A stretch of DNA of 64,000 nucleotides, taken from positions 26,626,001 through 26,690,000 of the forward strand of contig NC_073361.2 in the NCBI RefSeq assembly GCF_027580225.2. Reading direction: 5' to 3'. The position numbers and the translations under genes were made by a program. The notes beneath the pieces were generated by a model. It was not told the DNA's origin. It did not search any database and saw only the letters and a list, made by a program, of their open reading frames with translations. This DNA is from Misgurnus anguillicaudatus. Its lineage: Eukaryota; Chordata; Actinopteri; Cypriniformes; Cobitidae. The first letter of the stretch is position 1. Each line of letters begins with the position of its first letter. Shown here piece after piece: positions 1-64,000 of the stretch.

Positions 1-36
1 ATTGCATTTATGGCTATCACTGTGTACTAACTTTAC

Positions 37-297
37 TAGGGGTGTGTGACGAATAAAAAAAACTCACAGTTCGGATCACATTACAGTTTTTGAGGCACAG
101 ATCAGATTATTTTTTGGATCAGCAAAAAGGTGGGAAAAATCTAATAAACAATAAAGAAATTGCAAACATTTATAAAAGAGAACAAAGTTGTACATTAATA
201 AGGTCTGAAATTAGCATTTTAACACAACTGAATGCTATTTTCACATATTATCTGTTCTGTTGTCAGACATATAGTGGCGTTTTCCCAGACAGGGATT
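37..297. other. AT-rich stretch with a hAT-like terminus
   Basis: The block at 37-50 starts TAGGGGTGTGTGAC, which resembles the ends of fish hAT-type elements, and is followed by GGATCA repeats. A matching far end could not be paired with confidence. No gene is visible. Confidence 0.3.
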
Positions 298-513
298 AGA
301 CTAGTCCTTGACTAAAATAAATATAAGAGCTGTCCAAACTGAAAACATCTTGCACTGACATATCTTTAAATACATCAGTGCCTTTAGTTTGTCCTCAAAA
401 TGCACACAAGTAATGTTTTTAGTAAGGCATGTTTGTTTAAACTAATTATATTTCCTAATTAAACTAAGGTCTAGTTCTGGCTTAAGCTAATCTCTGTCCA
501 GGAAACCACCCCA
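298..513. repeat. Dispersed repeat, family H, copy 1
   Basis: The segment shares its order of short blocks with two other places in the window: a tract reading CTTGCACTGACATATC, then a CAGTGCC block, then GATGCACAC-like and TCCAGGAAACC-like blocks. The other copies are near 22384-22612 and 51464-52030. No open frame is seen. It is an interspersed repeat of unknown class. Confidence 0.5.
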
Positions 514-1254
514 AAGACTATTAAAATAGTGAATAAACATGACCCAATAACCTTGTGTTTAATCCAACCAGCTGTTACTTTAACTACTAAGTTACTAAAA
601 GCTTGATTTATAAATGAGACATCGCAGACAATTCGGCGCAAATTACAAAATTGCCATTACACAGAGTTACTACAGAAGTCATGCGCGGGCATAGGAGAGA
701 GAGAGCTCGCGCACAAGCATATAGAGAACCAGTGTGTGTGAAAACACTGCTAACCTTTTCGTGATAAACTCGAATCAGTCGTCTTCTCTGTCAGTAACAT
801 CTGACGTTTACGTGAAAATGCAAGTACACAGAGGAATCCGCATGGAAAACACATCCAACTTTTAATTCTTTCACTCAGTGTCATGTATGAGAGGCGCTGT
901 CTAGGGGCTTCACGGACAAAGAAAGAGAGAGAGAGAGAGCGTGCACAAGAGAGGCACCACCGAGCGCTCACAACAATAAATGAAGCTGTTTTAAATGAAA
1001 ATAATAATGTAAATGTTGCGACCATTGTTGATTTTGTGGCGCACACAAACAAATAAATGTATGGATAACACTGCCAGGAGCAGAAGCCGCCATTACGCAA
1101 GATTAATGTAAAGAGCGTGACGCGTCGCGTAGTCCACGTAATCGATGACGTCGACGTGTCGTTGCAGCACTATTGAGCACGAAGGGGAGGGGTGAGAGAC
1201 GACTGATCACCGTGAGTAAAACCCAAGCGCTAGCGCACAGATGGGAGGGGCGCG
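514..1254. other. Non-coding stretch with a GA microsatellite
   Basis: Open frames here on the minus strand are driven by low-complexity sequence, including a (GA)n run at about 921-939 and a shorter GAGAGA run near 692-705. CpG-containing sequence lies around 1115-1165. No recognisable gene is seen. Confidence 0.4.
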
Positions 1255-1340
1255 GTTGACATTCATTTTCGGCTGGATTTTTTATTTCGGCCCGAAACCG
1301 ATAATGCCATTTTCGGCCGAAATTTCGGTGCATCCCTAAT
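1255..1340 (-). mobile_element. hAT-like element terminus (fragment)
   Basis: Read on the minus strand, 1338 to 1323 gives TAGGGATGCACCGAAA, followed by several GGCCGAAA motifs. This matches the common end of vertebrate hAT-type elements as known to me. No internal transposase is seen and the other end was not located, so it is called a fragment. Confidence 0.45.
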
Positions 1341-1667
1341 TATAATGTTATAATATGTATCACAGTAACACTGCAAAAATAAAGACAGAAAAACATATCC
1401 AACTAAAATAAAGTTTTATTTATATACAAACAATAAAGAACGCTTCAATAATTAAGGTTGTTGCAGTAGCGGATCATCTCACCAAGCGGGCTTTCTGCCT
1501 CCTGGATGCGCGCGCACCCTGTAATGTTTGCCGGCAACCCGTCTATACTTCTCACCTCACTGATTTTCACCTATTATATAGTAGGAAAGTAGGTGATTTC
1601 AGGCGCAGCGTATTTAAAAAAAAATATTTATATTTAACCAATTTATGTAATTTCAGACTTTATTAAG

Positions 1668-1850
1668 TTTTTTTTTTTTTTGCCATTTTGCCTTTATTTT
1701 AACTGGGAGTGAGGAGAGGACAGGAAAGTACAGGGAGGAGAAAGGGGGGTATGGGATCGGCAAATGACCACGAGGCGGGAATCGAACTTGGGTCGCCGAA
1801 AGTGCGAAAGCACCACATGTCGGAGCGCTGACCACTACAACATCAGCTCC
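1668..1850 (-). mobile_element. tRNA-derived SINE, minus strand
   Basis: On the minus strand the unit starts at about 1850 with a tRNA-like head (AGTGGTCAGCGCTC as an A-box region, then GTTCGATTCCC as a B-box). A CT-rich body follows, then AATAAAGGCA, and it ends in an A-run at 1668-1681. This is the architecture of a Pol III retroposon. Weak CAGACT direct repeats sit on both sides (1654 and 1854) and may be the target duplication. The short frame inside is not a gene. Confidence 0.65.
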
Positions 1851-2042
1851 GACCAGACTCCTGTATTTTACATATTTATTTTACGTGCCATAAAATAAGT
1901 ATGTTAAATGTTTTGCTTGAGATGTGTTTATCACAACTGCAGTACATTTTTAGCAAATGATCTATAAATGTGAGTGTTAATTTGTTTATGGACCTGTGTA
2001 GATAATTTAATTGAATGCTTTGTCCTCATTTGCATCACAATT

Positions 2043-2047
2043 GGATT
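2043..2047. repeat. Target site duplication, left copy
   Basis: GGATT directly precedes the first base of the 5' LTR and is repeated exactly after the 3' LTR at 8289-8293. A 5-bp duplication is usual for Ty3/gypsy integrases. Confidence 0.9.
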
Positions 2048-2658
2048 TGTCACAAGCTAAGCTTGATGACAGAAAATGAAACATGGACTTGACACACATG
2101 CACACATCACTACCTGATTATGCCGGCATTTTCCATCTTTTAAATCAGAATGGAGTTGTGTAATTGTTTTTCCTATTTTGAAATGAGTCTTGTGTATATA
2201 TATTGGTTTGTTTGTTTTATGTTGTTCAATTCAACTATACCTTTTGTTATTAGACAAAATAACTTCACAACTCAGTTTATTTGCAGTCAGAATTACCTTT
2301 TATTCTTGTATTTCCACCAAAACTTTGTTGTGGCTGTAGGCCTTCCAGTCTCATGCTGCACTATCAAACAGTCCATCTGATTCAAACAGGTATTTGTAGC
2401 ATACCCCTAATTGGACTGAACCATTTGTAGTTTTGTCTGGGGGGGTGGGGGTATAGCAGCTAAACAATTATTTTCTTTTCTTTTCTTTTCTTTTCTTGTC
2501 TTTTCATTTCTTTTTGTTTTGTGTGTGTATGGTTAAGTACCCATGGGTTTACACAATGTTATTTGTGATTGTTAGTGTTCTTTTATTTTTGTGTATAATG
2601 TTTTTATGTTTGATCCCTGCTTGTTCATTTGGTACAGGCCGAGGGAGGAGTTAGCCCT

Positions 2659-2666
2659 TATAAATA
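2659..2666 (+). promoter_or_regulatory. Putative TATA box of the 5' LTR
   Basis: TATAAATA lies about 185 bp before the poly(A) signal and is conserved in the 3' LTR at 8012-8019. This position suits Pol II initiation within the LTR and implies that U3 makes up most of the repeat. The role is inferred from motif and place only. Confidence 0.65.
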
Positions 2667-2848
2667 GGGTGCTATAGAGCTTATCAGGTCAGTCTTGATT
2701 TTGTAAAGGCCAAAAGTGAGACCCTGTTGCAAGTTGGACCAAATTATTTGGTGTAGCCTTTCTTTGCACATCATTGCAATTTTTGTTTTGTTCAGTTTGT
2801 TTGTATGTCAGTATGAGATTATGTAAATGATTTTTCTTTTTTCATCAT

Positions 2849-2854
2849 AATAAA
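2849..2854 (+). promoter_or_regulatory. Poly(A) signal of the LTR
   Basis: AATAAA close to the LTR end, repeated in the 3' LTR at 8205-8210, where it would direct 3' end formation of the element's RNA. Confidence 0.6.
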
Positions 2855-2934
2855 ACACCTTTTTGGGATCCACTGAACTGCTGTCCAGCTCGTTTGAGAT
2901 TATTATTTTTGACCACTGGGCTCACGCTTACAGT

Positions 2935-2952
2935 TGGTGTCAGAAGTGGGAT
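2935..2952 (+). other. Primer binding site, tRNA-Leu type
   Basis: TGGTGTCAGAAGTGGGAT begins two bases after the 5' LTR. The first three bases pair with the tRNA CCA tail and the rest with the acceptor and T-arm end of vertebrate tRNA-Leu (CAA anticodon, from memory). It would prime minus-strand DNA synthesis. Pairing stops after 18 bases. Confidence 0.8.
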
Positions 2953-2997
2953 AGCCCTGGTCATAAATAAGCTGGATTTTTTTTTTTGCTCAAAGAG

Positions 2998-5900
2998 ATG
3001 CCACCAAAACTGAGGAGTCAGCCTGAGGAGGGCACTGAGCAAGAGCAGGGACAAGGTGCAACTGGAGGTTTGCCCACTGCTGAAGTTACTTCATCTGGAG
3101 GAGATGGGGCCATCACCAGTCTTGCCCGTATGTTTGAGAGTTTTATGGAATATCAGCGAGGCCGTGATGAAAGGCAAGAGAGAGAGACGGCCCGTCGGGA
3201 ACAACAATACAAAGTTCTTCAGCATCAGGTCAGCCAGATACAGCTGGACTTTGAACACACCAGAGCTGAGGTTTCCACTACAGGGAAGCCAGCTCGAGGA
3301 ATGGACCAAGAGCTACGAATGGCAAGGCTGGAAGACAACGACGACATTGAGCATTACCTCACGACCTTTGAAAGACTGGCAGAAGTTTTCAAATGGCCAA
3401 AGGAGGATTGGGCTATACGCCTTATTCCGTTGTTGACTGGTAAAGCACGGAGTGCTTTTGTCTCTATGGACCCTATGCTGACAAAAGACTATAATGCGGT
3501 CAAACAGGCAATCTTGTCTAAATATGCAATAAACCCTGAAACCTATAGACTGAGATTCCGAAGTCGTGAGACGGCATTAGAAGAAACTCCACAAGAACTT
3601 TACGTCCGCCTCAAGGATCTTTTCTGCAAATGGGTAAAGTTTGACAGTTGCAACAAGGAGGATATTATGGAGACTCTGGTGTTGGAGCAATACTTGCGAG
3701 TTCTCTACCCGGAAATAAGGACTTGGGTTAAAGAAAGGAATCCCTCCACTGCTGAAGAAGCTGCTATGCTTGTTGAGGCCTACATTGCTGCAAGAAAGGG
3801 CCCTGGCAACTACCGTTATGCAGGCATCCTACATCCTGGCAGGGGTAAGTTTGAGGGGACTGGGGTTGGTTCAAACTCTCATAGCACTACCCAAGCTAAG
3901 ATCCTGAAGCCCATCCACAATAAGACTTGTATTTCTAAGGCCCCACCATTAGGGCAACATTTTGACAGGCCAGATGTTGTGTGTTTCAATTGTGGAGAAC
4001 GTGGTCACACTAGCCCTTTTTGCCCCTTAAAAAAACCCAAAACCACCAGTCTATGCTGGGTGCCCCGCCCAAATCATTCCCCCTCCCATCCCCATAACCC
4101 AGAGCCCACTATAACCATCTTGCTTAATGGCAAACCACTCACTGCCCTGATAGACACAGGTTGCTCCCGTACTCTGGTACAGTCTCAGTACATCCCTAGA
4201 GATATGTGGAATGTGGATGAAACCGTCTCCATTGTCTGTGTACATGGAGATAAAACCGAGTTAGCCACAGCAGATGTATATATTGAGATACACAGCCAGC
4301 CTTATCTGATGAGAGTAGGGGTAGCCACCAATCTCCCCTACCCCATATTGTTGGGTACTGATGTCCCTATTTTGTCAGATCTAGTACAGAGCAGCACTTT
4401 GTGTGGTGTAGTTACAAGAGCCCAAACCCAGCGTATAAGGCAGGATACAGAGACTAATGCTTTGAATGAAATGCCCTTTTCAACTGCTGACATAGAGGTA
4501 GAGCATAAGCCCACTGACGAAGAGAGGTTAGAGCGGCGTAGGGAGGAAGTGAAGGGACTTGTTGGCAACACTGACCATGTTGAGTTAGAACTGGGGGAAC
4601 CTGAACTAACCGAGGCAGATGTTACCATACCTAATAACCTAGCTAAGCTACAAAAGGAAGATACCTCTTTAGTGGAGTGTTTTAAGCAAGCTGAGAAGGA
4701 AGGTGGCCTTTTGCAAGGTTTTGGAGAAACATATGTTCTCAAGAAAGGCCTTCTCTATAGAAAGAGTAAGGAAGAAGGAACCCAGTTGGTTGTACCTAAA
4801 GCATACAGGAAGGAGGTGCTTGAGCTTGGACATACAATTCCTTGGTCTGGTCATTTAGGTTTCATGAAGACTCTAATGCGAATATCAAAGAGGTTTTATT
4901 GGCCTAAGATGTATACTGAAGTGAAAGAGTACTGCAAGTCTTGCCCTGAGTGTCAACTTACAACTAGTTATAAACCGGCATATGCACCACTGCACCCATT
5001 ACCTGTCATTGATATGCCTTTTGAGCGTATTGGAGTAGATGTGGTAGGTCCACTAGAAAGAAGCCAGTCAGGGAACAGATTCATTCTTGTTATCTGTGAC
5101 TATGCCACTAGGTACCCTGAGGCTTATCCTCTCAGAGAAATCACTGCTAAGCAGGTAGCAACCGCACTGCTTAGATTCTTCACTCAAGTAGGCATACCCA
5201 AGGAAGTCATAACAGATCAAGGGCCAAATTTCATGAGCCGCACCCTACACCAAGTTTATCAACTATTGGGAATTAAGAGAGTAAGAACCACCCCTTATCA
5301 TCCTCAAACAGATGGCTTGGTTGAAAGGTTCAACAAAACCCTGAAAAATATGCTGAAAAAGTTTGTTTCAGAGACTGGAAAGGATTGGGACAAGTGGTTG
5401 CCATACCTGCTATTTGCATATCGAGAGGTACCTCAAGCATCAACGGGATTTTCTCCTTTTGAACTACTGTACGCTCACCCAGTCAGAGGTCCTCTTGATG
5501 TTTTACGGGAGGTCTGGGAAGCATCAGAAAAGCCAGGTCAAATAAACATTGTGTCTTATGTCCTGAAGATGAGGGAGCAGTTGGAAAAAACAACAGCTAT
5601 GGCACGGAAAAACCTCCTTCAGAACCAAGCACGTCAAAAGGAATGGTATGATCAAACAGCCAGAACCCGCAGCTTTGAAGAAGGAGATGAGGTATTGTTA
5701 CTTTTGCCTACTACAGAAAACAAGCTACTGGCCAAGTGGCAGGGCCCTTACCGGGTTCAAAGGAAGTTAAGCCAGGTCACCTATGAAATTTACATTCCAT
5801 CTAGAAACAAGCCATTGCAGACATTTCATGTTAATCTACTAAAAAAATGGTATGCACAGCCTCCATCCACTGTTTCTCCAACTGTTACCAGTAAACCAAG

Positions 5901-7437
5901 TCCAGAGCAAACCTTGTTTATCCGAGCGGTCGAAGACGAAGAGGAAGTAGAGGAACAATACTTCCCAGTTCCTCGCCAATTTGCTCAATTGGATTTGAGC
6001 CATCTGCCAGAACATAAGAAACAGCAATTACTGGACCTGATACCATCTGGTCTGTTTAAAGAGACACCTGGTCTAACCAACATGGTATCACACCACATTA
6101 CCCTACACAGTTCTAAACCCATTCGCCAACCTGTTTACAGAATACCAGAACGACTCCTGTCTATCTTTAAAGAGGAGTTGGAAACCATGCAGAGTCTGGG
6201 GGTCATAGAGCCATCTGCCAGTGAGTGGAGTAGTCCAGTCATCTTGGTGCCCAAGAAGGATGGCAGCCTTCGTTTTTGCTTGGACTTTCGGAAGGTAAAC
6301 AGCGTCAGTAAGTTTGACTCCTACCCCATGCCCAGGGTAGATGACCTTGTGGAACGACTGGGACGAGCTAAGTACATCAGCACCCTAGACCTATGTAAGG
6401 GCTATTGGCAGGTTCCGTTGACCCCAGAGAGTCAGGAAGTGACAGCCTTCCGAACACCGTTTGGACACTTCCACTTCCGGGTCCTACCTTTTGGAATCCA
6501 TGGGGCACCTTCCACCTTCCAACGAATGATGGATCAACTCCTTCGAGGTACCGAGGGGTACGCAGCCGCCTATCTAGATGACATTGTCATCTATAGCCAA
6601 TCATGGGAAGAACATCTGTTTCACTTAAAGGATGTTCTAGAGAGGATAAAAAGTGCAGGCCTTACCCTTCGCTCTGACAAGTGTTTTTTGGCCAAGCGAG
6701 AAACACAGTATCTGGGATTTGTTCTGGGACATGGAGTGATACGACCCCAAGTCAGCAAAATTGAGGCTATTAAGTCTGCTGAAAGGCCAAAGACTAAGAA
6801 ACAAGTGCGGTCCTTCCTTGGCCTTAGTGGGTGGTATAGAAGGTTTATACCAAATTTTTCTGCACAAGCTGCTGCACTGACCACTCTCACCAAAAAGGAC
6901 AAACCAAACAAGGTAGTGTGGACTGATGAATGTGAACTTGCTTTTCAGGGCTTAAAAGACTCACTCTGCAAGGAGCCAATACTGCAGAGTCCTGATTTTG
7001 AACAGACTTTTACTGTGCAAACCGATGCTTCCGAGCATGGCATTGGAGCTGTTTTGTTACAGGGTAAGTCAGGACAACTAAGACCGGTGGCTTACATTAG
7101 TAGGAAACTCCTTCCCCGTGAGTCTAGGTACTCTACGGTGGAGAAGGAGTGTTTGGCTATCAAATGGGCCCTGGACTCCCTACGTTATTATTTGCTGGGC
7201 CGGAAATTTAGACTAGAAACTGATCATCGGGCTTTGTCCTGGTTGGGTCAAATGAGAGACACTAATTCTAGAATTACCAGATGGTTTTTAGCAATTCAAC
7301 CGTTTGATTTTGACGTCCTTTATAGATCAGGCACCCAAAATTGTACTGCGGACTACCTCTCACGGACACATCATGAGGTGTCTGGAGAAAGGGGGGGGGG
7401 GGGAATGTCACAAGCTAAGCTTGGTAACAGAAAATGA
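2998..7437 (+). CDS. Gag-Pol polyprotein of Gmr1-like retrotransposon
   Basis: One frame of 1479 codons; the first ATG is at 2998 (the frame is open from a TTG at 2986, not taken as start). Residues 1-70 are polar and partly coiled-coil-like. Capsid-like Gag spans about 95-270, with a SCAN-like segment at 183-268. A CCHC zinc knuckle (CX2CX4HX4C) lies at 329-342. The aspartic protease has LIDTG with Asp386 and a later ILLGTD. The integrase has an HHCC finger (H612, H619, C649, C652), the triad D681, D740, E776 (D,D35E), and a GPY module at 916-918. The reverse transcriptase has D1131 and a YLDD box at 1192-1195. RNase H has D1343, a VEKE glutamate near 1382, D1409 and D1452. Gag and Pol are joined without frameshift or stop, so separate Gag would need proteolysis. 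The frame ends 32 bases inside the 3' LTR and translates the polypurine tract as Gly residues. No envelope or chromodomain was seen. Confidence 0.95.
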   Translation: MPPKLRSQPEEGTEQEQGQGATGGLPTAEVTSSGGDGAITSLARMFESFMEYQRGRDERQERETARREQQYKVLQHQVSQIQLDFEHTRAEVSTTGKPARGMDQELRMARLEDNDDIEHYLTTFERLAEVFKWPKEDWAIRLIPLLTGKARSAFVSMDPMLTKDYNAVKQAILSKYAINPETYRLRFRSRETALEETPQELYVRLKDLFCKWVKFDSCNKEDIMETLVLEQYLRVLYPEIRTWVKERNPSTAEEAAMLVEAYIAARKGPGNYRYAGILHPGRGKFEGTGVGSNSHSTTQAKILKPIHNKTCISKAPPLGQHFDRPDVVCFNCGERGHTSPFCPLKKPKTTSLCWVPRPNHSPSHPHNPEPTITILLNGKPLTALIDTGCSRTLVQSQYIPRDMWNVDETVSIVCVHGDKTELATADVYIEIHSQPYLMRVGVATNLPYPILLGTDVPILSDLVQSSTLCGVVTRAQTQRIRQDTETNALNEMPFSTADIEVEHKPTDEERLERRREEVKGLVGNTDHVELELGEPELTEADVTIPNNLAKLQKEDTSLVECFKQAEKEGGLLQGFGETYVLKKGLLYRKSKEEGTQLVVPKAYRKEVLELGHTIPWSGHLGFMKTLMRISKRFYWPKMYTEVKEYCKSCPECQLTTSYKPAYAPLHPLPVIDMPFERIGVDVVGPLERSQSGNRFILVICDYATRYPEAYPLREITAKQVATALLRFFTQVGIPKEVITDQGPNFMSRTLHQVYQLLGIKRVRTTPYHPQTDGLVERFNKTLKNMLKKFVSETGKDWDKWLPYLLFAYREVPQASTGFSPFELLYAHPVRGPLDVLREVWEASEKPGQINIVSYVLKMREQLEKTTAMARKNLLQNQARQKEWYDQTARTRSFEEGDEVLLLLPTTENKLLAKWQGPYRVQRKLSQVTYEIYIPSRNKPLQTFHVNLLKKWYAQPPSTVSPTVTSKPSPEQTLFIRAVEDEEEVEEQYFPVPRQFAQLDLSHLPEHKKQQLLDLIPSGLFKETPGLTNMVSHHITLHSSKPIRQPVYRIPERLLSIFKEELETMQSLGVIEPSASEWSSPVILVPKKDGSLRFCLDFRKVNSVSKFDSYPMPRVDDLVERLGRAKYISTLDLCKGYWQVPLTPESQEVTAFRTPFGHFHFRVLPFGIHGAPSTFQRMMDQLLRGTEGYAAAYLDDIVIYSQSWEEHLFHLKDVLERIKSAGLTLRSDKCFLAKRETQYLGFVLGHGVIRPQVSKIEAIKSAERPKTKKQVRSFLGLSGWYRRFIPNFSAQAAALTTLTKKDKPNKVVWTDECELAFQGLKDSLCKEPILQSPDFEQTFTVQTDASEHGIGAVLLQGKSGQLRPVAYISRKLLPRESRYSTVEKECLAIKWALDSLRYYLLGRKFRLETDHRALSWLGQMRDTNSRITRWFLAIQPFDFDVLYRSGTQNCTADYLSRTHHEVSGERGGGGMSQAKLGNRK
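7384..7405 (+). other. Polypurine tract
   Basis: A run of purines, GGAGAAA then 13 G then AA, directly abuts the 3' LTR. It is the expected RNase H-resistant primer for plus-strand synthesis. It lies inside the coding frame. Confidence 0.9.
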
Positions 7438-8288
7438 AACATGGACTTGACACACATGCACACATCACTACCTGATTATGCCGGTATTTTCCATCTTTTA
7501 AATCAGACTGGAGTTGTGTAATTGTTTTTCCTATTTGAAATGAGTCTTGTATATATATTGGTCTGTTTGTTTTATGTTGTTCAATTCAACTATTCCTTTT
7601 GTTATTAGACAAAATAACTTCACAACTCAGTTTATTTGCAGTCAGAATTACCTTTTATTCTTGTATTTCCACCAAAACTTTGTTGTGGCTGTAGGCCTTC
7701 CAGTCTCATGCTGCACTATCAAACAGTCCATCTGATTCAAACAGGTATTTGTAGCATACCCCTAATTGGACTGAACCATTTGTAGTTTTGTCTGGGGGAG
7801 GGGGAATAGCAGTTAAACAATTATTTCCTTTTCTTTTCTTTTCTTTTCTTGTCTTTTCATTTCTTTTTGTTTTGTGTGTGTATGGTTAAGTACCCATGGG
7901 TTTACACAATGTTATTTGTGATTGTTAGTGTTCTTTTATTTTTGTGTATAATGTTTTTATGTTTGATCCCTGCTTGTTCATTTGGTACAGGCCGAGGGAG
8001 GAGTTAGCCCTTATAAATAGGGTGCTATAGAGCTTATCAGGTCAGTCTTGATTTTGTAAAGGCCAAAAGTGAGACCCTGTTGCAAGTTGGACCAAATTAT
8101 TTGGTGTAGCCTTTATCTGCACATCATTGCAATTTTGTTTTGTTCTGTTCAGTTTGTTTGTATGTCATTATGAGATTATGTAAATAATTTTTCTTTTTCA
8201 TCATAATAAAACACCTTTTTGGGATCCACTGAACTGCTGTCCAGCTCGTTTGAGATTATTATTTTTGACCACTGGGCCCACGATTACA
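7406..8288 (+). repeat. 3' long terminal repeat
   Basis: Matches 2048-2932 with about 17 substitutions and several small indels by eye, concentrated in the G-run and T-rich parts. It keeps the TATA-like box (8012-8019) and AATAAA (8205-8210) and ends GATTACA. Confidence 0.95.
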
Positions 8289-8293
8289 GGATT
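8289..8293. repeat. Target site duplication, right copy
   Basis: GGATT immediately after the 3' LTR, identical to 2043-2047. Confidence 0.9.
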
Positions 8294-9092
8294 AGTATTA
8301 CAATTAGTGGGAATTTTGAGCATGTTACAGTACAGGGCTGTACGAATCTAAAAGTAATAATGAGTGGTTTAAGCATCCATTATTGTACATCACCCACCTC
8401 CACACCTTACTTTGTGTGCTGCTTTTTATAATAACAAATATCTGCTTTTGATCATAGGTAACTGCACATTTTCTAGTAACAAAAATAGCACTAATTAAAT
8501 TTTTGACAGTTTTCCCTAAGCACTATTGTTTTCCACAGTACAATGCAAGTGAGTTTTTTATCAGCAATGTAGATGTTGCACAGTATAATAAATAAATATA
8601 ACTAAAAAGCTAAATAGATAAATATAAATGCATTTAAAGCTATGCCAATAGTGAAGAGGGGTAACCTAACTTATTTGTTTATAAAAATTGCATTTTAGAT
8701 GATCCTCTGTGCTGTCAATGTGATGCTTACATACAATTTGTTTGTTTTTTGTTTTACTGTCAGCTTTCAGAAACATGTTAGCGATCGTCTCAGAGGGTCA
8801 TAGTGACAAACCTTGCAATGGTTGCCTTTCCGACAGATTCTGCCACGATGCTTTGTTTAATCCGATAATTGTGTAAATGTAATGCCATCATTTCATCACA
8901 GAGAAAAGGTGAACCGATGACATTTTCTCAAATGTCAGAGTTATCTTAAGTCTTTTATTACATCACATTTAAATGAGGCCACGTGCATTCACAGTCTCTA
9001 TTGTAGACCAAAATCAGTTATTCATAGGAATTGCTTATTATACTAATACGACTCTCATAGAAGACAGCTGAAGGCCGTCAGAAATGAGTGGG
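8294..9092. other. Stretch without recognised features
   Basis: AT-rich, with stops in all frames and no repeat ends or exon-like sequence that I could identify. Confidence 0.5.
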
Positions 9093-9100
9093 TGTGGTAG

Positions 9101-10595
9101 CAGACCCGTCGCCAGACCTCAGTCTTAAGGGGGGCATATGAAATGCATGGGAGGGCACACTTATTATTAGCCTACAGTACGTATACTTATAATAATATAT
9201 ACTCTATTCGCGCAGCACGTAATCATCACGTTAAACAACCATCAGCAATATTGTAATAGTTGCTTGTGGGAGTTCTCGGGGCTTAAAACTAGATATAACT
9301 TTATGAATATATAAATAAAACCCTCGGACACGGACGAGTTCTTCTATACCGCCTGTTTATTTTCTCTCCTTCCCCCTTCCGACTTCCCCTTTTTTTATAA
9401 TAAAAGTCCTCACAACAACATCCACTTTAACACAAGTATATACTGCTAAATTAACATTGAGATATTCAAATATAACATCAGAATTAACATTCAGATATTC
9501 AAATATAACATCAGCATTAATCTTTTAAAATAATGTGCTATACTTTGAACTTTTTCACTTTTAACTCTTATACTTTTAACTCTTACAATATGACCAGATA
9601 GCCTATAGCCTACACACCACATTACATATAGAAACAATTTTATGAATATCCATAAATCTATACAACATATTACATGTAACACCAGAGACATCTCTCAAAC
9701 ATTGCATTTTAAAGCAGTCAACAGAGGGATATGCATTGCCATGAGACACGTGCGCAAACACACACATTCACACACACGCACGCAGACTTTGAACCTACGG
9801 TACTGTGGAGGCAGCGCTGTCGTCTCTCCCTTCCCTCCTGTCGGGTTCGGGTCTAAAAGTTTCACATGTGCCTCGGACAAGGGTCGGGTACAACAATAGC
9901 GGCATCGGGTCTCGGGTAATTTAAAAAAGAATGTGTTTTTTCTGAACGGACCCGAGAAGACCCGAACTCTCTCGCCTGTGTGCGTCATTGTCCTTTTCAA
10001 ACCTCTCATCTGTTTACCAAGAGCGCTTGCGACATTGTGCGGTTGTCGGAAGGTTCATTTTCGTTGAGATAAACATGTCAGTCAATTATAAATGTACATT
10101 TTAGCGGTTACGTTGGTGTCGTCGTCAGATAACAAAGTAAAACCAATGGAGCAGCTCGCCAAATTGGTTGCAAGGCCACCGGAGTTTCTTTCTGTCTGAC
10201 TGCTGCGCGTCTTTTGGAGACTGTTGTTGGGCTTTTAACCATTTGCGGATAATATCCATCTTAAAGCAGTATAGCTAAGCGAAAACTCATCCAGTTTAAA
10301 AAAAGTGCGGTAACTGTTGAGCGGCTACACTGACGTAGGCTACGTCACGTACGTGTCGTACGTAGCCTCGTGATAGGCTGTTGCAGTGTAGCTAAATTCC
10401 CATCAATCAAACAAAATCACACAATTGTTTTTTGTATTTTTAATGTTTTAATTATAAAGAATACAACATTAATGCAACACAAAATTAGCAACATTAATAA
10501 TTTAAAATTACAGTATTTTTTTAAATACTGGGGGGGCACAAGCGTCCTTGAGGGCGGGCCCGGCCCCCTAAGGCCCGCCCATAGCGACGGGTGTG
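9101..10595. mobile_element. Non-autonomous hAT-like element
   Basis: The ends are inverted repeats: CAGACCCGTCGC on the left and, read in reverse complement, CACACCCGTCGC on the right (11 of 12). TGTGGTAG occurs just outside both ends (9093-9100 and 10596-10603), a perfect 8-bp duplication typical of hAT transposition. The 1495-bp interior has no transposase-length frame. A nested CGGGTC-rich segment is present near 9838-9975. Confidence 0.85.
9838..9975. repeat. CGGGT-rich inverted segment
   Basis: Blocks reading CGGGTTCGGGTC and CGGGTCTCGGGTAA on the left face GACCCGAGAAGACCCGAA on the right, forming an imperfect inverted repeat inside the hAT-like element. The motif recalls the repeat at 47305-48030. 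Confidence 0.45.
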
Positions 10596-10726
10596 TGTGG
10601 TAGTCACCTACAAGCAAACAACAATATTGATCCAGATGTCTAAATTTAGTGAAACTGTATAAAAACACAAAACATCATGCTGTAGTTAACTCAGCAATTG
10701 TAATACTTGATCTTAGAATTATCATT

Positions 10727-10966
10727 TTAAAGGCGGGATGCATGATCTCTGAAAGCTAATGTTGACATTTGAAATCACTAAAAAAAACACGCCTCTACCC
10801 CAATAGAATCTGGATCTTCTTTTGATAGACCCGCCCCACGCATACGCAACCCAGGCAATGATGTCGGTAAGTAGACACGCCCCTTACTGCTGATTGGCTA
10901 CAAGTGTGTTTTGGTACTTGGCCCGACTCCCAAGTGTTTTTCAAAAATCATGCACCCCGCCTTTAA
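10727..10966. repeat. Palindromic-ended MITE, family E, copy 1
   Basis: Starts TTAAAGGCGGGATGCATGAT and ends with the inverted counterpart (ATCATGCACCCCGCCTTTAA). A second copy at 34694-34890 shares the interior, including GATAGACCCGCCCCAC and ACACGCCCCTTACTGCTGAT. Confidence 0.75.
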
Positions 10967-11269
10967 TGCTATGAAATGCAAGATGCAAAATTTGCCCAAC
11001 GACGTGCATAGCTAGCATGTTGTTGCTATGCAGTTATTAGCAGGCCATCTGTTTGCTGGGTGCTGGCTTACTTACAAAGTCAAAACAGTCCACAAGTCTT
11101 ATTGCAGAACCAAGGTGGAATGAATTACACAAGTTTAGTTGTTAGGGGTTTGCTCAAATTCCCAGATATGAGAAAAAGTGAAGCTTGCCTATGAAAGAAC
11201 CACTATGGAATTACAAATATATTAATTCTGAGATGTACATAAGCTGAATACTTACCCAGCAGAGGCCTG

Positions 11270-11593
11270 TTTTTACACTGGTCAACCCAGTAACTTAGTT
11301 TTCTTAAACCATTCTCTGCAAGCATGTGAAAAAATAGGTCATTGAAATTTGGCTCCCCTTGTGATGTCAGAAGGGGATAATACCGCCCCTTAAACTGCAC
11401 TATCCAACCACGGCACTGGAATTTAGTGCAGAGATCAGCTCATTTGCATTTAAAAGGACACACCCAAAAATGGCACATTTTTGCTTACACCCACAAAGTG
11501 GCAATTTTAACATGCTATAATAAATTATTTATTTACTCTGGGGACGCCAAAAATTTAATGACATCTTAAAAAGTCTTGTGAAATGTCCCCTTT
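11270..11593. repeat. Dispersed repeat, family J, copy 1 (5'-truncated)
   Basis: Shares CAACCCAGTAACTTAG, GATGTCAGAAGGGGATAATA and CTCTGGGGACRCCAAA with copies near 29811, 45098 and 48205. It ends GAAATGTCCCCTTT. The start of the family (TTAAAGGGGACAT) is missing here. Confidence 0.75.
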
Positions 11594-12931
11594 GTTACTC
11601 TTGCAATAGACGATCATGAATAATGACGATTCATTGTTACATCTATGACTTAGAAATGTAAAAAAAAATACGATTTGTAAATCCTTTTCCTTTTAGAGGC
11701 CGCTCGTATCAAGATGCGCTCAAGTTTATTTTAAATCTAGACGTGCGGCAAGCACACATAAATATATTAAATATAAATATATTAACACCGGCCCTCATGG
11801 CCAAAAAAACAGATTGACCCACCGGGAATTCTCCCGGTCCTCCCTATGGCTAATCCGGGCTTGCTGTAACCATTACATATTAATTAACACAGTATGATTA
11901 TGATGGGTGTGCGTGTTTGACTTCTCGAGTGTGTCCAGGAGCGCATGCTTTTTTCCTATTCTGCTCACATCTGATTCCACGTGTCTTTCGCCGAAGAAAA
12001 TCGATTCGCAGAAACGAAGCATCACTTCTGTGTCAATAACTCGCAATCTTTTGATATAAATGAACAGCTCTTGTATATTTTGCTGGTTCAATTACCATTC
12101 CCAGCATTCTGTGCTCGCATTTTCTCGTGAGGGTGTTAGACAGAATGTTCATTATCATACTATAGGTCAGGCCTGTGTGTATTTGCCTAATTGCCTCTCC
12201 TCATACGTGAGGTTTTTTTTTCCCTTTTCGTTATGCCTTTCTGCTTGTTTGATGATGCCAGATTCTTGCTTCGATGTCCTGCCTGATTCTTTCGTACATC
12301 CGTCTGTGCTCGGAATTATTCATCGGAATAGCAGGTGTGACGTGCGGGGGTTCAGTAATCACCTTACCCGCACTGACCAGGCCATGAGGAGCAGGGCATT
12401 GAAGAGATGAGAAGCCTTTTGTTGCGCTATTCTGAGCCCCCCTCCCTTTCCAGAAAATGCCACTCCTGTTGTGACCCCTACAACATCTGCAAAGCTAACC
12501 CATGACAGCACGCCAGACAATGTTACTGCACCAAACAGTGAGGCTTGTTTGAGGGGCGTGAGTGATATGACCCTGTCTGTGAAATCCAGGCTTATATGCA
12601 ATATCAAATATCAATATATAAATATCAAATTTGATTTCAATCTTTGACATGACCTTCCTCAGTCAATATTAAAGATATCAAGGTTAGATTTCTTTACATT
12701 ATGTAGGATGATTTTATGTAGGAAACAGTAAATCACAGTAAAATGACTTTCACGGGAATGATCACATGTGTAGTTAAAAGTATGTAATAGCATTTTTATA
12801 AAGGACCTGTTAGCGGTCAGATTCAGAACGACGATCAAAACTAAGGTAAGAGCATCACCGAGTGGATAATAACGGATACATGGATTGCCGTAAAAAGTCG
12901 TCAGGGAAGCACTTTTGGGAACCATTTTCTC
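11594..12931. other. Mostly single-copy-looking stretch
   Basis: A short GC-rich hairpin (CCGGGAATTCTCCCGG) lies near 11823-11840. From 12440 to 12590 one frame is open after a pyrimidine-rich AG, but no convincing homology was found. No gene is called. Confidence 0.4.
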
Positions 12932-12970
12932 TTAAAGGGATAGTTCACCAAAAAATGAAAATAATGTCAT
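12932..12970. repeat. Angel-type MITE end (fragment)
   Basis: TTAAAGGGATAGTTCACC followed by AAAAATGAAAATAATGTC, the usual start of Angel-type palindromic elements; the rest is missing because family F follows. Confidence 0.55.
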
Positions 12971-14125
12971 TAAAGGAATAGTCCATTTTCTTAAAAGAAA
13001 AATCCAGATAATTTAATAGACACCAACAATAGACACCTGCATTTTGGTCCTGCTAAAAAGTCCTCCGATGATGTAATATGACGATTTTTGCATCATCGGA
13101 GGACTTTTTTGCAGAACCAAAATGCAGATATCTCTCCTCTCAGGGGGAAATGATGGAGGGAAACATGGTCATTCAGTAATACTGCCGGGTTTCTACAGAT
13201 ACAAAGCTGAATGCTAAATCGGTGAAGTATCCCTTTAACTCAACACAGAGTTTCAAAGGACTATAAACAATCTCAAACGAGGCATAAGGGTCTTATCTAG
13301 CGAAACTATTGTCGTTTTTTGACAATAAAAATAAAAAATATGAAGAGTTTCGTTGCAAAACGAGATAACCACCGTTTTTTTAATTGTTCAGAAATCTCGT
13401 TTTTTGGTTGTGCATTCCAATTAATTTCAATGCAACTGCAGTTGCTTTGTTTTGATTTAAACCTTCATAACTTAAAAATTACAGCTAAGTAGTACCATAA
13501 AACAAAATAATAACATGATAACATAATAATAAACATGTTTTGACAAAAATGTTAAAAAATGGATTTATCTCTTTTGCAACGAAACTCTTCATATGCTCTT
13601 TTAAACCACAACTTTTCGTCTAGGTCTGGTCCAGCGCGACCTAACATAAATGCGTAGTGACGTAGGGAGGTCACGTGTTACATATATAAAACGCAAATTT
13701 GCGGACCATTGTAAACAATAAACTGCCACAAAGACATTAATTAGTATCATTTGACATAAAACAATGTAGGAACGGTCCTCTTTCAACACGTGTAAACACT
13801 GGGGCGGGGTTTCGCGTTCATCTTCTGTGACCTCTTGACGTCATGACGTATTGCGTGGGGTCACCTGGCGCATCACGACCGGATCTAGATGAGAAGTTGT
13901 GCTTTAAAGGTGTATATTTGTTGTTTTTCTTGTCAAAGGTGACAGTCGTTTTGCTGGATGGGACCCTTGTGCCTCGTTTGGGATTGTTTGTGGTCCTTTG
14001 AAACTCCGTTGAAAAAAACTGTTACGTGTTGAGTTAAGTGTTAATTGTTGTTGTCTATTAAAGTCCATTAAAATGAAAAAATCCTGCAATGTTTTCCTTA
14101 AAAAACATAATTTCTTCTCGACTGA
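12970..14125. repeat. MITE family F, copy 1, rearranged
   Basis: Begins TTAAAGGAATAGTCCATTTTC and ends with a block containing AAGTCCATTAAAATGAAAAA, both shared with the fuller copy at 36977-37855. The interior shares AAACCACAACTTT and CAGCGCGACCT motifs with that copy but carries extra sequence, including the hairpin at 13037-13127. Confidence 0.6.
13037..13127. repeat. Near-perfect hairpin
   Basis: Arms 13037-13073 and 13091-13127 are 37 bases each with two mismatches and a 17-base loop. They include TCCTCCGATGATG and its complement. Confidence 0.8.
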
Positions 14126-15133
14126 AACATTTTTTTCCCGTATTTTGTTTGTTTGAAAGTAGAGGGTCTCTTCTTTCGTTTATATATTTATAGAATATTT
14201 TTTTTTTGGAAGGCATTTAAAGAGTTAAACTTTGAACATGAAATTGAACCTTAAAATTGTGATGATGATGCTAAAAAGAGAAAAGAATGGCGGTGTTAAT
14301 AATTTAATTCACTAAACAGTATGTGTTATTTTTAAGGATACAGTTTGCCACCTGTGAGATCCCATGGCAGTATATGCTGTGTAATTCTGTTACCATCATT
14401 TCTTTTCCATCAGCATTTTATAAGCAGAAATAATTTATTTGGGTACAGTATGTGTGTTTGTAAACAGTACCGGGGTGACTGAGTTCTACCTGTGAAGAGT
14501 TTGGAGTCATCAAGTGCTGCTCATTCATTTCTAATGCAGTTAAAGATGTCAATATCACAGAATACGCTTCTTTCTTTCATATAAATCCACAGGATTAGAT
14601 CTGAGTGTCAGCTGGCAGACCTGCTTAGTGTCGCCCATCTAAGTAGACTGAATGTGTGTCAGTAGATTACGTTGCTTTTTGAATACTACATTTTTGCTGA
14701 GTTGTGCACAGAATAGTGTTGTGCATAGAAACTGTGTGGATCGACTGGTTGTTTTCACTTTAAGGTGCTACTGTAACTCAGCTCAGTGTTGAAATCCCAG
14801 GAAATACATACAGTTCTGATAAAATGTGTAGCTGGATTAGGATGCAAGTCCAACATAAAAGCATCTGCCATACAGTAAATGCATACAGTAAACGTAACTC
14901 AATCAGGAAGGAAAATTTTTGCTCAGCTGTTGTTCATTAAATGATTGCCTCTGTATACTTTGTAATATTTTTCCTTATAAAACTAAAAACATACTGACAT
15001 GAATGAAAGCATTGTTGACTAGGAAATTACAGACAGAAAAGAGACAAATGTAAGATGGCCGCCAAAGTCTCCATTTGTTCTCCACCTTAATGCTGTCTAG
15101 GAGAAACAACGGAGATATTTAACAGATCTCCTT
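14126..15133. other. Stretch without recognised features
   Basis: Intergenic or intronic-looking, AT-rich sequence with no repeat termini or exon-like frame recognised. Confidence 0.45.
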
Positions 15134-15999
15134 TGTGACCCTGAACCAGTCATAAATAATCATAAATGGTATATTTGTAGCAACAGCCAATAATACATTG
15201 TATGGGTCAAAAGTATACAAAATTTTTATGTCAGAAATCATTAGGATATTAAGTAAAGATCATGTTCCATGAAGATATTTATAAACTTCCTACCAAAAAT
15301 ATCAAAAATGTATTTATCGTTAGTAATATGTGTTGATAAGGACTTTAAAAGCAATTTTCTCAATAATTAGATTTTTTTGCAGCCTCAAATTCCAGATTTT
15401 CAAATACATTATGCATCAATGGAAAGCTTATTTTTCAGCCCAGTCTCACGAAATTTCGTTATATAGTCACGTATTTTTTTTTTTCCGTGCTATTATCACG
15501 AATTTTCGCGTTTTTCGTGATCGTATAACAAATTCCTGTTTTCGTGTGATTATCACGTATTGGTTACTCAACTGTTTTGTTCTATTTTCTTACCATTGTC
15601 GTTTCGGTTTAGGGGTTAGATTTACATAAAATGACATCCCTAACCAAACCCAACTCTAACCTTAACGCCAGGCGACATATAAAAAATTAATCAGAAAAAA
15701 TAGTATAAACCAATATGTAAAGTGACATTCTAATGCAAGCACCAAATCTAACCCTAAACCGAAGTGACAATGGTTTAAAAACAGGAAAAAGCAGTTGAGT
15801 AACCAATACGTGATAATCACACGAAAACAGGAATTCGTTATACGATCCCAAAAAAACGCGAAAATTCGTGATAATAGCACGAAAAAAGAATAAAAAAAAT
15901 ACGTGACTTTGTGAGACTGGGTAGTATTTTTCAGCATGCAGATTATGTATATTAATCTCAATTTCAAAAAATTGACCCTTATGGTGGTCCAGGGTCACA
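15134..15999. mobile_element. DNA transposon family K, copy 1, with nested insert
   Basis: Ends TGTGACCCTGAACCA and, inverted, TGTGACCCTGGACCA (14 of 15). The interior includes TTTGTAGCAACAGCCAATAA and CATTAGGATATTAAGTAAAG, which recur in a partial copy at 20431-20702. It is interrupted at 15439-15924. There is no transposase, so it is non-autonomous. Confidence 0.75.
15439..15924. mobile_element. Palindromic MITE nested in family K
   Basis: Starts CCCAGTCTCAC and ends GTGAGACTGGG. The two halves are inverted copies of each other for most of their length (for example TATTATCACGAATTTTCGCG against CGCGAAAATTCGTGATAATA). A 10-base direct repeat, TATTTTTCAG, flanks it at 15429-15438 and 15925-15934. 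Confidence 0.8.
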
Positions 16000-16009
16000 T
16001 TTGTGATCA

Positions 16010-16318
16010 CCTATAGACCATTCATCGGATGCATGTGCGGTGATGCGATACGCGTCTGGTCTGAACTTTATTTCCGGTTTTAGTTTTTTTAATGGTCTGA
16101 CTAGTTGCTAAACTGAATTCTTGAACAAATACCTCCTTGAAAATAAAAAATGTTTTGTTTCCTTTAATCTACGTGTTGTTTATTTTGCTTGTTATATAAA
16201 TAAACTACGTTTAAAGTACTTTGTTGTTATTTATTCTTAATGGAGTTTACCGGAAGTTACGTGTTGACCACGAAAGCCGCATGTTTATGTTGTTACTGCT
16301 GAAACAAGAATACTTCTT
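16010..16318. repeat. Dispersed repeat, family G, copy 1 (uninterrupted)
   Basis: Shares long blocks with 55806-56382, such as GACTAGTTGCTAAACT, TTGTTATATAAATAAACTAC and GGAGTTTACCGGAAG. Here the block TTTCCTTTAATCTACGTG is continuous, whereas the other copy carries a 283-bp insert at this point. Confidence 0.75.
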
Positions 16319-17508
16319 GATACGCAGTTTATTATTATTATTTAATGATTGGTCCAAAATAAAAATGCATACCCAGCTCTCCCCTTTTTATTATTTTTTG
16401 TAAAAATACGATTTTTATTTAAAAAAAAATCATAATTTCTTCAGTACATTTGCTGCTCTTTTATACAATATATGTTCAGTGCATGAAAATACGACTATTA
16501 GCTTTTCTTTTACACGATTCTTCAAAAAAAGACTTCTAAAAGAAGACTAGTCTTCTTTTATCCCCGTCCTCTGTATCATTAATAAGGGTCATTTAGTGTG
16601 TGGGAGAGAGAGAGAGAGAGAGAGACGAGCGTCGCTCTTTGTCTTTAGTGACACCGCCGCCACCAAATGAGGAGAGACAATGTCTCCAACTGATCAATGA
16701 GGGGAAAAAGGCTGCCTGTGAAATGAGGTTAAATCTAATGTGATAAACGGCTCCGTCTGTCAGCGGATCACGTCAGAGGTTTTAATTTTATTCAAGACAT
16801 TGCGGTGCAGGTAAATAAATACGGGATGTAATGTAAGGAGGCGCGGCTCTCCCTAAAGAACCACAGCTTGGGACTTCAGAGGGGGTTGAAGATGATTAGA
16901 TCTTCTGCAGACGTATTACCCCAAGATTTCCAGATCTGACTAGAGTATGTGTCTAAAACAAATATATTACAATATTAGAGCTATGATGCAGCTGATGACC
17001 CTACAATCCCTAAAAAATGTGTTACACAGGTTCTTTGAAGGGATGCCATAGTAGAACCCTTTTTGGTTCCTCAAAGAACTATAGGAACCATTGTCTTTTT
17101 TTAATAGTGTATTTATTTGGTAATATAATGCAGTCAAGTGATTTCAAGTGTTTTTGTTCACTTCACAACCAGGAGGTCCCTGGTTTGAGCCTGCATGTTA
17201 GCAGAAAATAAAATAGCTTTTTACTGTCATTGTACAGCTATTAACAATGTTTAGCTTTTGCATTAAACAGGGTTCCCACAGGTCCTTGAAATCCTTGAAA
17301 GTCTGTGAATCTGGGTAAAAAATAATTTCTATAAATATTGCCATATAGGTTCAGGAATGGCATTAAGAAATAAGTAAATAAATATTCACTTCTTCTCTCG
17401 GTTCACAATACTTTCCACTTTTTTACAATGTATCAATTTGTTAATGAAAACTAAAACCTAAAAATGTTTGCAGAGGACAATGATTGGTTTTCATTTAAAT
17501 CTTTGCAG
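16319..17508. other. Intron-like stretch upstream of DPYD exon 19 remnant
   Basis: Contains a (GA)n microsatellite at about 16604-16624 and a small GGTTCTTTGAAGG / GGTTCCTCAAAGAAC repeat near 17029-17093. No gene is seen. Confidence 0.4.
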
Positions 17509-17632
17509 GAAATGTGATTCGCCCAAATCCATTACTACCACAGTCAAAGCTCTGCCTGTATTTCCCATTCTAGCCACCGGGGGCATTGACTTTGCTGAGT
17601 CTGGACTCTAGTTGCTCCACGCCGGGCCACAG
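17509..17632 (+). pseudogene. dpyd: DPYD exon 19 remnant
   Basis: A good acceptor (CTTTGCAG) precedes 17509 and a GTATGC donor follows 17632. The 3' half translates as ALPVFPILATGGIDFAESGL, near-identical to the FMN-binding barrel segment of DPYD, then hits TAG at 17609-17611, where the functional protein has Gln (CAG to TAG). The start keeps the split-Gly phase and an IRP tripeptide, but the frame shifts between the start and ALP. Length is 124 bases against 143 in human, a 19-base deficit that is not a multiple of three. Confidence 0.9.
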
Positions 17633-19371
17633 GTATGCGGTTTTATCATGGATAAGTTGTGTCGAATGTCTTTAGCAATCTTTTATATAAACCCCAGCTC
17701 AAGTCAAACTATGTTTATAGTTTCTTATAATTTTGGGGAGGTTGCATTTTGTTTACGCTTGATACACAATTACTTTTAATTGGTATTGTCAGCACTGCGT
17801 TTGCCACAGCTGTACACAAAGTTTTAATGAGAAAACTTTGTTGTAAATGAGATACAGTACAGTTAAGCATAATATTTGGATTGCAGATTGAACTGTTTCT
17901 AAACTCTCCATGTCAGGGTTTGCTTGTGTCTGGGGAGTAATCATTTAGAGAATCTGTATGCAAATTGAATTCCTATCTTTGAATAAATGCATTTACTATT
18001 TTTAAAGGTTGATTTAATGTTTCAGTAATGCCTTTTCCTTTCCTACCTGTTCGGTGCGAACACTTGGGATCTGAAGAGCTTTTTGCATTCAGAGATTTGT
18101 CCTGTGAGTTGATATGAAAATTTAATTACGGAATAAGTTGGGCTCTTGATAGAATCATAATGCTTTCAATTACAGATTCACTGCTTTAAAAAGGCCGTAA
18201 TTTGCGTTTCATCTAACACAATATAATCATTATTTGTAAGCTTTTTTCGGGGGTGATGAAAGGAAATAGATTTTCTTGTTAATATTTTGGGTTTAGTGGA
18301 GGATTAGAGCTATGGATTGTGAGGTTTGTAACAGGGAGATGAGTTTGTCGAGAGCACACGCTGTGGCGTGCGTTCTTTCAAATGCATCAAAGAGTTTGAC
18401 TGCTGAGAGGTCGGAAAAATAACCGCATGCAACGCGCATCCGCATGCATCGCTACCAAAGGCAAAAACACCGATTCTGATTACTGTTTCCTCCCAAGATG
18501 CTTTGCATTGTTTTATCCTTACGGATAAACTTGCACATCCACCCTTACCTTGTTTTTTCCCCGCACGCTTGTTGAATTCAGGTCAGGTCTGGGTCAATGG
18601 AGAAACGAAGCACCTTTGGATATGAAACGGGGTGGTTGAAGAATGCGCTGTAATGCGAACTGTTGCAATCAGCACTTCTTGTAGTTGGAACTGAAGAGAC
18701 ACTGAATGGATGAATCAGGCTTTTCAACACATATGAAACATCTCAGGGTAAACACGAACGCTGTAGGCACTCGTGCTATTGTTTCTCGGCAGACGCATTG
18801 ATTCTGCGCCACATCAAAAGTATTCTCCTAAGAACAAATAATATAATGAAGTCCATTCATATCCTGTATTGATTTCTCTGTGGATCGAATAGTGTTGAAC
18901 CTGCGGTTATTTGACTTTCCTTGGTTATTGAAGACAGGATATAGGATGTGTCTATACCGAAGCCTTCTTTATCTCATTAACTTGGAGAAAAACATAAATG
19001 TAGATATTCATTGATACCTGCGGTCTTTCAGCTGCAGTTTAAGTTTCTCATTAAGTCAAGCAAATGTGCACCAAAGAGACAAAATATTTCTTTGAAATGA
19101 TGCAGAGTTTGTTGGAGAACTGCAGATCTGTTATTAAAATCATAACTCAGTTATTACTACGGTTCAGACAGATTCATATCACACTTATGTTTGTTACAAC
19201 AGCAGTAGCTGTCACACTTTTAAAGAGATTCGATTAGTGAAGAACTTTAGTGGAATCTATTCGTTCAGACCATTTGTGTTTGTTTAAAACCCAATTCACA
19301 GATTCTTTTGAGTTATTTCGTAAAACATATGCTTTTTTGCATACCTAATTTTTAATTATATAGCAACCCAG
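17633..19371. other. Intron remnant, mostly repeat-poor
   Basis: No repeat ends or exon-like frames recognised. It lies between the exon 19 remnant and the next repeat. Confidence 0.45.
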
Positions 19372-19409
19372 GCTCCCTCGCCATACATACCTCTGCCTAC
19401 ATTTCTGCC

Positions 19410-19668
19410 AACAGGTGGCGCCTGTGTGTGGCGCCCAGCTTTGACTCAGGAAGTTGCTCAAATCCCTGTCGCGCCACAGAGCGTCACTCACATAGTTTAA
19501 CATTAAATAACCTTGGCTGCTAACGTATATATTTTGGATTTTGATGTAGACGCTATCTGACTAAGCTCGCGCTATTTAATGTGCACTTCCGGTGTACGAA
19601 ACCTCCGAGTTGTTTTAGATGTGAATCGACGCGGCGCTGAGCTGCGCATCCGGTGTGCAACGCCCTTA
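19410..19668. repeat. GC-rich MITE family D, copy 1 (degraded)
   Basis: Shares ACAGGTGGCGCCTG, GTGACTCAGGAAGTTG-like, GACGCTATCTGAC and GTGCACTTCCGGT blocks with the better preserved copy at 60140-60505. The termini are weaker here. Confidence 0.7.
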
Positions 19669-19984
19669 AGATGCGTTGCTCCGCTACATATCGCAGCATC
19701 TTTTAAAGGAATGTCCACTAGAGGTATTTGGTTTTTCTTTGTTCTGATGTCTGCAACAAATACCTTATGGAAAATAAAAATGTTTCGGTTTCAGAAGGTG
19801 AGGGGAGACGGCAAGCATGGAGCACCACTGTGCAAATTTAGCAGCCAGGCAAGAATCTGTAGCTCACATTGTATACATTCATTTTACAAATTTTAATGTC
19901 CAAGAGACTGAATAATAATCTCGTAAATTTTAATCCTTTAATTGTTCATATTTAAATGTTTATGTGCTGCTGCGCATCCATGTG

Positions 19985-20275
19985 TGTGATAAGCAAACAT
20001 GTGTTGTCATCGCATTTTACATTAAATAACAAAAACAATATTGCGCCATTGACTTTAGACCAGGTTTTAGTTGGTCAATGGAGTAGTCTAATATAAAATA
20101 GCAACGCGCCAACAATGCGCCTGAACAAACCTTGTTTTCAGACCAGAACGGCCATGGTCGCAAAACTGGGGCAAATGCATTTGCTATTTAAACAACGTTG
20201 CGCTGAACGTGAAAATGAGAATTGCGCCGGGTTGAAACTTGCAAATGGCACTTGCCATGGATTTATTGCATTTTG
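19985..20275. repeat. Dispersed DNA-transposon-like repeat
   Basis: GCGCCATTGACTTTAGACC, CAACGCGCCAACAATGCGCC and AATTGCGCCGGGTTGAAAC resemble a repeat common in zebrafish; this rests on memory. There is no second copy in the window. Confidence 0.4.
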
Positions 20276-20430
20276 CTGAAAAAATAATCAGTTTTTATAG
20301 TAAATCTTTAAAAATCAAATCATGGATTTGAATGTTTAATGTTATTATAACCTAAAGATGCTATGTGAAAGTTTGTAACAGAAAATAGTGGTTTTCATCT
20401 TCTAACTTTATTGCGTTTTGGAACCAAACT

Positions 20431-20702
20431 CTTTATTTGTAGCAATAGCCAAAAATACAATGTATGGGTCAAAATTGTAGATTTTTATGTAGAAATCATT
20501 AGGATATTATGTAAAGATTATGTTCCATGTAGATACTTTGTAAATTTCCTAATGTAAATATATCAAAACTTTTATTTTTGTGAGTGGATGCAGTTCTAAG
20601 GACTTCATTAGCTGTAAAGGCGATTTTATAAATATGTTTATTTTCTTGCACCCTCACATTCCAGATTTTCAAATAGTTGTATCTCGGCCAAAAATTGTCC
20701 TG
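20431..20702. repeat. DNA transposon family K, copy 2 (partial)
   Basis: Matches the interior of 15134-15999: TTTGTAGCAATAGCCAAAAA, CATTAGGATATTATGTAAAG, then CATTCCAGATTTTCAAATA. Both termini are missing. Confidence 0.7.
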
Positions 20703-21659
20703 TACTTTACATCATTTACACATTTGCTTTGTTCTTCGGTCACACTACATACACGTAGCTTCATTTGACTAAACAGGAGGACAAATAACACATACGGCTT
20801 TCACATTCCCTGAGTTTTTCTGACCATATGTGCTTCATTTATAACACAATCTTCTTGTAGATCGATAGTCTTTAGTTGATTTATTACTAAATACATTGGT
20901 TTACAATCACCCTGTAGGGGATCTGTGATCCTCATGGTGCGTATTGACTTTCGTGTGTTTTAGTGTAAAAGTAACTCACCTGTGTGTAGTGCCTGTCACT
21001 TTTACAAGAAAAAGAAACTGTCAAATGACTTTCATTTACTCAGAGCAATGATGTCTAACGTTTACACTCAGCGTTGTCGTAAAATAAAACGTCTGTTCCT
21101 TTAATAAGACCCTGTTATGATAGATTTTCGCCTGTCATAATGAGACGTAAAATAGCTGCATTTAGAGGCAGCTGTCGAAGATCAGGACGGCGTTTTCATT
21201 GGGAGGTCTTTGGGGGCAATGGAGCAATATTTCACTAATGGCAGAGCTGGTTCAATCTTAATGATCCACTCTGTAATTTGGGTCCTTCCCGGTGCATGTA
21301 AACAGTTGCGAACGGCAATAAAGAGACTGTCATCAGGTAGTAAAAATGACTTGTGGCCCAGAAAACATCAGGAATTTGTAATTTCGTTTCAAACGGCTAA
21401 ATGTTTCCATAGAGGGGTGAAAAACAAAACATTCGCCAACAACACAAAGTGTGCTTTTAATGAGCTGTGTGGTAAGTGTTTAACCCAGCAGGCACAAAAA
21501 CGTTTTCCAGAAAATTCACATTTGCATTTTGGTTGCCATTAGGTTAGGTCACAGATTAAATTTTCAGAAGCCTTAGAAACCACACCTCAAATTATAGATA
21601 AAAAACGGTAACCCAAACATGTACAATTTCTGTCATGTACGAGTTAAAAAGATTATCAG
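20703..21659. other. Stretch without recognised features
   Basis: Includes an open + strand frame at 21210-21542 (110 codons) with no recognised motifs. Its composition is not coding-like enough to call a gene. Confidence 0.4.
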
Positions 21660-21825
21660 TCCCAATATTTTAATGAAATGAACAATAAGTGAATAAATGC
21701 ATTAGCTAACATTCATTGTGCATTTAATAATGTTAACAAATACATTTGATTTTAGATCATTTTTAGTAAATGTTAAAGCTAACATGTACTAAGATTTATA
21801 AATACTGTAGAAGTATTGTTCTCTG
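21660..21825. repeat. MITE family M fragment
   Basis: AATAAATGCATTAGCTAACATTC and ACTAAGATTTATAAATACTG resemble the interior of the complete copy at 36529-36845. No terminal GGTAACACTTTAC is present. Confidence 0.5.
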
Positions 21826-22384
21826 TTAGTTTTAGCATAGCGTAGCACAATCCATTGAATCTGATTAGACCATTAGCATTGCGCTAAAACATAACCAAAG
21901 AGTTTCAATATTTTTCTTAAACTTGACTCTTCTGTAGTTACATCATGTACTAAGACTGACGGAAAATAAAAAGATGTGATTTTCTAGTTCGATATGTCTA
22001 GGGACTATACTCTTCATTCTGGCGTAATAATCAAGGACTTTGCTGCCGTAACATGGCTGCAGCAGGCGCAATGATATTATGCAGCAGCCGAAAATAGTTC
22101 CCTTGGTAACTTTCGATAGCAGGCCAGGGGACTATTTTCGGTCACTGCGAAATATAATTGCACCTCCAGCAGCCATGGTACGGCAGCAAAGTCCTTGATT
22201 TATAATGGTATGATTTTTTAACACAATGCTAATGGTCTAATCAGATTCAATGGATTATGCTAAGCTATGCTAAAAGTGGTCGGAGATTTGCTGAATGGAT
22301 TCCAAAACAGTAAAAATCAAATGTTTAACTCTAGGGGAGCTGAAAAAATGAGCATATTTTCAAAAAAAGTGGAGTGTCCCTTTA
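21826..22384. repeat. Palindromic MITE family N, copy 1 (5'-truncated)
   Basis: Contains facing inverted arms: CCATTGAATCTGATTAGACC on the left and its complement on the right, and CAAGGACTTTGCTGCCGTAA with its complement. It ends GTGGAGTGTCCCTTTAA. Other copies lie at 43871-44212 and 54016-54675. Confidence 0.8.
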
Positions 22385-22612
22385 AGGCTAGTCCTAGAAG
22401 AAACATGTTTTAGCAGGCTTAAAAGAAAATAACTTGCACTGACAGATGTTAAAATATACCAGTGCCATTGATTTGTGTCAAGATGCACACCAGTTACATC
22501 CTTTTCTAAGGCATGTTTAAAAAAAATGCTAGTGCTGGCTAAGCCTTGTATGTAAATCTAGGCTAACAGGTTTATTTTTAAGGTTTCAATGTTCGTTGGA
22601 AGTTTCCCCAAA
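22384..22612. repeat. Dispersed repeat, family H, copy 2
   Basis: Shares AGGCTAGTCCTAG, CTTGCACTGACAG and AAGATGCACACCAGTTAC blocks with the copies near 298 and 51464. It abuts the end of MITE N directly. Confidence 0.55.
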
Positions 22613-24621
22613 AAATGCTTGCCGATCACACCAAATGCATTTTTAAATTCTTGAAAAAGTAAGGGCACGTCACACTGCCTTTTTTTAGTCACTTTTAAAA
22701 AGTGAAAATGAAAATCAGTGGGTAACATCATTTATCAAAATATCTTTTTTGGGTTCGACAGAAACTAATACAGTTTTGAAACAGCATGAGGATGACTAAA
22801 TTATGACAGAATTTTCATTTTTTATCTACAGATCCCATGACATTGGCCCTTGGCGACAACCATGCAAAAAAACCCGAATCACTCCATTATATCCCAAGAC
22901 AAAAGGTTACTTCATGTAAAACACTCCCTACTGTATTCAGTAGTGCCTATATTCACTGGTTTGTGAAACGTTTTTACTTCCAGTGACTTCCATAAAGATG
23001 CTTATTTTACCTGAAGCGCTGCACGAAATATCAGTCGCTCATATTTTCCCTGTGCGTTGGTCAATCTGAACGAATCAAAAAGGACAAGGGCTTCATACAT
23101 AGTCATTGTAACATTTGGATGCCAAATCGAATCTCTTTGGGAGAGATGGTGCACAGCTAAATGCCAGAATTTTATTGCTGGAAATAAAAGAGCAGAGAGA
23201 GAGAGAGAGAAAGAATGAGGGTTGAGGGAGATGTAAGCAGGAACACTGAACCTAAAAGCGTCCGAGATCTCAAAAGCAGTTGAAATCAATGCACCGAGCA
23301 GATAAAAAGGGTCTGCGGTCTCAAATGCCTAGAAACTACTTAGAAATTCTCACTTCACATTTATTTCAGGACTCGGCCACATTAGCGCCAAATACTCGGG
23401 GTCAGGAAATCTTTGATGTGCTGAATCAAATAAAAAGCAATAATGGCTACCGACAAACAGAGCAACATGCCTTGGATTTCACAGGCTGTCGGATGTGGGA
23501 TCACTGTGTTTATTCTTTATTATCATAATGGTTTCTCAAATCACACATTTTCCTTCAATATGTTCATAAATAGGATGAAAACGCCCATGTTACGTATCTA
23601 TTCATGATTTGTCTTTGGTGAACAATAGGCGCCCGTCTTTTCTTCTGTTGGAGCCCCGATCTTTACACATGTGTGAAAAATGTTGTCATATTGACGCCCA
23701 TCGGCTCTGTTAACTGCAATAATTGCGATTCAATTGTTAAACTACGCGTCGAGCATCAGCAGGCGTGCCGTATTTGTTGATGTTAAATCGAGGTGAAATG
23801 TCATTGGACTGAATTAGACTCGTTCGACAAAGGAACCTTTGTTTGTTTGTTTGCCGAAAGTGATGTGTAGATGCGAACTGTGGCGGAACCAAGACGAGTA
23901 ACAAGTTTTATGCAAATGAGAATTCTAATGAAAACATATCTCCGAGAAATGAGCTAGCCAGAGTAAATTGCCTCCATTTTCTCAGCGTGAGCTTCGCCGT
24001 GTGGGATTTAATTTTTAAATATACAGATGACGCAGCACAGCCAATGACGCTTCAACCCCTTAAGAAATTCTTTGTTGTGACTGTGAGGAGAGAGAGACAT
24101 CAGATAGAGACTCGAAGAGAGGAGATATCCGAGGTTCAGCGTGTCAGAAATCAGCTGTGATCGTTTGCAGTGCGGCTGAATGCTAATCCCGGGAAGAAAG
24201 GCAGTTCTCGGCCCGACTCCGGTTGATGTCAGATCGGCGATAGCGCCGGGAGATAAGCGTGTCTTATCTGCTTCCTTAAGACGTGGTGCGACTGCCATCT
24301 GAAGTGCCGGAGACAAAGCTGGGGCTTCAAGCGATCTGTGCCGAAGCCATGCAGATCAGAGTCTACGCTTGAGAAGTGTAACAGAGTCAATGGAGAGGCT
24401 GACGTGAAGTTGACTAGTGAGCGTAAGCTCTGCTTTATCGGCCTTGCCTGTGCCTTACCGGTAATGAGGGAATGAGATTTCTCTTAAGGTCAATTGTATT
24501 CAGCTCTCCAGACTGTGTGCGTTTGATGCAGCGTCCAGACAGTTTTCTTTTGTAACTCTTTTGAAGAATGCCACGGGTTTTATCGCTGGATGTGCATATA
24601 TAAATATGCAATACACACACT
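22613..24621. other. Repeat-poor stretch, candidate conserved non-coding DNA
   Basis: Apart from a short GA run near 23196-23212, no repeat was recognised between about 22990 and 24620. The sequence is of higher complexity than its surroundings, with CAAATGAGAATTCTAATG-like TAAT motifs around 23910. No splice-bounded open frame was seen. Confidence 0.35.
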
Positions 24622-24791
24622 CACTCACCTGCCACTTTATAAGATACACCTGTTCAATTAATGGTTAACACAGATTGCTAATCAACCAAGCACATGGCAC
24701 TAACTCAATGCATTTAGGCATCTAAACGACTTGCTGAAGTTCAAACCGGGCATCAGAATGAGAAAGACAGGGGATTTACGTGACTTAGAGC

Positions 24792-26353
24792 CTTTTTACA
24801 TCTGGTCACTTCATGTGTTTTTTTTTCTGATCAGATTGCTATGTGTCAAGTATAAATGCCCCCGAAACCGTTTTTGAGACTGATTTAAATTCGATTGATT
24901 GAAGAGATAGTTCGGCCAAAAACAATATTAAACCCCTGATTTACTCACCCCAAAGCCTTCCGAGATGCATATGTCCATCGCTTTTCAGACAAACACATTT
25001 TCAGTTATTTTAGAAAATGTCTTATATCTTTAAGTTGCTAAACAGTACAGTTACAGGGTCCACTTCCTTCAAGTCAAAAAAATGTGCATATATCCTTCCC
25101 TAAAGAAATCCAAACAGCTCCAGGATGATAAACAAAGTTCTTCTGAGGGTAATCCGTGCGGTGTTGTTGTAGAAATATCAACATTTAAAACTTTATAAAC
25201 GAAAATAACGCGCATTCGGTAATGCCGCCATCTTAGTCCTGTCCGCATTCAAGATGAGAGCTTTCGCAACTTACGGAGGTTTCTCTGCTGCTGCTCTGTG
25301 CCCCCGCCCTCCGAATTTGTCATACGTCACTAAGAAAAGTGCGTCCACTACGCTGATACTCTCTACTGAATACAGAGGAGTCTAAGATGGCGGCGCTACT
25401 AGAAGCTAGTTATTTTCGTTTACAAAGTTTTACATGTGGATATTTCTACAACAAAACAGCGCAGATTACCCTCAGAAGGCCTTTGTTTTTCATCGTGAAG
25501 CCGTTTGGACTTATTTTGTGAAGGATAGATGCACATTTTTTGGACTTGAAGGACGTGGACCCCATAACTTCACATTTGATTAACTGAAAGATCTAAAACA
25601 TTTTCTAAAATAACTGAAAATGTGTTTGTCTGATGGACATATGCATCTCGGACGGCTTCGGGGTGAGTAAATCATGGGTTTAATATCATTTTTGGCCGAA
25701 CTATCTCTTTAAACAACTTCAGGAGGTGGTCTGGGACACATTTCAGCAAATTTAAATACTTTTGATTGATGAAGCTACATGTCAGCGCTTTACTCCTCCC
25801 AAACGTAAGCACGTCACCCCTACCTTAGCCAGGAGGCAGGTAAACAAACAAAGACGACGCGCTCGTTGCTTATGGAGTGATGACAGTGGTTAAAAAACTT
25901 TCTAGAACCGATAAAATTGGCTAACTTGATTATATGAACTCATTCACCGCAATTGACGAGTTATCTCGTCAATTAAGAGAAAACATTTGTATGAAATTTT
26001 TTTTATGGTTTTTATGGTAACCTGTAATACGGCGACTATCCACTAGCGATTATCCGCTCTTTTACACACTTTATAAAAAACTGAAGCAAAACATTATTTA
26101 TTAATTTTACACTCTGTTTATGTTTTGATCATCATTCTGAATCTGATCTTTAACAAAATTCCTTCACAAAAATGCAATTATTTCAGCTTTTTGCTGAAAA
26201 ATGGAAGACATTTTGTGAAACTTTTGTGAAAATCATAAAAATTGCTGGCGGGCAACTTTTAAAAAAAGGCTGGCGGGGAATGAGTTAAACAAAGAAATAA
26301 AACTTTTTCCCTATCCAATCAGAGAAAAGGCATAAAGTGACCAGGTGTAAAAG
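24792..26353. mobile_element. DNA transposon inserted in the Tc1-like gene
   Basis: Inverted ends: CTTTTTACATCTGGTCACTT at 24792 and, in reverse complement from 26353, CTTTTACACCTGGTCACTT. The similarity continues for about 40 bases (TTTTCTGAT). It contains the palindromic element at 24903-25709. No transposase was recognised. Confidence 0.75.
24903..25709. repeat. Long palindromic (foldback) MITE
   Basis: Begins AGAGATAGTTCGGCCAAAAA and ends with the inverse (TTGGCCGAACTATCTCT). Many internal blocks face each other, such as ACTGAAAATGTGTTTGTCTG and its complement, and TACCCTCAGAAG against CTTCTGAGGGTA. The centre near 25200-25400 is less matched and holds AAGATGGCGGCG. Confidence 0.85.
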
Positions 26354-26547
26354 TGGCATGGTTGTTGGTGCCAGACAGGCTGGTATGAGTACTTCAAAAA
26401 CTGATGATCTAATACTCAATATATTTTACAATAACAAATTGTTAATGCCTCTTATTTTAAGGTTACTTTTTACAGAAAAAAAACCTAAAATACTTTGTCC
26501 AGCACTGTTCACAGACATGAATAATATTTCAAATCATAATTTAGAAT

Positions 26548-26812
26548 AAAATTGTGTTTGTTAACAATTAGTTAATGCATTAGCTGACATGAACTAATTG
26601 AACAATACTTCTACAGCATTTATTAATCTTTGTTCATGTAAATTTTTGCATTTACAAATACATTTATAAAATCAAATGTTAACAGTAATGAAGACACTGC
26701 GAGCTAACACGAATAACTGTATTGACATTAACTAACATTAACAAGAATGCTGAAAAAACTATAATATTCATTGTTTGTTCATGTTGTTAATGCATTTACT
26801 AATGCAACCCTA
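26548..26812. repeat. MITE family M, partial copy
   Basis: AGCATTTATTAATCTTTGTT, ATTAACTAACATTAACAAG and GTTAATGCATTTACTAATG match the complete copy at 36529-36845. The terminal inverted repeats are lost. Confidence 0.65.
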
Positions 26813-27159
26813 TTTGTAGTGTTATTGTTATTTTTTACTAGATTCAGGGCATGTTTAGATGAAACAATTGTGCTAAAAGCGAAAACATTTTTATTAGCTT
26901 TGTTAAAAAAAATTCACATATGCACCACAACGTTTTCAAAACAGTTTACACAAATCTTTGAAAATTACAAAAAACTCTGAATTATGTCAGCCCAGTTGTT
27001 GGAAATGTTTCTTTGTAAAGAAACATTGCGCGCATCTGCACATACGCATTCTTCTACAGAGTGATAAATACAAACAATCAAGATGACGAAAGCATCAAGC
27101 TAGGTTGAAAGGTCAATGAGGTTGGTTTATTTCTACAGGTGACCCTGGATTATTACCAT

Positions 27160-27384
27160 GCCCCTAAAGTGACATTCGAGTGAAAAAAATCTAAAGTTTA
27201 GTTTCGCGTGCGCATGTGAAACTTTCTCCTGCGCACATGAAACTTTCGCTTTCAGGTGCGCACAGGATAGTTTCACGTGTGAGCTCGAAAGTTTCATGTG
27301 CGCACGCAAGCTAAACGCGATAGTTTTACGTGCGCACGCGAAACTAAACTTTATTTCATATTTGCTCCATGTCCCCTTAGGGGC
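27160..27384. repeat. CpG-rich palindromic MITE
   Basis: Flanked by GCCCCTAA (27160-27167) and TTAGGGGC (27377-27384). The interior is a series of facing GTGCGCA and GAAACTTTC motifs, giving an imperfect palindrome of about 225 bp. Confidence 0.7.
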
Positions 27385-27429
27385 TCCGTAGATTATAACA
27401 TTGTTGGATAAGTAAGAAATAATTGTTGA

Positions 27430-27955
27430 TGGGCCATTGAATTATTAGGAAATAATGAACACCCAAGGTGGTTACACCACTGCTGGGCAATATGTAAAGA
27501 ATAATTGACAATGGGCGTCGTGCCAAATTACCACCTTGGGTGTGCATTATGTTAGGAATAATTGACAACGGGCCATTGAATTATAAGAAAATAATGCACA
27601 CCAAGGTGGTAATGCGGCACGACGTGAAGCAGAGTACCATGGTAACCACAAACCACCTATTTTAAAGACATTTAAAAGGTTAGGTGTACGGTTTACAGAA
27701 AAATAATCATTACCCATGGAACATTTCTCAACCAATCAGAATAAAGCATTCAACAGGCCCATGGTATATTTTTGAATAATTCAAAGGAGCGGAGTCAGTT
27801 ATTCCCCTTATACCACGGTTACAACGAACATTGCTCTGGTGGTTATTTTAAGACATTTGAGAGGTCAGGTGTACGTTTATCTAAAAATAATGCATACCCA
27901 TGGAACGTTTCTCAACCAATCAGAGTAGAGCATTCAACAGACCTGTGATATAAGC
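27430..27955. repeat. Composite repeat with inverted and direct copies
   Basis: CACCCAAGGTGGT (near 27461) faces ACCACCTTGGGTG (near 27531). Further on, a block with AGGTGTACG, ACCCATGGAAC, CTCAACCAATCAGA and GCATTCAACAG occurs twice in direct order (about 27652-27760 and 27840-27955). Confidence 0.65.
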
Positions 27956-28031
27956 ATTAATAAACTCAGTATCTTTAGCAGCACAACACATTGTAGATTT
28001 GGATGGTGGTCTTTTAACATGATCCAGCAAG

Positions 28032-28196
28032 CAAACTCACGACTTCACTGTGATTGAAGATAACTGCTGTGGTCTTAAAGCCCTGATTTACCTAAAAAGC
28101 TTCAAAGAGCTCGAGGGATGGAACGGCCAGTCACCCCTTACAGCCCGCCAGCAGAAGGGTAAACCTTTGGCCATGCTAAAGGAGCTCAAAAAACTG
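28032..28196 (+). pseudogene. dpyd: DPYD exon 20 remnant
   Basis: Translates as [20 protein letters not shown] and continues through a [11 protein letters not shown] segment to [14 protein letters not shown], closely matching the end of the DPYD barrel domain. The frame is open, but both borders are off. The expected six residues before this block are replaced by sequence with an in-frame TGA (28020-28022) or are cut off by AG dinucleotides at 28026 or 28030. At the expected donor the sequence reads CTGAGATAATT with no GT nearby, as if GT had been deleted, and TAA follows at 28200. The exon could not be spliced normally as it stands. Confidence 0.88.
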
Positions 28197-28199
28197 AGA

Positions 28200-29810
28200 T
28201 AATTCACACCTGCTTTAATATACCCTTTTACAGCCCCCCCAACATTATTTTCTTTATTACAGTTCTCTGACATGCCATTAAGAAGCTAAATGTAATTCCC
28301 ATAATTCCACAGCCTTTTGAACAAGTGCTCATTAATGCAGCATTAGCGTTAAAGCTGTGGACTTCCATCCATTTACTTTGTTGTTAGTTCGTAAAAATGC
28401 ACGTAATAACAGCGCAGTCCGATACACAAAGTGCTTGCTCGCACTTCTGCATTCGCTGAGCTACAATCTCAGAGGTGACAGAACACTTTAGAGCTCTCTG
28501 TCATCTTTATGCTCTTGTTTTACTATTTCCACTGGTAAAGGGAAGCAAAATAAGCCTTAACCCTGGTAAGGTCAAAGTACGCCCGCTAATAAGTACAACC
28601 GCTAATAAAAGCCGAAAAGACCCTTGAACGTCCGACTGAACGCTGGATCGCATTTTTGGAGTTTAAAGCACAAAGGGCTTTGAGTTTGGGAGAAAATAAT
28701 TGGTTTACTTTTATGCTCAACTTTTATTCCTCCACACCGGATTTACATAACAGTAGCAACAAAATAATGTGGAATCGGAGAAATGAGATTCGACAAAGGC
28801 AGCTGTTCGCACGTTTAATGGTTTGTACTTCACGTCTGTGTTCAGCCCTCGGTAATCTCCCTTATTATTTGTGCACTAGGAATATTAGGCGACATGTAAA
28901 TGAGGAAAACTTCAGTAAACTCCTTTCAAAGCGCAGAATTAACGGCCTTTATCAGATCACAGCTTTTCTGCTAATACACCAGCCGAGGGAACGGCTTTGA
29001 AGACCGCCAAGTGTTTTCTAACGCGGCTTCTCGTCTGATGAAGGCGGGACGGCTCCGCCGCGGCTCAGCGCAATAGTTTAAATGCTAATGCCAAATGAGG
29101 GTCTGAGAATGAAGGAAGGAAAAGAAAGAGAAGCAGGCGCTGATAAATCTAAGTCATTACCATGTCGACATTATTGTGGCGGCAAGGACAGCAGCGCTGG
29201 GTGAGTGACTGCTGAGAGCCTGTTGTGCCGGAGGACATGGGGTGTCATGTACAAACGTCACAATGGTTGTTGTGCTTGCAGATATTTTACAATGACACCA
29301 TTGCTCGCAGTTCGGTTATAAAACACATACAGTAGTGCTCTTCAAGCAATAGATATCTTTACTCAAATATTTCATTAAATTTTGTAAGCATGTTGAATTG
29401 GTATGTTTGGACTAAAGCTCAGCTTTGAGAACGAGGTTTGGCAAAAAATTACACATAACACGTATGTGCAAAGTTTATAAAGACAGAGCCCCGGACAATG
29501 TATTCAAAATATTACTACAAAAGAAGATCGAACAATATTAATGACACATTTAATTCAGTTTAGTCAGTCAGTTTATGCATTTTTGTAAGTAAAAAAATTC
29601 CAATAAATACATACAGATTTTAGTGTTTTGTCTACTTTGTATCATACACCTTATATTTGATGGTTTAATCTAACTTAATGGGGCATTACAAACAAATATT
29701 GTACAAATGTTTCCCCTGGACATCATTTTTGGCGACTGCCGTACATTCTGGAAGCTGATTGGTCATTAGAGCATTTTAGCTGTAAATGATTCAAAACACC
29801 TGTTAATTCT
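28200..29810. other. Repeat-poor intron-like stretch, candidate conserved elements
   Basis: From about 28280 to 29240 no repeat was recognised. The sequence is complex and only moderately AT-rich, with a + strand frame at 28656-29000 that has no known motif. It might be conserved non-coding DNA of a former DPYD intron. Confidence 0.35.
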
Positions 29811-30599
29811 TAAAGGGGACATATCATAAAAATCTGAATTTTTCATGTGTAGGTGCTGTAATTGGGTCCCCAGTGCTTCTATCAACCTAGAAACTTAGTT
29901 TTGGTAAACCATTCTCTGCAAACATGTAAAAAAAGTTTACTGAAATCTCAGGGTTTCCCGCAGAAAATGTGTTAGTTAAGGTGGTAGTGTTGGGCGGGGG
30001 GCGGGACCGGGGGCGTGGTAATCAAAGTGGCGGGGCATATGCGTCATGATGAAATTTTTTAATCACTCAAATAAAACTTAATTTTGAAGAAACTATGACA
30101 GAAAATGAACACATACTAGATTATTAATAAATTAAATGTTTTACCTCTAATGGGAATAGCTGCGTGATGAAGGGAAACTAAAGGGTTAATAAACACAAAC
30201 TAAAGCAGATGTTGTAGAAGCACGTGACAGCGTTTTTTTGCAGCAATTTTTTCTTAACAACCTAGTTAAGGTGATAGGGTTTCCCAGCTTAGGCGGGCCA
30301 CCTGAACTGACATGTGCTGCGGTAAACCCTGAAATCTGGTTCCCCTTGTGATGTCAGAAGGGGATAATACCGCCTCTTAATCTGCACCATCCAACCACGA
30401 CACTGCCATTTTGTGCAGAGATCATCTCATTTGCATTTAACAGGAAACACCCCAAAACAGTTAATTACAAAGTGGAAATTTGAACTTGCTAATAAATTAT
30501 CTATATGATATTTTAGCTATAACTTCACATATGTACTCTGGGGACACCAAAGATTTATTTTACATCTTTAAAAAGTCCCATTGTGAAATGTCCCCTTTA
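29811..30599. repeat. Dispersed repeat, family J, copy 2, interrupted
   Basis: Begins TTAAAGGGGACATATCAT and ends GAAATGTCCCCTTTA, so here the inverted ends of the family are both visible. The interior shares CCCCAGTGCTTCTATCAACC with other copies. It is interrupted at 29949-30331. Confidence 0.8.
29949..30331. mobile_element. Small DNA transposon nested in family J
   Basis: Ends CAGGGTTTCCCGCAG and, inverted, CAGGGTTTACCGCAG (14 of 15). AAATCT is duplicated at 29943-29948 and 30332-30337. The uninterrupted family J copy at 11270 shows the joined target. The CAGGG end is hAT-like, although 6 bp is short of the 8 expected for hAT. Confidence 0.8.
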
Positions 30600-32228
30600 T
30601 CTATTCGTTATGTATCATACGTATCATTTTATATTTTAAAATATAAAGCTGGTTTTAAAGTGTTAACCTTGCCTGAATGAACATTTTCTGCCTATAAATG
30701 GATGGTCTGGTTTTGCGATATTAAATGAATTGTCCAAAATCATTAAGGCTTCAATTAGTTTCTAGAAGGTTTTCGGACACTTGTCTGAGACGGTGAATGT
30801 TCATTAATCATAGATTGACAAAAAGAGTCTTAATATCCGAGTATGAGATGCGTTGGTGCCTAATAGATTCACAGCTTTGCCACTACTAGTTTGATACTAT
30901 AAGACATCTCTCATAATTGTGAAGACAAGCAAGCACAAATATGATTTGATTCATTTACAACATTTAATTCATTGATCTGCTTCATATAGTCGCTACACAT
31001 CAACAAAAAACAGGATGATACTGGACGAAAAAGTATTGTATACTTTAGGCCCCGCCCCTTAAATCTACTGAACCAATTAATTGTGTGTTGATAATATTTA
31101 TGTGTAACTATGATTCACACAAAAGTGTTCCCATTCTTGTTGTCATCGATCATTTATTGCTCTCAACACCTACAACACCCTGCTGAAGCCCATTATACAC
31201 TTTCATTGTAAATGCGGTTTATTAGTGTCATCCCCGAGGGGCAACCTTCCGATCTATCTGATGAAGCCAATACCAAAGTGATTTAAACTGCAATTCCTCA
31301 ACTGGCCACTAGAGGCTGGCTCCAAAAGGGAGTCAATTCCCATAAACGGGCAGTACTGGTTCTTCACTCTGATTGGTTGAAACGCGTTCTAAGCCGTGAT
31401 AAAATACCCCGGTAAACCCACGGTTCAGAGCGCATTACAGGAGTATCACTGCGCCACTGTTGCTGCGTACAGTTTATGAAAATAAACACCACAGGCTTTA
31501 ATCATATTTTTTATTTGTATACAATTGCACAATTATGGCGATATCCAGATAAATTTCAATAAACATTGTTGAGCCATCTCATCAATAAAGATAAAACGCT
31601 CCCTGAGGAGATTCTAACTCAAATTCATATTTCCGCTATCCACTGGGTGGCGATCTTACCCAACTTAAACACTGACGCATTCACTCAACACTAAAAACAC
31701 AGTGTTTTGATCAGGCTCTGAATCTGATCTCTTACAAAAGTTATTTATCTCCGCTTTTACCTAAAAAATTAGAGAGGTGATAAGAGAACAAATGAAGGTA
31801 GGATGAAACGTTTTTTTTTTTTTTGAAAGCGGATGGTCTGTTCTTTCATTTGATATTTTATGTTTATTTAAAGAAGATAATTTTTCTGCAAGGCATTAAA
31901 CTAAAACTGGGTGGCAAAAAAAACGCTGACCGGGAAAGAGTTCAGCATTCTTCCAAGCATATTTGATCATCACTTCAACAGTTGCACGATATAAATGTTA
32001 ATGTATAATTAGATGAATGGTGATTTATAAAAATAAACACTACAGTCTTAAGTCATATTTTCATTGTGTCTTTGCTGCGTCTGTGTTGGTTGTAAACTGC
32101 GCTCTGTTTCAGTCAAACTTGATTCTGAGGAACTGCTTTGTAATATTTGTACTAATATACAACTTTATTTGTGTTTTATTTTATAAAATCCTGCTAACGT
32201 TGTGCATATGAAGTAACCGTTTTATAAC
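30600..32228. other. Intron-like stretch
   Basis: AT-rich, with no clear exon or repeat boundaries. A run of T at 31810-31824 is the only low-complexity tract of note. Confidence 0.4.
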
Positions 32229-32374
32229 GCAATAATCCCCGCAAAGCAGTGGGGTTACAGTGCATTTTATAACAGCTAAGGGGGTTTAGGCACTGCGCTT
32301 CGTGTCGTGCCTAACAATGCCCCTTAGCTGTTATAAAATACACTGGTAACCCACTGCTTTGCGGGGCTTATTGC
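32229..32374. repeat. Palindromic MITE
   Basis: Arms 32229-32284 and 32320-32374 are inverted copies (for example GCAAAGCAGTGGGGTTACAG against CTGGTAACCCACTGCTTTGC), separated by a loop of about 35 bases. Confidence 0.85.
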
Positions 32375-33082
32375 TTTAGTTTACAATTAGTTTAGGTCTG
32401 TATATCTAATTTTGCCCATCATGATAACTGTGAAGGTGTTGAATTGTTTTATAACTCATCTGTTTAAATTATACTAAGACTTAATGTTTTGCATAATTAG
32501 GGCGTGGCCACTTGAGTGATGGGTGAACTGCCACTGCTGTCACTAGAGTCGAGCTAGGGGGGCGTGGTTTTATCAACCAGCCACTTCAGCTTTACCTAAG
32601 TCCCATCTCTTTACCAATTTTTTGATATCTGCAAGTGATGCGCGTTGACGTGCGGCCAACATGGCGACGGCAGGCAACGCCTACTTTAAGCTTCAAAAAC
32701 GATCTACAGAAACCTATGGGTAACGTCACAGACACTACGTCCATTTTTTTACAGTCTATGGTCATTCCAATTGGAGCAACTTTTTGTTCTTCTTAAAAAG
32801 TTTTGCTAACAAAACAAACTTTCAAATAATAGATTATGTTTAATGGTGTTTCTTTAATTACGTTTTAAGAGTGTACCATATATATTTCTTAAGTCTTTGT
32901 AACCTTTACTCTAATACCAAAGGTCTTAACATTTGGGAATTGTTTTAAGATTTTTACATCATGATCTGAGCGGCTTTATTGTTCGTCATTACCAAACCAT
33001 TCTGTATTTGACTGTTTAATTCAAAAGAAATGAATTTATTTTTATATGTTTAGGGGTAATTGACTACAAGCTAAATTGTTGT

Positions 33083-33228
33083 GTTAGCAAAGTTCCTGTG
33101 GCTTAATGGGTAGAGAATTGTGCTAGCACTGCAAAGGTCATGTGTTTGATCCCTGGGAACAAACATAAAAGAAATGTATATAGTGAAGGCATTGTAAGTT
33201 GCTTGGATAAAAGCGTCTGCAAAATGGA
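33083..33228 (+). mobile_element. tRNA-derived SINE, plus strand
   Basis: TGGCTTAATGGGTAGAG resembles a Pol III A-box and GTGTTTGATCCC a B-box. The tail TGTAAGTTGCTTGGATAAAA and GCGTCTGC is shared by many fish SINEs. No functional tRNA fold is implied. Confidence 0.7.
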
Positions 33229-33291
33229 TAAAAGATTTTCTCCAGAAGGGTGATCAAGGCCATGATCTTTATTCCAAGACATAAATGTACC

Positions 33292-33390
33292 TTTATGCAC
33301 TTGGCAAATGCTTTTTTCCAAAACGACTTACAGTGCATTCAAGCTATACATTTTGCAATGCACTACCAGTTGAGCTACAGGAAAACTTGG
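33292..33390 (-). mobile_element. tRNA-derived SINE, minus strand, internally deleted
   Basis: On the minus strand it reads TTCCTGTAGCTCAACTGGTA (A-box), then goes directly to the GCACTGTAAGTCG tail region. The B-box part is absent. It lies about 65 bp from the plus-strand SINE. Confidence 0.65.
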
Positions 33391-33857
33391 CATATATTAA
33401 ATTATTAGATTGAAGAATCACCCATTTATTGAATTTTTATGTATTTGTGGTATTTTATTCAGTGTAGTAGAGATGTGTTAGTCCACATGCAAATATAATT
33501 GTCATAATGAAACATGCGGTTTTCATTCAACACCTTTCATGCATCAGGTTTGTATCTTGTAATAGTAGGATATCATTGCATAGGCTACAGCTTTGTGACA
33601 TGCACACAAGCTCCATCTGTTCAATTTATTCCCTGACCATGGCTTTTTGTCGGCCCCTGACAGTGTGATGCAAGACAACCTTGCTGAAGGCTTCATTACT
33701 GCTATAGTCCTGCCAGATCTGCTCAGGCTTCCACACCGCTGTTTACAAGTGTTAATACACCACAGTCTGAGAGCACAGAATGACCGGTACATGAGCAAAC
33801 AAGAACCCTTCCCCCCCAAAAAAAAACCCGTCACTGGGGCATTACCCCTTAAAACAT

Positions 33858-33955
33858 ACTAATATGTACAGATATGTATACATTTGGTATACATCTGAGG
33901 TACAAATATGAACTCTTTAGGTGCAAATGTGTACTTTTTGAAAGGGTACCACCCC
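33858..33955. repeat. Short repeat fragment, family W
   Basis: GTATACAT, GAACTCTTTAG and GGGTACCACCCCAG blocks face a related, inverted fragment at 36862-36970. Ends are not resolved. Confidence 0.45.
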
Positions 33956-34693
33956 AGTAATATAGCTAGGGACCTTTCCATATTTTCTGATGCATGTTTT
34001 AAAGGCGCTCTAAGCGAATCTGTGTGACGTTACTTTTTGTTGATGTTTAAACTGTTTTCAAACAAACGGAACGTAACTAACTCCTCCCCCTCCCTTCCGT
34101 GCTTTCATGAACGCGCCCAACCCTAACCCCCAAATCCTTCTTGTCGTTTATTGGCTGGAACACTTTGTTATCGTTTCTGATGGTAGGTTTGGCCACTTTG
34201 TTTTTATTGCCGTTTGTGGAGCCTGGGCTGTCTACAGAGATCGCGTTTTTTTTACAGTTTGATCAGCGGACAGGCAGCAAGCAGATTGTGAGGAGATGTT
34301 TGCTGTATGTAACAAAAAATGTTTATGGTCTTAAACGCGTGAATTCGCTTATTAAAGAGCACCTTTAATAATAAAGCAATATTTGGGCAAATACCGTATT
34401 GCTGTTTACTTTTTAAATTAACCTTTATTAATAGTATTCTTTTATTATATAAGGTTTTATTCATAATGTTTTATAGTTTTGTTTTGTCGAAGCCATGATT
34501 CAATTTATATACATGAACTAATTCAGGAATGTAAATGTAATTGGCTTTGCATTAGTAATGCTATTCATTAAAACAATTATGTTCCATATGTGTGATGAGA
34601 AACCATACAATAAAGTTTCAGGATGTTTTATCCGCTTTTTAAGTCTGACATCAAACGTCACTACTTCCAGGTCCAAACGCTCCATCCGATCCC

Positions 34694-34890
34694 TTAAAGG
34701 CAGCGTCCATGATCTCTGAAAGGCAATGTTGATATTTGAAATCACCCAAACAAACACCACTACCCCAGTAGAGTCTGGACCTTCATTTGATAGACCCGCC
34801 CCACACATAGGCAACCCAGGCAGCGATGTCGGTTAGTAGACACGCCCCTTACTGCTGATTAGCTACAAAAATCGTGCACTCCGCCTTTAA
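34694..34890. repeat. MITE family E, copy 2
   Basis: Starts TTAAAGGC and ends GCCTTTAA, sharing its interior with 10727-10966 but about 40 bp shorter through a deletion before the right end. Confidence 0.75.
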
Positions 34891-35189
34891 GCCAGGGGTT
34901 TTCGATCTTTTTTGTCAGCCGAACACCCTTGACCCAAATGATTTACTTGAAGTTCTCAATGAGATTTTAAGTAAATATTTAAATTATATAGCAAATTTTT
35001 ATGTTTAATTGAAAAACCATTTCATTTTATTGTTACATTAAACGTATCTGTCCATTTGGCATAACTTCTCATTTATTGTAGTGTTATGTGGTCACATGAT
35101 AAGCAAATAAAATATAATATTTTGTTAGTACTTAGATTTTTTTAAATGTATTATTTAATTGTAATTTATTATTTTTTCATCATTTCATG

Positions 35190-35394
35190 CACTGAAAAAA
35201 AATGATTAATTGAATTTAATCAATTTATTTAAGATAAGTGGTTGCAATCAATTTATTTAAGCTACATTTAAACAAAAAGGTTAGTAAAGTAAAATAAAAT
35301 ATAAAACTTTTGTTTAAATGTAGCTTAAATAAATTGATTGCAACCACTTACCTTAAAAAAATTTATTAAATTCAATGAATCATTTTTTTCAGTG
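35190..35394. repeat. Palindromic MITE with CACTGAAAAAAA ends
   Basis: CACTGAAAAAAAATGATT on the left and AATCATTTTTTTCAGTG on the right. The arms extend through AAGTGGTTGCAATCAATTTA and its complement. Confidence 0.85.
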
Positions 35395-36278
35395 AGCCCC
35401 CTGCAATTCCCACATGAACCACCAATATTTAAGCAAACAACAAATACTACTAATATACACTCACAGTGTAACACTACAGAAAAATCCCAATCAGAAATGG
35501 TATTCTTTACGTCACAACTTAACGAGAGGATTTGTTAACGTACTTGTTGCCCCCTTGGCTTACTCAGATGTATTAAAAAGACGCAGTTGGTGGTTGAGTC
35601 AATCTGTACGTTTTTTGACTTGCCAATGACTCATTGAAAAGATTTGACTCAGATGAATGATTCATTCACAAATTGTACATTTGTGTTGAACAGCCTAAAC
35701 GTAGTATTTTGAGAAACTGAAAGGCACATCACAGAGGCGGCGTACAGTGTAAATCCCCTGAGAGGACACGCTCGCTGTCTCTGTGTTCTGACTGTCTGTA
35801 TTATACACAGACAGAAAAAAACATCGGTGAAAACTTCCTTAGGCTTGAATTCAGCAATTGTACAGTCAATGTTCTTTTTAAAAGAAACAAAATCATATTT
35901 TATTGTATGGCCTCTGTAAAGAAGGCTTCAGGATACAGATACAAAAAAATAAATGCACACTATTAAACACAGACTGTTGTATGAATCTGCTTATATGAAT
36001 TTTCATTTAAAGGTGTTTACTTTATCACAGAAATCACAGTTTCCTCTAAACATACACAAAACAAACAATGCACATCAGCTTGGCAATGATACGAAATATA
36101 TTACAGTATGAGCTATCTGTATGAAATATGAAATATCTGTTCTAACTGATTTATCTGATTTCTTCAATAGCTGTCGTGTGCGCTTCTGCAAGTTTTCCTG
36201 TGCGGTGCTAAATTTGTGTTTGTTCTGTAGGCAAATTCCTTATTAGACATACAATAACAACACAATCTTATTGCAATA

Positions 36279-36528
36279 CACTTTCAGAAAAAAATGTAAA
36301 AAATGGTGTAAAATTGTAAAAAATAAATTGCTGCCTTAAATTTATTTGTTGAATCAACTCAGATTTACAAGTCATTTCAACTTAATATTATTTATCTTGA
36401 CTAGAAATTAGTTGTTATAACTACAGATTAATTGAAAATATAAAGTTGAAAAAAGTCAACTTCATTTTATAAGGTATAGCAACTCATCTCAAGATAAATA
36501 ACTTAAATAAGATTAAATAAAGATTTTT
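36279..36528. repeat. MITE family V, copy 1
   Basis: Contains TTGAATCAACTCAGATTTAC and TTATTTATCTTGACTAG, with a facing CTCAAGATAAATAA. The same blocks occur around the nested insert at 59983-61391, and this copy shows the uninterrupted form. Confidence 0.7.
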
Positions 36529-36845
36529 GGTAACACTTTACAATAAGGTTTATTAGTTAAAATTAGTTAACTACACATGAACTAATAATGAACTGCACTT
36601 ATACAGCATTTATTAATCTTTGTTAATGTTAATTTCAACAATTACTAATACTTTATTAAAATCTTGTTAACGTTAGTTAATGCACTGTCAACTAACATTA
36701 ACAAACAATTAAAAGCTTAATTTCTATTAACTAACATTAACAAAGATTAGTAAATACTGTAACTAATGTATTGCTCATGATTTGACTCATGTTAGTTAAT
36801 ACATTAACTAATGTTAACTAATGAACCTTATTGTAAAGTGTTACC
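36529..36845. repeat. Complete MITE family M
   Basis: Perfect inverted ends: GGTAACACTTTACAATAAGG on the left and its complement on the right. The interior is rich in TTAACATTAAC-like motifs in both orientations. Confidence 0.9.
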
Positions 36846-36861
36846 TGATTTTTTACAGTGC

Positions 36862-36970
36862 TCTCGGCGGTACCCCTTTTTAAAAGTACATCTTTGTAGA
36901 ACTAAAGAGTTCATATTAGTACTTTAAAGTACATATAAGTATACATATCTGTGTCTATGTGAACATATTA
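36862..36970. repeat. Short repeat fragment, family W, inverted copy
   Basis: GGTACCCC, CTAAAGAGTTCATA and GTATACATAT blocks are inverted relative to 33858-33955. Confidence 0.4.
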
Positions 36971-36976
36971 GGACAT

Positions 36977-37855
36977 TTAAAGGATTAGTCCATTTTCTTA
37001 TAAAAAAAAATCCAGATAATTTACTCACCACCATGTCATCCACAATGTTGATATCTTTCTTTGTTCAGTCGAAAAGAAATTGTGTTTTTTTGAGAAAAAC
37101 ATTCCAGAATTTTTCTCATTTTAATGGACTTTAATGGACCCCAACAATTAATACTTAACTCAACACTTAAACGTTTTAATGCAGTTTAAAATTGCAGCTT
37201 CAAAGGACCCCAAACAATCCCAAACGAGGCACAAGGGTCCCATCCAGCGAAACAATTGTTATTTTTGGCAAGAAAAATAAAAAGTATTCTCTTTTAAACC
37301 ACAACTTTGTCTTCCTCCAGTCCTGTGACGCACCAGCGCGACCTCACGTCAAGAGGTCACGGATGACGTATCGAAACTACGCCCCAGTGTTTACAAGTGT
37401 GTAGAAAGAGGACCGTTCCGGCGTGGTTGTATGTTGAATGATACAAATTAATGTCTTTGTGTCAGTTTATTGTTTAAAATGTTCCGCAAATGTGCGTTTC
37501 ATATATGTAACATGTGACCTTTCCACGTCATTACGCAATTACGTGAGGTCGCACTGGCTCGTCACACAGCCGAAGGAAGAAGAGAAGTTGTGGTTTAAAA
37601 GTGCATATTTTAAATTTTTAGACCATTATGCCTCGTCTGGGATCGTTTAGAGTACTTTGAAACTGCAATTTTAAACTGCATTAAAACTGTTAAGTGTTGG
37701 GGTCCATTAAAGTCCATTAAAATGAAAAAAATCCTGGAATGTTTTCCTCCCAAAACATAATTTTTTCTTGACTGAACAAAGAAAGATATCAACATTGTGG
37801 ATGACATGGTGGTGAGTAAATTATCTGTTTTTTTTTTTTTTTAAGAAAATTTACT
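36977..37855. repeat. MITE family F, copy 2 (long palindrome)
   Basis: TTAAAGGATTAGTCCATTTTC on the left, AATTTACTCACCACCATGTC against GACATGGTGGTGAGTAAATT on the right, and many matched inner blocks. Two small open frames inside are artefacts of the palindrome. Confidence 0.85.
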
Positions 37856-38984
37856 TAAACTTTAAAAAGAGTGTTGCCCTAATCACAGCTTATGATCATT
37901 TTTTGACAATTTTTTCTGATTTTTGTCCACATACTTGTGGCTAATTCATTTAAATTCGCACAGTCTCATTTATATGTTTTAGAATGATCTGTTTTTGACT
38001 GTTTAAAAGCCTGTTGAATGATTTACTTCTTTTAAATATTAAGACTATTTGCTGATATCATTTTGAAAAAAATCCATCTTTTAAAGTGTATCCTGCTTAT
38101 TATAATGCATTCTTTATTGTTTCTGGACTGAGAACTGACTGTGCACTGACCCTAGAACAGCCCGCGAGTGTCTGGCTTCCAGAAAGTTTTATTCTTTATG
38201 GCTAAGAGATTTTCTAACACCACTTCCTGTCTTCCATCAACTTTCCAATCTCTTCTGTCTTCAGTTTAGCGCTGCGTTTTTCTCTCTCACTCTCTCTCTG
38301 TCTTTCTCTCAGGCTTTATATAAACTGCATCTGAGCGGCTGTTGGCTGTTCTCAGTCACATCCAACTTTGCCACAGGTGAGCTGTCAATCAAAGGCCTGA
38401 CTCCGGGCTTCAGGAGGGGCTGTCTAAAAGCGAGCTGACAGCTAATATCAGTCTGCAGCCTCTCTCCGGCTGACACAACTCTCTGGAAATACAGCAACCT
38501 CAAACCACAAACCCTGCATTTCAAGATGATGTCAATTTCCTGCCCACGTTGTCTTATTTTATCATGACAAATTCATTAGACGATACAATATAGCACCAGC
38601 GTGACCGGCGTCTACTGTATCGGTGGCTTGGTTCTGGAAATATTGTTCTCGTTCATTTTAGTCACAGCATTACAAGCTTTGATTTAATTTGACATTAATG
38701 ATATATATATAGAATAAAAAAATAACTGGATTAAAGTCATTGATCGCAAGACATTTTATTGTTATTAACATTTTTATACTGTATGTACAAATACATACAT
38801 TTAAGTGTCGGGGTAATTAATGTTTCATTACGGATTAAACTCTTTAACCTTTTCTGTTTCCATAGTTACTGCAACTTCCAAGTAACTTTCTAGGGATTAT
38901 GGGTGTAGTGTAGTTTTAATGCGATGGCAATTTGTACGGCTAATTCCTATGACCACATTTGTACATTTTTGCATGATTTGCTTT
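37856..38984. other. Intron-like stretch with CT microsatellite
   Basis: A (CT)n run lies at about 38281-38312. No exon-like sequence or repeat ends are recognised. Confidence 0.4.
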
Positions 38985-39726
38985 TTCACCTGTGACGTTT
39001 GGGTGATGAAACATTTTGATAAAAAAAGTAAATGCAAAGTACAAACAACTCTTCATGTACTATTTTGCACACATACAAACCAATTTTGTTGTTTTTTTCC
39101 ACATTTAAAGGAAACATTTTCATTACCGCAACGTGTCCATGACTGGATTTGGGTTCTTTGACATGGAAACATGTATTATTAAAAACTCTAAAAAATAAAA
39201 TGCTTTAGTGCATGTTATACTATAAACATTTACAGTAAAGAAACATGTGATATTTAGTGATCATTGGTAAATGTAAAGACTAAGGAATATAAATGTGTCC
39301 AAGACCAATTTTCTCATCCTCCGCAACAATTTTCAATCATTGTTTAAGCCCTCAAGGAACTAACATTTTAAAAAAAAAATGTTGGAAGGGACATAATTGA
39401 CTGTGACACACAAGATGGCTACCAGTTAAGCAGTTCTTATTTTTTTCTCCAGATAAAAGTTTAAACTTTGTTTGTCATAGTACCTAGACAACTTTTTAGT
39501 TCTCATTACCGAAACATGAGTTTGTACATGCATATATTTAATGTAATATCATGTTGCGGTAATGATCATTTTTAATAATGATAATCTAATAAATGTAATT
39601 AATTATTTAGTTAGTTCAGACCTTAATCTTATATGTGCAACAACAACAACAAAAAAATGGCTTCAAGGTCTTTTTAAAAATCTGATGCTGGACACCTTCT
39701 AAATCTGGATTTCATGAGAATCACTC
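38985..39726. repeat. Dispersed repeat, family X, copy 1
   Basis: Matches 44262-45086 in direct orientation over most of its length, with blocks such as CATTACCGCAACGTGTCCAT, TTATACTATAAACATTTACA and GTTTAAGCCCTCAAGGAACT. No coding potential was seen. Confidence 0.8.
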
Positions 39727-40558
39727 GTTTGGGTTAGGGGTGGTTTTTTATGTATTTAATTGTACGTTTTTGTACGATTTACTTCATACGAGTTCATACT
39801 AATTAACCAATTTGTAAAATACGTACAAATTCTCGTAAGATCATGCTGATTGTTTTCATGTAGCTCTTCATCTTGTATAGTTCTTCATCTTTTTTCTTTA
39901 TAGAGAATCTAGTTAATGAGATTTCACATCTGTACTCCTACTATTGTGCTACTTAAATGACGTCAAAAGAAGCTACAGTTTATTGACGTGAAAATATTTC
40001 AATATACGAAAGTAAATTGCATCTTAAGATGAGTATTTTACATATTTAACCGTGGAAAGAGGATTAACCTTCCCGTCTTCCAATCTAAATACTCGATTGA
40101 AATCATGTTTATTTAAAGAGACATATGAAGTCATTTGTGCGTAGAGCTCTGAGCAGGCCTGCAGAGTTCATAGCACATTAAATATGAAGTGATTCAGCCG
40201 GCCGATGTCCTGTTTGTTTGGCCACATTGAAGATGTACTGTTATAGCCTTGCAATACGGCGGCTCGATGGGCTCTTTCATTAGCCCTCTATAAAATCTGA
40301 CCCACGAGACATCCGCCAATCAGATCGCAGAACACAGCACTCGTGTGCTTTAGGGTTTCATGGTGCTGCAGAAGTTTGATAAGCATCATGCAGGGGGTGA
40401 GGCGGTGAATCATGTCTGCAGAGATGTTTGCATGTATCGCACATTACATATTCGTCAGCGTGACATCAGCATATGAACTGTGTGGTTTTTATCCGAGTAA
40501 TTGTTCATTTCTTCATAAAGGAATCTGGGCTTTTATCTCATTTAGCCAGACCTTTACC
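39727..40558. other. Stretch without recognised genes
   Basis: A small block with facing TTTGTACGATTT-like and ATACGTACAAA-like motifs lies at 39755-39830. From about 40080 to 40550 the sequence is repeat-poor. Confidence 0.35.
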
Positions 40559-41378
40559 CTGCGTTCACACCAGCCGCGGTAGAGGCGGCAAAAACGCGCG
40601 TAGTAGGACGCTTAAACATTTAGAATTTACTCGCTTCATTTGCGTGTGAAAGCTACATGTGAAATTCTAGTCATCGAGACATTCATCTCGGAAATTCGTC
40701 ATGGGAGGGGCTTCTGCGACTCCACTAGCTCCCTGTAATCACGTGACTACTAGAGCAAGCTCCTTATTGGTTACTGCGGCGCGAATATCCGCCAAAGTTC
40801 AGATTTTTCAACTCAACTCAATTCATGCTCCATCTGCGCCGCGCGTTCCGCCCCATTTGCGCGTACTGCGCCGCAGGATGCCTATTCGTGTCTTTGCATT
40901 GACTTAACATGTAAATCTTTTGCGCCTCTCTCGCGTCTGGTGTGAATGCCACATTACCATGGGTTTACACCAGCCGCATTTGAGGAGTCAAAATCGCGTC
41001 TACCACGCCTAGTTTGCCGCTTGAACAGTTTGAGGGTACTCACTTCATTCGCACCTGAAAGTACCGCGGCTGGTGTAAACACAGCATTAAACTGACAGCA
41101 AAAGGTTTATGCTACGTACACACTAAACGCGTAGCATTGCGTTGGTCGCTCTACATTACTCATGGGATTTAACTTTGCGTCATGGAATTTTTCGCTTGAG
41201 TTGAATATTTTCAGCTTGTACGAAGGCACGTTTGTGGCAAATAGCTTGTGTTTTCGCGCCTCCCAATTAGCGTCATTCGCATCGCCCTGCGTGAGGACGT
41301 GTCTGTTCGCATCTTTGCATTGAATTTGTATGTAATCTACTTGCGCAAATGTGTGCGTTTGGTGTGTATGCCCCATTA
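40559..41378. repeat. Cluster of three related TIR elements
   Basis: Three adjacent units (about 40559-40955, 40961-41092 and 41108-41378) each start with a CACACCAGC/ACACACTAAACGC-type end and finish with its inverted form (CTGGTGTGAATG, GCTGGTGTAAACA, TTTGGTGTGTATG). All contain facing GCGC-rich motifs. They are related but not identical. Confidence 0.6.
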
Positions 41379-41703
41379 GACTTTTTAGCTGACATCTGAA
41401 GGAGATGTAAAGCACAGAATCAGTTTGTTTTGCTGAGCATCATATTTATGGGAGTGAAAATGTGTAGTAGATGTCTCTTGAAAACCCTGTAAATTCAGTC
41501 AGTCAGATGGCAACTAAGAAACTTTCACCATGTGTTTCCCAAAAAAATCCAATTTTGTTTGAATTATGTATCGGACGTTAAGTCATGTGCCATGTCTGAA
41601 GCAGAGACTGTACTGCTTTTTATATATTTAAGGTCTTGAGATAAATATTTCTATGTTAAATAAGTTTACTAGCACATTTTGAATTTTTTTGTAAATTAAA
41701 TTA

Positions 41704-42062
41704 CTAGTGCTGGGCAAAGATTAATCGCGACCAATCGCACACAAAACAAAAGTGATCCTTCGCACAATATATGAGTGTGTGCTGTGTGTAATTATTATCC
41801 ATATATTAATACACACACATTCATGTATGTATTAAAGAAACATTTACATGTGTTTATATATTAATTCATATTTGAATATATTCTATATGATACATAATTT
41901 TTTTAAATTGTATATAAATAAAAAAAATCTGAAATGAATATATGTATGTGTGTGTGGTTAAATATACTTAATAATTACACACAGTACACACACATATACC
42001 ATGCAAAAAAAGACCTGTATTCTGTATGCGATCAATCGCGATCAATCCCTGCCCAGCACTAG
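41704..42062. repeat. MITE with CTAGTGCTGGGCA ends
   Basis: A perfect 13-bp inverted repeat, CTAGTGCTGGGCA, bounds 359 bp. The inner ends have facing ATCGCGA motifs. The centre is a TATA/CA-rich near-palindrome. Confidence 0.85.
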
Positions 42063-43870
42063 AAATTACGTTTACATTTCTGCATTGTTAACCAAAGGGA
42101 CTTGCTAGGTACACATTTTACCTTTCTTGGGATCGAACCCACATCCCTTTCCCGCTGCTAATTGAATGCTCTACAGAATGATCTGCAGAAACATGCACAT
42201 TCAAAATAATTACAATTAATTGCATGGATCGACATTTATTAAGAAATTAAATCATTCCAAGATTCCAGTAATATTATTCAGGCTGATGAGTGAATTATTA
42301 AATAAGTATATGTGTATATAAAGAGGCCACTGGCCTACAATCCACGCCAATCCATTTTGCCAAATTGCTCAGTTGGTGGAAAAAAAACATTTATGTTCCT
42401 TTCTTTTCATGACACCTCATTATTATTATTTAACTGTTAAAGTCCCCAGTAATAATAATTTCTTTGTAATAATGTGTATAAAATAACTTATGTGAACTGT
42501 CACAAAATGTATTTGTACTCAGCTGTTGCTTACAAATTTAAGAAAGCAAGTGGGGAGCAAAGTCTTATGTGTGTTTATTTTCGACCAAACAAATACTTCC
42601 AATTAGGAGCGTGTGTATGATAGCTGAAGACACAACACCAGCACATTGGGTGGTGGACGCTACCCGGTACTTTCATTAAAGGACGCACAGCTTGACGACT
42701 CTGCAACTTTAGCGGACCGCTAAGTTATTACACAACAAACAAAAGCGAGTGTGATGTAGGGCATGCTGGGAGTTTAAAGTCTAAAGCTTTGCTTTAATGA
42801 GCTCCATAGAAAGTCTTCCTCTGTTTGAGTCGTGCCCAGGGCCGGGGTCTTACAGTTTCCACATTTCCCAGGACGTCACCTCTCTCCCTGCGGTTTACGT
42901 GGGTGCACCCGAGATCCGCATGCGCTTTTTAATGCTCTGCAGTGTCAGGACGAATCAGGGAAGATAAAACATTGTGGCTTGCGAAGAGACTCTGTGCTGT
43001 CCTAGGTTTAAATTAATGAGCGCTGAACACTCTTGAGATAAATTTAGGTTTTCATATTTAATTATATCCTGCCGCAGAGGTTGACTGTGGATGAAACGCA
43101 CAACTATTGTGCTCCAGGCTTGTTTATGAATTTCTTTACGGCCTTTATTTTTGACTCGTAAGCTGATCGCTTTTCTTAATAGCAATGAGTTAAAAGCAAT
43201 AAGAGTTGGCTCGTATAATAGAAGAGACTTTGGGCTTGAAATGCCACACTGACTGGATGCCTGGTGGAATATGCAGATCGTCATTCGCCTGCGCTTTGAA
43301 CCTGTGTTCTTCTTTCATGTACTGTAGGCACTATCCTTGTACCTGTCTGTCAAACCCATGTCCTGACACCTGCTCGCTGTACCTGTGGAAATAAAAGAAG
43401 TCGAAGATTAACATCTTTTGATCAGCAATCGCACAGAGATCTCTGACGAGGAGTCTGACGCTAAATGAATGTTTTATTTTGTCTGTGTGATGAAGTCAAG
43501 TGAAACATTTAAATGCACCGTCTCACTTGCTGCTACCTTGAACTGCACTCTGTGTAAAAAAGAAATGGCATGAAAACTGCTTTTAATGGACATTTCATCT
43601 TTAATATATAATTTAAAACTGCGTGAAGAGTAGAAATGTTCTGTTCTATCCAAGTTCATTTGTTAAAATGAAAAAGGAGATTTCAGCCAAAATGTTATGA
43701 TTTGGCAAGCACTTTTATTCAAATCAACATTAAACACATGACATTGATGATGTTGTTGGCACTGTTTTACCTCTTAAGATACAGGAACACTGCACTTACT
43801 GTACAGTGTAAAAAAATGTAGAATGTTAAGTTAAACCACTTCAATTTTTCAACTTATCACAGGTCAAAAC
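42063..43870. other. Mostly repeat-poor stretch
   Basis: A tRNA-SINE-like minus-strand scrap (GGGATCGAACCCACATCC) lies near 42131-42150. From about 42540 to 43440 there is no recognised repeat and no exon-like frame. Confidence 0.35.
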
Positions 43871-44212
43871 TTAAAGGGATACTCCACTTTTTTGAAAATA
43901 TTCTAATTTTGCTCTCATTCTGGCGTAATAATCAAGGATTTTTTGCTGCTGTAACAAGGCTGCAGGAGGCACAATGATATTACGCAGCAGCCGAAAATAG
44001 TCCCCTTAGTAACTTTCAATAGCAGGGGACTATTTTCGGGAATTGCGTAATATCATTGCGCCTCCCCCACCAATGTTACGGCCATTCCTAGCCATATCTT
44101 CCTAGAAAATCGCAACTTTTAATTTTCTTTAATTTTGCGTACAAAGTCGGTGTTAGTACACAATGTCACTACAGAAGAGTCAAGTTTTAAATAGGAAAAA
44201 TATCGAAACTTT
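43871..44212. repeat. Palindromic MITE family N, copy 2 (3'-truncated)
   Basis: Starts TTAAAGGGATACTCCACTTT, then has the inverted CAAGGATTTTTTGCTGCTG and ACGGCCATTCCTAGCC regions seen in the other copies. The right terminus is absent. Confidence 0.75.
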
Positions 44213-44261
44213 TTTTTGGGGAAAAATATCAAAACAGTATAGAAGTAGGACTGTGTGTTAA

Positions 44262-45086
44262 ATGGGTGATTCTTGCGAAATTAGACTTATGAGGTGTCAT
44301 GAAACATTTTGATTTAAAAAAGTTAATGCAAAGTAAGAGTATCAAAATAAGAAGCATTACAAACATTTCTTCCTGTACTATTTTGCACATGATTTCAAAT
44401 GACATCATACAAACCAATGTTGTTGTTTTTTCCGCATTTATGGGGAAAAGTTTCATTACCGCAACGTGTCCATTACTGGATTTAACATGGAAATATTTAT
44501 AATTAAAAAATCTAAAAAATAAAAAGCTTCAGTCCATGTTATACTATAAACATTTACAGTAAAGAAACATGGTATTTGGTGATCAATGGTAAATGTAGAG
44601 ACAATAATAAGGAATATAAATGTGTCCAAGAAAAAAATTATCATCCTCCGCAACAATTTTCAATCATTGTTTAAGCCCTCAAGGAACTAACATTTAAAAT
44701 AGTTGGAAGGGACATAATTGACTGTGACACTCAAGATGGCTACCAAGTAAGCAATTCTTATTTTTTCTCTCCAGATAAAAGTTGAAATTTTGCTTGTCAT
44801 AGCACCTAGACAACTTTTTAGTTCTCATTACCGAAACATTAGTTTGTAAATGCATATATTTAATATAATATCATGTTGCGGTAATGATCATTTTTGATAA
44901 TGATAATCTAAAAAATGTAAATAATTATATAGGAAATATGTTTTAAATCCTCTAAAAATAATGGTTGTAGTAAGTTCAGACCTTAATCTTATATGTGCAA
45001 AAAAATGGGCTTTAAGGGCTTTTCAACAATTCTGATGCTGGACACGGATTTCGTGAGAATGGACACTGGATTTCGTTACAATCACC
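44262..45086. repeat. Dispersed repeat, family X, copy 2
   Basis: Direct copy of 38985-39726, extended at the left by GTGATTCTTGCGAAATTAG, which is partly mirrored by GATTTCGTTACAATCAC at the right end. This suggests inverted termini of a DNA element. Confidence 0.8.
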
Positions 45087-45097
45087 CAAATGTATTT

Positions 45098-45370
45098 TTA
45101 AAGGGGACATAGCATGTAAATCTTAAAAAATTGTCTCCCTGGTGCTTCTATCAACCTAGAGAATGTAAAAAAAGAACAACCAAGTAACTTAGTTTAGGTA
45201 AACCATTCTCTGCAAGCATATAAAAAATAGGTAATTGAAATCTGGCAATTTGAACATGTTATAATACATTATCTATATGGTATTTTGAGCTGGAACTTCA
45301 CATACGTACTCTGGGGACATCAAAGGTTTATTTTACATTTTAAGAAAATCTCGTGAAATGTCCCCTTTAA
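45098..45370. repeat. Dispersed repeat, family J, copy 3 (internally deleted)
   Basis: TTAAAGGGGACATAGCATG at the left and GAAATGTCCCCTTTAA at the right, lacking the middle block with GATGTCAGAAGGGG. Confidence 0.8.
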
Positions 45371-47304
45371 GTTCTTCAAAAGCCAAACTAACCTGGTTTT
45401 TGAGGGGGCTGTTTACATCAGATTTTCTCGAGACACATCAAAACTGAAGTTCCTCTGTTAGAGAAGCTAGTATAAATCCGTTTCAGTGATGAATATTGAT
45501 CACCCTCTCTGTTCCGCATGATGCCAGCCTGCTGTGACCGCCGCGTTGACTTCCCTGTAGTGTTTCTCTCTCTGTGTGTGTGTGCAGATAAATTAGTTTG
45601 AATGCATCGGCTTGTGTGTGTTCACACAGCTGCCATGTCATGTCGTATTGTCACAGCTGCCCGTCCCGCTCACACGCTATTCACAAACAGGCATGCAGAG
45701 CAGTGCCGTGGCCCCGTCCCCAGCAGGCCGAAGACAAACTGCCTGCCAAGCGCGCTCCTGTATCCGGAGTTAGCGGCGTGTGGAATTCTTTCATTCCGAA
45801 CTGTCCCGAATATGGTAATCTGGGGAAATCACAGCATACAGGTATTTCTCCACTTAAGCACGCGGCAGGGATGCGGCCCCTCACTTTGCCTTGCGCTGTC
45901 GGGGCAATTGGCCCTTCCCGCACGCTCCGCGCCAGCTGCATGTGACGGTAATGCGGTGGTTCTGTGAAGCGTGCATTGAATTACACTTTCTTGCCTGGCA
46001 TTGTGGGAAACGGAAGGAAAAGAGCAGTGGGGAGGGACGTGGACTTGGAGGGGGGTTTGAGTTGATTGTGAAGCATTAAGAGCGTTAATGTCACATTTGC
46101 ATGGGTTATTGTATACGGTCATATTGGAAATGGTGGTTGGGGGCCTGAGCAATGTAGTTATAAAAAACATTATAAAAAATTTAATTAAATTATACAAATT
46201 GCCAAAGTCAATGTCAACCCACAAAGGGACAAAAAGGGACGAGCCCAGGCTGGGTTGTTTTAACACCAAATGCATGGTTGTTTTAACCCAACGGTTGGGC
46301 TTGTCCCTTTTTGACCCAATGCCGACTTCTTATAATTTTTATAGCAATCATAAATCATTGAAATATGTGAAATATATGAAGCACCTTTATTTTAAGAGTG
46401 TATGCGTATGTGAACTGTCTTTGAAATTCAGCCGTAAAATGCTGCCCAGTCTCAATACTTGGACCTTCATACCAACGAAAGCGCTTTTAAGATAGTGTGA
46501 ATTGGCTGAGATCGGGTTTTCTTTCGACACACTGCTCTTGAATATATAAGGGGGAGCGTCTGCCACCCACAATTCCGAGCGAGCGAGCAATCCCTGTTCA
46601 TCGCCACGGTAACGTCCTAATCCTGGATGCCAAATGAATATTTTTGCAAATATATTGCATGATTTTACAGTACATGGCCTTCAAAAGATACAAAAGTGCT
46701 AAACCAAGGACAATAATCTTTCAGAAATCATTCAGCGTGACCCACATCAGTTTCTGTTTTAGTTTTTTGCACAAGCGATTTCAACAACACTCGCAGATGC
46801 TTTGGGGACCACGGATGTTATATCGATTGCGCGTGCTTGCCAATAAGTTTTCTTTCTTTTAACATTAAAACGTCGCAAAACGCGACAAACCTGAAGCCTC
46901 ACCTCCACACCGAATGAAAGCAGTTAAGCCCAGAGCAGATTAAACTTTTAACCGCATGTTGACAGAAGGGATCTCAATAATTTTCAAGGATGAAAAAGTA
47001 TAGTCACACCCAAGAGAACGGTCTGGGTCTTTAATGCCTTTGTTTTTCTCTCTGGTGCATGCGTGTATTTGTGTTGATGTCTACACTCTTTAAAATGAAA
47101 GTGCTTATAATTTCTTTACATCGATGCCATAAAAGAACCATTTGTGAATATTTTATTTTACAGGGGAACATAAAAGGATAAGCATGCTTCAAAATTGTAT
47201 ATAATTAAGATGGGAAATATGTTAAAGAATAGCAAATATCACCAATATAAAACCTGGGATCTGTTTTGGAGATCACACATTTTTCACATGTATAGTGTGA
47301 ACCA
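45371..47304. other. Repeat-poor stretch with a GC-richer island
   Basis: 45530-45960 is GC-richer than its surroundings and produces open frames on both strands, none with recognised motifs. A small repeat with facing ACCCAACGGTTGGG and GGGACAAAAAGGGAC motifs lies at 46197-46318. Confidence 0.35.
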
Positions 47305-48030
47305 GAGTCCTGCAACGGGTCGGGTACCCACATAAAAGTGGCCAAAACGGGTGGATTGTGACATTCCTAAAATTCACGGTCGGGATGCGGGCAGATAATA
47401 AACTCCTTGCGGGCAGGTAGTAGCATGGATGAAAAATATGTGCAATATTTGTATGTCTAAATTACCATTACACATATGCAACAACGATGACATTTGACCC
47501 ATCACATCACCGACAGTGCGATTTTTGTTGATGCTTCTCGTAACCTAGTTGGAGCAAGCGTTGCAGGAGTAGCTATGGATGAAGTAAAAGTGAAGTTGGC
47601 AAGTGGAGTATATAAAATTGTTGACAACGAGTCTTTAAAGGCAAAATCGGATGTGTGAAGAAAGTGTTGTGTAATACGAAGTCGTATTTTTTCTTCTTTT
47701 TTTCATTAATAGGTCTATTTGCGTAGTTAGGTTCCATAGCCTATTTAGGGGCTGATGGTAGGCTTCTTGAATGCCGCAAAACAAAGCACACTTTAGCCTG
47801 TTTCATTAGCCCATTTATGACATTGTTGTTATGTTGAGAGAGATGCGAGATAAAAATTAAAGCACTTTAATTGGAATGATTTATCGTGTGTGATGTATCG
47901 CGGGCACGGATCGGGTAACGGGCCAAATATTAACGGGTCTAGGCGGGTGCGGATTTAATTTTGATAGTATCGCGGATGACAAGTCTGAACTTTGCGGGTA
48001 CGGGCGGGTCTCCAAAAATGGACTTGTGCA
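47305..48030. repeat. CGGGT-rich DNA element
   Basis: AGTCCTGCAACGGGTCGGG near the left and GCGGGTACGGGCGGGTCTCC near the right, in inverted relation to a GGACTTGTGCAG end, suggest a small TIR element. Boundaries are approximate. Confidence 0.5.
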
Positions 48031-48204
48031 GCAAAAATGGATTATAAATTTACAATATATAAATTTATATATATATATTTATATATGTGTGTGTGTAGCA
48101 GGTGGGGTTTTTCGTATTTAAGCGAACCGCGAGTTGAAACTACTCAGCATTTTAGTCTAGAATGAAGGCTGCGAAATTTCCCATAATTTTGGGTCATTTG
48201 GAGC

Positions 48205-48615
48205 TTAAAGGGGTCATAGCGTGAAAATTTGACACTTTCCATGTTTAAGTGCTAAAGTTGTGTCCCCAGTGCTTCTATCAACCTAGAAAACATGAAAAAG
48301 ATCAACCCAGTAACCATTTTTTGCAAGCATGTGCCATTTAGTGCAATGAAAAAGACAGTGAGAAAAAATTATTGACAGCACAATTGAGTTTCAATTTCAA
48401 CAAACCACCATCATTGTGATCAGTGTTTGCATTTCATCAGCTCATTTGCATTTTAAAGGACGCACATTTTTTCTCTGACCTAGAAATAGGAATTTAAACA
48501 TGCTATAATAAATTATCTTTGGGGTATTTACCCTAAAACTTCACATATGCACTCTGGGGACACCAAAGACTTATTTTACATCTTTTAAACAAATCTCATA
48601 ATATGACCCCTTTAA
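48205..48615. repeat. Dispersed repeat, family J, copy 4 (variant ends)
   Basis: TTAAAGGGGTCATAGCGTG and ATATGACCCCTTTAA replace the GGGGACAT ends of the other copies. The interior blocks CCCCAGTGCTTCTATCAACC and CTCTGGGGACACCAAAG are shared. Confidence 0.8.
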
Positions 48616-49297
48616 GATCTACGAAATGGCATCATTAAACCATTTTTGCATTTATTTGACACCACTTTTGTTTGTGGGAGTTCTATGTAAAAGTTAATGG
48701 ATTCATCAAACACCCCCAATTAAGTTCAACAAGGTGCTAAATGCTTAGAAATTGTAATGATTTTGTATTGTGTTCTTGTCTTGTTCATTGTTCAAGTTTT
48801 TTATTTTGAAGTTCTCATTTTTATGTCTTTTATTTTGATATTATGTTTTGGCATGTTTGTCTCTTGTTTCCCTATTCTCAGATGTGTCATGTTCTGATTG
48901 GTTCCTTGTCTATATATATAACCCTCATGTTGTCTTTGTCAAGCTTTGTTTATCTGTACGGCCTTCTGTTTGGTAAGTTCATGCCATGCCGTGTTTTTAT
49001 TTTTGTGTTCATGTCACACTGTAACAAATCTAACTTCAAAATGTTCTTTCGACAAAAATAATTAAGTAACTTGAACAAAGATTTTTTTTTTTGAAGGGGG
49101 TAAATTCATTATTTTGTGTTCACTGAATGAAAAAATTTCAGCTAACATACATTATTTTGTTGACTGGACTTAGGCACTTGGGTTCTAAATTGCTGGCCTC
49201 TCAGTGGATTATGTTACAGAAATAATGCTTCACCTTTTTCGAATCATTGTCATTTTATGCAACACGTCTTCCTTTATTCTTCTTTCACACTATCTAG
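48616..49297. other. Intron-like stretch before DPYD exon 21 remnant
   Basis: T-rich sequence near 48725-49020, with TATATATATAACCC and AAGCTTTGT motifs, faintly resembles an LTR, but no matching partner or flanking duplication was found. Confidence 0.3.
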
Positions 49298-49433
49298 ACT
49301 CTGCCCAATTTTGACCCATACCTGTAAGAAAAGAGGGAAGCTATAGCAAACCACAGAGAGTGAGAGACCGTAAAGACAGTGGGCTTGCCGCCGAGAGGTT
49401 TTACACTCCCATCACACCTGTAAAACAGTTAAG
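49298..49433 (+). pseudogene. dpyd: DPYD exon 21 remnant
   Basis: A good acceptor (pyrimidine tract then CTATCTAG) precedes 49298, in the phase expected for human exon 21. It opens TLPNFDPYL, matching the DPYD segment KLPSFGPYL, but TAA follows at once (49325-49327), then EKREAIA in the same frame and TGA at 49361-49363. Further similarity (RFYTPITPVK) is in another frame before GTACAAG. Length is 136 bases against 144 in human, so the frame is shifted. The segment normally leads into the C-terminal ferredoxin-like domain. Confidence 0.85.
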
Positions 49434-49530
49434 GTACAAGTTCGCCTAACGTTTATTTATTCAGGCTGAAAAAATATAGTGTGCTCCGAATGACCTTTAA
49501 CCTTATTGTCAAATTCTCATGTTTGCTCAG

Positions 49531-49671
49531 GATGTAATAGCAAAAGCCCTGGAACACATTGGCACCTATAAGGACCTAAATATCCAGGAGCAAGTGCAGG
49601 TTCTGATCGATCCAGAGATGTGCATCAACTGTGGGAAATGTTACATGACCTGTAATGATGCCGGATACCAG
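49531..49671 (+). pseudogene. dpyd: DPYD exon 22, intact exon of a broken gene
   Basis: 141 bases, 47 codons, phase 0 on both sides, the exact size of human exon 22. Acceptor TTTGCTCAG and donor GTGCTT are usable. It encodes [11 protein letters not shown] to CNDAGYQ and holds one complete 4Fe-4S motif, [11 protein letters not shown] (CX2CX2CX3C), in the C-terminal domain that passes electrons toward the FMN site. No lesion was seen. It is listed with the pseudogene because its neighbours are broken; it is probably a chance survivor, though a rare use of this exon cannot be excluded. Confidence 0.92.
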
Positions 49672-49929
49672 GTGCTTACCTCCATCTGCCCACACACGCA
49701 GAGACACATGCACCGCTTTCTGTTTGTTCCCACATAAACCAATACATCCCAGCCTCTGGCCATCACCTTATGGCTCCTGACCTCTCCGTGGCTTACCGGG
49801 GTAAACTAGTGGCTTTATAAACAAAAACAGGCGTCTGGAACTCAACCACTAGATATTTCTCAGCTCTAGTGAGCACGCTGATAACAATAGTTTAGGTTAA
49901 CTAAAGGATGAAAAGATGCCACAGAGAGG

Positions 49930-50160
49930 TTAGACATGTGGCCTAGAGGTTAACACGCTTGTTTCATGTTTTGTTGTTGTGCTCATGTGGTCCCTGTGAG
50001 TTTAAATCTGACTCGTATGTAAGCAATAAGGTACGTATGCAGTGCGCCCCCAGACCACTAGGGCCCCCGTTGCTCTTAATATCATGCGGCGCAACACATG
50101 GCTTGTGACATGAGCAATTCGAAAGCAGAACAAGTCTGACCTCACGGTACTTTGATGTCA
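49930..50160 (+). mobile_element. tRNA-derived SINE-like sequence
   Basis: TGTGGCCTAGAGGTTAAC resembles an A-box and GTGAGTTTAAATCTG a degenerate B-box; the tail is not clearly defined. Confidence 0.45.
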
Positions 50161-50165
50161 TATGA

Positions 50166-50616
50166 CCAGTTTTGGGGGTAACGCATTACAAGTAACATGC
50201 ATTACGTAATAATATTACTTTTCTGAAGTAACAAGTAAAGTAACCCATTACTTTTTAAATGTACACATTAATATGAGTTCCTTTTTTAAAAAAGTAATGC
50301 AAGTTTAATTAAAAAAAATCCTGTGTGGGAACAGTTTGAATCAGAAACTGAGATGGCAGGCCAGAGCTCGATTTTTTTTTTTTTTTTGATGAAACATGCA
50401 ATTTCTGAATGCAGAACTTTCTAGTTATAAAAAACACCTGCAAGGCCTGAAACAGATCAACCCTCAGCCAAGAAAAAGTAACGCAAAAGTAACTAAAAAG
50501 TAACGTAAGCATTACTTTCCATTAAATGTAACTAAGTAACACAATTAGTTACTTTTTTTGGGAGTAACTTAATATTGTAATGCATTACTTTTAAATGTAA
50601 CTTTCCCCAACACTGC
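50166..50616. repeat. Palindromic MITE with GTAACGCATTAC motifs
   Basis: The left end CAGTTTTGGGGGTAACGC faces the right end TAACTTTCCCCAACACTG. The interior repeats AAAGTAAC and GTTACTTT many times in both orientations. A poly-T run lies at 50371-50387. Confidence 0.8.
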
Positions 50617-51463
50617 ATATGACAATCGCTCTGTGCATGCGCTTTGACATGCGTCTTTAATATAATGGGTGTGGTTTTCTAACAAAGTGCATGACTGCAT
50701 GATCATATTAACGTATTATTTACTTCCATGCAAGCCACAAATTAAAGCTTGGCTTTCGCACAATGAATAACATTACATAAACATGACCAACAAAAAAAAT
50801 TTTCACCACAGGGGGACTTTAAGTGCACAAATTAATAAAATATGCGACACAATAGCGCCTCAAACTGGCAGGTTAAAGACGACTCATTAACACGCCTGAC
50901 TCTAATGAATATTAACTCTTAAAACGACGATGTCCCTTCACACTTCAGCCCACAGAAGAACAGCGAGTGGGACCGCTCTGATGGTTATATTAAAGTATTC
51001 ATCTCACCCTCTCCGGTTAAATAAATGTCCCTTGCAATTTATCATAAGGGTATTGATGAAGTAGAGTGCGGGTTTTATCAAAGCAGTAATTGTTCACGGT
51101 GACGCTCATTGTCTGTGAGTGGATTTCTAAGAGGGATTACACATTATTAGCGCTTTCTAATATAGAGGTACATTCATCAACATAATGTGTCATGATCAAA
51201 TGGATGGCCATCAAGCAATACAAAACAGCACCGTCCCACACAGGCAGCAATTCAGTTACGTTTAAAAAGATGCCGTAATCGATGCCGCCTGCCATAACAA
51301 TCTTTCTACTGTACTAATACAATATTATACGAATGGCGTAATGGCCTTGTGTAACGTTTTGTTTTGGTGCATGCAGCGCATCTTCTGCTTGGTTATTTCG
51401 TAGCATATTTTGCTGTTGTCCAAAAAACTGGGCCCCAGATCTTTAAAAATATCAGACAGTGCT
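50617..51463. other. Intron-like stretch between DPYD exons 22 and 23
   Basis: No repeat or exon recognised; 51000-51380 is repeat-poor. Confidence 0.4.
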
Positions 51464-52030
51464 TATCTTAGTCCCAGTTTGAGCTGCCTTTATTAAAAAA
51501 CATATTGCACTGACATATCTTAACATATTTCAGTGACATTGTTTTGTCTCAAGATGCACACCAGTATTGTTTATTGTATGTTTATAAAAACTGCTTAAAG
51601 GTGCAATGTGTAAATTTTAGCGGCATCTAGTGGTGAGATTGCAAATTGCAACTCAGTCCACTGCTCACCCCTTGCTTATGAAACGCATAGAGAAGCTACG
51701 GTAGCCGACACAGGACAAACATGTCTACATTAGAGGCAACTTATTATACAAAGTTTGTCCGTTAAGGGCTTCTGTAGAAACATGGCGGCACAAAAGGGCG
51801 ACTTATATGTAAGGGGACCCTCTGTGTATGTAGATAAAAATGTCTCATTATAAGGTAATAAAAACATAACGGTTCATTGTGAAAGGTCTTTATACACCCC
51901 TGATAATATAGTTTTGTATATTATTTTGCATTTTTGTAAGAGATCCTTCGAAAAATTACACACTGCACCTTTAAATGTCCAAATATAACTAAGGCTAGTC
52001 CTGGATCAATCTGTCCGGAAAACCGCCCCA
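51464..52030. repeat. Dispersed repeat, family H, copy 3, interrupted
   Basis: CATATTGCACTGACATATC and CAAGATGCACACCAGTA on the left and CTAAGGCTAGTCCTGG, CCGGAAAACCGCCCC on the right match the other H copies. The middle is occupied by the element at 51595-51974. Confidence 0.65.
51595..51974. mobile_element. MITE with TTAAAGGTGCA ends, nested
   Basis: TTAAAGGTGCAATGTGTAA at the left and, inverted, TTAAAGGTGCAGTGTGTAA at the right (18 of 19). It sits inside a family H repeat. The interior has no frame. Confidence 0.85.
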
Positions 52031-52337
52031 AAAACATCTGGATCACATTTTATCAGAAAAAGCACCCAAATGTGATTCTTATAATACAGTAATTTACTGT
52101 AATGCAGTTTTGTATATGTTTAAGGAATTTAACATGCGTTTTACAGTAATCAGAATTTTTATACAGACTGTCCACAAAAGGCTTTTCAAAATTCCCACAT
52201 TTGTGTGTTTTCAATTCGAGGCTTTCGATAGAATAAGCACACAGTATTTGTTGCATTTGTACTGTTTAACGTCCAGCCATAGCAGGTTGTCGCCCGCGGT
52301 GAGAATATAATGATTGTAATGTCTCTGTGTCTGGCAG

Positions 52338-52493
52338 GCCATCGTCTTTGACCCTGAGACTCGTCTGCCTGTGATTCAGGACAGCTGTACCGGCTGCGCT
52401 CTCCGTGTCTCGGCGTCTGCCCCATCATCGACTGCATCGAGATCACCTTACGTGCCAAGACGAGGACTTCCACAAGTCGTGAATCATGTATGA
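52338..52493 (+). pseudogene. dpyd: DPYD terminal exon (23) remnant
   Basis: Follows GTGTCTGGCAG. The frame starts AIVFDPETRLPVIQDSCTGC, as in DPYD, then leaves the true frame: a 2-base gain near 52416 puts CPIIDCIEI in another frame, and a loss of about 14 bases restores the first frame for PYVPRRGLP and the stop at 52491-52493. The product read straight through loses two of the four cysteines of the second CX2CX2CX3C cluster, one by a Cys-to-Arg (CGT) change and one by the shift. Length is 51 codons against 56 in human. AATAAA at 52497-52502 directly after the stop may be chance. Confidence 0.88.
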
Positions 52494-54015
52494 CGAAATA
52501 AAACGTTTTTTTTTAAGATTACCGTGAAGAATGTACGGGGGATGAAACCAAATAATTATAAAGAAATAATTCCCTTATTTTAAGGAGCCAATTATCCAGA
52601 AATAATCCACGGGGTGAGCGTTGTGCTACAGTATGTTGACAGTTTAGCGGGCCGATTTGATGAGATGGAGTTTGTGCTTCTCTTTCTCCGAGGGCTGACG
52701 GGAATGAATCTAAGCGGTGGAAATATAATGGCTGTTAATGAAGTTTATGCTCTGGCTGAACACTATCGTCTAACCAGAGCCACAATGATGGATTGTCCGC
52801 TACATCTAGAACAAAATGCAATCATATATACAAGAGGTGGTGATAGGAAAAGAGGAAATGAATGGATTTTAATTGAGTAGTTGCTGGTTTGGCTTGGAAT
52901 CACACTTCATGTTTTCCACAACGTATAATGATTACTAAAGCGCGGTATCCTATCAAGCCAAATTACCTCAACAACTGCAAAACTAACTTTATTTAGCATA
53001 CCATAAGGCAGTATTTAATTATTACCTGACATCTTATGATTTAGCTCTAACCACACAAATTACGGTAGTACTATCGTATTATTTCATGAAAAATTAAACC
53101 CTTGGAAAATAGAATAAAGTTGGTAAACAAGAACAAATCGTGCTTAACAGGTTAATAACAAATGGTTGATTTTGATTACATTAGCCATCTGGACAGGGTC
53201 ATTTGGAGAGCCGCTGTACTCCAGTAATGTGCTGGACATTTTGCGTAAAGGTCATATGAGACCCAGACATTAGGGATGAAGACTAGCTGTTATTCATCTT
53301 AGATCCAAAAGGTCAAGTCTGACCACCTCTATCTCTAATGCACGGCCATCCGTATCACACAGTGAGGGAGCAGATCTCTTAGGTCTAAGCTTGGTGTCTG
53401 TGATACAAGCGATCAGACGAAACAATGGACAGACATTCGGGTTAACTGTGTGTCTGTCAATGTCATTTATGAAGGAATGAAATGTCCAAGTTATAATTTA
53501 TAAAGAATGCATAATGAAATAGATCCCGTTTACGTTTTTGCATTTACAGGTTTTTGTCAATGAAATCATCATATATTTAATTCAGAACAATGTGTTGTTT
53601 TTCACAATAAGAGTAAAGGAAAATCATATCAATGCAATTGCAAATATCAAATATTTTTATTTTTTTTTTTTTTTTTGCTAAAATATGACCTGAACACATT
53701 TACAGGTTTGTGATCAAATAAACCTTATCAAATAAAGTCCCTTAATAATAATAAGCAATTTCGTACATTTGATTTAGGAAAAACTAATTCATAGGTTCTC
53801 AGATGTTTTTTGCATAATACTTAATACTTATCTTTTACTTATAATTTGTTCTTATCTGTAACTGCACAAGGTTCTTATCTCTTACTGAAAAAAAATAAAA
53901 TATTAAAAAGTTTTATAATCTAAATGTGCTTTGACAGCAGGGTTTACTATATATGTAAATGCACATACAGGCTTACTTTTAAGCACTGTTGTAAACAATT
54001 CTCATGTGTCCTCTA
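52494..54015. other. Downstream flank of the DPYD remnant
   Basis: A + strand frame at 52614-52880 has no recognised motif. A T-run lies at about 53657-53677. No repeat ends were recognised. Confidence 0.4.
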
Positions 54016-54675
54016 TTAAAGGGACACCCCACTTTTTTTGTAAATATGTTCATTTTCCAGTTTCCTTAGAATTGAACATTTGATTTTTACCATTTTGGAA
54101 TCCATTCAGCTGATCTTCGGGTTTGGCGATACCACTTTTAGCATAGCTTAGCATAACCCCTTGAATCTGATTAGACCATTAGCATCACGCTAAAAAATAA
54201 CCAAAGACTTTCGATATTTTTCCTATTTAAAACTTGACTCTTCTGTAGTTACATGAAAATATTCCCCTTAGTAACTTTCAATGGCAGGGGACTATTTTCA
54301 GGTGCTGCGTAATATCATTGCGCCTCCTGCAGCCATGTTACGGCAGCAAAATCCTTGATTTTTACACCAGAATGAGAGTAAAGTTCCTAGCCATATCGGC
54401 TTAGAAAATCACAACTTTAAATTTTCCATAGTACACGATGTAACTACAGAAGAGTCAAGTTTTAAATAGGAAAAATATCAAAACTCTTTGCTTATTTTTG
54501 AGCGCAATGCTAATGGTTTAATCAGATTCAATGGATTATGCTAAACTATGCTAAAAGTGCTAGTGCCAGACCTGGAGATCAGCTGAATGGATTCCAAAAC
54601 TGTTTAAATCAAATGTTTAAATCTAGGGGAGCTGGAAAATGAGCATATTTTCAAAAAATTGTAGTGTCCCTTTAA
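54016..54675. repeat. Palindromic MITE family N, copy 3 (complete)
   Basis: TTAAAGGGACACCCCACTTT at the left and GTAGTGTCCCTTTAA at the right. The arms match through GGAATCCATTCAGCTGATC and AACTTGACTCTTCTGTAGTT with their complements. Short TA flanks are present on both sides. Confidence 0.9.
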
Positions 54676-55805
54676 TAAAGTTTTACAATAAACACTTATT
54701 ATTGTTAATGAGATGAATGTGTAGATCCTAAAAGCATTTAAATCTCGTACGTTCACTTATATGAGAACTATACATACATTATTATGTAGATGTCTAAGCC
54801 TGTGTTGTTTACAGATGGGTAAAAGCCAATTGCTAGAGACTGGTTTGATTAGTCTGCGGGCTGAACAGAGCCTGCCAATAAATCGGGTTTCGCTCTGAAA
54901 GCGAGCCCGAGTCTCTGCTTCAGGGGTTACAGGTTAGTGTAAATGTTTACTTTCTCATTGGCTGGCTGGTGAGATAATTAGAATGACATTTTGCATGGTC
55001 GCCATGTAGAATGCACGCCGCACCCCCCCCCCCTCGCCGCTTGTGCCGTGCCGCACATCATTAAAAATCAACATGGCATCAATCTCGCACCAGTGGTGTG
55101 AACTCGGGGCCAGTGCAAACGCTCATCAGTGGCGTATTAAGGCTGCGTGGGAGTGTGTCCACGTGTCGCCTTTGCAAGGATGACTGGGGCGATGGCCCTA
55201 ACACTCACTTCACCAGCCAGACATTTCCCAAAAGGTCCCGTCTGCTTGATAAAATACACACTGAACAACAACGTAATTGTGTACTCTGCAGACAAATGTA
55301 TTTATTGATGTATTCGCCACGTTGTTAGAAACCGTACTTCCATACAGAATTCACAGATGCAGAGAAAAATATAATTTGAAGTATTTAGGTGAACAACCGA
55401 AGATTGAAATCATCTGCGATTGTTTTACGGTTTTGTTGGTGGTCGCCGAAAAAAACGCAACACTTTTGGTCAGGTCACAGCTGTATCCACTGTGTGGTGA
55501 AGAGGGGTCACTGGTAACCGTGAGGTTTCTATCATCCATGTTTTCCCTTTGGCTTAAGTTTTAATTTCAGTTCATTGTATGCTGCTTGGATTTAAGCCAG
55601 AAGTCAGAGTTGAATTTAAATGATTGATGGTTGGATGATTATTTTACATTTTTAATGTTTAAAGACTCTTGTTTGTGTGTGTCAGAATATTGAATTAAAT
55701 CAAACCCTCATCATTAGATTATAAAACTTCAGGCTGGATTCTACAAACAGGGTCACAAACATTCAGGTTAGACAGAGAAAGTGACTTTGTGTTAATAATG
55801 TCAAA
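54676..55805. other. Stretch without recognised features
   Basis: A C-run at 55024-55033 is the only low-complexity tract. Open frames at 55098-55328 and 55277-55564 show no motifs. Confidence 0.4.
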
Positions 55806-56382
55806 GATTTATAGACGGTTTCATTGGAAGCACGTGATACACGTCTGGATCCGAACTTTACTTCAGGTTTCGTTTTTTTAATGCTCTGACTAGTTGCTAA
55901 ACTAATCTCTTGAACAAATGCCTCGTCGAAAATAACAAATGTTTTGGTTTCCTACCCTGATAGCACACATACATCTCGAAGACGTCTATTTGATGTCTGC
56001 GTTTACATCTGCAAGACGTATTATTTAGATTGTTTGCTCATCTGCAATACGTCTGTGAGACGTTTCCTAAAAGATGTCATATAGACATATTGAAGACGTC
56101 TGCAAGACGTTTTTGATTTAGAATGTATGTAAAGCAGCTCTTTCTAAGACCTTTATAAGATGTTTTTACACACCAGATGTATTCCAGATCTCCAGATCTT
56201 TACCAGACATCTTGCAGACGTACCTGTGCTATCTGGGTAGGTAATCTATGTGTTGTGTTTTTGCTTGTTATATAAATAAACTACGTTTAAAGAACTTTGT
56301 TGTTATTTATTCTTAGCGGAGTTTACCGGAAGCTACGTGCAGCCGCTTGTTTATGTTGTTACTGCTGAAAAGGTCTATACTT
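55806..56382. repeat. Dispersed repeat, family G, copy 2, interrupted
   Basis: Same blocks as 16010-16318 (GACTAGTTGCTAAACT, GGAGTTTACCGGAAG) split by the insert at 55955-56237. Confidence 0.75.
55955..56237. mobile_element. Tc1/mariner-type MITE in a TA site
   Basis: CCCTGATAGCAC at the left and, inverted, CCCAGATAGCAC at the right (11 of 12), with TA on each side (55953-55954 and 56238-56239). The interior repeats AGACGT and related motifs. Comparison with 16010-16318 shows the empty target. Confidence 0.85.
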
Positions 56383-56394
56383 CATCTGTGCACC

Positions 56395-57214
56395 TTAAAG
56401 GGATAGTTCCCCCAAAAATGAAAATAACGTTATTAATGACTCACTTTCATGTCGTTTAAAACTCGTAAGACCTACGTTTATGTTGGGAACACAATTTAAG
56501 GTGTTTTATATTTAGTCCGAGAGCTTGTTGACCCTTCATTGAAAATCTATGTACGGTATACTGTCCATGTCCAGAAAGGTAATAAAAACATCATCAAAGT
56601 AGTTCATGTGACATCAATGGGTCAGTTAGAATGTGTTGAAGCATCAAAAATACATTTTGGTCCAAAAAGAACAAAAATTACGACTTTATTCAGCATTGTC
56701 TTCTCTTGTGACACGGATGACGTGTTATCTGGTGCGCCCCAGCTGTTTTTTTTTGTGCGCCCGGGTTTCGTTTACAGTCTGAGGGACACGCATGCTGTAA
56801 GTAAAAAAAAAACTTTGCAAACATGTCTGAGGATAACACATCAGCCGCGTCACTGCAGTCATGTGACTTTAGTCTCGCGCATGCGCTTCACAACAGAAGC
56901 GTAAGGGGGGGCAATGCTTAATAGATTGTGTTTTTTGTTGTTTTTGGACCGGGGTGTGTGTTTGATGCTTCAACGCATTCTAGCTGACTCACGGGTGTCG
57001 CGCGGACTACTTTGATGACGTTTTTATTACCTTTCTGGACATGAACAGTATAGCATACGTAGGTTTTCAATGAAGGGTCAACAAGCTCTCGGACTAAATA
57101 TAAAACATCTTAAACTGTGTTTTGAAAATGAACGGAGGTCTTACTAGTTTGGAACGACATCAGGTTGAGTCATTGGTGACATTGTTTTCATTTTTGTGTG
57201 AACTATCCCTTTAA
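56395..57214. repeat. Angel-type palindromic MITE
   Basis: Perfect 15-bp inverted ends, TTAAAGGGATAGTTC, with long facing arms such as GTCCGAGAGCTTGTTGACCC against its complement, and ACTGTCCATGTCCAGAAAGG against CCTTTCTGGACATGAACAGT. Angel elements are typical of zebrafish and relatives. Confidence 0.9.
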
Positions 57215-58653
57215 GCTCATTTTGGCGAGGTCAGGTTTTACTGTGTTTTATCGAAAGCTTTTGCGGGAAACACCATTTATCAAGACAGCTGTAATAAACA
57301 GAAACATTAGCTAAGAGCTTCGTATTTGTCCGCATCTACCGTTCGATACAATATCTCGTCGCTGTGAAGGAGGATAGGTGTGCTGAGAAATCATTGTGTC
57401 TGACATTTGGAACTTCCAGGCTAAAGTGACAAATGAATTAGAGTTCCCAGCACCTACTCTTTAATGGATCTGAGGTGTCCCACACCTCCCCTATAGCTCA
57501 AAAAAAGCAGCCGGCAATTGCGTCTTACGGTGCCAAAGACCTGTCAGAGTCTGGAGCTTCGCAGCCGTGCCGGCGGGGCTCGGATGCTGCGGTTATGAAG
57601 ACTAAAACGCTGGATGGCCGCATTGACGTCTCGGCCGATTTCTTATTGTAAAGCTTAGCCTAACAGCTGGTTTAGTGTGCTATTGTTGAAAGCAGTCAGC
57701 TGTTGTGTGGCATTTGTAAGGTGCAGTCAGGAGAAGAGTTGACATGCATTGTGAAGCGTCTTTGTGGTGTTGTGCTCATGCGTGGCTTTCAGATGTGAGG
57801 TGGGGGGGGGGTGCAGGTTGTGAGAGAGAATGCATTTCTAGATATGCTTCAAAAGGACACAGTCCTCAGAACATTAGTAGTAATAGTGGATCCACCGTAC
57901 TGTGTAATAATCAATTTGACTTCTTGCGTGTATGTGTGTTTTTGTATGTGTGTGTGGTATATGTGGTTTACAGGGACATGAATAGTGTATAATGACATGT
58001 TTATAATGCAATAAACTACATGCTAAAAGGTAGTTTTTCATAAATTAAAGACTGGCGGTCTTTTTTGTGATGGTTGGGGTTACGGTCTGGGGTTGGGTGG
58101 GGGAATAGAATATACAGTTTGTACAGTATAAAAACCATTGCGTGTGTGTGTGTCTGCATGTGTTCGAGGAAACTCTGATACCCGAGCTTAACAGGTAAAG
58201 GTCACTGAGATGTGATGTAAATACCAGTGAACAGAGTCTAAAGAGAAAGGACAGAATGGTATTTGGACCTGCTGATTCAGAACTTAAGCTCATCATGTGC
58301 GCGTCACAGTGAATACAGGGTGTCGTTCCCTTGAGATTCAACAGAGGGCCCTGCACATATCCAATCACACAGACAGATGGACACAGCCACAACTTCATCA
58401 TTTAGTTACAGACTTGTAAAATGTGGCAAGTTTTTAGCACTTTTTCCTAAGCTGCTACTTTAATTTCCGAGTCCGGTGAAATGTTTAAGTGTTTAATCAC
58501 AGATACAGATGCGTTTTCACACTCTGTGGTAATGAAGGAGGCAGAGGTGGTGTAGAGAAGGCGCTAAGTATCCTGACTGATGTGCGAATGTGGAGATTTT
58601 ATTATCTTTAAGTTACAGGTAATGGCAGTCGGCACACAGCATTGTATGCTATT
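57215..58653. other. Repeat-poor stretch, candidate conserved non-coding DNA
   Basis: 57290-57700 is complex sequence, GC-richer near 57500-57640. A G-run lies at 57804-57811 and TG-rich tracts at 57925-57960 and 58140-58160. No exon-like frame is seen. Confidence 0.35.
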
Positions 58654-59030
58654 ATTACACGGCTCTCTAAAATGCTTGATTCTGATTGGCCAGTCGCAAC
58701 ATTCTAGACATTCCTACGGCTCAAAAAATTAAAAACACACGATAACCCGGAAGCTGCAAATCATTTTGACATATTAAACAAAATTAAATAAATATAAATA
58801 AATGCGGTATTATATTTACAAATGATTAAAGCAAACAGTGTGTTTGTGACATCTGAATGTCTTGTCTTATCTTAAAATCGAAAGTAAACAGGTTTTCTTC
58901 GCTGAAGGTCTATATTTATTAAAAATAACAATATTTAATGCTCCTTGCCTTATGAGGCAAATAGTCGAGTAATAAGCGGGACAATGTACATGCAGCAGGT
59001 TGTTTACGTGAAATAAGCCCCTTCAATCTG
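58654..59030. repeat. Dispersed repeat-like stretch
   Basis: ATTACACGGCTCTCT and ATGCTTGATTCTGATTGGCC recall a common cyprinid repeat (from memory). There is no partner in the window. Confidence 0.35.
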
Positions 59031-59363
59031 ATTTAAGACCACACATTGCTTTGTTACCAATTTAAAAATTTGGGGAATAGTTCACCCAAAAATGAAAATT
59101 GTGTAATAATTTACTCATCCTCAGGCCATCGCAAAGTATATGACTTCCTTTCTTCAGTTGTATATATACAAAATGTTTTTATTAAAATGACGTCATTTCA
59201 TACGAGACCCAAAATGTTGAACTCTTATAAAGCAAATACATCCATCATTAAAGTAATCCAAATTACTCCTCCATTTTAATGTTTTCTGAAGCAAAATACG
59301 TTTGTGAGAGAAAACTATATTTTTTAAACTTATTTAGTAAAATTTAAACCAAAACAAAAACCT

Positions 59364-59530
59364 ACACTGTAAAAAGATTGGTTGGTTAACTTAAAAAGTA
59401 AGTTATCTGTTTGCCTCAAATTTGAGTTAATTCAACTTAAAAAAAAGAATAAGTTCACTCAAAAAAAAGTTGCGTATAAATTATTGTGTCAACTAATATT
59501 TTTAAGTTGAATCAACTTTTTTTACAGTGT
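59364..59530. repeat. MITE with ACACTGTAAAAA ends
   Basis: ACACTGTAAAAAG at the left and TTTTTTACAGTGT at the right, with inner AAGTTGAATCAACTTT and facing AACTTAAAAA motifs. Confidence 0.85.
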
Positions 59531-60070
59531 AAGAGAACGTATATCAGTCCCTACAGATAAACGCAATTATGCGTTCACATGATACAACACATTTTTTCAC
59601 ATACGCAGGCTACGCAGCACTTTCACAGCATAAATTGCAGATTTCCATGCGCAAAATATGCAGGGCTTGCATGATTTCATAATCCCTGCATTTTCGTAGC
59701 AAATCACATAAATCTTAGCAGAAAGTTGAAAAATGTTGCATTTACCTCACACAAGCGGAGCCATGTCCCCTGTTGCCATGGGAACGTTATGAAGTGATGT
59801 AATTATGTGACGTGAACATCAATGAAAAGCTACAAACAGTTTTTGCAAGTTCCCGCAATGTTTGCAAGTTCCCGCAATTTCATCACATAAAATTGCATAA
59901 ATATCCTGCATATTCCATCGCATTTTTTTAAGAAAATGTGCTGCCAGATCAAGGATTTTTGCCCTCAACAATCACCAAAAAACTTTGATCTGCCTTAAAT
60001 TTTTTTGTTTAATCAACTCAGATTTACAAGTCATTTTAACTTAATATTATTTATCTTGACTAGAGATTAG

Positions 60071-61227
60071 AAAGGGTGACCCCGAATAGTCGAAGATTCG
60101 ATGCTTCTATAGGAGACACCTGATTTGACTTGCAATCTCAAGGGGATCGCACACCGGCCGCGCCGCTCAGCGCCGCGCCGTTCTAAAAAAATGTAACACA
60201 TTGTTTTCTATGAGTGTACGCACACCGGCGCCGACAGGTGGCGCCTGTCCGCGCCGCCCAGCTGTGACTCAGGAAGTTGTTCTAATCCCTGTCGCGCCAC
60301 TCACACAGTTTAACATTAAATAACATCATATGTGTCCCACATCATTAATGATTAACATTGGCTGCTAACGTATATTTTACATTTTGAATTAGACGCTATC
60401 TGACGAAGCTCGTGCTATTTAAAGTGCACTTCCGGTTTGCAATACCTCCGAGTTCTCCTAGGCGCGACACGGCGCGGCGCTGCGCGGCCGGTGTGCGATC
60501 CCCTTCAGAGTCAAAACGTTGCAGATGTGTTATGAAATTAGGATCATTCAATTTCGACTTTATAAGGGTGCACATTATATGATTTCACAAAACAGTTTTC
60601 TCCCAATATATTAATAAACAGCCTATTATGATAATGCTATGCTAATAATATGTAAAAAAAAGTAGCTTTCAATAAATATTTTTAACCTGTGTAAATCAAT
60701 CCAACAACCCCTCTGACAGGGCTACATGTGGGAAGAGGTTTCCAGGTTAATAAACCATTGTGAAGTAGCTGTCTTTTTGTTTCTGCAAAGACAAAGTTGG
60801 CAATTCTGGCTGTGCTTTTGGTAATTTAATAATTTCTTTATTTTTATTTTATCACTCAGGGTTATCTGATTTAACTATTTTGTGGCTTGTGTTTTGTTCT
60901 CCCCCACTTTAGACATTTTGCACATGTTTGTTCTGCACCTTTCTTGATTCTGACTTTATTTGTTTTTTTATTTTTTATTGATAATGGTAAATTTTGATCT
61001 AATTTAAGCCTGTAAATTTGGGTTGCTTTTTGTTGCGCTGTTGCGTGCTGGCACATGCAATTTAGCCGTGCTTTTGAAAGAAAAGAAAATTTACCCATTT
61101 GTTGACTACCTGGTCTGGTCCCGATCTCAACGCATGCATGCACATATGATTTGACTATCAGTCGACTATAGGCAAGATTCGAGAATTCTGATTCGAATAT
61201 GTAAATCCTTTGTCTGGGACACCCCTA
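60071..61227. mobile_element. hAT-like element nested in family V
   Basis: AAAGGGTGACCCCGAATAGT at the left and, inverted, TTAGGGGTGTCCCAGAC at the right. GAGATTAG (60063-60070) and AAGATGAG (61228-61235) look like a decayed 8-bp duplication. It contains the GC-rich MITE at 60140-60505. A minus-strand frame at 60871-61143 has no transposase motif that I recognise. Confidence 0.7.
60140..60505. repeat. GC-rich MITE family D, copy 2 (well preserved)
   Basis: AAGGGGATCGCACACCGGCC at the left and its exact complement at the right, continuing through GCGCCGCGCCG with few mismatches. It is the most CpG-dense sequence in the window. The interior matches 19410-19668. Confidence 0.9.
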
Positions 61228-61660
61228 AAGATGAGTTGTTATGACTACAATATAGTTGAAAGAAGTCAACTTCATTTTATAAGTTGGAGCAAATCATCTC
61301 TTGTCAAGATAAATAATAGTAAGTTAAATGACTTGTAATTCCGAGTTGATTAAACAAAAAAAATGTAAGGCAGCAAATATTTTTTACAGTGATAACTTCA
61401 AATCTCATTGGTTCATTGGTCATGAGACACACATAAATCAACGTGTCTGCATTTTTTAATTTATTTGTTCATAGGTGTTTCTTTATTTTTCACATAAGTC
61501 TGTAGTCGCCTGGGTTACTTTCATGATGGATGTTTTGGAGCTTCATTATGTTGAGAAGATAAAATGAAAGGATGAAATAAAGGAAGAAACGAAGTCAAAT
61601 ACACCTGGGATGGCATGAAGGTTATCAACTTTTCATTTATGGGTGAACTATTTCCTTTAA

Positions 61661-62483
61661 TTTAGACTGGTCCTCACATACATCTTTCTGTTGTCCCTTG
61701 TGGAGCTCAACAAAGCTTTGTAAAACTTGACAGCCTATATGAACAGTTTTTGTGTGACTGTGTTAAAATTGCATGAAAATGGTATACATACGGTGTGTTA
61801 TGCTACCAGATACTATGGACGATGTAGTGTAAGCTACATCACTATTTGATCTTTCAAATTTCGAGTGCGTCAAACCCGAGTAAAGCTACACAATTCCCCC
61901 GCTTCAGTTTCCCCTTCGTACCTCATATCACATTCAAAGAAGTCGTTCGCTCCCTCTGAGGGTCCTTGCATTGAGCTCCACTTTACAGAAATTGGCCTCT
62001 GCGCCATCAAAGCCCAGCCGAGGCCTGCAGGCGGCGGGTGACATTTTGATTGAGATATTTTGCCTCTGATAACATGCAAATTCCAGCGCAGCGACATGAA
62101 CTGAGCAGACAGACGTTATTTTTACTCTCTCTCTCTTTTTTCTGCTCTTCCTCACTGCTCTGTTACTCACGGCGTGATGCTATCTATTACATTACGGCAT
62201 TTGTATGCGTTCTGCGACTGTGGCGCCGTTTTAATAAAGGCGCGTCACTTTCTGTCCTGTGGGCTGGGTCTCGCGCGGAAACAACACTGTCATTCATTTC
62301 ATCAAATAAACACGCACTGTATTTATTCATCTGTTTCCTCTCTGCATATAAATGCACTGCTGTTTGTGACTCGGCGCGGGATTTTGTAATTATTTAAATT
62401 GCCTTCAGCTTATTGCAAGCACACGGTTCGTATGTATTGAGAAGCTGACATTTCAAAGATGTGTCCGTTTCTGCGTTGCTTAC
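61661..62483. other. Repeat-poor stretch, candidate conserved non-coding DNA
   Basis: 61850-62400 is complex and GC-richer, with an ATGCAAAT octamer at 62074-62081. Overlapping open frames on both strands lack motifs and splice context. Confidence 0.4.
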
Positions 62484-62572
62484 ATTTACGTTTATGCATT
62501 CGGCAGATGCTTTTATTCAAAGCGACTTACAGTGCATTCAAGCTATACGTTTTATCAATGCGTGCGTGCCAC
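62484..62572 (-). mobile_element. SINE tail fragment, minus strand
   Basis: Reading on the minus strand, GCACTGTAAGTCGCTTTGAA then AAAGCATCTGCCGAATGC, the conserved tail of fish SINEs seen also at 33083-33390. The tRNA-like head is missing. Confidence 0.65.
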
Positions 62573-63765
62573 AATGCATCACTACGACATTGCTTCATAG
62601 CAAACCTAGGAAACGTATTCCTTGTTTATGTAAGTTCATAATGCATTAACTAATGTTAACAGTTACTTTTTGATTTTGAACATGTAAATGATGAAATGAA
62701 GGCTATACAAGTATTTTACTGTGATCTTAGACTGATCAGAGAAGGTAAAACATTATAGACATCTCAGAGGAGTGAGCTTTTGTCAGTGACATCCCGATTG
62801 TGTTTTGAAGTTCCTCCTCTGTTCTTCTAAAACCCACGTCAGAAGAAACCGAAGGGGGGTGTGGAGTACGGAGGTTGCGCCACCTTGGTCCATCAGTGTA
62901 ATTGTTTGGTGGGCTGAGGATATTTTTAGCCCGCCAAAGGTTGGTCTCTTTTGTTATCGCACAAAGCCTCGGCAGCCCTTCTCACAGCCGTGTCTCTTTG
63001 AAGGAACAGTGCTGTTGAGAATTACCTCTTCATCGTGTCCCGGGTTCTCCTGTGTGGCGCGGCTTTGATCAGAGTGAATCTTTTGGTCCTAACATCTCTT
63101 TAAAGCCTTGTAAGGTCTATAGCAGCTTTCCTCCAGACATCTCCTGAACGGCGCTACTCTTGTCTTGTCGGGTATTTGTAATTGCTTTCTGGCAGGTCTT
63201 GACTCCTTTGGTTTGGCGGTTCTTAAATTTCCTACCATGTTAATGCTCGGACAGGGCCGATAGATACACAGTATGGTGTGAGTGCATTTCTGTACCCTGA
63301 CATCCCCCAGTGTCTTATAGGCAATAGGTTTGCCATTCACCAGTTCAGAAGATCGGGTTTGGGTCTAACCCCAAGATTAAACCCTTTTTAAAGGACCTCA
63401 AGCCACATTTAGTTAACATTATTTCGATTAGGATAAGCAGATGAACCAGTGAAAGCAAAAGGGGAACAAACCAAACAATATAAACATTTCTTTTTACTCT
63501 TTTATGTTTATATAAGAATTTGGGAATGAGTAAAAAACATCTGAGTTCAAAGATTTTTACCTTAATGAGAATGAAAAGGATATCAGTCAGTAATTGAAAT
63601 GCCATATTTTCACAAATTCTTCAATTATTTCAATAATTTTATTGGTATTTCACAAATTTAACTGTCTTTCTTTGCAAAACCCTCTAAGTGCATGCAAGCT
63701 TTTTAGCAAAAATTCCACTTCAACAAGATTTTTTTTCTTGAAAATCATTATTTGCAGTGCACTGC
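62573..63765. other. Stretch without recognised features
   Basis: Several short frames on both strands, none with motifs. 63340-63765 is strongly AT-rich. Confidence 0.4.
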
Positions 63766-64000
63766 AAAAAAATGACTTTCTTACTTAATATTTTGTCTTG
63801 TTTTTAGTTATTCTTAAATACGAAATAAAAATTCTTAAATTAGGATGTATTTTTTTGATAAGCAAAATTAGGAAAATATGTCTAGTTTTTTAGACAAAAA
63901 ATATAAAATGTAAGTAAATTAGTGCTTAAAACCAGCAAAAAATCTGCTTATAAATCTGCAAATAAGTTTATTATTTTTTTCATGAACACTTAATTCAAGA
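63766..64000. repeat. Dispersed repeat with GCACTGCAAAAAA end, cut by window
   Basis: GCACTGCAAAAAAATGACTT, then TTGTCTTGTTTTTAGT and AGTGCTTAAAACCAGC recall a common zebrafish palindromic repeat (memory-based). The right half would lie beyond the window. Confidence 0.45.

Follow-up and report, generated by a model that had tools for sequence, protein, structure and literature searches.

A putative unprocessed dpyda pseudogene, probably dead in its ancestral place beside ptbp2, in a loach-like cypriniform fish

Pseudogenes of the unprocessed (duplicated) kind that descend from the teleost genome duplication are a known class, and in teleosts it is common for one copy of a duplicated pair to decay. 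Members of this class keep their introns, lie in their ancestral place and have a living partner elsewhere in the genome, and the DPYD remnant described here does likewise, with no difference in kind. A literature search on fish dpyd duplicates and pseudogenes, with most subscription journals outside its scope, turned up no account of a dpyd pseudogene in fish among the papers listed. The cyprinid dpyda genes (Carassius gibelio P0121, Sinocyclocheilus P0122 and P0124, and Chanodichthys P0123) have lineage, rare residues and exon order in common with the copy on contig C25; however, these are predicted proteins without such damage, whereas the C25 copy has acquired stop codons and frame breaks and is missing splice sites. 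We conclude that the window, i.e., the whole 64,000-nt stretch of DNA analysed here (C25:26626001-26690000), very likely holds the 3′ end of dpyda, one of two old teleost dpyd duplicates, which in a loach-like cypriniform has died at its ancestral locus.

The genome assembly comprises 1,120,239,901 bases in 61 contigs, and exons in both dpyda and its partner dpydb are numbered here after what we take to be the human DPYD numbering. Searching the window by tblastn recovered five DPYD exon remnants, colinear and on the forward strand, just as a first reading of the letters alone (the sequence-only reading) had delimited and ordered them (Table 1). Exons 19, 20, 22, and 23 matched four fish dpyd queries with E values of 7e-23 to 2e-8, while the start of exon 21 alone gave a weak match (from 8e-4 with the best query to 0.85 with the Danio query). 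As a null control, 51 queries (50 shuffled and one reversed) returned 16 matches at E<=1, the best at 0.099. The remnant extends upstream of the window, running with its exons in order from C25:26465312 to 26678493 (213 kb), and 19 of the 23 exons are left (2, 3, 5, 6, 7, 9, 10, and 12–23). Exons 4, 8, and 11 had no match on C25 in either the genome-wide search or a 200-kb local search starting at 26486001, and the search covered exons 2–23 at both C25 and C2. The nearest exon upstream, exon 18, lies outside the window (C25:26609093-26609215), and no dpyd exon was found in window positions 1..17508 by a search whose sensitivity was gauged with planted mock exons (35 of 39 recovered at ~62% identity, no indels).

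Table 1. Features of the window, in window coordinates (position 1 is the first letter).
Feature	Position	Strand	State
Part of intron 18 of dead dpyda	1..17508	+	Contains the LTR retrotransposon
LTR retrotransposon	2048-8289		In intron 18 of dead dpyda
dpyda exon 19 remnant (codons ~767-814)	17509..17632	+	Acceptor and donor kept; damaged
Span with introns 19-22 of dead dpyda, between its exons	17633..52337	+	10.4 kb, 21.1 kb, 97 b and 2.7 kb
dpyda exon 20 remnant (codons ~815-874)	28017..28196	+	Both splice sites gone
dpyda exon 21 remnant	49298..49433	+	AG and GT kept; damaged
dpyda exon 22	49531..49671	+	47 codons open; 4Fe-4S Cys motif kept
dpyda exon 23 remnant	52338..52493	+	Two indels; last Cys codon lost

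Since introns 19-22 are present between the exons, the remnant is unprocessed; a processed retrocopy was considered and rejected, the exon remnants being separated by introns rather than joined. The homology runs along the DPYD protein, beyond any one domain, and the kept introns are accompanied by disabling lesions in 13 of the 19 exons. Judged from sequence, the C25 locus is thus supported as an unprocessed DPYD pseudogene and a dead duplicate in a fish.

Lesions were read from a frameshift-aware alignment to cyprinid dpyda together with a check of splice dinucleotides, the deletion sizes being inferred from protein references. Exon 19 has a ~10-nt deletion with frameshift near its start, a stop (TAG) at 17609-17611, and a ~9-nt in-frame deletion ahead of the kept donor. 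In exon 20, no acceptor AG was seen in 28000-28022 and no donor GT in 28190-28215; a TGA at 28020-28022 lies in register with a Cys codon (the genome-wide search also lists a TGA in the same frame), and the remaining aligned part (28023-28190) is open. Exon 21, at 136 nt versus 147 nt in cyprinid dpyda, carries a TAA at 49325-49327 and a frame break near 49361. In exon 23, an insertion of 2 nt near 52404 and a ~14-nt deletion near 52446 fall within and beyond the 4Fe-4S motif and throw ~14 codons, including the second 4Fe-4S motif, out of frame; the last Cys codon of this exon now reads TGA at 52491. Four of the five window exons are therefore damaged, as first read, and exon 22 is open, with acceptor AG and donor GT present (the GT in a weak context) and only 1 of 25 near-invariant residues replaced.

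Across the whole remnant, at least one stop or frame break occurs in exons 5, 6, 7, 9, 10, 12, 13, 14, 16, 19, 20, 21, and 23. Upstream of the window, the frame is broken in exons 5, 6, 7, 9, 10, 12, and 13, and stops lie in exons 10, 12, 14, and 16. Over 750 aligned residues, we counted 13 frame breaks and 6 stops, a tally that leaves out the TGA in exon 20 and that in exon 23. Only 28 of 55 residues align in exon 5, and exon 2 has a two-codon in-frame gap. Neither a stop nor a frame break was seen in exons 3, 15, 17, 18, and 22, and in exons 15, 17, 18, and 22 both AG and GT are in view.

Near-invariant residues are replaced at 71 of 385 sites (18%) in the dpyda remnant; among 26 functional proteins, the maximum is 4.4% (18/407) and the median 0.7%. 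Replacement is more frequent at variable than at invariant sites (101/364 vs. 71/385, p=0.003), indicating that some of the divergence accumulated while the gene was under selection or prior to the split; in the window's five exons only, the counts are 49 of 116 and 21 of 121, respectively. The sequence-only reading had described the decay as graded, a term we have dropped, given that uniform decay fits and that an open exon is expected by chance. The share of invariant sites replaced shows no heterogeneity among 17 exons (p=0.62), and the lesion counts of exons 19-23, set by hand as 3, 3, 3, 0, and 3, fit a uniform rate (p=0.61), under which at least one of five exons stays lesion-free in 33% of draws. 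In a simulation using the window's codons, an assumed transition weight of 2, and a substitution level matched to the observed replacement (~0.1 substitution per site), exon 22 remained stop-free in 57% of runs. From the same replacement level, neutral change since the death of dpyda would amount to about 0.1 substitution per site.

The open exons, with their splice dinucleotides, could be taken to mean that the remnant has a residual role, as a non-coding RNA or as a regulatory landscape. This is very unlikely, as near-invariant replacement shows no difference among exons (p=0.62), exon 22 compared with the other window exons gives p=0.07, and open exons are expected by chance.

The C25 copy belongs with dpyda. 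Its C-terminal part groups with the four cyprinid dpyda proteins with a support of 100/98 in a 46-row tree, and the full-length tree of 28 rows places it in the dpyda group at 100/100. With the window exons, a tree constrained to join it with cypriniform dpydb was rejected (p=0.014; 0.0143 before rounding), and one joining it with characiphysan dpyda was not (p=0.144). In columns where cyprinid dpyda and cypriniform dpydb differ, it carries the dpyda residue in 13, the dpydb residue in 1, and neither in 9, and it holds 5 of 13 residues that are rare outside cyprinid dpyda. Where cyprinid and characiphysan dpyda differ, 10 columns are cyprinid, 4 characiphysan, and 4 other. The branch of the C25 copy is long (0.45-0.91) and its exact place among the cyprinids is unsure; in an 18-row tree its neighbours are Carassius and Sinocyclocheilus (90/91, unstarred), a position at odds with a loach. 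In the C-terminal alignment, it shares 70.5% identity with P0121 and P0123, whereas the other three cyprinids share 89-93% with P0123.

The gene next to the remnant is ptbp2, on the reverse strand 42 kb past exon 23 and convergent with it; its best PDB match is PTBP2 at 146 bits, versus 129 for PTBP1. This neighbour indicates that dpyda decayed at its ancestral locus rather than having arisen as a retrocopy. One exon of the C25 ptbp2 has five matches in the genome, its nearest relative (95% identical) lying at C2 29576740, and the C2 ptbp2 is found 21 kb past dpydb, likewise on the reverse strand. With ptbp2 beside both copies, the dpyd-ptbp2 block of C25 has its counterpart on C2, the pattern that an old block duplication would leave. 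For mir-137, the genome-wide match search (66 of 403186 candidates scored) gave one match, at C2:29386990 (upstream of dpydb, 28 kb from its exon 2), and the mature sequence (up to 2 mismatches) has its single genome occurrence at this same site; neither search detected mir-137 on C25. Within the window, Rfam gave 0 matches at the gathering score. Thus, of the two neighbours put forward earlier as checks of synteny, ptbp2 lies where it was expected, while mir-137 accompanies the C2 gene and was not detected at C25. One tentative idea, which we consider rather doubtful, is that the C25 block lost dpyda and mir-137 jointly and kept ptbp2, such that in this lineage the ancient mir-137/dpyd pair survives as a unit on C2 alone; a shared regulatory landscape may link their fates.

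The remnant might instead be a decayed tandem duplicate rather than the main dpyda, that is, dpyda.2 or dpyda.3, which we take to be the names of such copies. Source names that include 'tandem duplicate 1' indicate that tandem copies exist in some fish. However, a dpyda query searched genome-wide gave 34 matches (from 42 candidates, all scored), all of which lie at C25 or at C2:29415004-29555530, leaving no other dpyda match, and the C25 locus itself adjoins ptbp2, making a tandem origin very unlikely. The genome-wide search lists nothing for C25 exons 5, 7, 9, 16, and 21 or for C2 exon 15, from which it follows that a badly decayed third copy, with weak or short exons, could escape it; an intact copy should not. 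The reading of the remnant as the main dpyda is retained.

The one further dpyd locus, on C2, was what the earlier suggestion to look for other copies brought out. In the 22 exons read, this gene (dpydb) runs for 1006 codons, free of stops and frame breaks, to a terminal TAA, and 922 of the 1006 codons encode the residue found in Triplophysa rosa dpyd; the stops that the genome-wide search lists at C2 sit in intron flanks. In the 18-row tree, the C2 gene falls with Triplophysa, a loach (98/97), within the cypriniform dpydb group (100/99), and half of the gene does so in the 28-row tree (88/87 and 100/100, respectively). It is from this gene that we call the fish loach-like and take it to be probably a loach. 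Near-invariant residues are replaced at 7 of 187 sites in the partial C2 copy, which is an upper bound, the first stretch of its row being partly intron. The two copies represent the same enzyme family and have the same ptbp2 neighbour in the same orientation, but dpydb is the other duplicate, open in the exons read and with mir-137 upstream, whereas the C25 copy is damaged. A functional dpyd paralogue is therefore very probably present on C2, to judge by its reading frame. The dpyda grouping and the presence of this partner uphold the earlier view of the C25 locus as a dead duplicate in a fish.

The sequence-only reading had also raised the alternative of a true loss of the enzyme's gene, in which the only dpyd of the fish would be dead. 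The dead copy does sit beside ptbp2, the ancestral neighbour, but the C2 locus is open in the 22 exons read, through to its stop codon, and has both ptbp2 and mir-137 beside it, so that a functional copy is very probably left and this alternative is exceedingly improbable. With dpydb looking intact, the C25 case is the ordinary loss of one of two duplicates and not the loss of an enzyme.

Intron 18 of the dead gene holds an LTR retrotransposon with an uninterrupted 4449-nt coding frame (2986-7437). Among the best 120 of 180 matches to this frame, the top one reaches 71%, with Coilia grayii at 61% and Pimephales promelas at 67% over part. The SCAN domain is described as having its origin in the Gag protein of a Gypsy/Ty3 element of the Gmr1-like type (PMC3424704). 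Of the other open reading frames in the window, six showed no Pfam family at E<=1e-3, nor did ten more at E<=0.01. The element's two LTRs show 97.0% identity across 890 columns, which puts the divergence at ~0.015 per lineage. If one neutral clock applies to both, comparison with the ~0.1 estimated since the death of dpyda would mean that dpyda has been dead some six times longer than the element has been present. The open frame in the same assembly, along with the 1006 clean dpydb codons, also speaks against the lesions being sequencing errors: that the C25 gene is intact in the animal and merely misread or misassembled is hardly credible with stops or frame breaks, including multi-base deletions, in 13 of 19 exons, an exon 20 lacking both splice sites, and 18% of near-invariant residues replaced.

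Taken together, we regard the dpyda remnant as a well-documented but ordinary dead duplicate. In the course of events that we propose, dpydb would have kept up the breakdown of uracil and thymine, which would have freed dpyda from selection; dpyda would then have accumulated stops and indels neutrally and at a fairly even pace, and the remnant presumably makes no working enzyme. The locus offers a clean case of contrasting fates: of two old duplicates of the gene that heads pyrimidine breakdown, one died where it stood and the other remained open, and the younger insertion in an intron of the dead copy serves as a relative clock. For annotation, the dpyd match on C25 must not be recorded as a second functional enzyme. 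Should mir-137 and dpyda indeed have been lost jointly, the pair would provide a test of linked retention.

Both duplicate blocks, the matching dpyd-ptbp2 neighbourhoods on C25 and C2, retain ptbp2, and the two copies share 95% protein identity in the one exon compared. The sole mir-137 match in the genome (66 of 403,186 candidates scored) adjoins the living dpydb on C2, where the mature sequence (≤2 mismatches allowed) also has its one genome occurrence; neither search found mir-137 near the dpyda pseudogene on C25.

Coordinates of features in the window and, where a contig is named, elsewhere in the genome
Feature	Position
LTR retrotransposon	2048-8289
Inverted repeat pair	13591-14126/37064-37608
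Inverted repeat pair	21830-22385/54016-54556
Inverted repeat pair	24895-25236/25382-25716
Direct repeat pair	39040-39610 + 44358-44932
ptbp2 (outside window)	C25:26720012-26729463
mir-137 match	C2:29386990-29387060

The direct repeats (~570 bases each, 86% identical) lie within intron 20 of the pseudogene. The three inverted pairs, 340-560 bases long with 76-84% identity, are probably mobile-element copies.

The LTR retrotransposon, its LTR pair 97.0% identical, carries a single unbroken frame of 1483 a.a., in which SCAN, protease, and integrase domains are followed by reverse transcriptase and RNase H. Among the matches listed (120 of 180), relatives of this frame show 36-71% identity, and those named are mostly from fish, with a few from sponges and other invertebrates. 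Gmr1-like Gypsy elements likewise place integrase ahead of reverse transcriptase, the order observed here.
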